Shown: piece by piece, positions 1 through 64,000 of the stretch
Layout of the letters: every line of letters starts with the position of its first letter
Position numbering within the stretch: the first letter of the stretch is position 1
Assembly: GCF_013348805.1 (NCBI RefSeq)
Contig: NZ_CP054690.1
Location: 248,001-312,000, forward strand
Length of the DNA: 64,000 nt
Direction of reading: 5' to 3'
Source of the DNA: Rhodococcus sp. W8901
Lineage (GTDB): Bacteria; Actinomycetota; Actinomycetes; Mycobacteriales; Mycobacteriaceae
Notes under the pieces: generated by a model
What the model was told of the DNA's origin: nothing
Database searches by the model: none
What the model saw: only the letters and a program-made list of their open reading frames with translations
Program-made: the position numbers and the translations under genes

Positions 1-950
1 AGCTGCCCGGCCTGCGCCCAGCCGTCGGGGAGGGCGGCCCGCGCGCCGCCGGCCCCACCGCTGACTCCCGCGGCGCGCGCGGCGGTGTAGCCGGACCCCC
101 GGCCGGCGCCGCCGGCGGTCGCGGCCCCGGCTGCACCCGAGGTGGGCGCGGTGGACGTGTTCAGGACCACGGGGGCGCCACCGGCGACGCCGCCGAGCAC
201 GGCACCGCCGATGTTGGCGGCGGCGGAGGTGGCACCCGAGACGGTGCCCGCGACCGTGCCGACCTGCGATGCGGCCGCCATGACGGTCGGGTTCTGGGCG
301 AAGGCAGTCGCCGCCGCGGCGATGGTGCCGACCGGGTCGGTGCGGAAGTCGTTCTCGAGTCGGCGGCGGGCGACCTCGCCCGCGTCGCGGGACTCGAGGC
401 CGGCGGTGGATTCGTTGGTGAGCGGCGGCGGCTGCGTGAAGGATCCCGGTGTCGCCAGGATGCTCGACGCCGCCTCGTACGCCTCCATCACCAGCCCGGC
501 CCGGATGTCCATCGCACGGTCGGCGGCCTCGGCGACGGCGGCGGAGCCGTTGACCACGCCGCCGGTGCTGTAGGCGGCGGTCTTGGCTGCCTTGACCGCG
601 GTGATCTCGGGCAGGCTCGGCATGGTCAGCGCTGCGGACGTGTAGGCGCCGGCCTCGACGGAGGCCTTGGTCGCGGTGTCCGCGGCGAGCGTCGCGGTCT
701 GTTCGGCCCACGCGGCGAACGGGGCGATCCTGCCGAGCGCGGCCTCGGCGGCCACGCCCTCCCAGCCGGTGCGCAGCTCCGCCATCACCCTGTTCAGCGT
801 CGCGCCGGCGTCGGCGAAGCTCTCCGCGACCGCGGCCCACGCCGGGCTCGCCGCGCTGAGCGGCACGGGCCCCGCGCCCGCGGTGAGCGTCGTCGAATTG
901 ACGGTCGCACCGCGCGGCATCCAGACGACTCCGGTGACACCAGTGGTCAT
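1..950 (-). CDS. PPE-domain protein, 3' end cut by window edge
   Basis: Read on the minus strand, an open frame starts at the ATG at 950 and runs off the window at base 1. The first residues are MTTGVTGVVWMPRG, followed by a helical Ala-rich region containing GWEGVAAEAAL, a WXG-type turn typical of PPE and related type VII secretion substrates. The rest is Ala/Gly/Thr-rich. It follows the PE gene by 55 bp on the same strand, the usual PE-PPE pairing in which the two products form a helical heterodimer exported by an ESX system. No ESX machinery gene is in view. The family call rests on the N-terminal pattern and the PE neighbour; the C-terminus is not visible. Confidence 0.75.
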   Translation of the reverse strand, partial: MTTGVTGVVWMPRGATVNSTTLTAGAGPVPLSAASPAWAAVAESFADAGATLNRVMAELRTGWEGVAAEAALGRIAPFAAWAEQTATLAADTATKASVEAGAYTSAALTMPSLPEITAVKAAKTAAYSTGGVVNGSAAVAEAADRAMDIRAGLVMEAYEAASSILATPGSFTQPPPLTNESTAGLESRDAGEVARRRLENDFRTDPVGTIAAAATAFAQNPTVMAAASQVGTVAGTVSGATSAAANIGGAVLGGVAGGAPVVLNTSTAPTSGAAGAATAGGAGRGSGYTAARAAGVSGGAGGARAALPDGWAQAGQ

Positions 951-1005
951 GCTGTGTTCTCCTCGTTCCCCTCGAATGTGGCTGGCAGGTCCCGGTCCGG
1001 CGTGG

Positions 1006-1314
1006 TCACATGCCGGCCGCGAGCGACGTCCCGATCGTCTGGTCCTCGTCCCGGTAGGTCGCGGCCTGCGCGCGGAGCATCACGGCGGCGGCGGTGAGTT
1101 CCTCGATGCTGCGCCCGGCCGCCGGGCTGAAGCTGTTCGCCAGGCCGTTGAAGTACCCGGCCGCCATCACCGACACCTCCTCGGCGCCGGACGGCGCGAC
1201 GGTGAGGGCCGGTGCCGCCGCGGTGAGGGTGACCTGCAGGCGGACGGCGAGCGCGTCGAGTTCGGTGGCCGCGGCGAGGAGGACGTCAGGGTCGACGAAC
1301 ACGTGATCCGACAT
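1006..1314 (-). CDS. PE-domain protein
   Basis: This 102-residue protein begins MSDHVFVDPDVLLAAATELD, and nearly all of it is a helical Ala-rich PE-type domain. The ATG at 1314 is chosen because GAGGAGA sits just upstream; a longer frame to 1413 has no such site and adds unlike sequence. PE proteins pair with PPE proteins and are exported by ESX systems through a YxxxD/E signal, and YRDED near residue 90 fits that signal. The PPE partner follows directly. There is no long C-terminal extension such as the PGRS type. Confidence 0.8.
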   Translation of the reverse strand: MSDHVFVDPDVLLAAATELDALAVRLQVTLTAAAPALTVAPSGAEEVSVMAAGYFNGLANSFSPAAGRSIEELTAAAVMLRAQAATYRDEDQTIGTSLAAGM

Positions 1315-1438
1315 GCGGGTATCTCCTCGAATCGGGGTCGATGGCAACCGGGGCGAGCAGATGAAACTCGTCCCTTGATTGCTTGGACGCCGAAAGCGAG
1401 CGGTCGGTTCCATTCGAATTCGACCGGATCGGGACGGG

Positions 1439-1789
1439 TCAGCCCCAGCCGAGCTCGTGCAGCCGGTCCTCGTCGATGCCGAAGTAGTGCGCCACCTCGT
1501 GGATGACGGTGACCATCACCTCGTGCACCACCTCGTCCTCGGTGTGGCACACGTCGAGGATCGCGTCGCGGTAGATGGTGATGGTGTCGGGCAGGGCGCC
1601 GCCGTAGTGGCTGTCCCGCTCGGTGAGGGCGATGCCGTGGTAGAGCCCGAGCAGGGTCGGCTCCTCGTCGTTGCGCGGCTCGACGAGCACCACGACGTTG
1701 TCGATTCCCGCGGCGAGTTGAGGCGGGATGAGGTCGAGCGCTTCCGAGACCAGCTCCTCGAAGTGAGCGGCCGTCATGGTCACCGGCAC
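1439..1789 (-). CDS. Small zincin-like metallopeptidase family protein
   Basis: This is a 116-residue protein with a zinc-binding HEVAH motif (HExxH) near residue 97, followed by YFGIDEDRLHELGW. It matches the small minimal-zincin family represented in M. tuberculosis by Rv3836. The start is taken as the GTG at 1789, 1 bp after the stop of the upstream septum-formation gene, which suggests translational coupling; the ATG at 1777 is an alternative. Physiological substrates of this family are not established. Together with the next gene it reproduces the Rv3835-Rv3836 pair beside serS. Confidence 0.85.
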   Translation of the reverse strand: MPVTMTAAHFEELVSEALDLIPPQLAAGIDNVVVLVEPRNDEEPTLLGLYHGIALTERDSHYGGALPDTITIYRDAILDVCHTEDEVVHEVMVTVIHEVAHYFGIDEDRLHELGWG

Positions 1790-1790
1790 G

Positions 1791-2864
1791 TCAGCCCCCG
1801 GCCGGGGGGAGCGGCGCGGCGCCGGGCAGCGGGGTCGGCACGGAACGGCCCTCGGGCGCGGGCGGCGGCGGGACGGGCGCCTGCCCGTTGATGAGGATGG
1901 CGCCCTTGGCGCTGCCGACGATGGTCGCGAATCCGCTGCCGTCGACCTCCTTGCCGATCGAACAGTTGATCTTGCGGCTGCCGACGAGCCAGCTGTCGAG
2001 GTCGAGGTTGTCCCAGAACAGCGTCAGGGTCTTGTCACGCAGCGTGTCGGGGGAGCCGAGGTAGCCGTTGCTGGCCTCGGTGCACGCGCCCTCGAGGAAC
2101 TTGTCCTGGTCCTCGACGGAGGGCATGCCACCGGGGAAGCGGCTGGCCAGGTCGATCACGCCGACCACCTCGAACGCGTGCGACTGCGCGCAGTCGACGG
2201 GATCGGACGGGACGTTCTGGTTGATGCCGATGCAGGTGCCCACGTTCCACACCTTCGACTGGTCCTGCTCGGCGACGCGGCCCTCGATGGGCAGCAGTGT
2301 TCCGGTGACACCGGAGAACTGCAGGCCGCAGCGGATGGTGCGTTCGCCGGCGGCCCAGCCGGCCTCGCCGGGATTGATCAGGCCGACGCTGAACTTGCCC
2401 TTGGGGTCGAACCGTCCGTCCAGGTAGTTGTTGACGGCCGGCGCGCAGTGTTCGTCGCGGAGTTCGGAGAAGCGCAGTACACCGGGGAACTTGGAGCCCG
2501 GACCGAACTCGACGCCCGGATACAGGCTGAGGTCCACATCGGTGGCGACCTCGAACTGGTGCGCCTGCGCGCAGTCGACCTTCTCGAGGTCGCTGGCGTC
2601 GGCGCTGCTCCATGTCAGGCAATCGCCGGTGGTGGCCGAGCCGAACGCCTCGCCGGCGACGGCGCCGGTGGGCTGCGGTCCCACGCCACTCGTGTGAACA
2701 GGCAGTTTCTCGCCGCGGTCGAAACCGCCGGAGACGAAGATGGTGGCGATGGCGGCGATCACCGCGCCGATCGCGACGAGCGCGAGAGCACGCCTGGTCA
2801 CCGGCGCGGACACGTGTCGGCGCCGCTCCGGCTGTGGTGTCGGCTGCGGTTGATCGTCGGACAT
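1791..2864 (-). CDS. Septum formation family membrane protein (Rv3835-like)
   Basis: This is a protein of about 357 residues. It has a short basic, Pro/Gln-rich cytoplasmic N-terminus, one membrane segment (ALALVAIGAVIAAIATIFV, about residues 28-47) and a long extracellular part with several Cys residues. Two halves repeat the pattern GDCL/GTCI...VDCAQ.H.FEV, as in the actinobacterial septum-formation domain family. It ends in a Pro-rich tail. The start could be the ATG at 2864 (MSDDQPQ) or 2873; neither has a strong ribosome site. It is the first gene of a minus-strand pair with the metallopeptidase and is divergent from the ankyrin gene. The role in septation is family knowledge only. Confidence 0.8.
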   Translation of the reverse strand: MSDDQPQPTPQPERRRHVSAPVTRRALALVAIGAVIAAIATIFVSGGFDRGEKLPVHTSGVGPQPTGAVAGEAFGSATTGDCLTWSSADASDLEKVDCAQAHQFEVATDVDLSLYPGVEFGPGSKFPGVLRFSELRDEHCAPAVNNYLDGRFDPKGKFSVGLINPGEAGWAAGERTIRCGLQFSGVTGTLLPIEGRVAEQDQSKVWNVGTCIGINQNVPSDPVDCAQSHAFEVVGVIDLASRFPGGMPSVEDQDKFLEGACTEASNGYLGSPDTLRDKTLTLFWDNLDLDSWLVGSRKINCSIGKEVDGSGFATIVGSAKGAILINGQAPVPPPPAPEGRSVPTPLPGAAPLPPAGG

Positions 2865-2924
2865 TGGTTCCATAATGCCCGCATCGGGAGCAGATGCCGA
2901 AGTTTCCGCGTAGGTTCGTCCGAC

Positions 2925-3347
2925 ATGAGTGAGGAACATCCCGGTGAGCGCGACGGCGACCTGCCGGGAGACGTGCAGGAGTTGGCCGGTCGATTGTTCG
3001 ACATGGCCCGGACCGGCGCCGCGACCGCGTTGGCGCAGTACGTCGACGCCGGGGTCCCGGTCAACCTCACGAACGCGAGCGGCGACACGCTGGTGATGCT
3101 CGCGGCCTACCACGGGCACACCGACGCGGTCCGGGCGCTGATCGAGCGGGGCGCCGACGTGAACCGCCCGAACGACCGCGGACAGACGCCGCTGGCGGGT
3201 GCCGTGTTCAAGGGCGAGGACGCCGTGGTGGCCGCGCTCGTGGACGCGGGGGCCGACGCGGCGGCCGGTCAGCCGTCGGCGCTCGATGCCGCACGCATGT
3301 TCGGACGCGACGACTATCTGCAGATATTGGGGAAGCACCCGGAGTGA
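2925..3347 (+). CDS. Ankyrin-repeat protein
   Basis: This is a 140-residue soluble protein. Ankyrin signatures are visible as GDTLVMLAAYHGHTDAVRAL, then IERGADVNRPNDRGQTPLAGAV, then VDAGADAAA, giving about three repeats over residues 35-130. There is no signal peptide. The ATG at 2925 begins MSEEHPGERDGD; the upstream frame is antisense to the divergent gene and unlikely to be coding. Ankyrin repeats mediate protein-protein contacts, and the partner is unknown. It ends 30 bp before serS on the same strand. Confidence 0.85.
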   Translation: MSEEHPGERDGDLPGDVQELAGRLFDMARTGAATALAQYVDAGVPVNLTNASGDTLVMLAAYHGHTDAVRALIERGADVNRPNDRGQTPLAGAVFKGEDAVVAALVDAGADAAAGQPSALDAARMFGRDDYLQILGKHPE

Positions 3348-3363
3348 GCGTGGTGTCACCAAG

Positions 3364-3369
3364 TAGGGT
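3364..3369 (+). promoter_or_regulatory. Candidate -10 element of serS (leaderless)
   Basis: TAGGGT lies 8 bp before the GTG at 3378, and there is no Shine-Dalgarno sequence. The arrangement fits a leaderless transcript starting at or next to the start codon, a pattern common in mycobacteria and relatives. Confidence 0.45.
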
Positions 3370-3377
3370 TTGTGGTC

Positions 3378-4637
3378 GTGATTGACCTCAAGTTCCTTCG
3401 CGAGAACCCCGACGCCGTCCGCACCTCGCAGCGCACCCGCGGTGAAGACCCCGGTCTGGTCGACGCGCTGCTCGAGGCCGATGCATCCCGCCGCGCCGCT
3501 GTCCTGGCCGGCGACACCCTGCGCGCCGAGCAGAAGGCGTTCGGCAAGAAGGTGGGGCAGGCGTCCCCGGAGGAGCGTCCCGCGCTGCTCGAGGGTTCCA
3601 AGGAACTGGCGCGGAAGGTGAAGGACGCCGAGGCGACCCAGCACGAGGCGCAGGCCGCGATGGAGGCCGCCCACCGCGCGATCTCGAACATCGTGCAGGA
3701 GGGTGCGCCCGCCGGCGGCGAGGACGACTTCATCACGCTCGAGACCGTCGGCGAGATCCCGACGTTCGACTTCGAGCCCAAGGATCACCTCGAGCTCGGT
3801 GAGTCGCTGGGACTGATCGACATGGAGCGCGGCGCCAAGGTGTCGGGCTCGCGGTTCTACTTCCTCACCGGCTTCGGTGCGATGCTCCAGCTCGGCATGC
3901 TGCAGCTCGCGGCGCAGAAGGCGATGGCCAACGGTTTCACCATGATGATTCCGCCGGTGCTGGTGCGCCCCGAGATCATGCAGGGCACCGGCTTCCTGGG
4001 CCAGCACTCCGACGAGATTTACCACCTCGCGGACGACGACCTGTACCTCGTCGGCACGTCCGAGGTCCCGCTCGCGGGCTACCACTCGGGCGAGATCCTG
4101 GACCTGTCGAACGGCCCCAAGCGGTACGCGGGCTGGTCGTCGTGCTTCCGTCGCGAGGCCGGCAGCTACGGCAAGGACACCCGCGGCATCATCCGCGTCC
4201 ACCAGTTCGACAAGGTGGAGATGTTCACCTACTGCAAGCCCGAGGACGCCGACGCCGAGCACCAGCGTCTGCTCGCCTGGGAGCGCGACATGCTGGACGC
4301 GATGGGGCTCCCGTACCGCGTCATCGACGTCGCCGGCGGCGACCTCGGTTCGTCCGCGGCCCGCAAGTTCGACTGCGAGGCTTGGGTTCCCACCCAGCAG
4401 CAGTACCGCGAGCTGACGTCGACGTCGAACTGCACCACCTACCAGGCCCGCCGCCTCGCGGTGCGCTACCGCGACGAGAACGGCAAGCCGCAGACCGCCG
4501 CGACCCTCAACGGCACCCTCGCCACCACGCGCTGGCTCGTCGCGATCCTCGAAAACCACCAGCAGGCAGACGGTTCCGTCAAGGTCCCCGCCGCCCTGGT
4601 GCCGTTCGTCGGCCGTGAGGTGCTGACGGCGCCGTAG
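3378..4637 (+). CDS. serS: Seryl-tRNA synthetase
   Basis: This 419-residue protein activates serine and charges tRNA-Ser (and tRNA-Sec where present) in the cytoplasm. The N-terminal coiled-coil arm runs over about residues 1-110. The class II catalytic core contains motif 2 ([21 protein letters not shown]) and motif 3 ([16 protein letters not shown]). The GTG at 3378 ([12 protein letters not shown]) is chosen over the GTG at 3372 because family members start at this I/M-D-L-K-F-L-R position. Length matches actinobacterial SerRS. It ends just before the first copy of the dispersed palindrome, convergent with the thioesterase gene. Confidence 0.98.
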
Positions 4638-4653
4638 CCTCACTTTTGGTGTT

Positions 4654-4704
4654 GGCCGAATGTCACATGCGTTCAGTTGGACCGAACGCATGTGACATTC
4701 GGCC
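4654..4704. repeat. Dispersed palindrome, copy 1
   Basis: Perfect 21-bp inverted arms (4654-4674 and 4684-4704, starting GGCCGAATGTCACATGCG) flank a 9-nt spacer. It sits between the convergent serS and thioesterase genes. The same arm sequence recurs at 58113-58163 and 59184-59234. It may act as a bidirectional terminator, but the conserved sequence in distant places shows it is a repeat family. Confidence 0.9.
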
Positions 4705-4719
4705 GAAGTGTTTTCGGGG

Positions 4720-5208
4720 TCAGCGCAGGATCAGGCAGGTGGTGGACGCCGTCGCCAGCAGCCGGTCCCGGTCGTCGCGGACCTCGGCCCGTGCGGTGGC
4801 GGTGGTGCGGCCGGTGTGCTCCGAAAAGCCGTGCACGCGAATGGATCCCTGTTCGGCTTTGATGCCGCGGATGTACCGGACGGTGATGTCGAGGGTGGTG
4901 TATCCGACGCCGGCCGGAAGGGTGCTCGAGACGGAGAAGCCCATCGCGGTGTCGATCATCGTGGCGATGACGCCGCCGTGCACACTGCCGACGGCGTTGT
5001 AGTGCCACTCGGCCGGCTCGGCCGTGATCTCGACGAAGCCTTCGCGGGCGTCGGTGACGCGGAAGCCGAGGGTGCTCGCGGTGGGATGGTGCGGGACGGT
5101 GCCGTCGACCAGGCCGCGGACGAACTCGAGTCCACTGAGGTTCCGGTTGGCATCCGCGATCGGGGCGGGGTCGTTCCAGGTGTAGGTGCGCTGACGTTCG
5201 GGAGACAC
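4720..5208 (-). CDS. PaaI-type hotdog thioesterase
   Basis: This 162-residue hotdog-fold protein carries the hallmark NAVGSVHGGVIATMIDTAMG (about residues 71-90), which holds the HGG turn and the catalytic Asp region of PaaI/YdiI acyl-CoA thioesterases. A second conserved stretch is TTLDITVRYIRGI. The family hydrolyses acyl- or aryl-CoA thioesters in the cytoplasm; the substrate here is not readable. The start at 5208 gives MSPERQRTYTW. It is convergent with serS across the palindrome. Confidence 0.88.
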   Translation of the reverse strand: MSPERQRTYTWNDPAPIADANRNLSGLEFVRGLVDGTVPHHPTASTLGFRVTDAREGFVEITAEPAEWHYNAVGSVHGGVIATMIDTAMGFSVSSTLPAGVGYTTLDITVRYIRGIKAEQGSIRVHGFSEHTGRTTATARAEVRDDRDRLLATASTTCLILR

Positions 5209-5470
5209 CCGTCAGACCGTACCCGCGGCGGTGCGGGCTCGCGGCCCGGTGGCTGGCCGGGCCGAATTCCATTTCTGGAATTCAATTCAATAATACCCTG
5301 CGGTATGTAGGAGTGATCAATTCTTTGTTCGCCGTAGCGGGTCGATTCCCGGTCGGCGTCTCGGCGAGGGCGGGGCCGTCGGTGTCGAGTTTGAGGCTCA
5401 TTTCGGTGCGGGGTGAAGCGTAAGGGTTAATCCCGAGGTGAAGTTCCCGATTCTGGACACGCGGCGACGC

Positions 5471-5496
5471 TGGACATGGTACTGGACTCATGTCCA
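5471..5496. promoter_or_regulatory. Inverted repeat, possible operator
   Basis: TGGACATG and CATGTCCA form perfect 8-bp arms around a 10-bp spacer, 237 bp before the first Ig-repeat start. The size and spacing suit a dimeric regulator. No regulator can be named. Confidence 0.35.
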
Positions 5497-5622
5497 GGCA
5501 TGTTGACCCAGTTGGAAGCTATTTTTTTTGCCTCCGTGTCCATGTGGCGGCCGAGGGTTTCTTCCGGATCGGACGTACCGGCCGGTAACAAACGTGTGTT
5601 CGGCAAATCTCCAGCAACATTT

Positions 5623-5632
5623 GGACGTTTGG
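5623..5632 (+). promoter_or_regulatory. GGACGTTTGG element before the first Ig-repeat gene
   Basis: TTTGGACGTTTGGTCGG resembles the element before the third, sixth and seventh Ig-repeat genes. It lies 110 bp before the ATG at 5733. The related element before the other type A gene lies 107 bp before its start. Confidence 0.4.
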
Positions 5633-5732
5633 TCGGCAAAACCGACACATAGGCGTAATCCCGCCGTTATGGTGTGCGGACCTCTGCGGATTTCCCCTCC
5701 CCCCATCCGCAACTTCTGCAAAGGAAGCGAGT

Positions 5733-8700
5733 ATGCAAAATTCGATAGTGAGGCGCTGTGTCGTGCCACTCACAGGCACAGCGCTCGTCGCCGGGACGCT
5801 CCTGATCGGGAGCCCGGCGAATGCGGTCGTCAACACGACGAACTTCAAGAACGCATGTCAGGCATCGGCCACAATCACCGTGCACAAGGTTGCGGACACC
5901 GGGATGACTGTGGACGCTCCTGCCACGGTGGCACCGGGTGAGACATTCACCTACCGGATACAGCCGGTTGGCGCTTCGTACCCCAACTCGGACTCGGGCG
6001 CGACCACGACGAACGTGTCGCGGCTGAAGGTCGACTATCAGATTCCGGCGAACGCCACGTTCGTCAGCGCCTCGGTCGTGCCCGGCACGGCCATCAATCT
6101 CGATGGTGTGGCCCCCGGCGTCCTGAGGGTCAACGATTCCGGAAACCCTGACGCCGCAGGAAACATCCTGCGACTGTCCGGCAACAATCAGACCATCTCG
6201 AATGGGCCGAGCACCAGTACCAACAGCGAAGGTGGCATTCGGGCACCCAAGCTGAAGAAGGACCTCAACGGCAACGGGACCGGCGGTGACAGCTGGTTCC
6301 GACTGCCCGCTGTCGACGTGACCATGGTGGCTGGGTCAGCCGGTGTGATCACGCCGACGGTGCGCACAGCAGGCAGCGCCGCGAACTACAACGCCAATGA
6401 GAGCTACTACACCTTCCTGCCGCTGGCGAGCTTCTTCGGGAACCAGTGGGCGCCCACGCGGTGCACGCCGCGCGACGACAAGGGCGCAGGGCTCAACGCC
6501 GGCGCCGGCCCGCTGGCCACGATCAATGTCGTTGCTGCTCAGGTGTCGACCGCCACTACCCTCGCTGCGCCGGCCGCGGCGGAGACCGGCACCCCGGTCA
6601 CGCTGACTGCCAACGTCGCGCCCAACAACGCGACGGGCTCGGTGCAGTTCCAGGACAACGGCACCGACATCGGCTCCCCGGTGGCGGTGTCGGGCGGCTC
6701 GGCCAGCCTGGATCACACGTTCACGTCTGCCGGTTCGCACTCGGTGACGGCGGTGTTCACCGGTACCGGTAGCTTCACCGGTTCGACGTCGGTGGCTTCG
6801 ACCGTGACAGTGTCCGACCCGACCCCGGTCGATGTCGCGACGACACTGGGATTGACGGTTCCGCAGAACGCGGAGACCGGCACGGCCGTCGACCTGACCG
6901 CCACCGTGACCCCGGCGAATGCCGCGGGCACCGTGCAGTTCAAGGACAACGGCAACAACATCGGTTCCCCGGTGACGGTGGCGTCCGGCGCGGCGACGTT
7001 GTCGCACTCGTTCACCGTGGCCGGCGCACACGCGATCACGGCCGACTTCACGGGCGCACCCGGCTTCACGGGTTCGACCGCGGGAGCCCAGAACGTGACC
7101 GTCGCCGATCCGGTGGTTCCGGATGTCGAGACCACGACGACGGTGTCGGCTCCGGCCAACGCCGCGACCGGGGCCGAGGTGACGCTCACCGCGAACGTCG
7201 CCCCGCAGAATGCTTCCGGCACGGTGCAGTTCACGGCCAACGGCAGCAACATCGGTTCGCCGGTGACGGTGTCCAACGGTGTTGCGACGCTGCCGCACAC
7301 GTTCGCCACTGCCGGCTCGTACGCGGTCGGCGCAGCATTCACCGGTGACGCCGGATTCGCTGCCTCCACTGCGGCGCAGACGCAAAACGTCACTGTGACG
7401 GATCCGGTCACCACGACGACGACTGAGCTCACGGTCCCGCAGGACGCGGAGACCGGCGCAGCGGTGGACCTGACGGCGAACGTCACTCCGCAGAATGCGG
7501 TCGGTTCGGTGCAGTTCCAGGACAACGGCACCGACATCGGTCAGCCGGTGACGGTCTCGAACGGTGTTGCGACGCTGTCGCATCAGTTCACCTCGGCCGG
7601 TTCGCACAGCATCACGGCCACCTTCACCGGTGGAGCGGGATTCGCGGGCTCGACCGCGGGTGCACAGACCGTGACGGTGACCGATCCGGTGGTTCCGGAC
7701 ACGGAGACCACTACCACCGTGACGGCTCCGGGCACGGCTGAGACGGGCTCCTCGGTGACATTGTCTGCTGCGGTTGCCCCGGTTCCGACCGGTGGCACGG
7801 TGCAGTTCAAGGTCGCCGGCAGTGATGTCGGTACTCCGGTGAATGTCGATGGCACCGGTCACGCGAGCATGCCGTACACGTTCAATGCGGAGGGTTCGTA
7901 TGCAGTGACCGCGGTGTACTCGGGAACCACCGGGTTCGCGGGTTCGACGGCGTCGGCTCAGAACGTCGCGGTTTCGGATCCGGCTCCGTCGGATGTGGAG
8001 ACGAGTCTGGGGCTGACGGTTCCGGCCACGGCTGAGACGGGTGCTGCGGTGGATCTGTCTGCTGCGGTCACTCCGGCGAATGCCGCAGGCACGGTGCAGT
8101 TCTCGGTGAACGGCAGCCCGGTCGGTGCTCCGGTCACGGTGTCGGGCGGTGCGGCAACGTACACGCACACCTTTGCTGCCGCGGGCTCGTTCAATGTGAC
8201 TGCAGCGTTCACCGGTGCGGTCGGATTCACGGACTCGGCTGCGTCTGCGCAGACGATCGCGGTTTCGGATCCCACTCCGGTGGAGGCGGACACCACGACG
8301 ATGCTGAACGTCCCGGGCAACGCCAAGACCGGTGAGTCGGAGGATCTGTACGCAACCGTGTACAACGCCGCGACTGCGGAGGTCGTCCCGAGCGGCGGCA
8401 CTGTCGAGTTCTTCGACGGCGCAACGTCGATCGGAACAGCTCTGGTGGTTGACGGTGTTGCCGCATTGGCGCACACCTTCACCGCGGCGGGCACGCACAC
8501 CATCACCGCGACGTTCAGCGGCGCGACCGGGTTTGCCGGTTCCAACGCCGGGGCGAAGCAGGTCGTGGTCACGGTGCCGACAGTGGCCGACGTCGAGACG
8601 GCCACGGTCGTGACGGTGCCGGCGAACGCGACGGCCGGAACCTCGGTGCAGTTGTCGGCGCAGGTCACCGGTGCGGGTGACGTGCCGGTCACCGGTACGG

Positions 8701-8954
8701 TCCAGTTCTTCGACGGGGCCAACCCGATCGGTGACGCGGTGACCGTGGTCAACGGCACGGCGGTTCTGAACCACACCTTCACCACGTCGGGTGCGCACAG
8801 CATCCACGCGGAGTTCAACGGCGGCCAGGGCATCGCGAACTCGACCTCGGGTTCGCAGACCGTCCAGGTCTCCGGGGGCAACCCGAGCGGAAGCTTGGGC
8901 AGTCTGAGTGGACTCTTCGGCGGCCTTCTTGGTGGCTTGAAGTTCGGCTCGTAA
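5733..8954 (+). CDS. Secreted Ig-like repeat protein 1 (head type A, 8 repeats)
   Basis: This is a predicted exported protein of 1073 residues. Residues 1-31 are a signal peptide ending PANA. Residues 32-272 are a type A head with one Cys near each end (ACQAS and TRCTPR) and shared motifs NSEGGI, APKLKK and AGLNAGAGPLATI. About residues 273-1047 hold eight Ig-like repeats of the Big_3/bacterial Ig kind, each with TGxxVxLxAxVxP, GxVQFxDNG and FTGAxGFxxST. Residues 1048-1073 are a Gly/Ser/Leu tail ending LKFGS. AAGGAAGCG precedes the ATG. There is no LPXTG motif or membrane anchor. A surface or adhesive role is inferred from architecture only. It is the first gene of the eight-gene cluster. Confidence 0.85.
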   Translation: MQNSIVRRCVVPLTGTALVAGTLLIGSPANAVVNTTNFKNACQASATITVHKVADTGMTVDAPATVAPGETFTYRIQPVGASYPNSDSGATTTNVSRLKVDYQIPANATFVSASVVPGTAINLDGVAPGVLRVNDSGNPDAAGNILRLSGNNQTISNGPSTSTNSEGGIRAPKLKKDLNGNGTGGDSWFRLPAVDVTMVAGSAGVITPTVRTAGSAANYNANESYYTFLPLASFFGNQWAPTRCTPRDDKGAGLNAGAGPLATINVVAAQVSTATTLAAPAAAETGTPVTLTANVAPNNATGSVQFQDNGTDIGSPVAVSGGSASLDHTFTSAGSHSVTAVFTGTGSFTGSTSVASTVTVSDPTPVDVATTLGLTVPQNAETGTAVDLTATVTPANAAGTVQFKDNGNNIGSPVTVASGAATLSHSFTVAGAHAITADFTGAPGFTGSTAGAQNVTVADPVVPDVETTTTVSAPANAATGAEVTLTANVAPQNASGTVQFTANGSNIGSPVTVSNGVATLPHTFATAGSYAVGAAFTGDAGFAASTAAQTQNVTVTDPVTTTTTELTVPQDAETGAAVDLTANVTPQNAVGSVQFQDNGTDIGQPVTVSNGVATLSHQFTSAGSHSITATFTGGAGFAGSTAGAQTVTVTDPVVPDTETTTTVTAPGTAETGSSVTLSAAVAPVPTGGTVQFKVAGSDVGTPVNVDGTGHASMPYTFNAEGSYAVTAVYSGTTGFAGSTASAQNVAVSDPAPSDVETSLGLTVPATAETGAAVDLSAAVTPANAAGTVQFSVNGSPVGAPVTVSGGAATYTHTFAAAGSFNVTAAFTGAVGFTDSAASAQTIAVSDPTPVEADTTTMLNVPGNAKTGESEDLYATVYNAATAEVVPSGGTVEFFDGATSIGTALVVDGVAALAHTFTAAGTHTITATFSGATGFAGSNAGAKQVVVTVPTVADVETATVVTVPANATAGTSVQLSAQVTGAGDVPVTGTVQFFDGANPIGDAVTVVNGTAVLNHTFTTSGAHSIHAEFNGGQGIANSTSGSQTVQVSGGNPSGSLGSLSGLFGGLLGGLKFGS

Positions 8955-8967
8955 GTAGTTCCTGATC

Positions 8968-9009
8968 CAGGCGCGGTCTCGCCTCCATGCGGAGATGGGG
9001 CCGCGCCTG
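8968..9009 (+). terminator. Hairpin after Ig-repeat gene 1
   Basis: CAGGCGCGG and CCGCGCCTG form a 9-bp outer stem with further inner pairing, 13 bp after the stop codon. There is no clear T tract. Confidence 0.5.
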
Positions 9010-9175
9010 AGATCGTCAGATCCGAAAATGATTGTTGGCGAATGGAAATCGCTCTTGGCGGTTGCCGAGAAACGACTCTGCAACGATCAGCAAACGGTGA
9101 CGCTGCAGTCCAGCTAGCGTCGGCATTCTTTTTACACCGCTGGGTCGGGGAAGCGCATACCTGAGGGAGGATTCA

Positions 9176-12109
9176 GTGGGTTTGTCATCCTTGCGGCGGC
9201 TCGCTACACCGGTCGTAGCGGGTGTAGCGGCGGTCGGACTCTTGGTCGCGGGAAGTGGCCTGGCCTTTGCGGCCGATCCACCTCCGGCCAGCAACCAGGG
9301 CTCGTCCGACAACGTCAAGTTCAAGAAGGAAGTGATCGGTAGCAACGTCCTCCATCGAGGCGACACGGTCACGTACAAGAGCACCATCTGGGTGGACAGC
9401 GGTGTGGAGCGCTACATTCCGAAGTTCCGGGACGTGCCGCCCGCGGGGTTCACGCTGGTGTCGGGCAGCCCCAAGGTGACGTACCTGGGTGCCACGAACA
9501 AGGCCACCTTCACCAACGAGTCGGACGGCGGCGTCACCGCAAAGTGCAGCGGCAGTGGCTGCAACGCCTTCGGCAACGGGTTCATCGTCAAGAGCGGGCA
9601 GAACGTCACGCTCGAGACCAGCTACCGGGTACCGGACACTTTCGCGTTCGGTACGTATGACAGCGGCGTGCTGCTGGACGTGTGGGCGTTCTCCGGAAAC
9701 CCGAAGGGAGCCAACCCATTCAATGTGCAGGTCAGGGTGGAGGAGTTTGCCACGACCACCGCGCTGCAGGTGCCGGCTTCGGCGATGACGGGGCAGTCGG
9801 TCAACCTCACCGCGACCGTGAGCCCGGCAAACGCGAACGGCCAGGTGCAGTTCAAGGACGGCGGTGTGAACATCGGTTCGCCGGTGACGCCGGTGAACGG
9901 TGTGGCCACGTTTTCTCATCCATTCGACTCGGCCGGCGCGCACAGCGTCACCGCGGAGTTCGTCCCCGGCGCCGGCTTCTTCGGGTCGACTTCGGCCGCG
10001 CAGTCCGTCACGGTCACCGACCCTGATGTGGCGACGTCGTTGTCGTTGACGGTTCCGGGTTCGGCCCAGACGGGTGCCGAGGTGGATCTGACGGCGACGT
10101 TGTCGCCGTCGGATGCTCAGGGCTCGGTGCAGTTCTCGGTGAACGGCGCTCCGGTGGGTACGGCTATTCCGGTGTCCGGTGGTTCGGCGACGTTGCCGCA
10201 CACGTTCAACGCGGCTGACACCTACGCGGTGACGGCCGAGTTCACCGGTGCTGCCGGGTTCACGAACTCGACGGCCCCGGGACGGAACGTCACGGTCACC
10301 GATCCCGATGTAACTACCTCGCTGGCGCTTGCCGCTCCCGCTTCTGCGGTGACGGGTTCGTCGGTGGATCTCACGGCGACGGTGTCTCCCTCGGATGCTC
10401 AGGGCACGGTGCAGTTCTCGGATAATGGTGCCCCGATCGGTTCTCCGGTTGTCGTGGTGAATGGTGTTGCGACGTTGCCGCATACGTTCACCTCTGCGGG
10501 CTCGCACAGCATCACTGCCGATTTCACGGCCGGCCCCGGTTTCGTGGATTCGTCGGCTGCGGCCCAGTCGGTGACGGTGACGGATCCTGATGTGACGACG
10601 TCGGTGTCGTTGACGGTGCTGGGTACGGCTCAGACCGGTTCCGAGGTGAGCCTGTCGGCGACGGTGGCTCCGGCTAATGCTCAGGGCACGGTGCAGTTCA
10701 AGGTCGACGGTGTCGCGGTGGGTTCGCCTCAGACGGTGTCGGGTGGTGCTGCGACGCTGCCGTATACGTTCGGTGCTGCGGGTTCGTACTCGGTGACCGC
10801 TGAGTTCACGGGTGCGGCCGGGTTCACGGATTCGACTTCGTCGGCTCAGAACGTCACGGTTTCGGATCCGGATCAGCAGACGTCGTTGTCGTTGACGGTG
10901 CCGGGTTCTGCGGTGACGGGTGCGTCGGTGGATCTTTCGGCGACGGTTACTCCGTCGAATGCTCAAGGAACGGTGCAGTTCTCGGTCAACGGCAGCACGG
11001 TTGGTGCTGCAGTGACGGTGTCGGGTGGTTCGGCGACTCTGGCGCACATGTTCAATGTCGCTGACACGTACGCGGTGACGGCGGAGTTCACCGGTGCTGC
11101 GGGTTTCGCGGGCTCTACCACTTCGGCCCAGACGGTGACGGTGACTGATCCGGATCAGGAGACCACGACGACGGTGTCGGTGCCGGCGACCGCTACGACT
11201 GGTGAGCAGGTGAGCCTGTCGGCTCAGGTGTCACCGCCGAACGCTCAGGGTTCGGTGCAGTTCAAGGTCGACGGTGTCGCGGTGGGATCGCCGCAGATGG
11301 TGTCAGGTGGTGTTGCGACGCTGCTGTACACGTTCAATGCTGCTGATACATATTCGGTTACGGCCGAGTTCACGGGTGCTACCGGGTTCACGAACTCGAC
11401 TGCCACGGGTCAGAACATCACGGTGACCGACCCCGCTCCGGTCGACATCCTGACGGTGACGTTGCTGGGTGTTCCGGGTTCGGCGACGACCGGCGTGGAG
11501 ACCACGCTGTCGGCGACGGTGCAGGCGCAGAGCGGGACAGCTGTCCCGACGGGAATGGTGGAGTTCCGTGACGGCGATTCGCTGATCGGTTCGCCGGTAG
11601 CCCTGCTGAACGGCTCGGCGTCACTTCAGCACACGTTCACCGCCCCGGGGACGCGTCAGATGACCGCGGTGTTCCAGCCCGACTCGGGCTTCGCGGGATC
11701 CACGTCGACGCAGCGTCCGGTCGAGGTGTCCGCGCCGAACCCCGTGGACGTCCAGACGTCGGCGGTCATGACGTCGACTACATCCGCGACGGCCGGCACG
11801 CCGTTCACGTTGAGGGCTCAGGTGATCGGTGCGCAGTCGCTGCCGGGCACCGTGCAGTTCTTCGACGGTGGCGTCGAGATCGGTCAGCCGGTGCCGGTGG
11901 TGGGCGGCTTCGCTGAGGTCGCGCACACCTTCACCCTGAGCGGTCCGCATCAGATTCACGCGGTCTACTCGGGTGGCCCGGGCGTGGCGGGTTCGACGTC
12001 CCAGGTGCAGGTGCTCGATGTCGCCGAGTCCGGTGACGGCACGGGCAGCTTCGGGTCGTTGGGGACGGGGTCTCTCGGCAGCCTGAGCGGGCTGCGGTTC
12101 GGGTCCTGA
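9176..12109 (+). CDS. Secreted Ig-like repeat protein 2 (head type C, 8 repeats)
   Basis: This 977-residue exported protein starts at a GTG with GAGGGAGG upstream. A signal peptide ends LAFA/AD near residue 32. Residues 33-191 form a type C head with a CX4C pair (CSGSGC) and a DUF11-like pattern (RDVPPAGFTLVSGS). Residues 192-950 hold eight Ig-like repeats, several nearly identical in DNA to those of gene 3. The tail at 951-977 is Gly/Ser-rich and ends SLGSLSGLRFGS. The same CX4C head occurs in gene 6. The 221-bp gap upstream shows no clear copy of the GGACGTTTGT element. Function is unknown; an envelope surface protein is likely. Confidence 0.85.
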   Translation: MGLSSLRRLATPVVAGVAAVGLLVAGSGLAFAADPPPASNQGSSDNVKFKKEVIGSNVLHRGDTVTYKSTIWVDSGVERYIPKFRDVPPAGFTLVSGSPKVTYLGATNKATFTNESDGGVTAKCSGSGCNAFGNGFIVKSGQNVTLETSYRVPDTFAFGTYDSGVLLDVWAFSGNPKGANPFNVQVRVEEFATTTALQVPASAMTGQSVNLTATVSPANANGQVQFKDGGVNIGSPVTPVNGVATFSHPFDSAGAHSVTAEFVPGAGFFGSTSAAQSVTVTDPDVATSLSLTVPGSAQTGAEVDLTATLSPSDAQGSVQFSVNGAPVGTAIPVSGGSATLPHTFNAADTYAVTAEFTGAAGFTNSTAPGRNVTVTDPDVTTSLALAAPASAVTGSSVDLTATVSPSDAQGTVQFSDNGAPIGSPVVVVNGVATLPHTFTSAGSHSITADFTAGPGFVDSSAAAQSVTVTDPDVTTSVSLTVLGTAQTGSEVSLSATVAPANAQGTVQFKVDGVAVGSPQTVSGGAATLPYTFGAAGSYSVTAEFTGAAGFTDSTSSAQNVTVSDPDQQTSLSLTVPGSAVTGASVDLSATVTPSNAQGTVQFSVNGSTVGAAVTVSGGSATLAHMFNVADTYAVTAEFTGAAGFAGSTTSAQTVTVTDPDQETTTTVSVPATATTGEQVSLSAQVSPPNAQGSVQFKVDGVAVGSPQMVSGGVATLLYTFNAADTYSVTAEFTGATGFTNSTATGQNITVTDPAPVDILTVTLLGVPGSATTGVETTLSATVQAQSGTAVPTGMVEFRDGDSLIGSPVALLNGSASLQHTFTAPGTRQMTAVFQPDSGFAGSTSTQRPVEVSAPNPVDVQTSAVMTSTTSATAGTPFTLRAQVIGAQSLPGTVQFFDGGVEIGQPVPVVGGFAEVAHTFTLSGPHQIHAVYSGGPGVAGSTSQVQVLDVAESGDGTGSFGSLGTGSLGSLSGLRFGS

Positions 12110-12129
12110 CACCTCTCGACTGACGAAGA

Positions 12130-12165
12130 CTGTGGCCCCCGGACCTGATGGTCCGGGGGCCACAG
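12130..12165 (+). terminator. Strong hairpin terminator after Ig-repeat gene 2
   Basis: A perfect 16-bp stem (CTGTGGCCCCCGGACC and its complement) with a TGAT loop starts 20 bp after the stop. Confidence 0.8.
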
Positions 12166-12203
12166 TCGTTCCACTGGTCGAATCCCTCGTTCGATCCTGA
12201 TCT

Positions 12204-12223
12204 GGACGTTTGTCCGGTAGAGT
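12204..12223 (+). promoter_or_regulatory. Shared promoter element before Ig-repeat gene 3
   Basis: GGACGTTTGT is followed after four bases by TAGAGT, a TANNNT-type -10 hexamer. The same layout occurs at 20838 and 22343, giving the consensus GGACGTTTGTYCKRTANAGW. It implies a leader of about 155 nt before the ATG at 12384. Confidence 0.55.
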
Positions 12224-12261
12224 TCGAGCCGCATTTCAGACGCGGAGTCGGGCTGCGGTTG

Positions 12262-12290
12262 GTTGCAGGGGGTGGCATGGGCCCTGCAAC
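12262..12290 (+). other. Leader hairpin before Ig-repeat gene 3
   Basis: GTTGCAGGG and CCCTGCAAC form a perfect 9-bp stem with an 11-nt loop inside the predicted leader. GGAGTCGGGC at 12244-12253 just upstream also occurs in the leaders at 20909 and 22414. A role in translation or mRNA stability is conjecture. Confidence 0.35.
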
Positions 12291-12383
12291 GCGCCCCGGA
12301 CTCGATCCCCTCAGCGCGATGTCCCAGGTCGTACCTGATCCGTTGAGTTGGCGGCCGTCGAGTCGTCGTCGAGAGGGAAGTGC

Positions 12384-15300
12384 ATGGTTGGCAGGGGAGT
12401 ACGCCGAATAATCGGCGGCATAAGTGTTTTCGCCTTATCTGCGGGCTTCGCGGCGAGCCTCGGCATGGGGGCGGCTGGTGCCGCGCCGGCGTCGGTCGGC
12501 TGGAGCGACGGCAACAGCAAGTTCACGCGGACGGTAAGCAACTCCACGCCGTCGGTGGGGGAGACCGTCACGGTGTCGACGAAGTTCGAGCGCACCGGCG
12601 GTACGGTGGAGTGGTTGCAGGCGGTGAAGGACCTCCACCCGACCTGTATGACGTATGTCAGTGGAAATACTTCCGGTCCTGAGATCGCCGCGGACTACGT
12701 CCGGGTGACGGGGAACTGGCCGGTGTATCCGAACATCAGTCCTAAGTCGCAGACCTTCGAATTCACCTACTTGGTGGGCGCGAACTGTGCCCGCGCGACC
12801 CCGTTGATGACGACGATGCATTACGGGGGCAGCCTGGGCAGCGGCACGTACCCCGACAAGGGCCCGACGATCACCGTCGCGAAGGACGCCACCACGACGA
12901 CGTTGGCCGCGGTGCCGACTCCGATCATGACCGGACAGTCTGTCACGTTGAGTGCGACGCTGACCGGCGCCGCGCAGGGCAGCACGATCGAGTTCTACGA
13001 CGGCGCAACGAAGCTCGGTGAGGGACAGTCGAACGCGTCGGGCGTCGTGACCTACGTGTGGACGCCGACCACGGCGGGTGCCCGGAGTCTGTCGGCGAAG
13101 TTCCCGGGCACGGCGATCGCGGCCTCGTCGCAGTCCGCCGCGCAGAACGTGCAGGTGAACGCCCCGGTTGCAACCAGCGCCGCCTTGTCGGTCCCGGGAA
13201 CTGCCGTGACCGGCACTCCGGTGACCCTGTCCGTGGCGATGACGCCGTCGAACGCGCAGGGTTCGGTGCAGTTCAAGGACAATGGTTCGAACATCGGATC
13301 GCCGGTGACGGTGTCCGGTGGCCAGGCGTCGCTGCAGCACACCTTCACAGCTACCGGCGCGCACAGCATCACCGCCGACTTCGTGGCCGGTTCCGGTTTC
13401 GTGAATTCGTCGGCAGCGGCGCAGACCGTGACGGTCGCGGATCCTGATGTGGCGACGTCGTTGACGGTAGCGGCTCCGGCTTCTGCTGAGACGGGTGCGT
13501 CGGTGGATTTGTCGGCGACGGTGTCTCCGTCGAATGCTCAGGGTTCGGTGCAGTTCTCGGTGAATGGGTCTCCGGTGGGTGCGGCGGTTCCTGTGTCGGG
13601 TGGTTCGGCAACGCTGCCGCATACGTTCGGTGCTGCTGGTTCGTATTCGGTGACCGCTGAGTTCACGGGTGCTGCCGGGTTCACGGGTTCGACCGCTGCG
13701 GCGCAGTCGATCACCGTCACCGATCCTGATGTTGCGACGTCGTTGACGGTTGCGGCTCCGGCTTCTGCTGAGACGGGCGCTTCGGTGGATCTGTCGGCGA
13801 CGGTGTCTCCGTCGAACGCGCAGGGTTCGGTGCAGTTCAAGGACAATGGTTCGAACATCGGATCGCCGGTGACGGTGTCCGGTGGCACGGCTACCCTTCC
13901 GCACACCTTCACGACGGCTGGTTCGCACAGCATCACGGCCGATTTCATTGCCGGCTCTGGTTTCGTGAATTCGTCGGCGTCGGCGCAGTCGGTAGCGGTC
14001 ACAGATCCTGATGTGACGACGTCGTTGTCGTTGGCGGTTCCGGGTTCGGCTCAGACCGGTTCGTCGGTTGATCTGACGGCGACGGTGTCTCCGTCGGATG
14101 CTCAGGGTTCGGTGCAGTTCAAGGACAACGGCACGAATATCGGTTCGCCGGTGTCGGTGTCGGGTGGTTCGGCGACCCTGCCGCATACGTTCGCTGCGGC
14201 GGGTGCGCACAGCATCACGGCCGATTTCATTGCCGGTTCCGGGTTCGCGAACTCGTCGGCGTCGGCGCAGTCGGTGACGGTGACCGATCCTGATGTGACC
14301 ACGTCTCTGACGGTTGGTGTTCCGGCTTCTGCGGAGACGGGTGCCGAGGTTGATCTGACGGCGACGGTGACGCCGGCGGATGCTGCAGGCACGGTGCAGT
14401 TCTCGGTGGACGGCACTGCTGTCGGTGGCCCGGTGACGGTGTCAGGTGGTACGGCGACGTACGCGTACACGTTCACTGCCGCTGAAACCTATGCGGTGAC
14501 GGCGGAGTTCACCGGTGCTGCCGGGTTCACGAACTCGACTGCCACGGCGCAGAACATCACGGTCACCGACCCCGATCAGGCGACGTCGTTGTCGTTGACG
14601 GTTCCGGGTTCGGCTCAGACCGGCTCCGAGGTTGATCTGACGGCGACGGTGTCGCCGTCGAATGCTGCAGGCACGGTTCAGTTCAAGGACAACGGCACGA
14701 ACATCGGATCCCCGGTAGCCGTCGTCAACGGTGCTGCCACTCTGCCGCATATCTTCACTACGTCGGGCGCCCACAGCATCACTGCCGATTTCGCGGCGGG
14801 CCCCGGTTTCGTGAATTCGTCGGCTGCGGCCCAGTCGGTGACGGTGACGGATCCTGATCAGCAGACGTCGCTGACGGTTGCCGCTCCGGGCTCTGCGGAG
14901 ACGGGCGCTTCGGTGAACCTGTCGGCGACGGTTAGTCCGTCGAATGCCCAGGGTTCGGTGCAGTTCAAGGTCGACGGCGCACCGGTCGGAACCGCGCAGG
15001 CGGTGTCGGGTGGTTCGGCAACGCTGCCGTACACGTTCGGTGCTGCTGGTTCGTACTCGGTGACTGCCGAGTTCACCGGCGCTGCCGGATTCACGAACTC
15101 GACCGCGGCCCCGCAAGGCATCACGGTGACGAATCCGGTTGTCCCGGATACACAAACCGTCACGGCGGTGACTGTTCCCGCGACCGGCGAGACCGGTCAG
15201 CAGGTGACGCTGTCGGCGGCGGTGTCGCCGGCTCCGACGGGCGGAACCGTGCAGTTCAAGGTGGCCGGTGCCGATGCGGGCGCTCCGGTGACTGTGGATG

Positions 15301-16100
15301 TGAGCGGCCACGCGAGCATGCCGTACACGTTCAACTCGGCTGGATCGTTCGCGGTTTCGGCGGTGTACTCGGGCGCGCCCGGATTCGAGGGCTCGACGTC
15401 CGCGACGCAGAGCATCACGGTTTCCGATCCTGCCCCGATCGATGTCGAGACGGTGACCGTGGTGGGTTCCCCGGACACGGCCACGGCGGGCATCGAGACG
15501 GTTCTCTCGGCGACGGTGCAGGCGCAGTCCGGGACGGCGGTGCCGACGGGCACGGTGCAGTTCCGTGACGGCGGCATCGAGATCGGTTCGCCGGTGACGG
15601 TGTCGAACGGTGCGGCAACGCTCGAGCACACGTTCACCACGGTAGGGACGCATCAGATCACCGCGGTATTCGCTCCGGGTGCCGGGTTCGCGGCTTCGAC
15701 GTCGACGCCGCATCCGGTCGAGGTGTCCGCGCCGAATCCGACCGACGTGCCGTCGACGGTGGTGATCGCGTCGGGGCAGTCGGCAACGGCGGGTACCGCG
15801 TTCACGTTGACTGCCCAGGTGGGCGGTGCTCCGACATTGCAGGGCACGGTCCAGTTCTTCGACGGCGGTGTCGAGATCGGTCAGCCGGTGTCGGTGGTGA
15901 ACGGTGTCGCCGAACTGGTGCACACCTTCACTCAGAGTGGGCCGCACCAGATCTACGCGGTGTACTCGGGCGGCCCGGGCGTGCAGGGTTCGACGTCGCC
16001 GGTGCAGACGCTGGACGTCGCGCAGTCCGGCGGCGGTGACGGTGGTAACGGTTCGTTGGGTTCGCTCGGCAGCCTGAGCGGCCTACGGTTCGGTTCCTGA
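12384..16100 (+). CDS. Secreted Ig-like repeat protein 3 (head type B, 11 repeats)
   Basis: This is the largest member at 1238 residues. The ATG at 12384 (MVGRGVRRIIGG) is chosen over an upstream GTG at 12348 because GAGAGGGAAG lies just before it and two paralogues start the same way. The signal peptide ends GAAGAA/PAS. The type B head (about 37-168) carries SKFTRTVSN, LHPTC and GANCARATPL, so it has a single Cys pair. Residues 169-1213 hold eleven Ig-like repeats with a 94-codon period, some almost identical. The tail at 1214-1238 ends GSLGSLSGLRFGS. Repeat number is likely to vary between strains by recombination. Role inferred: surface-exposed envelope protein. Confidence 0.86.
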   Translation: MVGRGVRRIIGGISVFALSAGFAASLGMGAAGAAPASVGWSDGNSKFTRTVSNSTPSVGETVTVSTKFERTGGTVEWLQAVKDLHPTCMTYVSGNTSGPEIAADYVRVTGNWPVYPNISPKSQTFEFTYLVGANCARATPLMTTMHYGGSLGSGTYPDKGPTITVAKDATTTTLAAVPTPIMTGQSVTLSATLTGAAQGSTIEFYDGATKLGEGQSNASGVVTYVWTPTTAGARSLSAKFPGTAIAASSQSAAQNVQVNAPVATSAALSVPGTAVTGTPVTLSVAMTPSNAQGSVQFKDNGSNIGSPVTVSGGQASLQHTFTATGAHSITADFVAGSGFVNSSAAAQTVTVADPDVATSLTVAAPASAETGASVDLSATVSPSNAQGSVQFSVNGSPVGAAVPVSGGSATLPHTFGAAGSYSVTAEFTGAAGFTGSTAAAQSITVTDPDVATSLTVAAPASAETGASVDLSATVSPSNAQGSVQFKDNGSNIGSPVTVSGGTATLPHTFTTAGSHSITADFIAGSGFVNSSASAQSVAVTDPDVTTSLSLAVPGSAQTGSSVDLTATVSPSDAQGSVQFKDNGTNIGSPVSVSGGSATLPHTFAAAGAHSITADFIAGSGFANSSASAQSVTVTDPDVTTSLTVGVPASAETGAEVDLTATVTPADAAGTVQFSVDGTAVGGPVTVSGGTATYAYTFTAAETYAVTAEFTGAAGFTNSTATAQNITVTDPDQATSLSLTVPGSAQTGSEVDLTATVSPSNAAGTVQFKDNGTNIGSPVAVVNGAATLPHIFTTSGAHSITADFAAGPGFVNSSAAAQSVTVTDPDQQTSLTVAAPGSAETGASVNLSATVSPSNAQGSVQFKVDGAPVGTAQAVSGGSATLPYTFGAAGSYSVTAEFTGAAGFTNSTAAPQGITVTNPVVPDTQTVTAVTVPATGETGQQVTLSAAVSPAPTGGTVQFKVAGADAGAPVTVDVSGHASMPYTFNSAGSFAVSAVYSGAPGFEGSTSATQSITVSDPAPIDVETVTVVGSPDTATAGIETVLSATVQAQSGTAVPTGTVQFRDGGIEIGSPVTVSNGAATLEHTFTTVGTHQITAVFAPGAGFAASTSTPHPVEVSAPNPTDVPSTVVIASGQSATAGTAFTLTAQVGGAPTLQGTVQFFDGGVEIGQPVSVVNGVAELVHTFTQSGPHQIYAVYSGGPGVQGSTSPVQTLDVAQSGGGDGGNGSLGSLGSLSGLRFGS
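13245..13886 (+). repeat. Direct repeat within Ig-repeat gene 3
   Basis: A 78-bp segment at 13245-13322 recurs without change at 13809-13886. The offset of 564 bp equals two 94-codon Ig repeats. Adjacent repeats near 13440 and 13722 differ at only a few silent sites over more than 100 bp. This indicates recent duplication or gene conversion. Confidence 0.9.
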
Positions 16101-16120
16101 CTCCGTAGCTCCTGAGTGAG

Positions 16121-16152
16121 TGGCCCCCTGCCCGGTATCGGGCAGGGGGCCA
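16121..16152 (+). terminator. Strong hairpin terminator after Ig-repeat gene 3
   Basis: TGGCCCCCTGCCCG and its complement form a perfect 14-bp stem around GTAT, 20 bp after the stop. Confidence 0.8.
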
Positions 16153-16249
16153 TTCGTCCTTCACCGGCGGATAATTCCTTGTTTCGTGTAGCGAAAGAAC
16201 AGCATCCGACCAGTTCGTTCGTTCGGTCGTTGTCGTCAAATGGCTAACT

Positions 16250-16259
16250 GAACGTTTGA
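16250..16259 (+). promoter_or_regulatory. GAACGTTTGA element before Ig-repeat gene 4
   Basis: CTGAACGTTTGAC followed by TTAGAAA is a weaker relative of the GGACGTTTGT element. It is 107 bp before the ATG at 16357, matching the 110-bp distance at gene 1, which has the same head type. Confidence 0.35.
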
Positions 16260-16356
16260 CTTAGAAACTGACACACGTTCCAGTGGGAGGGTCTATCCTT
16301 CCGGCTCGGGAGCTCAGCAACCGCGGCGCCCTTCGACTGTTTGTTCAGGGAGTTTG

Positions 16357-18663
16357 ATGAGTTCCTCGTTTCGGAGGCGCTGCGCTGTCGCGTTCGCCGG
16401 GTCCGTGGTGCTGTCCGGGCCGTTACTGATCGTCCAACCGGCTTCGGCCGCAACGTCGACGGTCGAGTTCACCACCACATGCCGGGCCACGGCGACGATG
16501 AACGTGACCAAGACTCCCGCCGCCTCGGTGACGGTGACGAGTCCCGCGAGCGTCGCGCCGGGTGAGACGTTCACCTTCCGCATGCAGACGAACGCGCAGT
16601 CGTTCCCCGACTCCGATTCGGGTGCGTCCACGACGAACCTGTCGCGCCTCAAGAACGATTTCGAGATCCCCACCAACGCGACGTTCGTCAGCGCGTCGAT
16701 CGTGGGGAACTCCGCGGTCAACATCTCGGGCGTCGCACCGAGCGTCATCCGGGTCAACGACAGCGGAACCGTCGACCCGAACGGCACGATTCTTCGGATC
16801 TCCGGCAACAACGAGGTCATCGGAAACGGCGCCTCCAACAGCACTAACAGCGAGGGCGGCATTCTGGCCCCCAAGCTGAAGAAGAACATCAACGGCACGC
16901 CCAATGGCAACGGCGACTCCTGGTTCCAGATGCCGGCGATCGACGTCACGATGGTCGCCGGGCAGCCCGGTGTCATCCAGCCGAAGATCCGCACGAGTGG
17001 TGACGCGGGCAGCTACAACAACGACAAGAACTTCAGTACCCAGCTTGCGAAGGCGTCGTTCTTGGGTGTGCAGTGGGCGCCGACGCGCTGTAGCCCGCGC
17101 AACGGGGAATCCAGCGGCCTCAACGCGGGCGCGGGTCCGCTCGCGACAATCCGGGTCACCGTGCCCGACGCGGCCACCACGACGACGCTGACCGTGCCCA
17201 GCACCGCCGCGACCGGTTCCGCCGTCCAGCTGACTGCCGAGGTCTCGCCCGCGGACGCGTCGGGAACCGTGCAGTTCAAGGACAACGGCAACGCCATCGG
17301 CGCGGCGGTACCCGTCGCCAACGGTTCGGCTGCTCTGTCGTACGCGTTCGGCTCGCTCGGTGCGCACAGCATCACCGCCGAGTTCTCGGGCGCCTCCGGC
17401 TTCGCGTCGTCGACTTCGGAGGCTCGAACCGTGACGGTCACGCCGCCCGTAGTCGCCACCACGACGGCGGTCACGGTGCCGCCGAACGCAACCACCGGCC
17501 TCGCCGTCGATCTCGTGGCCGCGGTGACGCCGTCCACCGCGTCGGGCACCGTGCAGTTCACGGACAACGGCAACGCCATCGGCGCGCCGGTCCAGGTGGC
17601 CGGTGGGATCGCGACGCTGTCGCACACCTTCACCACGACTGCGCACAGCATCAGCGCCAGCTTCTCGGGCGGCACCGGATTCGCGCCCTCGATGTCGGGC
17701 AACCGGACGGTGACGGTGTCCGAGCCGATGCCGGACGCGGTCGCGACCACCACCGTCGTCACGGCACCCTCGACGGCCGAGGTCGGCGCAGAGGTGACGA
17801 TCTCGGCGACGGTGTCCCCGGCACCTCTCGACGGCACCGTGCAATTCCGTGACGGTGCAACCGATCTCGGTTCCCCCGTGCTCGTGTCGGACGGCGTTGC
17901 GACGCTCGCCCACACGTTCGCGCGTGGCGGGTCGCATCCGATCACCGCGGTCTACAGCGGTGGTGTGGGCTCCCTCGGCTCCAGCGCCTCGCCGGTGAAC
18001 GTGGCCGTGACGGCGTCGAACATCGGTACGGTGACGCTGCTCAACGCTCCCGGTGAGGCCAAGACGGGCGCGCCGATCGAGCTGTGGGCCACGGTCTTCG
18101 AGCTGCCCGAGGGCACCGAGGTGTCGAACGGCGGCACGGTGCAGTTCCGTGACGGCGCGACGAATCTCGGTTCTCCGGTGCCGGTGGTGGGCGGAACTGC
18201 CAAGCTGGTGCACACATTCGACACCGCCGGCACGCATGCGGTCTCGGCCGTCTACAGCGGCGCGGGAGCCTACGGCACCTCCACCACCGACACTCAGGAC
18301 ATCAACGTCACTGCGGCAGCCGTGAGCGACCTGGCGACGGCTGTCGAGCTGGGGATTCCGGCGTCCGGCACGGCCGGGAGCCCGGTTACTCTCACCGCGC
18401 GCGTGATCGCGCCGCGGACCCCGCACGGCACCGTGCAGTTCTTCGATGGCGACAAGCCCCTCGGTGTGGCCGTGGACCTGGTGGACGGGCGCGCGACGCT
18501 CGCGCACACGTTCACCGGGACCGGTGCCCACTCGATCACCGCGAAGTACAGCGGCGCGGAGGGATTCATCGCCGCCACGTCGACTTCCGGAACTCTGGCG
18601 CTCACCACGGCCGGCGGAACTACTACCGGCGGCAGCATCGACATCCCGGCCTTCGGCTCGTGA
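16357..18663 (+). CDS. Secreted Ig-like repeat protein 4 (head type A, 5 repeats)
   Basis: This 768-residue exported protein starts at an ATG with CAGGGAG upstream; a TTG one codon earlier is less likely. The signal peptide ends QPASA near residue 32. The type A head (about 33-271) is clearly paralogous to gene 1: SDSGASTTN, NSEGGI, APKLKK, QWAPTRC and GLNAGAGPLATI align, and the two Cys are conserved. Five Ig-like repeats fill residues 272-749. The tail ends SIDIPAFGS and is shorter and less Leu-rich than in genes 1-3. Codons here are more C-ending than in genes 2 and 3. It is probably co-transcribed with gene 5, which starts 68 bp on with no hairpin between. Confidence 0.85.
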   Translation: MSSSFRRRCAVAFAGSVVLSGPLLIVQPASAATSTVEFTTTCRATATMNVTKTPAASVTVTSPASVAPGETFTFRMQTNAQSFPDSDSGASTTNLSRLKNDFEIPTNATFVSASIVGNSAVNISGVAPSVIRVNDSGTVDPNGTILRISGNNEVIGNGASNSTNSEGGILAPKLKKNINGTPNGNGDSWFQMPAIDVTMVAGQPGVIQPKIRTSGDAGSYNNDKNFSTQLAKASFLGVQWAPTRCSPRNGESSGLNAGAGPLATIRVTVPDAATTTTLTVPSTAATGSAVQLTAEVSPADASGTVQFKDNGNAIGAAVPVANGSAALSYAFGSLGAHSITAEFSGASGFASSTSEARTVTVTPPVVATTTAVTVPPNATTGLAVDLVAAVTPSTASGTVQFTDNGNAIGAPVQVAGGIATLSHTFTTTAHSISASFSGGTGFAPSMSGNRTVTVSEPMPDAVATTTVVTAPSTAEVGAEVTISATVSPAPLDGTVQFRDGATDLGSPVLVSDGVATLAHTFARGGSHPITAVYSGGVGSLGSSASPVNVAVTASNIGTVTLLNAPGEAKTGAPIELWATVFELPEGTEVSNGGTVQFRDGATNLGSPVPVVGGTAKLVHTFDTAGTHAVSAVYSGAGAYGTSTTDTQDINVTAAAVSDLATAVELGIPASGTAGSPVTLTARVIAPRTPHGTVQFFDGDKPLGVAVDLVDGRATLAHTFTGTGAHSITAKYSGAEGFIAATSTSGTLALTTAGGTTTGGSIDIPAFGS

Positions 18664-18731
18664 GCGGAAACGAAACGATGCGCGAGCGAATGACGAAAAC
18701 GACGACGTGGCACGAGGAACGGGAGATGGGC

Positions 18732-20765
18732 ATGTCGAGTAGGACCAAGCGGAGGCTGGTGGCCGCCGCGGGTGTGGCCGCGCTGTCGGCGGGGCTCACC
18801 GTCGTTCTCGGCGCGGGTACGGCCGGTGCCGCGTCGGACTCGGTGACCTGGAACGACGGCAGCACCAAGTTCACGCGGACGGTGAGCAACACGACGCCGA
18901 ACGAGGGCGACGTCATCACCGTTTCGACGAAGTTCGAACGGACGGCGATTCCCGGCGAGTACATCTATGCCGTCAAGGATCTTCATCCGACGTGCCTGAC
19001 GTATGTCGACGGGTCGGCGAAGGTGAACGGTTCGGTGCGTGGGTTGGAGAGCCAGGGCGCCGACTTCGCACGGGTCCAGGGGTCGTCCGTGGAATGGCCC
19101 GTGGGCGCGTTGATCAACGGTAAGCCGCACACGTTCGAGTTCTCGTATCGCGTCGGTGCGGACTGTGCGCGTGGGGTGGCGTTGACGTCGGCGATGCATT
19201 ACAGCGGATCGCTGGGTTCGGGGGAGTACAACAACAAGGGTCCGTCGATCACAGTCGCGAAGAACACCACCACCACGGCGCTGGCCGCGGTGCCGGGTGC
19301 GCAGGTCGGGAAGTCGGTGACCTTGAGTGCAACCGTGACCGGTGGCGCGGAGGGCAACCCGGCCGACTTCTACGACGGCCCGGCCAAGGTCGGTTCGGGT
19401 CAGCTGAACGCGTCGGGTGTGGCCACCTTCGCGTGGTCGCCGTCGACGGCCGGAGTGCGGTCGGTGCAGGCCAAGTTCGCCGGCACGCCGTTCGCGAACG
19501 GATCCGAGTCGGGCGTGCAGTCGGTGTCCGTCGCCGAGGCCGACGTCCCGACCACCACGACCGTGACGGTGCCACCGAGCGCCCTCACCGGCACCGCCGT
19601 GAACCTCACCGCCAAGGTCGAGCCCGGGATCGCCTCCGGCACGGTGCAGTTCAAGGACGGCGACACGAACATCGGTGCACCGGTTCCGGTCACCGCCGGC
19701 ACAGCTCAGGTGTCTCGCACATTCGCCTCGGCGGGCACGCATCCGATCACGGCGGCCTTCACCGGCGTCGGTTTCGTTTCGTCCGCCTCTGAGCCGCAGC
19801 TGGTTTCGGTCACCGATCCGGATCTGAAGACCACGACGACGGTCACCGCGCCGTCGGCCGCTCAGACCGGTGCCGCGGCGACGCTGTCGGCGTCGGTCAG
19901 CCCGAAGCCGACCGGCGGAACCGTGCAGTTCAAGGACGGCGCCACCGCCATCGGCGGCCCTATCGCCGTCGTCGACGGCGCTGCGACGCTCGACCACGCC
20001 TTCACGTCCGTCGGCAGTCACCGCATCACCGCGACGTACTCGGGCGCAGCGGGATTCGAGCCGTCGACGTCGCCGCCGCAGTCCGTCTCGGTGACCGATC
20101 CCGTCGTGTCGCCCCGTGGAACGGTGACGTTGCTCAGTGTGCCCGGCGAGGCCAAGTCGGGCGTCGTCACTGATCTCTGGGCGACGGTCCGGACGTCGGC
20201 CGGTGTCGCCGTCGACGGTGGCACGGTCCAGTTCCGCGACGGCGGGGCCGATCTGGGCGCCCCGATCGCGGTGACCGATGGTGTGGTGAGGCTGCCACGC
20301 ACGTTCAGTGGCGTTGGTGCACATGCGATCTCCGCGGTGTTCTCCGGAGTTTCATCGCTCGACGGGTCGACGGCCGTCACCCGAATGGTGAACGTGACGG
20401 CACCGGCGCCGACCGATGCCGACACCGCGACGGCATTGACAGTTCCGGCCGGCGCGGCCAGTGGCAGCACCGTCCGGTTGTGGGCCTCGGTGGTGTCGTC
20501 GGGCCCCGTCGACGGGACCGTCCAGTTCTTCGACGGTGACACGCCGATCGGGGAGGCCGTCGAACTGGTCGACGGCGTCGCCACGCTCGACCACGCGTTC
20601 ACCACGTCCGGTGCCCACCGGATCACCGCGGTCTACTCCGGTGCGGCAGGCCTGAAGGGTTCGTCGTCGGATGTGCGCGTCGTCGAGATCACCTCGACCG
20701 AAACGGCACCCGGCGGCACCACCGGCACGGGCAGCCTCGCGGGCCTGCCCAGCTTCGGGTCGTAG
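18732..20765 (+). CDS. Secreted Ig-like repeat protein 5 (head type B, 5 repeats)
   Basis: This 677-residue exported protein is read from the ATG at 18732 (MSSRTKRRLVAAAG), preceded by GGGAGA. This start aligns with MSDKNTRR and MSDRRTRR in genes 7 and 8. Earlier in-frame starts at 18660 and 18726 are possible. The signal peptide ends TAGA/AS. The type B head (to about 177) has SKFTRTVSN-like STKFTRTVSN, LHPTC and GADCARGV. Residues 178-655 hold five Ig-like repeats. The tail ends GSLAGLPSFGS. It follows gene 4 closely, so the two form a pair with different heads in one transcript. Confidence 0.84.
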   Translation: MSSRTKRRLVAAAGVAALSAGLTVVLGAGTAGAASDSVTWNDGSTKFTRTVSNTTPNEGDVITVSTKFERTAIPGEYIYAVKDLHPTCLTYVDGSAKVNGSVRGLESQGADFARVQGSSVEWPVGALINGKPHTFEFSYRVGADCARGVALTSAMHYSGSLGSGEYNNKGPSITVAKNTTTTALAAVPGAQVGKSVTLSATVTGGAEGNPADFYDGPAKVGSGQLNASGVATFAWSPSTAGVRSVQAKFAGTPFANGSESGVQSVSVAEADVPTTTTVTVPPSALTGTAVNLTAKVEPGIASGTVQFKDGDTNIGAPVPVTAGTAQVSRTFASAGTHPITAAFTGVGFVSSASEPQLVSVTDPDLKTTTTVTAPSAAQTGAAATLSASVSPKPTGGTVQFKDGATAIGGPIAVVDGAATLDHAFTSVGSHRITATYSGAAGFEPSTSPPQSVSVTDPVVSPRGTVTLLSVPGEAKSGVVTDLWATVRTSAGVAVDGGTVQFRDGGADLGAPIAVTDGVVRLPRTFSGVGAHAISAVFSGVSSLDGSTAVTRMVNVTAPAPTDADTATALTVPAGAASGSTVRLWASVVSSGPVDGTVQFFDGDTPIGEAVELVDGVATLDHAFTTSGAHRITAVYSGAAGLKGSSSDVRVVEITSTETAPGGTTGTGSLAGLPSFGS

Positions 20766-20773
20766 CCATCCGT

Positions 20774-20807
20774 GAGGAGGGCGGCGGCGAGATCCGCCGT
20801 CCTCCTC
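20774..20807 (+). terminator. Hairpin terminator after Ig-repeat gene 5
   Basis: GAGGAGGGCGGCGG pairs with CCGCCGTCCTCCTC (one G-U) around a short loop, 8 bp after the stop. Confidence 0.75.
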
Positions 20808-20837
20808 GGGCGGGTGTAACGAAAACTCGCTGATATC

Positions 20838-20857
20838 GGACGTTTGTTCTATAAAGA
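20838..20857 (+). promoter_or_regulatory. Shared promoter element before Ig-repeat gene 6
   Basis: GGACGTTTGT is followed after four bases by TAAAGA, as at 12204 and 22343. GGAGTCGGGC lies 71 bp further on, the same offset as in the copy at 22343. It predicts a leader of about 155 nt. Confidence 0.55.
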
Positions 20858-21015
20858 TCGAGACGGGCTCCGAGTGCCATTGCGGCACATCGAGCACGGT
20901 CGAACGTTGGAGTCGGGCCGGCGGTCGACGAATCATTTGCACATGCGTTCGTATGCGCTGCGTGGAGTCGGTGTCCCCACCGACGCGCGGGGTGGACGCT
21001 CTGGAAGGAGTCGGA

Positions 21016-22263
21016 ATGGCCCGATCGGTGATGCGGAGAACCGTGTCGAAGATGCTCGTCGGGGCGATGGCGGTCGCCACGCTCGGAGTCGGACAGGCGG
21101 TCCTCGGCGGCGGCGTCGCTGCGGCCGATCCGGTGTCGCAGACGGTGACGACGGACAACATCAAGGCGACCAAGACGATCGACAAGCCCAACGCTTTCCC
21201 GGGGGACACGGTGGTCTCCACGGTGACGTTCCAAACGACCAACATCATCGACCGGTATCTGCAGAACTTCACGGACCACCCGCCGCAGAACTACGTCCTG
21301 CAGGGCGTCACCGCCAACGTGTGGCGCGGCGACTCGGTGAGCGGCGGATGGAACAAGTCGGGGCAGTTCGACGGCAGCGCGACTCAGGATTCGGTCACGG
21401 GGTTGGTGCGGCTGGACTGGAAGGGACCTGGCAACTGCGTCGCTGCATGGTGCCGTCTGGGGCTCCTAAACAAGGGCGCGACCCTGACATTCACCTACAA
21501 GGTGGCGGCGGACGCTCAGCCAGGCCCGCGAACTACGGGTATGGAGTTCGACATCTACTCGTTCAACAACACGCAGCGGTGGGTCCCCCTCAACCAGCTG
21601 AACCTGTCGGTGCAGCAGCCGGTCACGAACACGACCACCGCGGTGACGGTTCCGCCGACGGCCGACAAGGGTGCACCGGTGACCCTGTCGGCGACCGTGA
21701 CGCCGTCGAACGCGTCCGGCACGGTGCAGTTCAAGGACGGCAACACGAACATCGGCGGGTCCGTGCCGGTGGCCGGGGGCATCGCAAGCATGTCGCACAC
21801 GTTCACGACCGACGGATCCCATGCGATCTCTGCGGAGTTCTCGGGCAGCGCCGGATTCTCCAACTCGAGTGCGGCAGGGCGTCTCGTCCAGGTGTCCACG
21901 CCGGACCCGAGTGCCAAGGAATCGGCGACGCTCATGACCGCTCCCGATAATGCGACCGCCGGCACCTCGGTGCGTCTCAGCGCGCAGGTCTCGAGCACGG
22001 CGCCGCTCACCGGTACGGTCCAGTTCTACGACGGCGGTAACCCGATCGGACCCCGTATCCCTGTCGGCAACGGTGTCGTCGGCATCGATCACATCTTCAG
22101 CACGACCGGCCCGCACCAGATCAGCGCGTCCTTCACCGGCGGACCCGGTGTGAGGGGCTCTTCGTCCACCTCGCAGACCGTGCAGGTCGCTGACGCGCCT
22201 ATCTCGCCCGGCACCGGAAGCCTCGGAAGCCTCGGTGGGGGAAGCTCGACGTTCGGCTCCTGA
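21016..22263 (+). CDS. Secreted Ig-like repeat protein 6 (head type C, 2 repeats)
   Basis: This is the shortest member at 415 residues. The ATG at 21016 (MARSVMRRTVSK) has GGAAGGAG upstream; the in-frame ATG at 20953 lacks one. The signal peptide ends GVAAA near residue 36. The type C head (about 37-204) has a CX4C pair (CVAAWC) as in gene 2 and DUF11-like spacing. There are only two Ig-like repeats (205-392). The tail ends GSLGSLGGGSSTFGS. Having the same head on two repeats here and eight in gene 2 shows that stalk length varies independently of the head. Function unknown; predicted exported. Confidence 0.83.
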   Translation: MARSVMRRTVSKMLVGAMAVATLGVGQAVLGGGVAAADPVSQTVTTDNIKATKTIDKPNAFPGDTVVSTVTFQTTNIIDRYLQNFTDHPPQNYVLQGVTANVWRGDSVSGGWNKSGQFDGSATQDSVTGLVRLDWKGPGNCVAAWCRLGLLNKGATLTFTYKVAADAQPGPRTTGMEFDIYSFNNTQRWVPLNQLNLSVQQPVTNTTTAVTVPPTADKGAPVTLSATVTPSNASGTVQFKDGNTNIGGSVPVAGGIASMSHTFTTDGSHAISAEFSGSAGFSNSSAAGRLVQVSTPDPSAKESATLMTAPDNATAGTSVRLSAQVSSTAPLTGTVQFYDGGNPIGPRIPVGNGVVGIDHIFSTTGPHQISASFTGGPGVRGSSSTSQTVQVADAPISPGTGSLGSLGGGSSTFGS

Positions 22264-22275
22264 TCCGATGCTCGA

Positions 22276-22311
22276 TTCGAGGCCCCCTGCGCATGCGCAG
22301 GGGGCCTCGAA
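22276..22311 (+). terminator. Perfect palindromic terminator after Ig-repeat gene 6
   Basis: This is a 36-bp perfect palindrome centred on GCATGC, with arms beginning TTCGAGGCCCCCTGC. It starts 13 bp after the stop. Confidence 0.8.
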
Positions 22312-22342
22312 TCTTTCGCGGTAACGGTTTCCACACAGATCT

Positions 22343-22362
22343 GGACGTTTGTTCGATACAGT
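22343..22362 (+). promoter_or_regulatory. Shared promoter element before the gene 6-like remnant and Ig-repeat gene 7
   Basis: GGACGTTTGT is followed after four bases by TACAGT. It lies 164 bp before the remnant ATG at 22507, close to the 178 bp seen between the same element and the start of gene 6. The distance to the gene 7 start is 356 bp. Confidence 0.55.
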
Positions 22363-22403
22363 GGGGCGCGTTTCACTCGACGTTTGTGGTCGAGAAGAAC
22401 GAG

Positions 22404-22433
22404 CCAGGTGTGTGGAGTCGGGCCGACACCTGG
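22404..22433 (+). other. Leader hairpin displaying GGAGTCGGGC
   Basis: CCAGGTGT and ACACCTGG form a perfect 8-bp stem whose 14-nt loop holds GGAGTCGGGCCG. The same 10-mer occurs 71 bp after the promoter element at gene 6 and 40 bp after it at gene 3. Confidence 0.35.
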
Positions 22434-22506
22434 GCGGAAGAACACGTGGTCCCGGTGATTCAAGGATCCGGAACCACGGTGACCGTGCTCTGAGGGGAGT
22501 CGGAGA

Positions 22507-22608
22507 ATGGCCCGATCGACGACGCGATTCACTTCGTCGACCGCGGGAACAGCGGCGGAGTGCCGCGCGGCCCGCGTGTTCGGATCGTCATACCGATACG
22601 CCCTCTGA
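22507..22608 (+). pseudogene. Decayed start of a type C Ig-repeat gene
   Basis: CTCTGAGGGGAGTCGGAGA followed by ATGGCCCGATCG closely matches the ribosome site and first codons of gene 6. The frame encodes only 33 residues (MARSTTRFTSSTAGTAAECR...) before a TGA, and no signal peptide or head follows. The promoter element, the GGAGTCGGGC motif and this start keep the spacing seen at gene 6, so this looks like a duplicated gene 5' end that lost its body. A short leader peptide is an alternative reading. Confidence 0.5.
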
Positions 22609-22698
22609 CTGGCACAACCATGTCCACCACGCGAGTCGCCCCAGTCGTCCGCAACGTGGGTTCGATGTTCATCGAGGTTCGTTGTCGAGAGGAAATGC

Positions 22699-24114
22699 AT
22701 GTCTGACAAGAACACCCGTCGTGTACTCGCCGGCCTGAGTGCCTTCGCAGTCGCCGCCGGATTCGCGGTCACTGCCGGTGTCGGTGCGGCGAGTGCGGCA
22801 CCGGGATCCATTACGTGGGACGACGGCAGCAGCCGGTTCACGCGGACGGTGAGCAATACGACGCCGAACGAGGGTGACATCGTGACGGTGTCGACGAAGT
22901 TCGAGCGGACCGGAATTCCGGTGGAGTGGATCCAGGCGGTGAAGGATCTGCATCCGACCTGTTTCACGTATGTCAGCGGAAACACTTCCGGTCCGGAGGT
23001 GGCTGCGGATTATGTGCGGGTGGCGGGGAACTGGCCGGTGTATCCGAACATCAGCCCGCAGTCGCAGACTTTCGAGTTCAACTATCGGGTGGGCGCGGAT
23101 TGTGCTCGGGAGACCCCGTTGATGACGACGATGCACTACAGCGGCAGCCTGGGTAGCGGCACATATTCGAACAAGGGCCCGACGATCACGGTGAACAAGA
23201 ACACCACGTCGACGACGCTCGCGCAGGTTTCCGGCGCCCAGGTCGGGTTGGTAACCACTCTGGCCGCGACGGTGACCGGTGGCGTGCAGGGCGACGCCGT
23301 CGACTTCTTCGACGGCGGTGCCAAGATCGGCACCGGAACCCTCGACGCGAACGGCACCGCCACCTACGCGTGGACGCCCGGGGCGCGTGGCACGCACAAC
23401 CTCAAGGCGAAGTTCCTCGGTACCGCGAGGGCCACCGCTTCCGAGTCAGCCGTGCAGGGTATCGAGGTCATCCAGGTGGACCTTCCGTCGAGCACGGCGA
23501 TCGCCGCCGTCTCGGGCGCCCAGGTCGGCAAGGCCTCGACGCTCAAGGCCACCGTCAACCCGGCCGCCGCCGGCGGAACCGTCAAGTTCACGGACGGCGG
23601 ACAGCTCCTCGCCGAGGTCGCTGTGAACGGTGCCGGTGAGGCCACCTACGCGTGGACGCCGACGACCGACGGCAGCCACACGATCAAGGCGGAGTTCTCC
23701 GGCCGGAACGGAGTCACAGGCTCCAACTCCAGCGCGACCGTGACTGTCGCCGCTAAGCCGGTGAACAACACCGAGTCCGGCACCGTCGTCTCGGCCGGCA
23801 ACGGTCAGGTCGGTGTGGCACAGACCATCTCGGCGCAGGTCACCGGGAGTGCCGGCGGCACCGTGACCTTCAAGGACGGCAACACCGTCATCGGCACGGC
23901 CACGGTCGACGGCAGCGGCCGCGCATCGGTCACCTGGACTCCGGCGACCCAGGGGCAGCGCGTCATCCGGGCCGAGTACTCGGGTGCCGGCACCGTGAAT
24001 GCCTCGTCCGATGACCTGTCGATCACCGTCGCGCCGGCAGGCACCGGCGGCGATGGTGGCGGCACCGGCAGTGCCGGTTCGCTCGGCACGATGTTCGGTT
24101 CGCTCGGCGGATAG
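22699..24114 (+). CDS. Secreted Ig-like repeat protein 7 (head type B, 3 repeats)
   Basis: This 471-residue exported protein starts at an ATG preceded by GAGAGGAAATGC, the same ribosome-site context as gene 8. The signal peptide ends ASA/AP near residue 34. The type B head (to about 167) has SRFTRTVSN, LHPTC and GADCARETPL and is very close to that of gene 3 through ISPQSQTFEF. There are three Ig-like repeats (168-444), of the VSGAQVG subtype rather than the ETG subtype. The tail reads GTGSAGSLGTMFGSLGG, so the FGS is followed by three residues, unlike the other seven. It lies 585 bp before gene 8's repeat-rich relative and ends in its own hairpin. Confidence 0.84.
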   Translation: MSDKNTRRVLAGLSAFAVAAGFAVTAGVGAASAAPGSITWDDGSSRFTRTVSNTTPNEGDIVTVSTKFERTGIPVEWIQAVKDLHPTCFTYVSGNTSGPEVAADYVRVAGNWPVYPNISPQSQTFEFNYRVGADCARETPLMTTMHYSGSLGSGTYSNKGPTITVNKNTTSTTLAQVSGAQVGLVTTLAATVTGGVQGDAVDFFDGGAKIGTGTLDANGTATYAWTPGARGTHNLKAKFLGTARATASESAVQGIEVIQVDLPSSTAIAAVSGAQVGKASTLKATVNPAAAGGTVKFTDGGQLLAEVAVNGAGEATYAWTPTTDGSHTIKAEFSGRNGVTGSNSSATVTVAAKPVNNTESGTVVSAGNGQVGVAQTISAQVTGSAGGTVTFKDGNTVIGTATVDGSGRASVTWTPATQGQRVIRAEYSGAGTVNASSDDLSITVAPAGTGGDGGGTGSAGSLGTMFGSLGG

Positions 24115-24134
24115 TCGCCTCGAGTTTCGATTTC

Positions 24135-24168
24135 CCTCCGGCCCAGGACCTCGGTCCCGGGCCGGAGG
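24135..24168 (+). terminator. Hairpin terminator after Ig-repeat gene 7
   Basis: CCTCCGGCCC pairs with GGGCCGGAGG, with further GGA/TCC pairing inside, 20 bp after the stop. Confidence 0.7.
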
Positions 24169-24221
24169 TTCCACTTCTCACTCCATGGCGGTCGGCGAAG
24201 TCCGTCGTCGAGAGGAAACCT

Positions 24222-26540
24222 ATGTCTGACAGAAGGACTCGCCGACGGATGGCCGTGGCGGTGGGGGCTGCTGCTGCGGTGGCTGCGGGGTTTGCGGTCA
24301 CTGCCGGTGCCGGCGCGGCGAGCGCTGCACCGGGTTCGGTGACATGGCAGGACGGTGACAGCAAGTTCACGCGGACGATCAGTGATGTGAACCCGAAAGA
24401 GGGTGACATCGTCACGTCGAAGACCACGTTCCAGCGGACTGCTGGTGTGGTGGAGTACATCTACGCCGTCAAGGATCTGCATCCGACGTGTCTGACGTAT
24501 GTCGAGGGTTCGGCGAAGGTTGATGGTTCTCCGCGGGGTCTCGAGAGCAAGGGCGCTGACTTCGCGCGCATCGAGGGGTCTTCGATCGAGTGGCCGGTGC
24601 GGGCGCTGGTGAATCCGAATACTCGTACGTTCGAGTTCTCGTATCGGGTGGGTGCGGATTGTGCGCGTGAGACGCCGTTGATGACGACGATGCATTATGG
24701 CGGTTCGTTGGGTTCGGGGACGTATGCGGACAAGGGGCCGACGGTCACGGTCGCGAAGAACGCGACGTCGACGTCGTTGGCTGCGGTGTCGGGTGGTGTG
24801 CAGGTGGGGCAGTCGGTGACGCTCAGTGCCACGGTGTCCGGTGCGGTGGCGGGTGATTCGGTCGATTTCTATGACGGTGCGACGAAGGTCGGGACCGGTG
24901 TGTTGAATGCGTCGGGTGCGGCGACGTTCGCGTGGATGCCGTCGTCGGCGGGTGCGCATTCGTTGCAGGCGAAGTTTGCGGGGACGGCGAAGGCGAAGGC
25001 GTCGGAGTCGGCGCCGCAGTCGGTTTCGGTGTCGGTGGCGACGTCGATGACGGTGTCGGCTCCGGCGTCGGCGTTGACGGGTTCTGCGGTGACGCTCACG
25101 GCGACGGTGACGCCGTCGAATGCTCAGGGTTCGGTGCAGTTCAGGGATGGGTCGACGAATATCGGTGTGCCGGTGGTGGTGTCGAATGGTACGGCGACGT
25201 TGCAGCACACGTTCGACACGGCCGGCAACCACAGCATCGCGGCGGACTTCATCGCCGGAACCGGGTTCGTGAATTCGTCGGCACCCGCGCAGGCGGTGTC
25301 GGTGAGCGTCCCGGATGCGGCGACCGCCACCACGCTCACCGTCCCGTCCACGGCGGACACCGGTGCCCAGGTGACGCTGTCGGCGGACGTCGCCCCGAAT
25401 CCCGGTGGCGGCACTGTGCAGTTCAAGGACAACGGCGCGGACATCGGTGCGCCGGTTGCGGTGTCGAACGGTAAGGCCGACCTGCCGTACACCTTCTCGG
25501 AGGCGGGTCAGCACAGCATCACGGCCGTCTTCTCCGGCGCTCCCGGATTCGTCGGATCGACGTCGCAGGCACAGTCGGTGGCGGTCAGCGTGCCGAACGT
25601 CGCGACCACCACGACCCTGACCGGCCCGGCCACCGCCGAGACGGGGCAGCAGGTGACCCTGACCGCGAACCTCGATCCGGCGAACGCCTCGGGTTCGGTG
25701 CAGTTCAAGGACGGCAACGTCAACATCGGTAACGCAGTGGCGGTCTCGAACGGCAAGGCCACCACACAGACGCCGTTCACGACGGCCGGTCAGCACAGCA
25801 TCACCGCGGTCTTCACCGGCAACACGGGCTTCAAGAACTCGACGTCGGCGGTTCGGGTCGTGACGGTGAGCACCGCGCTGGTACAGACGTCGCTGGAGCT
25901 GTCGGTGCCGTCCGCGGCGCAGACGGGCACGTCGGTGACCCTGACCGCCACCACGACCCCGGCCGACGCGTCGGGCACCGTGCAGTTCACCGAGAACGGC
26001 GTCGCCATCGGCGGCCCCGTCACCGTGGCGAACGGTGTCGCGAAGCTCGAGCACGCCTTCACCGCGGCCGGTGACCGCACCGTCGGCGCGACGTTCACGG
26101 GTGCATCCGGTTTCACCAACTCGAACGGAGCCTCGCAGACGGTCCAGGTGTCGGTGCCGACCCCGGACGACACGGTCACCACGACCACTGTGACGGTCCC
26201 GGCGACGGCCACGGTCGGCAGCCCCGTGACGTTGTCGGCCACCGTGGCAGGCGGCACGAATCTGCCCGGCACGGTCCAGTTCTACGACGGCGACCTCCCG
26301 ATCGGTGACCACGTCTCCCTCGTCGACGGTGTCGCGAATCTGGAACACACCTTCACCACCGACGGCGCGCACCGCATCACCGCGCGCTACTCGGGCGGAC
26401 AGGGGGTCAAGGCGTCGGCCTCCGCCGAGCAGTCGGTTCAGGTCACCGCGGCGGACAACGGCGGCACCGGTAGTGCCGGTTCGCTCGGCACCATCTTCGG
26501 GTCGCTCGGCGGCGCCGGACGCTCGGGATTCGGGTCCTGA
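24222..26540 (+). CDS. Secreted Ig-like repeat protein 8 (head type B, 6 repeats)
   Basis: This 772-residue exported protein starts at an ATG with CGAGAGGAAACCT upstream. The signal peptide ends ASAAP near residue 36. The type B head (to about 179) has LHPTC and GADCARETPL. Unlike gene 7 it carries the EGSAKVDGSPRGLES insert that it shares with gene 5. Six Ig-like repeats fill 180-743. The tail has GSLGTIFGSLGG as in gene 7 and then adds AGRSGFGS, restoring the FGS end. The first part of the gene uses many G- and T-ending codons, while the part after about 25300 is C-ending, suggesting a mosaic. It is the last gene of the cluster. Confidence 0.85.
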   Translation: MSDRRTRRRMAVAVGAAAAVAAGFAVTAGAGAASAAPGSVTWQDGDSKFTRTISDVNPKEGDIVTSKTTFQRTAGVVEYIYAVKDLHPTCLTYVEGSAKVDGSPRGLESKGADFARIEGSSIEWPVRALVNPNTRTFEFSYRVGADCARETPLMTTMHYGGSLGSGTYADKGPTVTVAKNATSTSLAAVSGGVQVGQSVTLSATVSGAVAGDSVDFYDGATKVGTGVLNASGAATFAWMPSSAGAHSLQAKFAGTAKAKASESAPQSVSVSVATSMTVSAPASALTGSAVTLTATVTPSNAQGSVQFRDGSTNIGVPVVVSNGTATLQHTFDTAGNHSIAADFIAGTGFVNSSAPAQAVSVSVPDAATATTLTVPSTADTGAQVTLSADVAPNPGGGTVQFKDNGADIGAPVAVSNGKADLPYTFSEAGQHSITAVFSGAPGFVGSTSQAQSVAVSVPNVATTTTLTGPATAETGQQVTLTANLDPANASGSVQFKDGNVNIGNAVAVSNGKATTQTPFTTAGQHSITAVFTGNTGFKNSTSAVRVVTVSTALVQTSLELSVPSAAQTGTSVTLTATTTPADASGTVQFTENGVAIGGPVTVANGVAKLEHAFTAAGDRTVGATFTGASGFTNSNGASQTVQVSVPTPDDTVTTTTVTVPATATVGSPVTLSATVAGGTNLPGTVQFYDGDLPIGDHVSLVDGVANLEHTFTTDGAHRITARYSGGQGVKASASAEQSVQVTAADNGGTGSAGSLGTIFGSLGGAGRSGFGS

Positions 26541-26566
26541 GGGTCCTGATCTCCTGAGCTGCTGAA

Positions 26567-26603
26567 CACGGTCCCCCGCCCTCACCGGAGGCGGGGGACC
26601 GTG
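26567..26603 (+). terminator. Strong hairpin terminator closing the Ig-repeat cluster
   Basis: CACGGTCCCCCGCC and its exact complement form a 14-bp stem around a 9-nt loop. Confidence 0.8.
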
Positions 26604-26659
26604 TCGTCTGTGGGAACGGATGTGTCCGTGGCCACCACCCGACGACTACGCTGCTCGGT

Positions 26660-27418
26660 GTGGAACCCTTCTACCGAACGATCATCGGCGTTGCTCGTGT
26701 CGTATTCGCAGGCCAGGGACTGAAGTTCACCGTGACCGGCGAGGAGCACGTTCCCGAGCGCGGTGGGGCGGTGGTCGCCATCAACCACACCGGGTACATG
26801 GACTTCACCTACGCCGGCCTGCCCGCCCGCGCCGTGAAGCGGTACATCCGGTTCATGGCGAAGAACGACGTCTTCGTCAACAAGATCTCCGGCCCGCTGA
26901 TGCGGGCGATGAAGCACATCCCCGTCGATCGGTCCGCCGGCTCCGACTCGTACCGCGCGGCGGTACAGGCCCTGCGTGACGGTGAACTGGTGGGTGTCTT
27001 CCCCGAGGCGACGATCAGCCGCAGCTTCGAACTCAAGGACTTCAAGTCCGGCGCCGCCCGGATGGCGCTCGAATCGGGCACCCCGGTGATCCCGATGGTG
27101 ATCTGGGGTTCGCAGCGCGTGTGGACCAAGGGGTTCCCCAAGCGTCTCGGACGAACGAACACCCCCATCTCCATCGCGGTCGGCGAACCGATCGCGCCGT
27201 TCGAACCCGCGTCCGAGATGACGGCGCTGCTGCACACCCGCATGGAGGAGTTGCTCCGCGGGGTGCAGGCGAACTACGACCATCCGGCGGGCGAGTACTG
27301 GGTTCCCGCGCGGCTCGGCGGCGGGGCACCGACGCTCGAGGAAGCCAACAAGATGGACGCCGACGAGGCCGAGGCCAAGGCGGCCGCACGCCGCAACAAG
27401 GAGACCGGGGCAAGCTAG
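26660..27418 (+). CDS. Lysophospholipid acyltransferase (PlsC-type, Rv3816c-like)
   Basis: This 252-residue enzyme of the glycerolipid acyltransferase family transfers an acyl group to lysophosphatidic acid or a similar acceptor at the membrane. It has the catalytic HX4D motif in NHTGYMD (about residues 43-49), the FPEAT acceptor motif (about 115-119) and GTPVIPM. The C-terminus is charged and Ala/Glu-rich. The GTG start has a TACGCT hexamer 7 bp upstream and no ribosome site, so it may be leaderless. It resembles M. tuberculosis Rv3816c in family and in position relative to the HAD gene that follows. Confidence 0.9.
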   Translation: MEPFYRTIIGVARVVFAGQGLKFTVTGEEHVPERGGAVVAINHTGYMDFTYAGLPARAVKRYIRFMAKNDVFVNKISGPLMRAMKHIPVDRSAGSDSYRAAVQALRDGELVGVFPEATISRSFELKDFKSGAARMALESGTPVIPMVIWGSQRVWTKGFPKRLGRTNTPISIAVGEPIAPFEPASEMTALLHTRMEELLRGVQANYDHPAGEYWVPARLGGGAPTLEEANKMDADEAEAKAAARRNKETGAS

Positions 27419-27509
27419 CGGCCGGGGCCCGTCCACGCGGGTGGTGAGATTGCGCTCACCGATCGCAACCCAGGGGCGGGAAGTCGCCCGAACGGGGCAG
27501 AATGGCCCG

Positions 27510-28334
27510 GTGCACCCCGAACTCCCCAGCCTGGTCGCCAGTGATGTCGACGGCACCCTGATCAACGACGACGAACGCGTCACCGCCCGCACCCGGGCGG
27601 CGGTGCAGGCGGTGGTCGAGTCCGGCACGCCGTTCGTCCTCGCGACGGGCCGCCCGCCGCGCTGGCTCGGCCCGGTGGTCGACGGTCTGGGCTTCGCGCC
27701 GCTCTCGGTGTGCGCGAACGGCGCGGTGCTCTACGACGCGGAAGCCGACCGGGTCATCTCCGCCGCGACGCTGTCGCTCGAGACCCTCGCGTGGCTGGCG
27801 GACCTGGTGGAGTGGGAGCTACCGGGCGCCGGCCTGGCGGCCGAACGGATCGGTGCCTCCGCGCACGACACCGCGACCGCACAGTTCGTGAGCGCCCCCG
27901 GTTACGAGCACGCCTGGCTCAATCCCGGCCACACGGAGATGGCGCCCGAGGACCTGCTGTCCGCGCCCGCGGTCAAGATGCTGATCCGTGTTCCCGGCGC
28001 GAGCAGCGCCGACATGGCGGCGAAGCTGCGCCCACTGGTGGGGGAGCGGGCCGACCTGACGTATTCGACCAACAACGGTCTGATCGAGGTGTCGGCGCCG
28101 GGCGTGACCAAGGCGTCCGGGCTGCAGCTGATGGCGCAGCGCCTCGAGGTGCCCGAGTCGGGCATCGTCGCGTTCGGGGACATGCCCAACGACATCCCCA
28201 TGCTGGCGATGGCCGGTCACGGTGTCGCCGTGGACAACGCGCACCCGGAGGCGAAGGCGGCCGCAGACGAGGTCACCGCCACCAACTCCGACGACGGCGT
28301 GGCCCGGGTCCTCGAACGCATCTGGGCGGACTGA
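27510..28334 (+). CDS. HAD-superfamily (Cof-type) phosphatase, Rv3813c-like
   Basis: This is a hydrolase of about 274 residues with DVDGTL (nucleophile Asp, about residues 11-16), the CANGAVLYD loop, a central cap and the C-terminal GDMPNDIPML metal-binding motif. These mark the Cof/class IIB group that dephosphorylates sugar phosphates or flavin-type cofactors; the substrate is not evident. The GTG at 27510 is preferred because CAGAAT lies 6 bp before it, fitting a leaderless start; a frame to 27441 has no family-like sequence. It lies in the same order as in M. tuberculosis, downstream of the acyltransferase. Confidence 0.88.
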   Translation: MHPELPSLVASDVDGTLINDDERVTARTRAAVQAVVESGTPFVLATGRPPRWLGPVVDGLGFAPLSVCANGAVLYDAEADRVISAATLSLETLAWLADLVEWELPGAGLAAERIGASAHDTATAQFVSAPGYEHAWLNPGHTEMAPEDLLSAPAVKMLIRVPGASSADMAAKLRPLVGERADLTYSTNNGLIEVSAPGVTKASGLQLMAQRLEVPESGIVAFGDMPNDIPMLAMAGHGVAVDNAHPEAKAAADEVTATNSDDGVARVLERIWAD

Positions 28335-28580
28335 ACCGAGAACAACCCCTGCCCCCACCACGTAGTTCGGCTGTGGGGCATTCCGGTCCTGTGTGAACCA
28401 TGTTGTGGTGCAACGACTGTGCCGAGTCCGGTGTCGGCCGGAGGCGATCCGCCCGGTGGAACCACGAACCTGTGAAACGAATCGGTCGTCGGAAACGAAA
28501 CGGTCGGCACCGGATTCGGGAAGACGAGGTCGGCCTGCGTCGGGCTACCCTGGTTTGGCAGTTGAATCGCAGGTGACTTC

Positions 28581-31500
28581 ATGGTCGAGAACGATCCCTT
28601 CAGAACACAGCGGAACGTGGAGTCGGCCCCCGCCGCGGAGTTGAGCGCGGTTGGGTTCGACGGTGCTGTCGAGATCGGGCGGGGTGGGTTCGGGATCGTC
28701 TACCGCTGCACCCAGGTAGGTCTCGACCGGACGGTCGCGGTGAAGATGTTCGCGGCCGAACCGGACGCGGAGAATCTGCCGCGATTCCTGCGCGAGCAAC
28801 GCGCGATGGGGCAGCTCACCGGACACCCGCACATCGTGGGGATACTGCAGGTCGGCCAGACGGAATCGGGGCGACCGTTCCTGGTGATGCAGTACCACCA
28901 GCAGGGATCCCTGGACGCCCGGATTCGCAAAAGCGGCCCCCTCCCGGTGCAGGAGGTGCTGCGGCTCGGGGTGAACTTGGCCGGGGCGCTCGAGGCAGCG
29001 CACCGGCTCGGCATCGTGCACCGCGACATCAAGCCGGCGAACATCCTGTTCACCGACTACGGTGAGCCGGCCTTGGCCGACTTCGGTCTCGCCCACATCT
29101 CGGGCGGCTTCCAGACTGCCACCGGCATCGTCGCCGGCTCGCCCGCCTTCACCGCCCCCGAGGTGCTCGGCGGCCAACCCCCCACGCCTGCCGCCGACGT
29201 GTACGGGCTCGGCGCGACCCTGTTCTGCGCGCTCACCGGCCATGCCGCGTTCGAGCGCTACGACGGTGAGCGACTGGTCGCACAGTTCTTGCGTATCACC
29301 ACCCAACCCGTACCGGACCTGCGCGAGAGTGGGATCGACGCCGACGTCAGTGCGGCCATCGAGGCGGCGATGGCGCGAGACCCCCTCCAGCGCCCCACCC
29401 CGGAGGCGTTGGGCGAGCAGCTCGGCCGACTCGAGCGTGGCGACGGCCCGTCCGTCGCGGACACTGCGCCAGAGGCCGACCCGGTTTTCGAACGGCAGAC
29501 CGCACCGTCGGCCGGCACCGACATCGCGGCGGGAGATGCGCGGAAGAACCGGGCACGCCGGGGAAATCTCCCGACGGAACTGACGAGTTTCGTCGGGCGC
29601 CGCACCGAACTGTCGCAGGTGCGAGATTCCCTGTCGGCAGCTCGTCTGGTGACGCTGACCGGCATCGGCGGGGTCGGCAAGACCCGGCTCGCGCTGCGGG
29701 CTGCCGCGGCCGCACAGCGGGCAGTTCCCGACGGCGTGTGGCTGGTCGAACTCGGCGAGCTGCGCGACCCCGCGCTGGTGATCGAGCAGATCGCCACCTC
29801 CTTGGGAGTACGCGACCAGTCGGCCAGACCTGTGCGTGAGGTTCTCGTCGATGTCCTGGCCCCGCGCACCACGCTCCTGGTGCTCGACAACTGCGAGCAG
29901 GTGATCGCGGCCGTCGCCGACGTGGCACAGACACTGCTGACGAGATGCCCGAAGCCGCGCATCCTCGCCACCAGCCGAGAAGCACTCGGCATCGGCGGCG
30001 AATCGGTGATCAGGGTGTCCCCGTTGACGACTCCCGAACCGGACGACACTCTCTCCCGGCAGAACGTGTCCCGCTTCGACGCCATGACGCTGTTCGCCGA
30101 ACGCGCCTCCTCCGCCGTACCGGGCTTCGAACTCACCGACGAGAACAGGGGCGTCGTCGCCGCGATCTGTGCTCGCCTGGACGGGCTGCCGTTGGCGATC
30201 GAGCTTGCGGCGCCGCGGATGCGGACGCTCTCGCCCGAGCAGATCCTGCAGCGGCTGACCGACCGGTACGCCTTGCTGACCCGTGGCAGCCGGAGCGCCC
30301 CGACCAGGCAGCAGACGCTGCGCTGGGCCATCGGCTGGAGCTACGACCTGTGCACGCCCGCCGAACAACAGCTGTGGGGTCGGCTGTCGGTGTTCGCCGG
30401 CAGCGTCGACCTCGGTGCGGCCGAGTACGTGTGCGGCGGCGACGGGGCGCCGGACAATCCCCTCGACACGATGACCGCGTTGGTGGACAAGTCGATCCTG
30501 ATCTGCGAGGGATCGAACGGCGAGGTCCGCTTCCGGATGCTCGACACGATCCGTGACTACGGTCGGGACGCGATCACGCACGCCGACCGGTACCAGGATC
30601 TGCGCCGCAGGCACCGCGAGTGGTATCAGCGGCTGACGCTGGCTGCCGAAGCCGAGTGGATCGGTCCCCGTCAGCTCGACTGGATCACCCGGCTGGAGCG
30701 GGAACTGCCGAACCTGCGCGAAGCCCTCGAGTTCGGCCTCTCCGAGCGCGACGGCAGCGCACTCCAGATCGCCGCGGCCCTCTACGAATTCTGGCGCTCC
30801 CGGGGACTGGTCAGCGAGGGCCGACGCTGGCTCGATCGCACCTTGGCCCAGCCCCGCCGCGACTCGACCGTCGAACGCGCCAAGGCGATCTTCGCCGCGT
30901 CCGAGTTCGCTGCGATCCAGGGTGACCTGGCAGCGGCCGACACCTGGGTCGCGGAAGCTCATGCCCTCGAGGTGCCGGGAGTCGGAGTCGACCCCCTGAC
31001 GCACGCCTTCGTCGCCGCCGCCGAGGGGTTCGTCGCTGTCGCCGGCGGGGATCTGAACCGCGCACGGGAATGCCTCGAAGAGGCCACCGAGGTACCCGAA
31101 GTACCGGACGACCTCCCGCCACGGATCTATGCGCTCCTGCTGCTCGGATGGGTTTACCAAATGAGCGGTCAGACCGCTCGAGCTCTTGCCAATCACGAGA
31201 AGGTGCTGGCCATCACGGAATCTCACGGTGAGTCGGTGTACAGGTCTCGCGCGCTGGCGGCCATGGGAATCGCCCTATGGCGGCACGGAGACAGCGATTA
31301 CGCGATACAACAACTCGAAAAGGCACTCCTGCTTACTCGACCGGTGGACAATCTGATTACGACATCGACGTGTCTGCAGGCACTGGCGTGGATTACCGCC
31401 GAGCGCAACGACTCTCGGCGGGCCGCTGTCATGATGGGAGCCGCCGCCGAACTGCGGCATACCGTGGGCAGCCCGCCAATTCTGTTTCCCAGTCTGCTCC

Positions 31501-31859
31501 CCTACGGGGAACAGTCCGAGCGGAAAGCCCGTCGCGCACTCGGTGCGCGAGCGTTCGAAACCGCCTACCGCGAGGGTCGCTCGTTGGACTTGGATGCCGC
31601 GATCGCCTTCGCCCTCGGCGAGCGCTCCGACGAGAGGACCGCCGCCGCCCGTGCCCCGACCGACCTGACCAAGCGCGAACAGCAGGTCGCCGAGCTGGTC
31701 GCCGAGGGCCTGACGAACAAGGCGATCGCAGCCCGACTCGTACTTTCGCAACGAACGGTGGACGGGCACGTCGAGCATGTCCTGACGAAACTGGGGTTCG
31801 CTTCGCGGGCGCAGATCGCGGCTTGGGTCGTCGAACAGGAACATGCGTCGGGTATGTGA
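28581..31859 (+). CDS. PknK-like Ser/Thr kinase-ATPase-LuxR regulator
   Basis: This 1092-residue multidomain protein has the architecture and length of mycobacterial PknK. Residues 20-290 form a eukaryote-type kinase with GRGGFG, VAVKMF, HRDIKPAN (catalytic Asp149) and DFG. A STAND/AAA-type ATPase follows with Walker A GIGGVGKT (Lys367) and a LVLDNCEQ Walker B region. TPR-like helices span about 700-1000. A LuxR-type HTH occupies about 1029-1090 (LTKREQQVAELVAEGLTNKA). No membrane segment is seen, so it is cytosolic. It would join phosphorylation to direct promoter control. Targets are unknown; its place between lipid and cell-wall genes is suggestive only. Confidence 0.9.
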   Translation: MVENDPFRTQRNVESAPAAELSAVGFDGAVEIGRGGFGIVYRCTQVGLDRTVAVKMFAAEPDAENLPRFLREQRAMGQLTGHPHIVGILQVGQTESGRPFLVMQYHQQGSLDARIRKSGPLPVQEVLRLGVNLAGALEAAHRLGIVHRDIKPANILFTDYGEPALADFGLAHISGGFQTATGIVAGSPAFTAPEVLGGQPPTPAADVYGLGATLFCALTGHAAFERYDGERLVAQFLRITTQPVPDLRESGIDADVSAAIEAAMARDPLQRPTPEALGEQLGRLERGDGPSVADTAPEADPVFERQTAPSAGTDIAAGDARKNRARRGNLPTELTSFVGRRTELSQVRDSLSAARLVTLTGIGGVGKTRLALRAAAAAQRAVPDGVWLVELGELRDPALVIEQIATSLGVRDQSARPVREVLVDVLAPRTTLLVLDNCEQVIAAVADVAQTLLTRCPKPRILATSREALGIGGESVIRVSPLTTPEPDDTLSRQNVSRFDAMTLFAERASSAVPGFELTDENRGVVAAICARLDGLPLAIELAAPRMRTLSPEQILQRLTDRYALLTRGSRSAPTRQQTLRWAIGWSYDLCTPAEQQLWGRLSVFAGSVDLGAAEYVCGGDGAPDNPLDTMTALVDKSILICEGSNGEVRFRMLDTIRDYGRDAITHADRYQDLRRRHREWYQRLTLAAEAEWIGPRQLDWITRLERELPNLREALEFGLSERDGSALQIAAALYEFWRSRGLVSEGRRWLDRTLAQPRRDSTVERAKAIFAASEFAAIQGDLAAADTWVAEAHALEVPGVGVDPLTHAFVAAAEGFVAVAGGDLNRARECLEEATEVPEVPDDLPPRIYALLLLGWVYQMSGQTARALANHEKVLAITESHGESVYRSRALAAMGIALWRHGDSDYAIQQLEKALLLTRPVDNLITTSTCLQALAWITAERNDSRRAAVMMGAAAELRHTVGSPPILFPSLLPYGEQSERKARRALGARAFETAYREGRSLDLDAAIAFALGERSDERTAAARAPTDLTKREQQVAELVAEGLTNKAIAARLVLSQRTVDGHVEHVLTKLGFASRAQIAAWVVEQEHASGM

Positions 31860-31876
31860 GAGCAAACCGGATCGTC

Positions 31877-31926
31877 GAACACGAAGTGCTTGCCACGACC
31901 TCGGTCGTGGCAAGCACTTCGTGTTC
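31877..31926. terminator. Bidirectional hairpin terminator
   Basis: A perfect 23-bp stem (arms 31877-31899 and 31904-31926, starting GAACACGAAGTGCTTGCC) with a 4-nt loop lies between the convergent kinase and amidase genes. Confidence 0.8.
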
Positions 31927-32003
31927 GGTTCGCGTGTCGCGACAACGCCTGGAATCCGCCGACTGTGTGGAAGCGGAAGCGCTTTCGTTGTCGCGAGCGG
32001 TGA

Positions 32004-34043
32004 TCAGTTGATCTGGACCGGGGCCTCGGAGACCGTGCCCGCCGGTGCTGCTGCGGCCGGGGCCGCCGCCGGTGCCGCTGCGGGCGAGTTCAGGATCGTC
32101 GTGACCTGCTTGGTGGTCTCGTCGAAGATCATCGATCCACGCTCGAAATCGCTGCGGAAGCCGTTGGCCACCCGGTACTCGTCGCTGATCGGCAGACCGA
32201 TGTCGCTCAGTGCGCCGCCGGACGCCTGCCACGACTTGAAGATCTCGCCGAGCATCGTGACCACCCCGCCCTGCGGTGAGGTGAAGATGGCGCCGTTCTG
32301 GAAGAACGCGTACAGCTGTCCGGTCGCGGTGGTCAGCAGTCCGGTGATGGCGTCGCCCAGCATGCTGCGGTTGCCGCCCATGGCCAGCCACTGCTGTGCG
32401 ATCGGGTTGGAGTCGGCGATCGACAGGATCCCGTTGACGACGGCCGGAATGTGCTGTGCCAGGTCGAGCGAGTTCCCGCCGTTGTTCCCGCCGTTGTTGT
32501 TCCCGCCGTTGTTGCCCGAGCTGGGGTTCGTGGGCGGCGGGCCGCCGACTCCGCCGCCGTAGTTGGCTGCGGCGATGTCACGGATCTGGTTCATCTGGTT
32601 GTAGGCGGCGTCACCCGGGCACTCGGTGTAGCCGACGTCGCGGTGCGCGAAGATGATCGGCAGATTCACGGCCGTGCCCAGCGGGTACTTCGTGAACGAG
32701 GTGCCCTCGGAGTACATGGTCGTGAAGCCCTTGGGGTTCAGGTTCGCGAGCTTGAGCCGCCAGCCGAGGTACTTGCCCACCGACTCGATCGTCGCGGCCG
32801 GTGCGGGGGTGTTGACGAAGTTGCCCATCATGGCGATACCGACGGTGTTCTCGTTGAAGCCACCGGCGTGCGCACCCTGGACGGGGCGGTCGAGGCCACC
32901 GAAACGTCCCTCGAAGATCTGGCCGAAGCGGTCGACGAGCACGTTGTAGCCGACGTCGCACCAGCCCAGCGTCTGCGCGTGGTAGGCGTAGATGCCGCGC
33001 ACGATGCCCGCCGACTGGTCCTTCGTGTAGTTGTTGTTCTCGGCCGTGTGGTGCACGGTCGCGCCACCGGTGGAGTCGTCGTAGGTCGGGTTCTGGCAGC
33101 GGATGCCCTCGTCGGCGCCCCACGCCTTGCGTGAGATCACGTTGATGCCGTTCACCGACGTCGGCGTCGCGATGTCGGAGAGGTTCGAATCCTGCGGTCC
33201 GCTACCGGGATTGATGAGGACGGCGGCGATGTCGTTCGCGTTGACGGTGGCCGCGTGGAGCGGCTTGGACACCGCTGCCGGGACGTAGCCCAGCGGCTGC
33301 TGCGTCTCGGCCGTTGCGTCCGGGGCCGGGGACTCGGCGGGCGCTTCCGCGGGGGCCCCTGCGGCCGGCGCTGCCTGCTCGCCGGTTCCAGCGGTGCCGG
33401 CGGCGGCACCGTCCTTGGGCGACACGAGAATCTGGACCGCATTGGTCTCGCCGACGAACACGGGATCGGTGCCCTGCTTGCCGGACTGCGATGCCATGTC
33501 GGAGCTGCCGCTCTCGATCACGTCGGGGGTGAACCACTCACCCCACGACCCGTCGGCGAGCTTCGCGCGGAGCTTCGTCACCGTCGACTCGAGGTCCGGC
33601 GCGGTGAGCGCGACCATCGAGAACGGCTCGTCCCGGGTGATCTCCTTGACCGTGGCACCGAGCTGATCGGCCGGGACCGTCGTCGTCTCGGGCGTCGGTG
33701 CCGGTGTGGGAGCGGCAATGTCGCCCGGCGCGTCCGGCGTGGTCAGTGACGGCAGGTCGAGCGAACCGCCACCCGGAAGCGGGATCTGGGTCGGCAACGG
33801 TAGGTCACGCAGGTGGATGTCCGGAAGATCGAGCCCGGTGAGTTCCTTGAGCGGGATCACGATGTCCGGAACCGAGGCCAGGACGACCTCCGCGATCTGG
33901 GTCTCGATCGTCGGGTAGGAATCGCTGGCGGAGCGGACATCGGACTGGTCGCTGTTCAGGGCCTGCACCGCGAACGGCGTGGCGACTGCCACCGCGGCGA
34001 CTGCGGCCAGAACGATCGAGTTCTTCGGTCGACGGTGCGGCAA
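32004..34043 (-). CDS. Secreted PGRP-type N-acetylmuramoyl-L-alanine amidase with LGFP repeats (Rv3811-like)
   Basis: This is an exported protein of about 679 residues. The TTG at 34043 is chosen because AGGAGAA lies just upstream and it puts LPHRRPKNSIVLAAVAAVAV, a signal sequence, at the N-terminus; the longer frame to 34193 lacks this. After a Pro/Ala-rich region, the amidase-2/PGRP domain has GWCDVGYNVLVDRFGQIFEGR, VHHTAENN and HRDVGYTECPGD, which hold the zinc ligands. A Gly/Asn-rich linker leads to two or three LGFP-type repeats (AITGLLTT, SDIGLPISDEY), thought to bind arabinogalactan. The family cuts the amide between MurNAc and stem peptide. It is divergent from the SpoIID gene. Confidence 0.88.
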   Translation of the reverse strand: MPHRRPKNSIVLAAVAAVAVATPFAVQALNSDQSDVRSASDSYPTIETQIAEVVLASVPDIVIPLKELTGLDLPDIHLRDLPLPTQIPLPGGGSLDLPSLTTPDAPGDIAAPTPAPTPETTTVPADQLGATVKEITRDEPFSMVALTAPDLESTVTKLRAKLADGSWGEWFTPDVIESGSSDMASQSGKQGTDPVFVGETNAVQILVSPKDGAAAGTAGTGEQAAPAAGAPAEAPAESPAPDATAETQQPLGYVPAAVSKPLHAATVNANDIAAVLINPGSGPQDSNLSDIATPTSVNGINVISRKAWGADEGIRCQNPTYDDSTGGATVHHTAENNNYTKDQSAGIVRGIYAYHAQTLGWCDVGYNVLVDRFGQIFEGRFGGLDRPVQGAHAGGFNENTVGIAMMGNFVNTPAPAATIESVGKYLGWRLKLANLNPKGFTTMYSEGTSFTKYPLGTAVNLPIIFAHRDVGYTECPGDAAYNQMNQIRDIAAANYGGGVGGPPPTNPSSGNNGGNNNGGNNGGNSLDLAQHIPAVVNGILSIADSNPIAQQWLAMGGNRSMLGDAITGLLTTATGQLYAFFQNGAIFTSPQGGVVTMLGEIFKSWQASGGALSDIGLPISDEYRVANGFRSDFERGSMIFDETTKQVTTILNSPAAAPAAAPAAAAPAGTVSEAPVQIN

Positions 34044-34432
34044 GGCGAATTCTCCTCGTGGTAGTGCGCGGGGTGTCTTCGTGCGCTGCGAGCGACCTCT
34101 CGGCCGGACCGATCCCGGTGGGGTCGGGGTTCGGACTGAATCCTGGGGGCTGCCCCGGGAGGAAGTCCACAGATCATCCGAGGATGTCTGCAACTTGTGA
34201 TGCAGATGTTACTGATGTGATTGGTGTTACCTCAGTGGTAGCTGTTGCCAACACCAGTCACAGTTGCCACACTAGTCGCAACATCCATAACGCTCAACCT
34301 TAGCTTGAGCCTTTTGGGAGTGTGCAGGTCGGGCGGCTGCCTCGCTCCAGATCCACGGCAGCTGCGTCGTCGGCACGACCGTTTCCGGACCTCGCGCGAT
34401 GTTCCGGACCCTTCACCGATGAGGAGCGCAGT
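34044..34432. promoter_or_regulatory. Divergent control region between amidase and SpoIID genes
   Basis: This 389-bp region holds two TGTTAC hexamers 18 bp apart (34207-34212 and 34225-34230; GTAACA on the other strand), an AT-rich stretch, and the inverted pair GCTCAA/TTGAGC (34302-34307 and 34315-34320). It must carry promoters for both cell-wall genes. GTNAC-type direct repeats recall MtrA sites, which control wall hydrolases in related bacteria, but the spacing is not the usual one. Confidence 0.4.
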
Positions 34433-36148
34433 ATGGCGACCCCCCGTCTCCGCAGAGTCACGAATCGCGGTGTCCGTATCCGCCGACGATCCGTGGCCGG
34501 CCCCTCCTGGTCCCTGGCCCGACTGACAGCATTCGGGCTGGCCCCGGCCCTCGCGGTGGGAGCCGTGGTGGGACTCGCCGCATTCGAGCGTGACTCCGAA
34601 CCCGCGATCGCGCCGGTGGTTGCCGCCGAGACATCCATCACGCTCAACGGTCACGGCTACGGACACGGCCGCGGGATGGGCCAGTACGGCGCCTACGGCT
34701 ACGCCAAGAATCAGGGTTGGTCAGCGGAGCGGATCGTGGGCCATTACTACGGCAACACCACCCTCGGCCGAGTCGACGACCCGTGGGTGGCCGTGCGACT
34801 GCTCGGCCGCGACGACAAGCGCCTCGACGTCTACTCGCAGGCCGGACTCAACGTCGCGGGTCGCTACTTCGGGCCCAATTCCTCCGCGCACCTCACCCCG
34901 ACGCCGGGTGGCGCCGATGTCACCGTCACCGAGGGGTGCACCGGCCGCGAGATCTGGCGGGGCTCCACCAACCATCCGTGGGTCGACCCGGTGAACCTCG
35001 GCGGGAACCGTCCGGCCAACGAACACCTGCGACTGTGCGACGGCAACGTGCCGTATCGCGGCGCGATGAACGCCACGCGCGACGGCAACGGCGCCTGGCG
35101 GACCGTGAACCGGGTACTGATGGAGGACTATCTCTATGGTGTGGTGCCGGCCGAATCGGTCCCGTCGTGGGCCGACTCCGGCGGGCGGGAGGCGCTGCGC
35201 GCCCAGGCCATCGCGGCGCGTTCGTACGCCGCGGCCGAGCGCCGCTACGGGTACGCGCAGACCTGCGACACCCAGTCCTGCCAGGTGTATCGCGGGTCGT
35301 CCAACGAGGACCGCCGGACCACCGACGCGGTGAACTCCACCGCCGGCACCGTGCTCAAGCGCGGTAACCAGACCGTGGCCGCCGAGTTCTCGTCCTCGTC
35401 CGGTGGATTCACCGCCGGCGGTGTCTTCCCGGCCGTCCCCGACGACGGCGACGTCATGTCGCCGAACCGCAACTGGACGCAGACCGTCACGGCCGGGGCC
35501 ATCGCGAACGCGTTCGGGGTCGGCGAACTGTTCTCGTTCGAGGTGATCGGCCGTAACGGGCTGGGTGCCGACGGCGGCCGCGTGACCCGGGTGCGGGTCG
35601 CCGGCTCGACCCGCACCGTCGAGGCGACCGGCGACGAAGCCCGGTGGAAGCTCGGGCTCAAGTCGGACTGGTTCACCGTGGGCGGCGGTGGAGCACCGGG
35701 GCCGATCCCGGGACTGCCGATCCCGTTGCCGCCGGGTTCGCTCGAGTCGATCCCACTGCCGCCGCTGCCGGAGATCACGCCGGGCTCGCTCGAGTCGCTC
35801 CCGCTGCCCCCGCTTCCGCCGCTGCCCCCGCTCCCGCCCCTGCCGGGCTCGAGCGGACCACTGCCGATCGCCGAGCCTGTCGATGTCGCGGCCGTCGCCG
35901 ACGTCGCGGATCCCGAGTCGCTGATCGACGCCAAGTACCGCGACCTCGGGGGACCGGCGGGCAGTCTCGGTGAACCCACCGGCCCGGAGCTGATGCTGCC
36001 CGACGAGTCGGGCAAGTTCCGTGCCTACGCCGGCGGCACCATCGTGTGGACGCCGACGCTGGGTGCGCAGGTCGTCGACTCGAGCGTCGTCCTGCAGCAG
36101 GTGCTTCAGGGCAGCGGTGAGATCGAGCCGGGAAGCGCTACCGGATAG
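34433..36148 (+). CDS. Secreted SpoIID/LytB-domain protein with Pro-rich linker and LGFP repeat
   Basis: This 571-residue exported protein starts at an ATG with GAGGAG upstream. A basic N-terminus and a hydrophobic segment (about 25-50) form a signal or anchor. The SpoIID domain (about 65-400) has GHGYGHGRGMGQYGAYGYA, EDYLYGVVPAESVPSW and SYAAAERR. SpoIID proteins act on peptidoglycan glycan strands or enhance amidases. A Pro/Leu/Gly linker rich in PLPPLPPLP follows, then one LGFP-type unit (YRDLGGPAGSLGEPTG). Divergence from an amidase gene fits joint action in wall remodelling. Confidence 0.87.
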   Translation: MATPRLRRVTNRGVRIRRRSVAGPSWSLARLTAFGLAPALAVGAVVGLAAFERDSEPAIAPVVAAETSITLNGHGYGHGRGMGQYGAYGYAKNQGWSAERIVGHYYGNTTLGRVDDPWVAVRLLGRDDKRLDVYSQAGLNVAGRYFGPNSSAHLTPTPGGADVTVTEGCTGREIWRGSTNHPWVDPVNLGGNRPANEHLRLCDGNVPYRGAMNATRDGNGAWRTVNRVLMEDYLYGVVPAESVPSWADSGGREALRAQAIAARSYAAAERRYGYAQTCDTQSCQVYRGSSNEDRRTTDAVNSTAGTVLKRGNQTVAAEFSSSSGGFTAGGVFPAVPDDGDVMSPNRNWTQTVTAGAIANAFGVGELFSFEVIGRNGLGADGGRVTRVRVAGSTRTVEATGDEARWKLGLKSDWFTVGGGGAPGPIPGLPIPLPPGSLESIPLPPLPEITPGSLESLPLPPLPPLPPLPPLPGSSGPLPIAEPVDVAAVADVADPESLIDAKYRDLGGPAGSLGEPTGPELMLPDESGKFRAYAGGTIVWTPTLGAQVVDSSVVLQQVLQGSGEIEPGSATG

Positions 36149-36180
36149 AAGGAGGACGCCGACAGCCGGCGCCTGAGGGA

Positions 36181-36232
36181 ATCGGGCAGGAACCCCAGGA
36201 GAATCAGCAACTCTCCGTGGGTCCTGCCCGAT
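36181..36232 (+). terminator. Hairpin terminator after SpoIID gene
   Basis: ATCGGGCAGGA and TCCTGCCCGAT form an 11-bp stem followed by TTTCTGTTTT, a good intrinsic terminator. Confidence 0.75.
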
Positions 36233-36245
36233 TTCTGTTTTCCGC

Positions 36246-36276
36246 TTGACCTTGACGTCGCGTCAACCTGCACGCT
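36246..36276 (+). promoter_or_regulatory. MerR-type promoter and operator
   Basis: TTGACC (-35) and CACGCT (-10 position) are 19 bp apart with the dyad TTGACG-TCG-CGTCAA in the spacer. The overlong spacer with an internal palindrome is the classic MerR arrangement and suggests autoregulation of the next gene. Confidence 0.55.
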
Positions 36277-36314
36277 GGAAGGACCGACGAAGATCGAGGT
36301 CGAGGAGGTGCGAC

Positions 36315-39906
<3,592 letters not shown>

Positions 39907-39923
<17 letters not shown>

Positions 39924-40422
39924 GGTCCGGATCCTGCAGACCGTGCAGGCCACGATCGGGTCCAGGCCCCAGGTGATCCGCGCGGCGCGCGGGCTGTCGC
40001 ACTTCGGTGAACACGCGCTCGGCTGGGTGGCCGTCGCCGGTGTCGGTGCGGCACTGGACAAGCCGCGACGTCGGCGCTGGGCAGGCGTCGCGGTCGGCGC
40101 GGTCGGCGCGCACGCGGCGTCGATCGTCATCAAGCGAGTCGTCCGCCGTCCCCGGCCGAACGACCCGTCCGTCCAGATCAACGTGTCGACGCCGAGCAAG
40201 TTGAGCTTCCCGTCCTCGCACGCGACATCCACCACGGCGGCGGCGGTGCTGCTCGGTCGACTCACCGGGCTACCCTTGCCTGCGGTACTGGTCCCGCCGA
40301 TGCTGCTCTCGCGCCTGGTTCTCGGGGTGCACTACCCGACCGACGTGCTCGCGGGGTCGGCACTCGGCGCCGTGTCCGCAGCAGCAGTGCTGCGGGCCGA
40401 GCAGAAGTTTGGAGTGAAATGA
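39907..40422 (+). CDS. PAP2-family decaprenylphosphoryl-5-phosphoribose phosphatase (Rv3807c-like)
   Basis: This 171-residue membrane phosphatase has the three PAP2 motifs: KRVVRRPRP, PSSHATS and SRLVLGVHYPTDVLAG. In the arabinan pathway the Rv3807c family is assigned to removing the 5-phosphate from decaprenylphosphoryl-5-phosphoribose. Four or so hydrophobic segments are visible. The GTG start overlaps glfT2 by 17 bp with AAGGAGAGG upstream, and its stop overlaps the ubiA ATG, so translation is coupled on both sides. Confidence 0.92.
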
Positions 40423-41324
40423 GCGAGGAGCCGGCGGTCGTCACCGGACCCCCGAAGACGCTGGCCGGAGGCATCGTCAAGGCCGTCCGTCCGCGCCAAT
40501 GGGTCAAGAACGTGCTCGTGCTGGCGGCCCCGCTGGCCGCCGGGTCCGTCACACAGGGCGACGTCCTGCTGCCGGTCGCGATCGCGTTCGTCGTGTTCTG
40601 CATGGCGGCGTCGGGCATCTATCTCGTCAACGACGCGATGGACGTCGAGGCCGATCGGGCACACCCCACCAAGCGGTTCCGGCCCATCGCGGCCGGCGTG
40701 CTGCCGGTCAACATGGCCTACGGCATGGCCGTCGTCCTGCTCGCCGGTTCGATCCTCCTGTCGTTCGTCGCGAACTGGCAGCTCGCGGTCGTCATGGCCG
40801 TGTACATCGGGATCCAGCTGGCGTACTGCTTCGGCCTCAAACACCAGGCCGTCCTCGACATCTGCATCGTCTCGTCGGGCTTCCTGCTGCGCGCGATCGC
40901 CGGTGGTGTGGCCGCCGAGATTCCGCTGTCGCAGTGGTTCCTGCTGATCATGGCGTTCGGATCGCTGTTCATGGCGGCCGGCAAGCGATACGCCGAGCTC
41001 CAGCTGGCGGAGCGCACCGGCGCGAAGATCCGCAAGTCCCTCGAGTACTACACCGGCACCTACCTGCGGTTCGTGTGGACGCTGTCGGCGACGGCTGTCG
41101 TGATCTGCTACGGGCTGTGGGCCTTCGAGCAGGATCGCGCGAACGACACCAACCTGTTCGCGATCTCGATGGTGCCCTTCACGATCGCTATCCTGCGATA
41201 CGCAGTGGACGTCGACGGTGGCGAGGCGGGCGAGCCCGAAGAGATTGCGCTTGGTGACCGAGTGCTCCAGTTCCTCGCGATTGCCTGGATCGGAGTAGTA
41301 GGTGTCGCTCTCTACCTCATCTGA
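40419..41324 (+). CDS. ubiA: Decaprenyl-phosphate phosphoribosyltransferase (DPPR synthase)
   Basis: This 301-residue polytopic protein of the UbiA prenyltransferase superfamily joins phosphoribosyl pyrophosphate to decaprenyl phosphate, the first step to decaprenylphosphoryl arabinose. It has the Asp-rich motif NDAMDVEADRAHPTKRFRPI (about 69-88), the second motif around YCFGLKHQAVLDI, and about nine hydrophobic segments. ATGA overlaps the stop of the phosphatase gene. It is the orthologue of Rv3806c by order. Confidence 0.95.
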   Translation: MSEEPAVVTGPPKTLAGGIVKAVRPRQWVKNVLVLAAPLAAGSVTQGDVLLPVAIAFVVFCMAASGIYLVNDAMDVEADRAHPTKRFRPIAAGVLPVNMAYGMAVVLLAGSILLSFVANWQLAVVMAVYIGIQLAYCFGLKHQAVLDICIVSSGFLLRAIAGGVAAEIPLSQWFLLIMAFGSLFMAAGKRYAELQLAERTGAKIRKSLEYYTGTYLRFVWTLSATAVVICYGLWAFEQDRANDTNLFAISMVPFTIAILRYAVDVDGGEAGEPEEIALGDRVLQFLAIAWIGVVGVALYLI

Positions 41325-43218
41325 GCCGACACGCACCACCGACGAACCCGTAGTTGATCGGAGCCCCCAGGGCAACCGCATCAGCCGCGCCGTGTTCGTC
41401 GGTGGTGTCGTCGTCACGGCATTCCTTTTCGCCTGGGGTGCGTGGCAGCGACGGTGGATCGCCGACGACGGGCTGATCGTGCTGCGCACGGTCCGGAATC
41501 TGCTCGCCGGCAACGGTCCCGTCTTCAACGCGGGGGAGCGCGTCGAAGCCAACACCAGCACGCTGTGGACGTACGTCGTCTACGCCTTCGGCTGGATCAC
41601 GCAGGCCCGGCTCGAGTACGTCGTGTTGACGATCGCCCTGGTCATGTCGGTCGGTGCGATGGTGCTGGCAATGTTCACCGCCCGGCGTCTCTACGCGCCG
41701 ACCATGTCGGCATCGGGCAGCACGATGGTGCTTCTGCCCGCCGGAGTCCTCGTCTACATCGCCCTGCCCCCGGCCCGGGATTTCGCGACCTCCGGTCTGG
41801 AAACCTGCCTGGTCATCTTCTGGATCGCCCTGCTGGCGCTGCTGCTCGTGCGATGGGCGCAGGCCGCCGACCCGTCCCGCGCCTCGGTCCTCACACTGGC
41901 GTTCGTCGCCGGGCTGAGTCCGCTGGTGCGTCCCGAGATGGCGATCCTCGGCGCCCTCGCCCTCCTCATGGTTCTCCTCTCGACCGGAATGGACTGGCGC
42001 TCGAGGACCGCGGTCGTCGTCGTGGCGGGCCTGGTGCCGGTGGCCTATCAGATCTTCCGCATGGGCTACTACGGTCTGCCGTACCCGAACACGGCGGTGA
42101 CGAAGGAAGCCGGCGGTTCCGAATGGAGCCAGGGCTTCACCTACCTCGGCAACCTGGTCGGGCCGTATCTGTTGTGGCTTCCACTGCTTCTGCTCGGCGT
42201 CGGTGCCGGGCTCGTCTGGTGCCTGACCCGGTCCACCCGCACCGCTGAGATCGCGGTTTCCGCGCCGTCGCGGGTACTCCGATTCCGCGGTTGGCTGCGC
42301 AGCACCCGTGGGGTCGTGGCCTTCATCCTGGTCGGCGGAGCCCTGTTGGCGGCGTACGCCATTCGCGTCGGCGGCGACTTCATGCACGGACGCACCCTGC
42401 TGCCGGCCCTCTTCTGCCTGCTGCTGCCGGTCGCCGTCGTCCCGATCCGCGTGCCGCGGGCAGGGGACCGGCAGGACCGGCGGGCGATGATCCTCGGTGC
42501 CGGATCGCTCGCGGTCTGGGTCGGCATCGTGGGGTGGGCCGCATGGGCCGCCAGCCTCGTCGGCATGCCGAACGGCACCGTTGTCGGCAGGAGCGGCATC
42601 GTCGACGAGCGAGCGTTCTACTCGCTCAACACCGGCCACAAGCACCCGATCCGTGCCGAGGACTACCTCGACTTCCCGCGGGTACGCGCGATCGTCGAGA
42701 CGATCGCGGACACCCCGGACGGTGGTTTGTTGATGTCCTCCGGCGCCCAAGATTTCATGTGGGTGGTTCCGCCTCCGGTGCCGATCCCGCCGGGCGGCGC
42801 CGGCCACACGGTGTTCTTCCCGATGCTCGGAATGGCGGCGATGAACGTCCCGCTGGACGTTCGTGTGGTCGACAACATCGGACTGGCGAACCCCATCGCC
42901 GCGCACACGGATCGACTTGCCGACGGACGCATCGGCCACGACAAGGACCTGCTCCCGGACTGGCTCGTCGCCGACACGGGGATGGTGCCAGTGCATCCGT
43001 GGTTGCCGCCGTTCATCGATGAGCGCTGGGTGGCGGATGCTCGAACGGCGCTGACCTGCCCGCAGACCCAGGATCTGCTCACGTCCTATCGCTCGGATCT
43101 CACGTGGGCCCGGTTCAAACAGAACTTCCGACGGTCCTTCGAGTTCGCCGACTATCGGATCGACCGCATCCCGGCGTACGAGATCCAGAGGTGTGGGCTC
43201 GGAACTCCGACGTCGTGA
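41302..43218 (+). CDS. aftB: Terminal beta-1,2-arabinofuranosyltransferase AftB
   Basis: This 638-residue membrane glycosyltransferase of the GT-C type adds terminal beta-1,2 arabinofuranose to arabinan. About ten membrane segments occupy residues 30-420. An Asp pair in the first loop (RRWIADDGLIVLRTVRN) is the expected catalytic site, and a soluble periplasmic domain follows. The GTG start overlaps ubiA by 23 bp with CGGAG upstream. It is the orthologue of Rv3805c by order, length and the first-loop motif. Confidence 0.93.
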   Translation: MSLSTSSEPTRTTDEPVVDRSPQGNRISRAVFVGGVVVTAFLFAWGAWQRRWIADDGLIVLRTVRNLLAGNGPVFNAGERVEANTSTLWTYVVYAFGWITQARLEYVVLTIALVMSVGAMVLAMFTARRLYAPTMSASGSTMVLLPAGVLVYIALPPARDFATSGLETCLVIFWIALLALLLVRWAQAADPSRASVLTLAFVAGLSPLVRPEMAILGALALLMVLLSTGMDWRSRTAVVVVAGLVPVAYQIFRMGYYGLPYPNTAVTKEAGGSEWSQGFTYLGNLVGPYLLWLPLLLLGVGAGLVWCLTRSTRTAEIAVSAPSRVLRFRGWLRSTRGVVAFILVGGALLAAYAIRVGGDFMHGRTLLPALFCLLLPVAVVPIRVPRAGDRQDRRAMILGAGSLAVWVGIVGWAAWAASLVGMPNGTVVGRSGIVDERAFYSLNTGHKHPIRAEDYLDFPRVRAIVETIADTPDGGLLMSSGAQDFMWVVPPPVPIPPGGAGHTVFFPMLGMAAMNVPLDVRVVDNIGLANPIAAHTDRLADGRIGHDKDLLPDWLVADTGMVPVHPWLPPFIDERWVADARTALTCPQTQDLLTSYRSDLTWARFKQNFRRSFEFADYRIDRIPAYEIQRCGLGTPTS

Positions 43219-43332
43219 GGGTTCACCCGGGTCGAAGTGTCTCGTTTGCGTAACGCTACGCTGCGACGAATCGATCCAATCACGTGACGAGCGGCACACG
43301 AGGAGATCCCTCGCCGTTGCATTGAGTGCCAT

Positions 43333-43361
43333 TTGTGTCAACGCAAACCGTGACATAAAGT
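43333..43361 (+). promoter_or_regulatory. Candidate promoter of the mycolyltransferase genes
   Basis: TTGTGT (43333-43338) and TAAAGT (43356-43361) are 17 bp apart in the 290-bp gap after aftB, about 150 bp before the ATG at 43509. The rest of the gap shows nothing else supportable. Confidence 0.35.
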
Positions 43362-43508
43362 CCACCGAGCGCAGTGTGACTTGGATGAGGTCCGCTACCG
43401 GCCTTGTCGAAAGCGGGCCGGTAAATGCCTTGTTTCCCGACGGAATCCGACGGTGCCCACTCTCCTGAGCGGGGCGCCGCAGACGAAGACGAAGAGAGAG
43501 CAGTATCC

Positions 43509-44507
43509 ATGCGTTTTGATCGACAAAGGTTGACCCGGCGCTTCAAGCAGCGGGTGATGGCGCTCGGTGCTGCCGCCCTGGTGCTGCCTCTCGCCGCCGG
43601 AATCGCGGGCGGTGCAGTCGCAACTGCCGCTCCGGCGCGCGCCGTTGCTCCCGCGGGCGGATACGAAGAGCTCTCGGTGCCTTCGTCGATGGGGCCGGTC
43701 AAGGTGCAGGTCCAGTGGGCCGCCCGTGGTGGCGACGCCGCTCTCTACCTGCTCGACGGTCTTCGTGCTCGTGATGACGCCAACGCGTGGACCTTCGAGA
43801 CCAACGCACTCGACCAGTTCCGCCTCGACGACGTCACCCTGGTGATGCCGGTCGGCGGCCAGTCCAGCTTCTACACGGACTGGTACGCGCCCAGCAACTT
43901 CAACGGGCAGCAGATCACCTACAAGTGGGAGACGTTCCTGACCAAGGAACTTCCGGCCTACCTCGCGACCCGCGGTGTCTCGCGCAGCAACAACGCCGTC
44001 CTCGGACTGTCGATGGGTGGCTCGGCCGCACTGACGCTGGCCGCCTACCACCGGGACCAGTTCAAGTTCGCCGGGTCGCTCTCCGGGTACCTGCACATCT
44101 CGGCGCCTGGCATGCGTGAGGCGATCCGCGTCGCAATGCTCGACGCCGGCCGCTTCAACGTCGACTCGATGTGGGGCCCGCCGTGGAGCCCCAACTGGCT
44201 GCGCAACGACCCGTTCGTGTTCGCGCCGAAGCTCGAGGGCCTGTCGATGTACATCTCGGCGGCGAGCGGTCTGCCCGGCAAGTATGACAACCCGCGCAAG
44301 GCCATCGACTACTACAACGCGGCGAATGCGATGGGCCTCGAGGCGCTGTCGCTGGCGAACACCCGCGCGTTCCAGCTGCGCCTGGCCACGCTGAAGATCC
44401 CGGCCACCTACAGCTTCCCGGCGAACGGCACCCATGCATGGGGCTACTGGTCGGACGAACTGTGGAAGGCCCGTGGTCAGATCCTCGACGCGCTCGGCGC
44501 TCGGTGA
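43509..44507 (+). CDS. Antigen 85-type mycolyltransferase
   Basis: This 332-residue exported esterase-fold enzyme transfers mycolic acid between trehalose monomycolates and onto arabinogalactan. The ATG at 43509 (MRFDRQRLTRRFKQ) is followed by a long signal peptide ending near AAPARA (about 44). The Ser nucleophile is in GLSMGGS (Ser168). LDGLRARDDANAW, FYTDWY, YKWETFLTKELP and the late THAWGYW His are all present. Length fits FbpA-type proteins. Its place after aftB matches fbpA (Rv3804c). Confidence 0.95.
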   Translation: MRFDRQRLTRRFKQRVMALGAAALVLPLAAGIAGGAVATAAPARAVAPAGGYEELSVPSSMGPVKVQVQWAARGGDAALYLLDGLRARDDANAWTFETNALDQFRLDDVTLVMPVGGQSSFYTDWYAPSNFNGQQITYKWETFLTKELPAYLATRGVSRSNNAVLGLSMGGSAALTLAAYHRDQFKFAGSLSGYLHISAPGMREAIRVAMLDAGRFNVDSMWGPPWSPNWLRNDPFVFAPKLEGLSMYISAASGLPGKYDNPRKAIDYYNAANAMGLEALSLANTRAFQLRLATLKIPATYSFPANGTHAWGYWSDELWKARGQILDALGAR

Positions 44508-44530
44508 CCGCAACCATGACCTGAACCGAT

Positions 44531-44568
44531 ATGCCATCCTCCACGCCCTCGGGCGCGGGGGATGGCAT
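44531..44568 (+). terminator. Hairpin between the two mycolyltransferase genes
   Basis: ATGCCATCC and GGATGGCAT form an outer 9-bp stem with further GC pairing inside, 23 bp after the stop. Confidence 0.65.
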
Positions 44569-44701
44569 GTCGCATTCTGTAACGACAAATTCACTATCCC
44601 ACCAGCGCGGCAACCCCACTTCGAAGGTCCTTCCGTGTAGTAAGGAAGCGATGTTCTGGCCCAGTTGGGGGCGTCCGCCACGACGAAGGAGAGTTGTCCC
44701 G

Positions 44702-46588
44702 ATGCGATTAGGTCTCGAGCGGCCACAGCGCCGCGAAGGAGCCGGGGGAGGTTGGCGCAAGCGGGCGCTCGGCTTCGCCGCGGCCGCGCTCGTGCTGCCG
44801 ATCGCGGCGGGCCTGACGTCGGGTGGCACCGCTGTCGCCCAGTCGATCGGCTCCCCCGAGGCGCCCTCGACCATGCAGTCCGGGGTGCCGGGCACCGTCC
44901 AGCGCGTCGACTGGCTCACGGATCGTCGGGTCGCGGTGTGGGTCAATTCGCCGTCGATGGGCGTCCCGATCCAGGTGCAGCTGCTGCTCGCACGGGACTG
45001 GAATGCCAAGCCGGACGCCAAGTTCCCCGCCGTCTTCATGCTCGACGGCATGCGTGCGCGCGACGACGAGAACGGCTGGACGCTCGACACCGACGCCGAG
45101 GCGTTCTTCGCCGACAAGAACGTCAACGTGGTGCTGCCGATCGGCGGCAACTCCAGCTTCTACGCCGACTGGCTCGACCAGAACAACGGTCACAACTACC
45201 AGTGGGAGACGTTCCTCACCAAGGAACTCCCGCCGATCCTCGAGGGCCAGTGGCGGACCACGCAGACGCGTGGTGTCGTCGGCCTGTCGATGGGCGGCAC
45301 GTCCGCGATGATGCTCTCGGCGCGCAACCAGGGCTTCTTCAAGTTCGCCGGTTCGCTGTCGGGCATCCTGACGACCACGACGCTCGGTATGCCGCAGGCC
45401 ATCTCGTACGCGATCAACGACGCCGGCGGATTCGACGCCGACGCGATGTGGGGCAACCCCACCAACGACGCGTGGGCCGCGCACGATCCGTACCTGCTGG
45501 CCGACAAGCTCAAGGGCGTCAGCCTCTACATCTCCAGCGGCAGCGGAACGACGGGTCCCTACGACCAGCCGTCCGGCATCCCGGGCATCAGCACCAACTA
45601 CGCGGGCATGGGTCTCGAGATCCTGTCGCGCCTCACGTCGCAGACGTTCACGACCAAGCTGCGCAAGCTGAACATCCCCGCAACCGTGAACTACCGTCCG
45701 TCGGGCACGCATTCGTGGCCGTACTGGGAGTTCGAGCTGCACCAGCTGTGGCCGCAGCTCGCCAACTCGCTCGGCGTCGAGGTCGACAAGCCGGCCTGCG
45801 GTCCGAGCGGTGCCATCGCGCCGGTCGCGAACGGCAACAAGTGGATCGGCGACTGCCTCACCGGTGAGTACTCCGTGCCCGGCGGTGTGGCGCAGGACTA
45901 CCGCTTCGGTCGGATCTTCCACTCGGGTAGCGGTACGTACCCGGTCGCGGGACGCATCGGTGGTGCGTACCAGGGTGCCGGCGGACCGGCCGGTGACCTC
46001 GGAATGCCGACGACCCCCGAGATCGTGCTGGCCGACGGCCGCGGGCGTCTGAACCATTTCCAGAACGGTTCGGTCTACTGGACGCCGCAGACCGGCGCGC
46101 ACGCGGTGAGCGGTCCGATCCGGGACACCTGGTCCAAGCTGGGCTGGGAGACCGGTGGACTGGGCTACCCGACTGACGACGCGGTCAAGATCCCGGGCAA
46201 GGAAGGCCTGATCCAGAGCTTCGAGGGCGGTGCCGTCTACTGGACGCCGCAGACCGGAGCGAATGCGGTTCAGGGCCTGATCATGAAGAAGTACGGCGAA
46301 CTGAACTGGGAGAACGGCTGGCTCGGCCTGCCGCTGACCAACGAGGTTCCCGTGAAGGACGGCGGTCGCTTCAACCGGTTCCAGAACGGCAACATCTACT
46401 GGAGCCCCGCCAGCGGCGCATGGTCGGTCAAGAACGGCCCGATCTTCGACGCCTGGAAGGACGAGAACTACGAGAACGGCCGTCTCGGCTTCCCGATCGG
46501 TGACCAGCGAGACATCCCGGGTGGTGTCGAGCAGAACTTCCAGCATGGTGTCATCACCATCAAGGACGGCAAGGCAGCGATCCGCTGA
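44702..46588 (+). CDS. Antigen 85-type mycolyltransferase with C-terminal LGFP repeats
   Basis: This 628-residue exported protein starts at an ATG with AAGGAGAG upstream. Signal peptide cleavage is expected after AVAQ (about 49). The mycolyltransferase domain (about 60-360) has LDGMRARDDENGW, FYADW, GLSMGGTS (Ser196) and GTHSWPYWEFEL. From about 400 to 620 there are four LGFP-type units (e.g. LGMPTTPE, LGYPTDDAV, LGLPLTNE, LGFPIGDQ), each followed by NGSVYWTPQTGA-like sequence. Corynebacterial Cop1 (PS1) has the same fusion. The repeats are thought to hold the enzyme on the wall polysaccharide. Mycobacterial Ag85 proteins lack them. Confidence 0.95.
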   Translation: MRLGLERPQRREGAGGGWRKRALGFAAAALVLPIAAGLTSGGTAVAQSIGSPEAPSTMQSGVPGTVQRVDWLTDRRVAVWVNSPSMGVPIQVQLLLARDWNAKPDAKFPAVFMLDGMRARDDENGWTLDTDAEAFFADKNVNVVLPIGGNSSFYADWLDQNNGHNYQWETFLTKELPPILEGQWRTTQTRGVVGLSMGGTSAMMLSARNQGFFKFAGSLSGILTTTTLGMPQAISYAINDAGGFDADAMWGNPTNDAWAAHDPYLLADKLKGVSLYISSGSGTTGPYDQPSGIPGISTNYAGMGLEILSRLTSQTFTTKLRKLNIPATVNYRPSGTHSWPYWEFELHQLWPQLANSLGVEVDKPACGPSGAIAPVANGNKWIGDCLTGEYSVPGGVAQDYRFGRIFHSGSGTYPVAGRIGGAYQGAGGPAGDLGMPTTPEIVLADGRGRLNHFQNGSVYWTPQTGAHAVSGPIRDTWSKLGWETGGLGYPTDDAVKIPGKEGLIQSFEGGAVYWTPQTGANAVQGLIMKKYGELNWENGWLGLPLTNEVPVKDGGRFNRFQNGNIYWSPASGAWSVKNGPIFDAWKDENYENGRLGFPIGDQRDIPGGVEQNFQHGVITIKDGKAAIR

Positions 46589-46606
46589 CCTGTAGCTGAC
46601 CACGTG

Positions 46607-46644
46607 CGGGCGGTGACCGGATCAGACGATCCGGTCACCGCCCG
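46607..46644 (+). terminator. Strong hairpin terminator after LGFP mycolyltransferase
   Basis: CGGGCGGTGACCGGATC and its exact complement form a 17-bp stem with a 4-nt loop. Confidence 0.8.
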
Positions 46645-46721
46645 TGCCGCATCTGTAGCCTGTTTCAAGAGTCTGTACCGGTACGTACACCGATACGACC
46701 CAAGTCAACGCAAGGACTGAT

Positions 46722-47288
46722 ATGCACTTCTTACGCACTCGTTCCGCGCTGGCCCGCACTGTGGCCGTCGGCGCTATGACGCTCGCTGCCGGCAGCCTGC
46801 TGGTCGCCTGTGGCGACGACGACACGACGGCGACGGGCAGCCCCACCACCACCACCACGGCGGCGTCCACCACGTCCAAGGCGCCCTCCGGTGGCGGCGC
46901 GTCGGCGGCCCCGGTGGCTCCGGAGCAGACTCCCGCCCAGGGATCGGGCGGCGGTGCCACCCAGCCGGTCGAGGAGCCGCAGGCAGTGCCGAGCGGCTTC
47001 CCCGGCCCGACCGAGGTGCCGATCTCCCCGCGCGGAGAGGCCTTCCTCAACGGGCTGAAGAAGGAGGGCATCACGCCCGCCTCCGACGGCCTCATCGCGG
47101 TCTCGACGGCCGACTACATCTGTGCTGCCGGCGAGCAGGGCAGCTCGGACGCGGAGATCGCCACGTTCGTCACCGCCGCCGTCGGCAGTGAGGCGAGCGC
47201 GGCCGGTCAGGAGCTGACACCGGAGCAGGCCGGGAAGAACGCCCAGGTCTACATCCGTGTCGCGCAGGCCGAGTACTGCAGCAAGTAG
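46722..47288 (+). CDS. DUF732-type lipoprotein
   Basis: This 188-residue predicted lipoprotein has a signal peptide ending in the lipobox LVAC (Cys30). A Thr/Ser/Pro-rich spacer runs to about residue 95. The C-terminal domain (FLNGLKKEGITPAS, DYICAAGEQG, YIRVAQAEYC) has the small helical DUF732 pattern with two Cys that probably pair. DUF732 proteins are common and uncharacterized in mycolata. It ends 6 bp before the cutinase-like gene, so the two are probably co-transcribed. Confidence 0.85.
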   Translation: MHFLRTRSALARTVAVGAMTLAAGSLLVACGDDDTTATGSPTTTTTAASTTSKAPSGGGASAAPVAPEQTPAQGSGGGATQPVEEPQAVPSGFPGPTEVPISPRGEAFLNGLKKEGITPASDGLIAVSTADYICAAGEQGSSDAEIATFVTAAVGSEASAAGQELTPEQAGKNAQVYIRVAQAEYCSK

Positions 47289-47294
47289 CAATCG

Positions 47295-48287
47295 ATGACT
47301 GTGAGCGGACGCGGGACGCGTAAGTCGGGGAAGAATCGGGGACGTAGGCGGTTCGGGATCGTCGCCATCGTGGCGGCACTCCTCGTGCTGGTCCTCGTGC
47401 TGTTGGCGATCTGGTATCTGCTGGCGGGGCGCGTGCCCTCGCCGGTACCGCCGACGCCTCCGGGGCCGACGCCGCCCAGCGCGCAACCGGCCGACTGCCC
47501 GGATGTCCAGGTGATCTCGGTTCCGGGTACGTGGGAGTCGAGTGTCGGCGACGACCCGCACAACCCGACCGCGAATCCCGCGTCGCTCATGCTCAACGTC
47601 ACCCGGCCGCTGCGGGAGAGCTTCTCTCCGCAGCGTGCCGACGTGTACACCGTCCCGTACGTCGCGCAGTTCTCCAATCCGATCGCGCTCCCGCCGGATG
47701 GTCAGGAGTCGTACAACAATTCCCGGGCCGCAGGTACCGAGGCCACCATCGACGTCATGGAGCGCCGGTACGCCGAATGCCCGCTCACGACGTACGTGCT
47801 GGCGGGCTTCTCGCAGGGCGCGGTCATCGCGGGCGACGTCGCGGCGCGGATCGGGGCCGGCGACGGGCCGGTGCCCGCGGACCTGGTGCTGGGCGTCGGC
47901 CTCATCGCGGACGGCCGGCGGGATCCGGCGGCGGCACCCACCGTCGGGCCGCCGGTCGCCGGTGTCGGCGCCGAACTGGCGCTCTCCGGGCTCAAACTTC
48001 CCGGCATCACGATGACCGGCCCGCGGCCCGGCGGGTTCGGCGCGCTCTCGGACCGGGCGTTGCAGATCTGCGCGCCCAGCGACGGAATCTGCGATGCCCC
48101 TGCCGAAGCGCTCAAGGTCGGAAACTGGCTCAGCAGTGCGTCGCGTCTCGGCGAGTACTACAACAATCCTGTTCACGCGCTGTACAACTCGTTCGTCGTC
48201 GACGGAAACGGGACCACCGCGACGCAGTGGATCACGAACTGGGCGACCGAGAAGATCGAAGCGGCTCCGACGCCTGCGCACGAGTAG
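47295..48287 (+). CDS. Cutinase-family envelope lipase/thioesterase (Rv3802c-like)
   Basis: This 330-residue alpha/beta hydrolase has an N-terminal membrane segment (about 22-45) and a Pro-rich stem, placing the domain outside the membrane. The cutinase signature is GFSQGA (Ser173), with a Cys at each end of the domain and the late CAPSDGICD Asp and HALY His regions. M. tuberculosis Rv3802c, at the same place next to fadD32, is an essential phospholipase/thioesterase linked to mycolate metabolism. The proposed role here follows from this match. Confidence 0.93.
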   Translation: MTVSGRGTRKSGKNRGRRRFGIVAIVAALLVLVLVLLAIWYLLAGRVPSPVPPTPPGPTPPSAQPADCPDVQVISVPGTWESSVGDDPHNPTANPASLMLNVTRPLRESFSPQRADVYTVPYVAQFSNPIALPPDGQESYNNSRAAGTEATIDVMERRYAECPLTTYVLAGFSQGAVIAGDVAARIGAGDGPVPADLVLGVGLIADGRRDPAAAPTVGPPVAGVGAELALSGLKLPGITMTGPRPGGFGALSDRALQICAPSDGICDAPAEALKVGNWLSSASRLGEYYNNPVHALYNSFVVDGNGTTATQWITNWATEKIEAAPTPAHE

Positions 48288-48473
48288 CGGTTCGCGCCCG
48301 GGCGCACCGAGTCGCACCGAGTCGGCGGAAGTGGCTACCTGGCGGTCAGTTGCGCGGTAGTGTCCGTGCTCGCGGCCCGATCACGGGTCGTAGGGGTGGG
48401 TCCCTATGCTGATGGGTTGGTGCCCGACGGGCCCAACCATGCTCGCGTGCGTGAAGTGAGGAAGAAGGCTTTG

Positions 48474-49475
48474 ATGAGTTCCACCGACGACTCGGGTATC
48501 CGAGTGCCGCGTAAGTTCCGGTTCGCGGCCGGTGGCGAGGGGAACGCCGAGGAAGGCGGTGCCCGTCGATTCGTCAAGCTGGCGCAGAAGGCCGAGGAAC
48601 TGGGCTACGACAGCTTCATGATCCCGGACCATCTGGGCAACCAGGTCGGACCGATCGCCGCGCTCGGCGCGCTCTCGATCGCCACGGACAAGATCCGGCT
48701 GGGCACGGCTGTCCTCGCCAACGGCTTCCGTCATCCCGCGGTCCTCGCGAAGGACGCGGCCACCATTGACGTCCTGTCGGGTGGTCGCCTCGAGCTCGGC
48801 ATCGGTGCCGGGTGGATGAAGGAAGAGTTCGACAAGGGCGGCATCGAGTACGAACGCCCCGGTGTCCGAATTGCGAAACTCGAAGAGTCCCTGCAGATTC
48901 TGGACACGCTGCTGCGTGGCCAGGAGTGCAACTTCGAGGGCGAGCACTACCGGATCAGTGGTCTCAAGGGCAGCCCGCGCCCGCGACAGGGCCCGCGCCC
49001 GCCGATCGCGGTCGGTGGCGGTGGACCGAAGATGCTGGCGCTGGCGGCCAAGTACGCCGACATCATCTCCGTGGCCACCCCGACCAATGCGGAGGGCCGG
49101 CTGCTGCTGTCGGGCATCACGATGGAGAACACCATCGCCCGCGTCGAGCGGATCCGGGACGCCGCGGGTGATCGCTTCGACGACATCGAGCTGAACTGGA
49201 CCATCACGATGATCCTCATCACGGATGACCGTGAGCAGGCGGCGGAGATGGCACTGGCCGCCCTCGATCAGGGATTCCCCCCGAACATCGAGGTAGACGT
49301 CAAATTGTCGGTCGAGGAGATCCTGAACTCGCCGTACCTGGCGATCGGGTCGTACGACGAGATCGCGGATCAGATCCGTAACGTACGCGAGAAGACGTCG
49401 ATGTCATATGTGGGTGTGTTCCCGACTCAGATGGAAGCTTTCGCGCCGGTGATCCCATTGCTCCGAGGCGAATAG
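48474..49475 (+). CDS. LLM-class F420-dependent oxidoreductase
   Basis: This 333-residue TIM-barrel flavin/F420 oxidoreductase begins at the ATG at 48474 with GAGGAAGAAGG upstream; a longer frame to 48360 is not family-like. Motifs include MIPDHLGNQVGPIAALGALS, IRLGTAVLANGFRHPAVLAKDAAT (about 65-90) and LELGIGAGWM. The group (TIGR03621-like) has no well-fixed substrate. It lies between the cutinase-like gene and fadD32, a position with no counterpart in M. tuberculosis, so a part in mycolate modification is possible but unproven. Confidence 0.88.
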   Translation: MSSTDDSGIRVPRKFRFAAGGEGNAEEGGARRFVKLAQKAEELGYDSFMIPDHLGNQVGPIAALGALSIATDKIRLGTAVLANGFRHPAVLAKDAATIDVLSGGRLELGIGAGWMKEEFDKGGIEYERPGVRIAKLEESLQILDTLLRGQECNFEGEHYRISGLKGSPRPRQGPRPPIAVGGGGPKMLALAAKYADIISVATPTNAEGRLLLSGITMENTIARVERIRDAAGDRFDDIELNWTITMILITDDREQAAEMALAALDQGFPPNIEVDVKLSVEEILNSPYLAIGSYDEIADQIRNVREKTSMSYVGVFPTQMEAFAPVIPLLRGE

Positions 49476-49713
49476 ATCGATGCACATCTGTAACATGTTG
49501 CTGGTTTCGAGTCGATGGAGTGACTCGTAGGCATGTCGTCTACGTCCCGAAAGTTGCGAGTGACTACCACTGAACAGGGTAGCCACGAGCGGCGACAAGT
49601 AGCAGGCCGGCACCGACCAAGCAGTGAGAAGCAATTGAATCCGCGCGGCGAAGGAAGTCTGGGGCGCAATCATGTCGGTTGATGGTTGTGTGATCGCTTC
49701 GACAGGAGAAGGA

Positions 49714-51609
49714 ATGAACGCAATGTTCGACGACTACCTCGACGAACAGGGCCACATCCGGCTCACGCCGGGTCACACGCTGATCGACTATGTCGACGAG
49801 CACACGCGCAACAATGCGGGCGAACTGGTGTACCGGTACGTCGACTACTCGCGTGAGCGTGACGGTGAGGCCCACGAGCTGACGTGGGGTCAGTTCGGTC
49901 TGCGTCTACGCGCTGTGGCGGCGCGATTGCAGCAGGTCACCGAATTCGGTGACCGCGTCGCGATCCTCGCTCCGCAGGGCCTCGACTACGTCATCTCGTT
50001 CTTCGCGGCGATCCATGCCGGCCGTATCGCGGTCCCGCTGTTCGACCCGGACGAGCCCGGCCACACCGACCGACTGCACGCGGTCCTCGGCGACTGCGAG
50101 CCGGCCGCGATCCTCACCGCGACGTCGTCCGCTGCAGGTGTGCGCCAGTTCTTCCGCGCGCTGCCCGCCGCGAAGCGCCCCCGGATCATCGCCGTCGACG
50201 CGATCCCGGACAGCGTCGGCGACACGTGGGTCCGCCCGGACGTCGGTCTCGACGACATCGCGTACCTGCAGTACACGTCCGGCTCCACCCGCACCCCCGC
50301 GGGCGTCGAGATCACGCACCGTGGTGTCGCCACCAACGTGCTGCAGATGGTCGACTCCCTCGGGCTCAGTGAGCACTCGCGTGGCGTCACGTGGCTGCCG
50401 CTCTACCACGACATGGGTCTGCTGACCGTGATCCTGCCTGCGCTGGGCGGGCAGTACATCACGATCATGAGCCCCCGCGCGTTCGTGGCGCGTCCGTACC
50501 GCTGGATCAAGGAACTCGCGGCGATCGCCGACGGTGCCGGCACGTACGCGGCCGCGCCGAACTTCGCGTTCGAGCACGCCGCGGTGCGCGGTCTGCCGAA
50601 GGACGGCGAGCACCTCGACCTGAGCAACGTCATCGGCCTGATCAACGGCAGCGAGCCGGTCACGGTGTCGTCGATGCGCAAGTTCAACGAGGCGTTCGCG
50701 CCGTACGGCCTGCCCAAGACGGCGATCAAGCCGTCGTACGGCATGGCGGAGGCCACGCTGTTCGTGTCCACGACGCATCCGTCGGACGAGGCCAAGGTCA
50801 TGTACGTCGACCGCGACGCGCTCAACAACGGCCGCATGGTCCAGGTCGACCAGGACGCTCCGGGCGCTGTCGCGCAGGTGGCGTGCGGTGCCATCTCGCG
50901 CAGCCAGTGGGCCACGATCGTCGATCCCGACACCGCGTCCGAGCGCCCCGACGGCTACGTCGGCGAGATCTGGCTGCACGGCGACAACATCGGCCAGGGC
51001 TACTGGGGTCGTGAGCAGGAGACTGCCGAGACCTTCCACAACAAGCTGCTCGAGCGGTTGCCGGAGAACACGCACGCTGCGGGCGCGCCCGACGACGCCA
51101 ACTGGCTGCGCACCGGCGACTACGGCGTCTTCGTCGACGGCGAGCTGTACATCACCGGTCGCGTCAAGGACCTGGTGATCGTCGACGGTCGCAACCACTA
51201 CCCGCAGGACCTCGAGTACTCGGCGCAGGAGGCCAGCGCCGCTCTGCGCCCCGGCTTCGTCGCCGCGTTCGCCGTGCCGGCCAACCAGCTTCCGGCGGTC
51301 GTGTTCGAGAACTCCCACTCGGGTCTGGAGTTCGACCAGGACGACGCGTCCGAGCAGCTGGTCATCGTCGCGGAACGGGCGCCGGGTGCCGGCAAGGCCG
51401 ATCCGCAGCCCGTCGCCGACGCGGTCCGTGCCGCCATTTCGTCGCGTCACGGCGTCACCGCGCGTGACGTGCTGCTGGTGCCGGCCGGTTCGATTCCGCG
51501 TACGTCCAGCGGCAAGCTGGCGCGCCGGGCCTGCAAGGCGAGCTACATCGAGGGAACGCTGCGTGGCGGTCACGCCCAGACCGCTTTCCCCGATAGCGTT
51601 TCCGACTAG
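49714..51609 (+). CDS. fadD32: Long-chain fatty-acyl-AMP ligase FadD32
   Basis: This 631-residue ligase activates the meromycolic acid as acyl-AMP and loads it on the N-terminal carrier domain of Pks13. It has the adenylation motifs [18 protein letters not shown] (about 195-212), [25 protein letters not shown] and [20 protein letters not shown], with the fatty-acyl-AMP-ligase insertion after the core. The ATG at 49714 (MNAMFDDY) has AGGAGAAGG upstream; the frame to 49672 is less likely. It precedes pks13 by 30 bp, as in all mycolata. Confidence 0.97.
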
Positions 51610-51639
51610 TCCTTTCCTGATGGGTAGCTTGGTGATTTG

Positions 51640-56550
<4,911 letters not shown>

Positions 56551-58095
56551 GTGAGCACCACCACCGCAGAAAAACTTGCGGAACTGCACGAAAAGCTCGA
56601 GCTGTCGAAGGCCCCGGGTAACCCCAAAGCGATCCAGAAGCGCAAGGACAAGGGCCTGCCGACGCCGCGCGAGCGCATCGACATGCTCCTCGACCCGGGC
56701 ACGTTCGTCGAGATGGGCCAGCTGGCCCGCCAGCCCGGTGACGCGTCCAACCCGTACGGCGACGGTGTCGTCACCGGCCACGGCCTGGTCGACGGGCGTC
56801 CGGTCGCGGTGTTCGCGCACGACCAGACCGTCTTCGGCGGTGCCGCAGGCGAGATCTTCGGCCGCAAGGTCGCCGCCGTCAACGACTTCGCCATCAAGAT
56901 CGGCTGCCCTGTCGTCGGCATCAACGAATCCGCGGGCGCGCGCATCCAGGACGCGGTGACGTCGCTCGCGTGGTATGCCGAGATGGGTCGTCGCCAGGAG
57001 CCGCTGTCGGGCATGTGCCCGCAGATCTCGATCATCCTCGGCAAGTGCGCCGGCGGTGCGGTGTACGCACCGATCAACACCGACATCGTGATCGCGACCG
57101 AAGAGTCGTACATGTTCGTCACCGGTCCGGACGTCATCAAGTCGGTCACCGGCGAGGACGTCAGCCTCGACGAGCTGGGTGGCGCCCGCCACCAGGCCGA
57201 GTACGGCAACATCCATCACGTCGCGGCCGACGAGAAGGCCGCGTTCGAGTACGCGCGCGAGTACCTGAGCTACATGCCGTCGAGCTGCACCGAGAAGCCT
57301 CCGATCATCAACCCGGGCCTCGAGCCGGAGATCACCGAGGACGATCTGTCGCTCGACGCGTTCATGCCCGACGCCGACAACGCCGGCTACGACATGCACG
57401 ACATCCTCATCAAGATCTTCGACGACGGCGAGTTCCTCGAGGTCCGCAGCCAGTCTGCGCAGAACCTCATCACCGGCTTCGCACGAGTCGACGGCCGCCC
57501 GGTCGGCGTCGTCGCGAACCAGCCGATGCAGCTGTCTGGTGCGCTCGACGCCGCGGCGTCGGACAAGGGCGCGCACTTCGTGCGGGTCTGCAACGCGTAC
57601 GACATTCCGCTGGTGTTCGTCGTCGACACTCCGGGCTTCCTGGTCGGTGTGGAGCAGGAGAAGGTCGGCGTCATCAAGCGTGGCGGTCGCTTCCTGTTCG
57701 CGTACGTCGAGGCGACCGTCCCGAAGGTTACTGTCGTGGTTCGTAAGGCGTACGGCGGCGCTTACGCGGTGATGGGCTCCAAGCAGCTCGGCGCCGACGT
57801 CAACCTGGCCTGGCCTACCGCCCGCATCGCGGTCATGGGTGCCGAGGGCGCGGTCAACCTCATCGGCCGCAAGCAGATCGAGGCCGCCGGCGACAACGCC
57901 CCCGCCGTCCGCGCGCAGCTCATCAACTTCTACAACGAGCATGTCGCGACGCCGTACATCGCGGCCGAGCGCGGCTACATCGACGCCGTCATCGAGCCGT
58001 CGACCACCCGCCTCGAGATCCGCAAGGCACTCACCCTGCTCCGCGACAAGACGGTGTTCAAGAACCCGCGCAAGCACCACTTGCTGCCGTTCTGA
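56551..58095 (+). CDS. accD4: Acyl-CoA carboxylase beta subunit AccD4
   Basis: This 514-residue carboxyltransferase carboxylates the long acyl-CoA that becomes the alpha branch used by Pks13, working with AccD5, AccA3 and AccE. The N-terminal half has [16 protein letters not shown] and [12 protein letters not shown] with [10 protein letters not shown]; the C-terminal half has [25 protein letters not shown] and [15 protein letters not shown]. The GTG start abuts the pks13 stop with no gap, so it is coupled. It is the last plus-strand gene of the mycolate block, with palindrome copy 2 just after. Confidence 0.96.
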
Positions 58096-58112
58096 TCGCT
58101 TTCCCTGCTGTT

Positions 58113-58163
58113 GGCCGAATGTCACATACGTTCACGTCGATTGAACGTATGTGACATTCGGCC
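58113..58163. repeat. Dispersed palindrome, copy 2
   Basis: Perfect 22-bp arms (58113-58134 and 58142-58163, GGCCGAATGTCACATACG...) flank a 7-nt spacer between convergent accD4 and the AbiEi-like gene. The stop codon of the latter lies inside it. Confidence 0.9.
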
Positions 58164-59103
58164 GTTCACGGGCCGACGCCTGCTCACACGCGATCACGAG
58201 ATCCGCGATGACGGTGCTCGGATCGCGTTGGATCTGCTTCGGTAGGTGCGTCACGACGATGATCCCGTGCCGCTGCATCCGGGCGCGCCGGAGCATCGTC
58301 GCCTCGTGTGCCTGCGCGCTGAAATGGTGTTTGAGAGAGTCGATTTCCCAAGCGACGGCGAGGTCGTCGATCCACCCGTCGGGGCGTGCGAGCCAGGTGC
58401 CGTCGGCGCCGATGATGTCCTTGTTGTGCACCATCAGTGGCAGCGTGGTCGTCGCGTAGAGCTGCTGCGCAGCGATCTCCGCGACCGAATGAGCATCGTC
58501 GGACAGTTCGCGGACAACTCGCCGGGGCAGTGCGCTGCCACGGCAGCTTCCATTGTCGAGTTCTTCGGCGAGTTGGTCGACGTCAACGTCCCCGCGCTGT
58601 ACTGCGCCGGTGAGCAGCGCCCGGCAGGCGTCGGGCAGCGATGTGCGTCGTGCCGCGTCGAGCAGGCTGCGGGCGATCGGAGCGATGCGCAGGGTGCCTC
58701 GAGTGAGATGGTCAGGCATTCGCCACGTCCGTTCGACCGTGACGAACGAGAAGTCGCGCCGGTGCTTCGTCGACGGAATGAGCAGCAGGACGTCGCCTTT
58801 GCTCGCGGACTGGTCGTATCCGTGGGCCCCGAGTGCCGCGTGGCCGGAGAGCACGGCGCCATCGCCGCCGTACAGCAGCGCTGCGGTGTTGCGTTGGAGG
58901 GTGCTCAGGGAACCGCTCTGGAGTGCTACGACACCGGGCAGCACGCGCTGCCAGGGTCCTCCGCGGCGACATCGCCCTGAGATGGCCCCGCGCGTGACGC
59001 CCTGCTCGAGGAGTGTTGCGGTTCGGACGATCCCGTTGACGCTCAGGTGGTGGAGTCCTGCCGCGCCGTCGTCGCCCCACGATCCTCGTCTCATGGAGGT
59101 CAT
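58132..59103 (-). CDS. AbiEi-antitoxin-like protein with endonuclease-like C-terminus
   Basis: This 323-residue protein has an N-terminal winged-helix pattern (LLEQGVTRGAISGRCRRG, PWQRVLPGVVAL) as in AbiEi-type antitoxin-domain proteins. The C-terminal half has RPDGWIDDLAVAWEIDSLKHH and a late HGIIVVTHLP strand, like the DUF559/Vsr restriction-endonuclease fold (D...ExD). No partner toxin is adjacent. The last residues (RPNVTYVQST) are encoded by the palindrome, so its natural C-terminus may have been replaced. The start at 59103 has no good ribosome site; 59094 is an alternative. A pair of DnaA boxes lies 43-69 bp upstream. Confidence 0.75.
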   Translation of the reverse strand: MTSMRRGSWGDDGAAGLHHLSVNGIVRTATLLEQGVTRGAISGRCRRGGPWQRVLPGVVALQSGSLSTLQRNTAALLYGGDGAVLSGHAALGAHGYDQSASKGDVLLLIPSTKHRRDFSFVTVERTWRMPDHLTRGTLRIAPIARSLLDAARRTSLPDACRALLTGAVQRGDVDVDQLAEELDNGSCRGSALPRRVVRELSDDAHSVAEIAAQQLYATTTLPLMVHNKDIIGADGTWLARPDGWIDDLAVAWEIDSLKHHFSAQAHEATMLRRARMQRHGIIVVTHLPKQIQRDPSTVIADLVIACEQASARERPNVTYVQST

Positions 59104-59145
59104 GATTGCGGCTGGTCGAGCGAGTTCACGGCTCCTTGGCGCCTC

Positions 59146-59172
59146 TGTGGATAAGCAATGTGGTTATCCACA
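59146..59172. promoter_or_regulatory. Inverted pair of perfect DnaA boxes
   Basis: TGTGGATAA (59146-59154) and TTATCCACA (59164-59172) are exact inverted copies of the classical DnaA box, separated by 9 bp that include another TGTGG. They lie 43-69 bp upstream of the AbiEi-like start. dnaA and dnaN are not nearby, so this is not the chromosomal origin; DnaA titration or gene control is possible. Confidence 0.6.
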
Positions 59173-59183
59173 ACCCTCTTAAT

Positions 59184-59234
59184 GGCCGAATGTCACATAC
59201 GTTCAATCGAACTGAACGCATGTGACATTCGGCC
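59184..59234. repeat. Dispersed palindrome, copy 3
   Basis: Arms 59184-59205 and 59213-59234 are complementary over 22 bp with one mismatch. The left arm matches copy 2 (ACATACG) and the right arm matches copy 1 (CGCATGT), so the copy looks like a hybrid of the two. Confidence 0.9.
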
Positions 59235-59282
59235 AACAGGCCAACAGGCCAACAGGCCAACAGGCCAACAGGCCGACAGGCC
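59235..59282. repeat. Tandem 8-bp repeat
   Basis: Five exact AACAGGCC units and one GACAGGCC follow each other directly, joined without gap to palindrome copy 3 and ending at the emb stop codon (59283-59285). It lies just outside coding sequence in the 3' untranslated region of emb. Confidence 0.92.
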
Positions 59283-62200
59283 CTACGGCTCGTACACCCT
59301 CAGCGTCCCCGGGGACCAGAAGCCCGAGCGGTTGATCTGCTCGGTGTCGACGGTTGCCGTTGCGGCGTTGGGGTAGTGCCGGTCGTACCGCTCGAGGGAG
59401 CCCCAGTCGCGGCCCCAGTCGTTGTTCAGGTACGTCGGGACGGTGGTGGCGCCGGCGAGCATCTCGGTCCAGCCGAGGGGTCCGCCGTTTTCGAGGGACT
59501 GCCACGTGTCGGTGGAGCTGACGGCGAGGGGCCGGTCGGGCAGGATCCGGTAGTTCGGCATCTCGGCGACACCGTTGAGATGGTTGAACGGACGCTGGCA
59601 CGGGAACTGCAGTCCGACGGCCCAGTCCAGCAGGACGGGCTGTGCGGTGCCGACGACGCTGCTGAGCGATTCGAGCTTGGGCACGCGCGGCGGCGTGAAC
59701 GCGAACCACTGGTCGCCGGTCAGGTTGGGGTCGGACGCGTTGATCCGGACGACGTCGGTGTCGGCGGGCAGTTCGTCGAGCGGGATCCGCAGGTTCCGCC
59801 ACGACGGCGCGGGGCCGATGTCGCGGGGGACGTAGGTGCCCTGGATGTCGACGGTGCCGTCGGGCTGACGCTTGCCGTACTCGAGGTTGAGCGGCTGTCC
59901 GTAGTTGGTCTGTCCGGTGATCTGGTCGACGGACCAGATGCGGCCGGCGGCGGAGATCACCACGAGCGGGGAGTCGTCGCTGCGTTCGGGCAGCTGGTAC
60001 CAGCTGGAGACGACGGATGCCTGCTGCTGGACGCCGTCCTGGTAGCTGCCGAGGATCGGGGTGCGGGCGGGGTCGAGCCCGAACGGCAGTTTGACGGTGC
60101 TGCCGTTGACGCCGAGGGCGCCGACGCCGCCGGTGGTGCCGGATCCGCCTCCGGTCTCGAAGGTGGGCCCGATGCTCTGGCTGTCGGTGTTGCCCATGCC
60201 GGCCTTGACTTCGACGTAGTCGGCTGTCAGGTCGTCCGGCACACCGTTGGGGGTGAAGCCGACGGGCTTGCTGCCGGCGAGCGGATCGTTGGGGTCGGCC
60301 AGCGGGTTGGCCCGGTCGACGATCGGGCGCAGGGCGCCCGCGTTGGGGTCCTGTTCCACGAGCACGTCGTCGGCGAGGCCGCACGTCTTGCCGGCGAGCG
60401 CCTCGATGTTGGAGCGGCCCAGCGAGTAGGCCGGGTACTGCGACACCGCACCCTTGAGTAGCGAGAGCACCTCGAACAGCACCATGAGTCCGGCGATGAC
60501 GGTCAGCGGGGCGGCCGCGAACTTGCGGATCCGCCGGCCCTTGGGGCTGGTGGGTTTCTCGGGCGGGGGGGCGTAGCCCTCACGCAGGTACTGCCACGCG
60601 ATCAGTGCCACGGCGAGGCCGAACAGCACCAGGAACAGGGTGGAGGATTCGCGTCCGTTGAACTGCACCGTCTTGTCGAACCACGGCACGCCGTAGCTCG
60701 AGACGTACCAGTACCCGTTGATGCCGGAGAACGACAGCGCGAGCACGAACAGCAGGCCGGCGAGGAACATGGTGCGGTTGCGCCGCGATCGCAGCGCACT
60801 CGCCGACACGACGACGGCGGTCAGCGCGGCGAGGGATCCGGCGATGCCCGCGTACGCCCCGAAGTGGTGGGTCCACTTCGTGGGGTTGAACATCATGAAG
60901 AAGATCGTTCCGAACACGATGCCCATCAGGCGCCACGACGGTCCGGCGGCGACGCCGGGGATCCGCTTGCGGCGCAGGAACACGAACAGCACCGTGAACA
61001 GGCACAGCAGCATCGTCAGGAACGCGAAGCGGCGGGCCAGCGAGCCGTCCGTGGTCTGCACGAACAGGAAGTAGTAGCGCTGGTAGTCCTGGAACCATTC
61101 GAGGTTCGGTCCGATGATCGTGCGGACGCGCGTGGCCTCCATCACGGCCGCCCAGGTCTGGTCGGCGAACACCACGACCAGCACCAGCATGCCGGCTGCC
61201 GCCAGGGGCAGCAGCTGCGACAGTGTGCCGATCCGGTGGCGGCGTCGGACGATGATTCGGGTGATGGGGCGGATGCCGGCGAGCAGCGCGGCGATACACA
61301 TCAGGCCGGTCGGGGCGGCGGCGAGAGTGAACGCGCCGATCAGCGCGGCGATCGCGGCGGGCAGGAGGCGGGCGGTGGCGATGGCGCGTTCGATCGAGCA
61401 CCACGTGAGCAGTGCACCGACGGCGACGATCGGTTCGGGGCGCAGGCCGTTGTTGTAGGGCAGCCAGAACGCGAGGAACACGAGGCCGCCGGTCCACAGG
61501 GCGACGGAGTTGGTGCGCACCGCGCGACCGAGGCGCGGGACCACTTCGCGGCTGATGACCATCCAGCACAGGACGGCGGCGAGCAGTGCGGGCAGACGCA
61601 TCCACGGGCTCGCGGTGGAGATCTTCGCCATCGCGGCGAGGACGTCGTAGTACCAGCCGAACGGCGCCTCGGGGACACCGAACCAGCGGAAGTAGTTGGC
61701 CATGTAGCCCGAGTGCTCGGATGCGCGGGCCATGGTGAGCAGGTAGCCGTCGTCGGCGGTGTTGGCGCCGAAGAAGTGCCAGCCGACGAGGGTGCCGACG
61801 ACGACGCCGTCGACGCCGGTCAGCTTCCACCACCGGGCGGGCAGGAAGCGGCGGGAGTGGCGGCCGTCGACGCTGTCGAGGCGGTGCAGTGCGACCAGCG
61901 AGACGGCGGTCGCGAGGACGGCGCCGAGCATCGCGACGAGCTTGATCAGCGTCGGGCTCGACGAGAACCGCGAGTCGATGTCCATCGTGAAGCTCAGGCC
62001 GGGGACCGACTGGCCGTCGAGGTCGGTGAAGATGCCGACGACCTGCGGGCGGTAGTCGTGGAGCAGCTCGCCGGTGACCGGCTTGCCGTCGTCGTCGGTG
62101 AGGCCCACGAACTCGGCGGTGGTCCCGGTGACGTCGGAGGCGATGCGGATCTCGGTGCACCCGGATTCGACGTCGGAGCGCGGCGCGGTCGCGACGATGA

Positions 62201-62603
62201 CGTTGCGGTCGAGGATGTCGACGGTCTCGGAGGAGACGCGCACGAACATCGCGTTGACCGCAGCCTTCTCACCCTGCGGGGGCGCGGTGGCCAGCAGGAT
62301 GCCGCCCGCGTCGGGCAGCTCGGCGACGGCGCGGCACGGGATCGTCGCCGACAGCGACACCGGCACCTGCGACATCAGCGGCGCTTCGATGTTCGACGCG
62401 ACCGGGCCGTCGGGCCACGACACCGTCGCCGCGGTCTGGGTGACCGGCAGGAACGGTGTCGCCAGCGCGAGCAGGACACCGAGGAGGCCGGTCACGACGG
62501 CGATCAGCCGAGCGTTGCGGACATCCGCGTTTCGGGCACGGGAAGCCGGGGGCGGAGCGCTGGCTTCGGGACCGGGCGCGGGGGCTGTCACAACGTCTGG
62601 CAC
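59283..62603 (-). CDS. embB: Arabinosyltransferase, Emb family
   Basis: This 1106-residue GT-C membrane enzyme extends the arabinan from decaprenylphosphoryl arabinose. A first membrane segment (about 30-52) precedes a periplasmic domain. The signature GANTADDGYLLTMAR holds the catalytic Asp pair and the Met in the position tied to ethambutol response in M. tuberculosis EmbB. NYFRWFG, NNGLRPEP and about a dozen further segments follow, then the C-terminal carbohydrate-binding domain (WRNLRIPLDELP, DWGRDWGSLERY). The GTG start has TACCAT (62611-62616) 7 bp upstream, so it may be leaderless. The letter B rests only on being the emb gene nearest accD4. Confidence 0.93.
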   Translation of the reverse strand: MPDVVTAPAPGPEASAPPPASRARNADVRNARLIAVVTGLLGVLLALATPFLPVTQTAATVSWPDGPVASNIEAPLMSQVPVSLSATIPCRAVAELPDAGGILLATAPPQGEKAAVNAMFVRVSSETVDILDRNVIVATAPRSDVESGCTEIRIASDVTGTTAEFVGLTDDDGKPVTGELLHDYRPQVVGIFTDLDGQSVPGLSFTMDIDSRFSSSPTLIKLVAMLGAVLATAVSLVALHRLDSVDGRHSRRFLPARWWKLTGVDGVVVGTLVGWHFFGANTADDGYLLTMARASEHSGYMANYFRWFGVPEAPFGWYYDVLAAMAKISTASPWMRLPALLAAVLCWMVISREVVPRLGRAVRTNSVALWTGGLVFLAFWLPYNNGLRPEPIVAVGALLTWCSIERAIATARLLPAAIAALIGAFTLAAAPTGLMCIAALLAGIRPITRIIVRRRHRIGTLSQLLPLAAAGMLVLVVVFADQTWAAVMEATRVRTIIGPNLEWFQDYQRYYFLFVQTTDGSLARRFAFLTMLLCLFTVLFVFLRRKRIPGVAAGPSWRLMGIVFGTIFFMMFNPTKWTHHFGAYAGIAGSLAALTAVVVSASALRSRRNRTMFLAGLLFVLALSFSGINGYWYVSSYGVPWFDKTVQFNGRESSTLFLVLFGLAVALIAWQYLREGYAPPPEKPTSPKGRRIRKFAAAPLTVIAGLMVLFEVLSLLKGAVSQYPAYSLGRSNIEALAGKTCGLADDVLVEQDPNAGALRPIVDRANPLADPNDPLAGSKPVGFTPNGVPDDLTADYVEVKAGMGNTDSQSIGPTFETGGGSGTTGGVGALGVNGSTVKLPFGLDPARTPILGSYQDGVQQQASVVSSWYQLPERSDDSPLVVISAAGRIWSVDQITGQTNYGQPLNLEYGKRQPDGTVDIQGTYVPRDIGPAPSWRNLRIPLDELPADTDVVRINASDPNLTGDQWFAFTPPRVPKLESLSSVVGTAQPVLLDWAVGLQFPCQRPFNHLNGVAEMPNYRILPDRPLAVSSTDTWQSLENGGPLGWTEMLAGATTVPTYLNNDWGRDWGSLERYDRHYPNAATATVDTEQINRSGFWSPGTLRVYEP

Positions 62604-62676
62604 GTTTGTCGATGGTAGGCGAGATGTTTCCGTTACCTAAATGAGCCCGATCCCTCTCAGGTACTTCACAGGCAGG

Positions 62677-64000
62677 TCACGCGGGCGGCGTGTTGCGGAT
62701 CGGACCGGGCGACCACAGCCCTGAGCGGGTCGTTTGCTCCACATCGATGTCGGCGGCCTGCGCCGACGGGACGATCGGGGTGAACCGTTCCAGGGAACCC
62801 CAGTCGCGCCGCCAGTCCTGGTCGAGATACGTCGGGATGGTCTGCGCGTTCACCAACAGATGCGTCCAGCCGAGCGGGCCGCCACCGATCGCGTCCTGCC
62901 ACGCGTTGGTCGCCTGGGCGCCGACGCGGTCCGGCAGGATCCGGTACTCGGGCACCTCGGCGACGCCGTCGTGGTGGGCGAACGGTCGTTGGCAGGGGAA
63001 CGCCAGGCCCACCGACCAGTCGAGCAGCACCGGGGCGGTGCTTCCGACGACGGTCTGCAGTGTCTGCATGTGCGGCACCCGCGGCGGGGTGATGGCGAGC
63101 CACTGGTCGGGTGCGAGCCCGGTGTCGGAGGCGACGAGCCGGACGGCGTTCGCCTCGGCGGGCAGCTGGTCGAGCGGCACCCGCAGGTTCCGCCACGACG
63201 GCGCCGGACCGATGTCGATCGGGGCGACGCGTCCGAGGACGTCGATGCCGCCGTCGGCGGTGCGGGTGCCGTATTCGACGTCGAGCAGCTGGCCGTCGGT
63301 GACGACGCCGTCGGGGTCGACGGAGTGGATGCGTCCGGCGGCCGCGATCGTGAGGATCGGGGCGTCGTCGCTGCGCTCGGGCAGCCCGTACCAGCCGGTG
63401 ACGAGGTCGGACTTCTGCTGGACCCCGGACTGGTAGCTGCCGAGCACCGGTGTGGTCGCCGGGTCGAGGCCGAAGGGCAGGGACACGCTGCTGCCGTTGA
63501 CGCCCGCGGTGGTCTCGGTGCCGCCGCCCGTGCCGGCACCGGTGCCGGTGGTGGTCTGGGTGTCGGAGTCGGTGCCGCTGTCGACGCTGTTCGCGCCTCC
63601 GGCCGCGACGTTCTCCTTGTCGGCGGTGAGGTCGCGGGCCACACCGTTCGCCGTGAAACCGGTCGATTCGGTGGCGCCGAACGCGCCCGCACCGGCGGGA
63701 TCAGTGGTCGGGGACAGGAGCTTCAGCAGCGATGCGTTCGTGTCGTCCTCGACGAGGACGTAGTCGGCGAGCGCGCACGAGTCGCCGGTCACGGACTTCA
63801 GGTTGGAGTGGGCGATCGAGTACGACGGGTACTGCGCGACGGCGCCCTTGAGGAGCGAGAGCATCTCGAAGAGCACCACCGCGGCGGCGGCCAGGGTCAG
63901 CGGTGCGGGCGACCAGCGCCGGACCCGGGCGAGTCGGCCGCCGTTGCCGTTGCCGTTCGCCTCGTCCTTCCCGGACGCCCCGCGGATGTGGTACCAGGCG
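62677..64000 (-). CDS. Second Emb arabinosyltransferase, C-terminal part only
   Basis: About 440 residues are visible; the frame is open to the window end (AWYHIRGASGKDEANG...). It includes the last membrane segment (LTLAAAAVVLFEMLSLLKG), the repeated-family stretch SCALADYVLVEDDTNAS, and the C-terminal lectin-like domain ending DWRRDWGSLERF and TTRSGLWSPGPIR. It is clearly paralogous to the neighbouring emb. The 73-bp gap to the next emb start suggests a shared region, but TACCAT there could be a separate promoter. By order it would be embA, unproven. Confidence 0.92.
   Translation of the reverse strand, partial: AWYHIRGASGKDEANGNGNGGRLARVRRWSPAPLTLAAAAVVLFEMLSLLKGAVAQYPSYSIAHSNLKSVTGDSCALADYVLVEDDTNASLLKLLSPTTDPAGAGAFGATESTGFTANGVARDLTADKENVAAGGANSVDSGTDSDTQTTTGTGAGTGGGTETTAGVNGSSVSLPFGLDPATTPVLGSYQSGVQQKSDLVTGWYGLPERSDDAPILTIAAAGRIHSVDPDGVVTDGQLLDVEYGTRTADGGIDVLGRVAPIDIGPAPSWRNLRVPLDQLPAEANAVRLVASDTGLAPDQWLAITPPRVPHMQTLQTVVGSTAPVLLDWSVGLAFPCQRPFAHHDGVAEVPEYRILPDRVGAQATNAWQDAIGGGPLGWTHLLVNAQTIPTYLDQDWRRDWGSLERFTPIVPSAQAADIDVEQTTRSGLWSPGPIRNTPPA

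Follow-up and report, generated by a model that had tools for sequence, protein, structure and literature searches.

LPXTG-anchored adhesins of the MSCRAMM type in Gram-positive bacteria combine an N-terminal head, a repeat stalk and a C-terminal anchor. Stalks of Big_3_5 (PF16640) domains occur in actinobacterial repeat proteins. PorA, PorH, ProtX, Cmt1 and other mycomembrane proteins of Corynebacterium are O-mycoloylated, and the available text of the two sources gives the modification as demonstrated in Corynebacterium only (PMC11066868, PMC12632848). According to excerpts of these papers, modified sites are serines, less often threonines, in flexible Gly/Ser/Ala-rich segments with no strict motif, and Rhodococcus and Nocardia have close orthologues of the enzyme Cmt1 (PMC11066868). 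In PorH, a protein of 57 residues, the modification is on S56, close to the C-terminus (PMC12632848). The proteins described below have stalk domains in common with the Big_3_5 proteins and, like the O-mycoloylated proteins as the excerpts present them, are predicted to be exported and have Ser/Gly-rich segments that may be flexible. The Corynebacterium set consists of small porins, enzymes and further proteins of the envelope, with no mention of an FGS-ended Ig-stalk protein in those excerpts. The build resembles that of MSCRAMM-type adhesins, without an LPXTG or transmembrane anchor and in a host that has a mycomembrane.

The window, a 64,000-nucleotide stretch of DNA, comes from a species of Prescottella (the Rhodococcus equi group). 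Eight ORFs lie side by side within 20.8 kb, all on the + strand, and encode predicted exported proteins with a hydrophobic N-terminal segment on every one, a head, an Ig-like stalk and a common tail. Gene 1 (5733..8954) encodes a signal peptide, head A, 8 Ig domains and the tail ...GSLGSLSGLFGGLLGGLKFGS. Genes 2 (9176..12109) and 3 (12348..16100) both have the tail ...GSLGSLSGLRFGS, the former with head C (C2 subtype) and 8 Ig domains, the latter with head B and 11. Gene 4 (16354..18663) has head A, 5 Ig domains and a short tail, ...GSIDIPAFGS; gene 5 (18660..20765) has head B, 5 Ig domains and the tail ...GTGSLAGLPSFGS; and gene 6 (20953..22263) has head C (C6 subtype), 2 Ig domains and the tail ...GSLGSLGGGSSTFGS. 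Head B recurs in gene 7 (22699..24114; 3 Ig domains, tail ...GSAGSLGTMFGSLGG) and gene 8 (24222..26540; 6 Ig domains, tail ...GSAGSLGTIFGSLGGAGRSGFGS). All eight proteins exceed the Pfam gathering score for PF16640, with scores far over the curated cut-off. The 48 domains of the array are joined by 10 others outside the window, which brings the genome total to 58. In the gene 3 stalk, the first and last three Ig domains are kept by position and the inner ones are of two alternating types. The listed TTG/GTG starts of some genes (3 and 5) seem too early by eye, and the real start of gene 3 is probably downstream of its listed TTG. ORF, Pfam and hydropathy analyses thus confirm the sequence-only reading of eight + strand genes with signal peptides, heads, 48 Ig repeats and a shared tail. 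Its description of an uninterrupted 20.8 kb also holds, with no additional gene seen between 5733 and 26540; overlapping ORFs on the - strand appear to be shadow frames of GC-rich repeat DNA.

The cluster does not look like one operon. Predicted hairpins lie on the + strand 3' of genes 1 (8968..9009, terminator-like without a U tract, z -5.6), 2 (12128..12167, z -9.5), 3 (16118..16155, z -7.4), 6 (22274..22313, z -6.4) and 7 (24135..24168, z -5.3), and a hairpin-folding stretch follows gene 5 (20766..20830, z -5.7). Only genes 4 and 5 overlap, by 4 nt. The single-operon reading was dropped because of the six hairpins, and the array is best read from its sequence as seven separate transcription units, with genes 4 and 5 together in one and each of the other genes on its own. 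A sigma-70 promoter scan and an Rfam search gave no match. A terminator scan found 7 candidates, fewer than the 10.9 in shuffles, because the scan demands a T run.

Three kinds of head had been proposed, which hhalign comparison reduces to two superfamilies: heads B and C align with each other (probability 98.0 and 98.8%, E 2e-13 and 1e-16), and head A has an alignment with neither of them. Profile alignment accordingly places genes 1 and 4 in superfamily A and genes 2, 3, 5, 6, 7 and 8 in B/C. Two cysteines occur in every mature head of the eight proteins. A match to a known enzyme family had been named as evidence that would count against surface display; profile searches gave no such match for the heads. 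Faint likeness to DUF11 (PF01345) occurs in head B alone, below the threshold for membership (E 0.0017, 19.1 bits against a cut-off of 24.6); heads A and C gave no match to it. The only NCBIfam match fell below the cut-off and was judged to be chance. Against solved structures, the head A profile had no match; the head B profile had four distinct matches at E up to 1 (best 0.0022), which were rejected as relatives of the head because they cover profile positions 136-231, the Ig part. A plasmid search found head A on seven Rhodococcus plasmids, head B on none, and no match to an Ig-plus-tail query at E 1e-10. Head A, the only head queried against 50,697 phage records, had no match there. A B/C gene lies on the same strand within 60 bp of 17 of 42 head-A genes, so that pairing of A with B/C heads is suggested as a lead, not a rule.

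Of 14 Prescottella members, 13 were inspected at the interval from serS to plsC, and all 13 carry an array there. The same head-Ig-tail build was found in five of the six other genera sampled in the family. The search of head profiles across Mycobacteriales proposed in the sequence-only reading found A and B/C heads in the host's family and at no sampled locus of the order's remaining families. The Big_3_5 proteins sampled there have neither head type; none of their 21 ends has the tail, and 6 of the 21 end in basic residues, mostly after a hydrophobic segment. For the genomes covered, these comparisons support the view that the head-stalk-tail build is restricted to the host's bacterial family. 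The view that no such system had been described stands insofar as no published description of the build was found in the openly licensed literature; its distribution shows that it is not a one-off.

The most informative part of the cluster is the tail, GTGSLGSL...FGS, which is present on all eight proteins, in a shortened version on that of gene 4 and with FGSLGG as the last residues of that of gene 7. A two-part tail test was passed by 105 of 110 distinct Ig-protein ends in Prescottella, a count that keeps assembly G009 apart, by 49 of 58 ends from six further genera of its family, and by 11 of 915 ends of non-Ig ORFs from the same stretches, which served as the control. The tail is not limited to Ig stalks. 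Seven of nine exported NHL-propeller proteins finish in FGS; of the two without a tail, one is in the frameshift-ridden G009 assembly and the other is a fragment. Among exported RCC1-like proteins, 10 of 16 ends pass the two-part test, three of them ending in FGS, and six lack the full tail. In the source genome, the pattern of FGS followed by a stop occurs 42 times and its control 20 times. Six of the 42 sites are Ig genes of the window, three belong to further exported proteins whose tail has the form GS...FGS, two look like remnants, and the rest seem to be chance, shadow frames or cytoplasmic proteins. The ratio of this pattern to its reversed control is 134:32 in ten Prescottella genomes, 104:19, 177:64 and 72:18 in genera g21, g23 and g4, and 79:23 in g9 although g9 genomes gave no Ig match; it is 52:71, 86:82 and 44:49 in genera g50, g22 and g3. 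Families f15 and f14 give 103:63 and 204:144. These sums cover 9 of 31 genera and 2 of 15 other families and are supporting only, since the reversed control cannot be taken as neutral and the background lies near a ratio of 1.5.

We consider it somewhat probable, judging from sequence features, that the eight proteins are exported, rod-like surface stalks held by their tails in the mycomembrane, with the heads as displayed binding modules; the export route, surface location, anchoring by the tail and binding role are inferred. Sec export would yield rod-shaped surface proteins, each with an N-terminal head of type A or B/C, stabilised by one disulfide, and a stalk built from 2-11 Big_3_5 domains. 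The short Gly/Ser/Leu tail, with FGS at the C-terminus, would tether each of them in the outer membrane of mycolic acids, and the heads would thereby be displayed at gene-specific distances from the cell, making the array a set of binding modules. Stalk length would change by gain or loss of inner repeats, and heads would be exchanged at some positions. A tentative extension, by analogy with Corynebacterium mycomembrane proteins, is that a mycoloyltransferase O-mycoloylates at least one tail serine. The window contains two mycoloyltransferases, nearer to Ag85C and PS1 than to Cmt1 (MytC), and the tail is 31% Gly, 17% Ser and 11% Leu. The published motif, in the excerpts available, is too loose for sequence to identify the tail as an O-mycoloylation site. 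The tail also occurs on unrelated exported proteins and therefore may be an undescribed mycomembrane address label. A still bolder and rather unlikely proposal is that GTGSLGSL...FGS is a general C-terminal sorting and anchoring signal in many mycolic-acid bacteria, on exported Ig-stalk, NHL-propeller and RCC1-like proteins, its serines accepting mycolate. Such a signal would do for the mycomembrane what LPXTG does elsewhere, and the array would present paired A and B/C heads at fixed heights.

Anchoring by sortase, as in MSCRAMM-like adhesins, would suit the order of head, stalk and C-terminal anchor, and sortase islands are present in R. equi according to the accessible portion of PMC2947987; it is refuted for these proteins, none of which has LPXTG or a C-terminal transmembrane helix (no later 19-residue window exceeds 1.54 on the Kyte-Doolittle scale). 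A simple pattern search also found no lipobox with Cys after any of the eight signal peptides, which places them outside the bacterial lipoproteins. The proteins could instead be secreted and released, with the Gly/Ser/Leu tail serving as a linker or as a signal for release or export. The absence of transmembrane helices and sortase motifs agrees with this, as do the low hydropathy of the tails (-0.23 to 0.47 as a mean over the final 25 residues) and the plasmid-borne head A, which is a signal-peptide protein without Ig domains or tail. Release is nevertheless unlikely, because one C-terminal end is strongly conserved on three unrelated folds, its terminal position suits an anchor better than a linker, and L059, a Prescottella head-A protein, has a transmembrane segment and RSRRK where the tail would be, as if one anchor had been swapped for another.

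An anchor that needs no lipid seems to us about as doubtful as release: the tail would insert into the mycomembrane or the cell wall through a hydrophobic Gly/Leu segment, or assemble there with a partner. In several proteins the tail is a long Gly/Leu segment, for example GLFGGLLGGLKFGS in gene 1, and the terminal serine is not universal, being kept at 70 of the 110 different ends counted in Prescottella and at 50 of 58 elsewhere in the family. Many proteins, however, have only 9-20 residues past the last Ig domain, which is short for self-insertion, and the GS motif is retained in 108 of 112 ends. It is less probable again that these are ordinary secreted Ig-repeat proteins multiplied by duplication, with a tail that reflects common descent of paralogues. 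The genes are clearly paralogous and their stalk repeats expand, but descent alone leaves the NHL and RCC1-like tails unexplained, and the tail stays constant while heads at array position 5 drop to 41-43% identity.

How mycomembrane proteins beyond the small porins are routed and held is described as poorly understood in the available part of PMC12632848. A short tail common to unrelated exported folds makes mycomembrane targeting directly testable. If surface stalks held by their tails are the correct reading, long stalks of this kind would become a named protein family of the Rhodococcus group, and their heads could govern attachment, aggregation or phage contact.

Each of the eight forward-strand genes at 5733–26540 of the window encodes an N-terminal hydrophobic segment, a head of ~140–240 residues, 2–11 Ig-like domains and a tail of ~16–28 residues. 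The sequence-only reading had counted 48 Ig repeats in eight genes, and both numbers are borne out by ORF reading and by matches to Big_3_5 (Pfam PF16640). The host genome (5.71 Mb, single contig; window at G000:C1:248001-312000) contains 58 such matches, and the ten outside the array belong to three genes, two of them near 60 kb and the third at 1.99 Mb, all with the same heads and tails as the array. Ig repeats per se are widespread, because Big_3_5 occurs in 56/151 genomes of the family and 111/249 of the order. The family is the GTDB family containing Prescottella, which we take to be the mycolic-acid bacteria. The host itself is assigned to a Prescottella species because the closest named relatives of its head B are in Rhodococcus sp. 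OK519, Prescottella agglutinans, P. equi and P. defluvii.

Strong hairpins (z −5.3 to −9.5) lie 3' of genes 1, 2, 3, 5, 6 and 7, and genes 4 and 5 share 4 nt, which suggests that the likely transcription units are 1, 2, 3, 4-5, 6, 7 and 8. These hairpins are putative terminators because they lack U tracts, and in the slice 3' of gene 8 the hairpin signal is not significant (z −1.4).

The mature chain of every protein has exactly two cysteines, both within the head, which fits expectation for an exported disulfide-bonded domain. By profile comparison, heads B, C6 (gene 6) and C2 (gene 2) align mutually with 98.0–99.7% probability and head A (genes 1 and 4) is separate, so that at the sequence level the heads are two superfamilies, A and B/C. 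No head aligns with an Ig profile in this comparison, head B has a sub-threshold DUF11 match, and a sequence profile search of solved structures matched none of the heads. Head A also occurs alone behind a signal peptide, with neither Ig domains nor tail, in proteins annotated as hypothetical on Rhodococcus plasmids (L101–L103). In 8 genomes a head-A gene and a head-B gene overlap or are almost contiguous (spacing −20 to 12 bp; window 16354–20765 and loci L032, L033, L035, L045, L047, L050 and L051), which may indicate paired heads.

The array is a feature of the genus. Searches at E up to 0.001, with gene 6 as the head C query, found head A in 14/14 genomes, head B in 13/14 and head C in 12/14. 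In 12/12 relatives fetched at the locus (G008 left out), the array is flanked by serS with its neighbour and by plsC-HAD; for G013 only the serS neighbour lies within the stretch, and for G011 and G012 the two flanks are on separate contigs. Called ORFs per array range from 2 (G007) to 12 (G009, where genes are frameshift-broken and assembly completeness is 79%), and both counts of 11 take in one gene that is truncated where a contig or stretch ends. SerS identity among arrays is 90–97% and head classes vary more; the head at the gene 5 position has 72–77% identity in four genomes and 41–43% in three. Certain stalk lengths are kept and others vary: with genes matched by position, the head-A gene 4 has five Ig domains in 10/10 genomes that have it (one count summed over the end of a stretch) and two are present in gene 6 in all seven genomes where it was tabulated intact, whereas gene 3 has 11 here and 13 in its L025 orthologue. 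The first and last three Ig domains of gene 3 match their positional counterparts best (84, 87, 88 and 86% DNA identity); its inner domains are of two alternating types in variable number.

A Gly/Ser/Leu segment closes the proteins, commonly in the form GTGSLGSL, then a few residues, FGS and the stop. Distinct last-30 ends were scored for GS plus a small or hydrophobic residue, together with [FLIW]G[SGLF] within the last 15. In Prescottella without G009, 105/110 ends pass, a descriptive figure because the criterion was written after seeing these tails; G009 gives 8/12. The comparison sets are other genera of the family (49/58), Ig proteins from other families within the order (0/21; closed Ig ORFs from 21 of 29 fetched loci, a less strict contrast because Ig domains there are often not C-terminal) and non-Ig ORF ends of the same stretches (11/915, mostly shadow frames and neighbours). 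FGS-terminal ends number 60/110, 47/58, 0/21 and 1/915 in Prescottella without G009, other genera, other families and control ORFs, respectively. The five Prescottella failures include L037, which reaches into a withheld stretch, and L059; at L059 4162–5418 (G002), a protein with head A and one Ig domain finishes with a transmembrane segment plus RSRRK instead of the FGS tail.

Loci from six other genera of the family (g12, g19, g21, g23, g24 and g46), like those from other families, are best Ig matches rather than a random sample. The head-Ig-tail build recurs in five of the six, with arrays of ~10 or more genes in g23; Ig proteins of g24 lack A or B/C heads and end differently, and g19 genome G080 has GTGSAG-type tails without FGS. 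Heads A and B/C were not found in any of the 29 loci from other families.

The tail also ends three exported non-Ig proteins of the host, one RCC1-like repeat protein (L072) and two NHL-type propellers (L099), with fold names assigned by eye from repeats rather than by profile search. Across the genus, 7/9 distinct NHL-like ends finish in FGS, and two lack the tail, L174 (from the G009 assembly) and L183 (a fragment). RCC1-like ends have GSL or GSI in 12/16, pass the two-part test in 10/16 and finish in FGS in 3/16. By these counts the tail is modular, yet not obligatory among RCC1-like proteins. FGS also closes two small putative ORFs (L085, L086) that lack an obvious signal peptide and fall within the sizes known for PorA/PorH-type proteins. 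In nine genomes of genus g9 without a Big_3_5 match, the FGS-stop pattern occurs 79 times versus 23 for the control, and the tail may be carried by other proteins there.

The right part of the window (36493–56550) holds arabinogalactan and mycolate genes: glf, glfT2, decaprenyl-phosphate phosphoribosyltransferase, two mycoloyltransferases (nearest Ag85C and PS1, with Cmt1 more distant) and FadD32, with an AftB-like gene and a Culp6-like cutinase that match below their cut-offs. A further synthase is presumably Pks13-like, as judged from its domain order. Such a neighbourhood is weak evidence. A single protein at 28581–31859 combines Ser/Thr kinase, AAA/NB-ARC, TPR and LuxR DNA-binding domains, and after its gene lies a perfect inverted repeat (31876–31927; 25 nt arms, 2 nt spacer).

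Open-licence literature, which takes in few subscription journals, yielded no description of the array proteins or tail. The main text of the R. equi 103S genome paper, by term search, lacks Ig-like, immunoglobulin and adhesin (PMC2947987). Simple sequence tests ruled out sortase and lipoprotein anchoring of the eight proteins. A published alternative in mycolic-acid bacteria is O-mycoloylation, which modifies Ser/Thr of flexible Gly/Ser/Ala segments; in C. glutamicum, PorA-PorH require it to assemble at the surface (PMC11066868, PMC12632848). The tail fits published sites loosely, and a strict motif for comparison does not exist. Surface display with a C-terminal anchor is the best reading, and a somewhat probable one, because the proteins are exported, carry their head N-terminally on a rigid stalk and finish in a C-terminal segment that unrelated proteins share. 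The rigid Ig stalk of the exported protein would bear its N-terminal head at the surface and the tail would serve as anchor, for which O-mycoloylation is a tentative candidate chemistry that we hold possible but rather doubtful.
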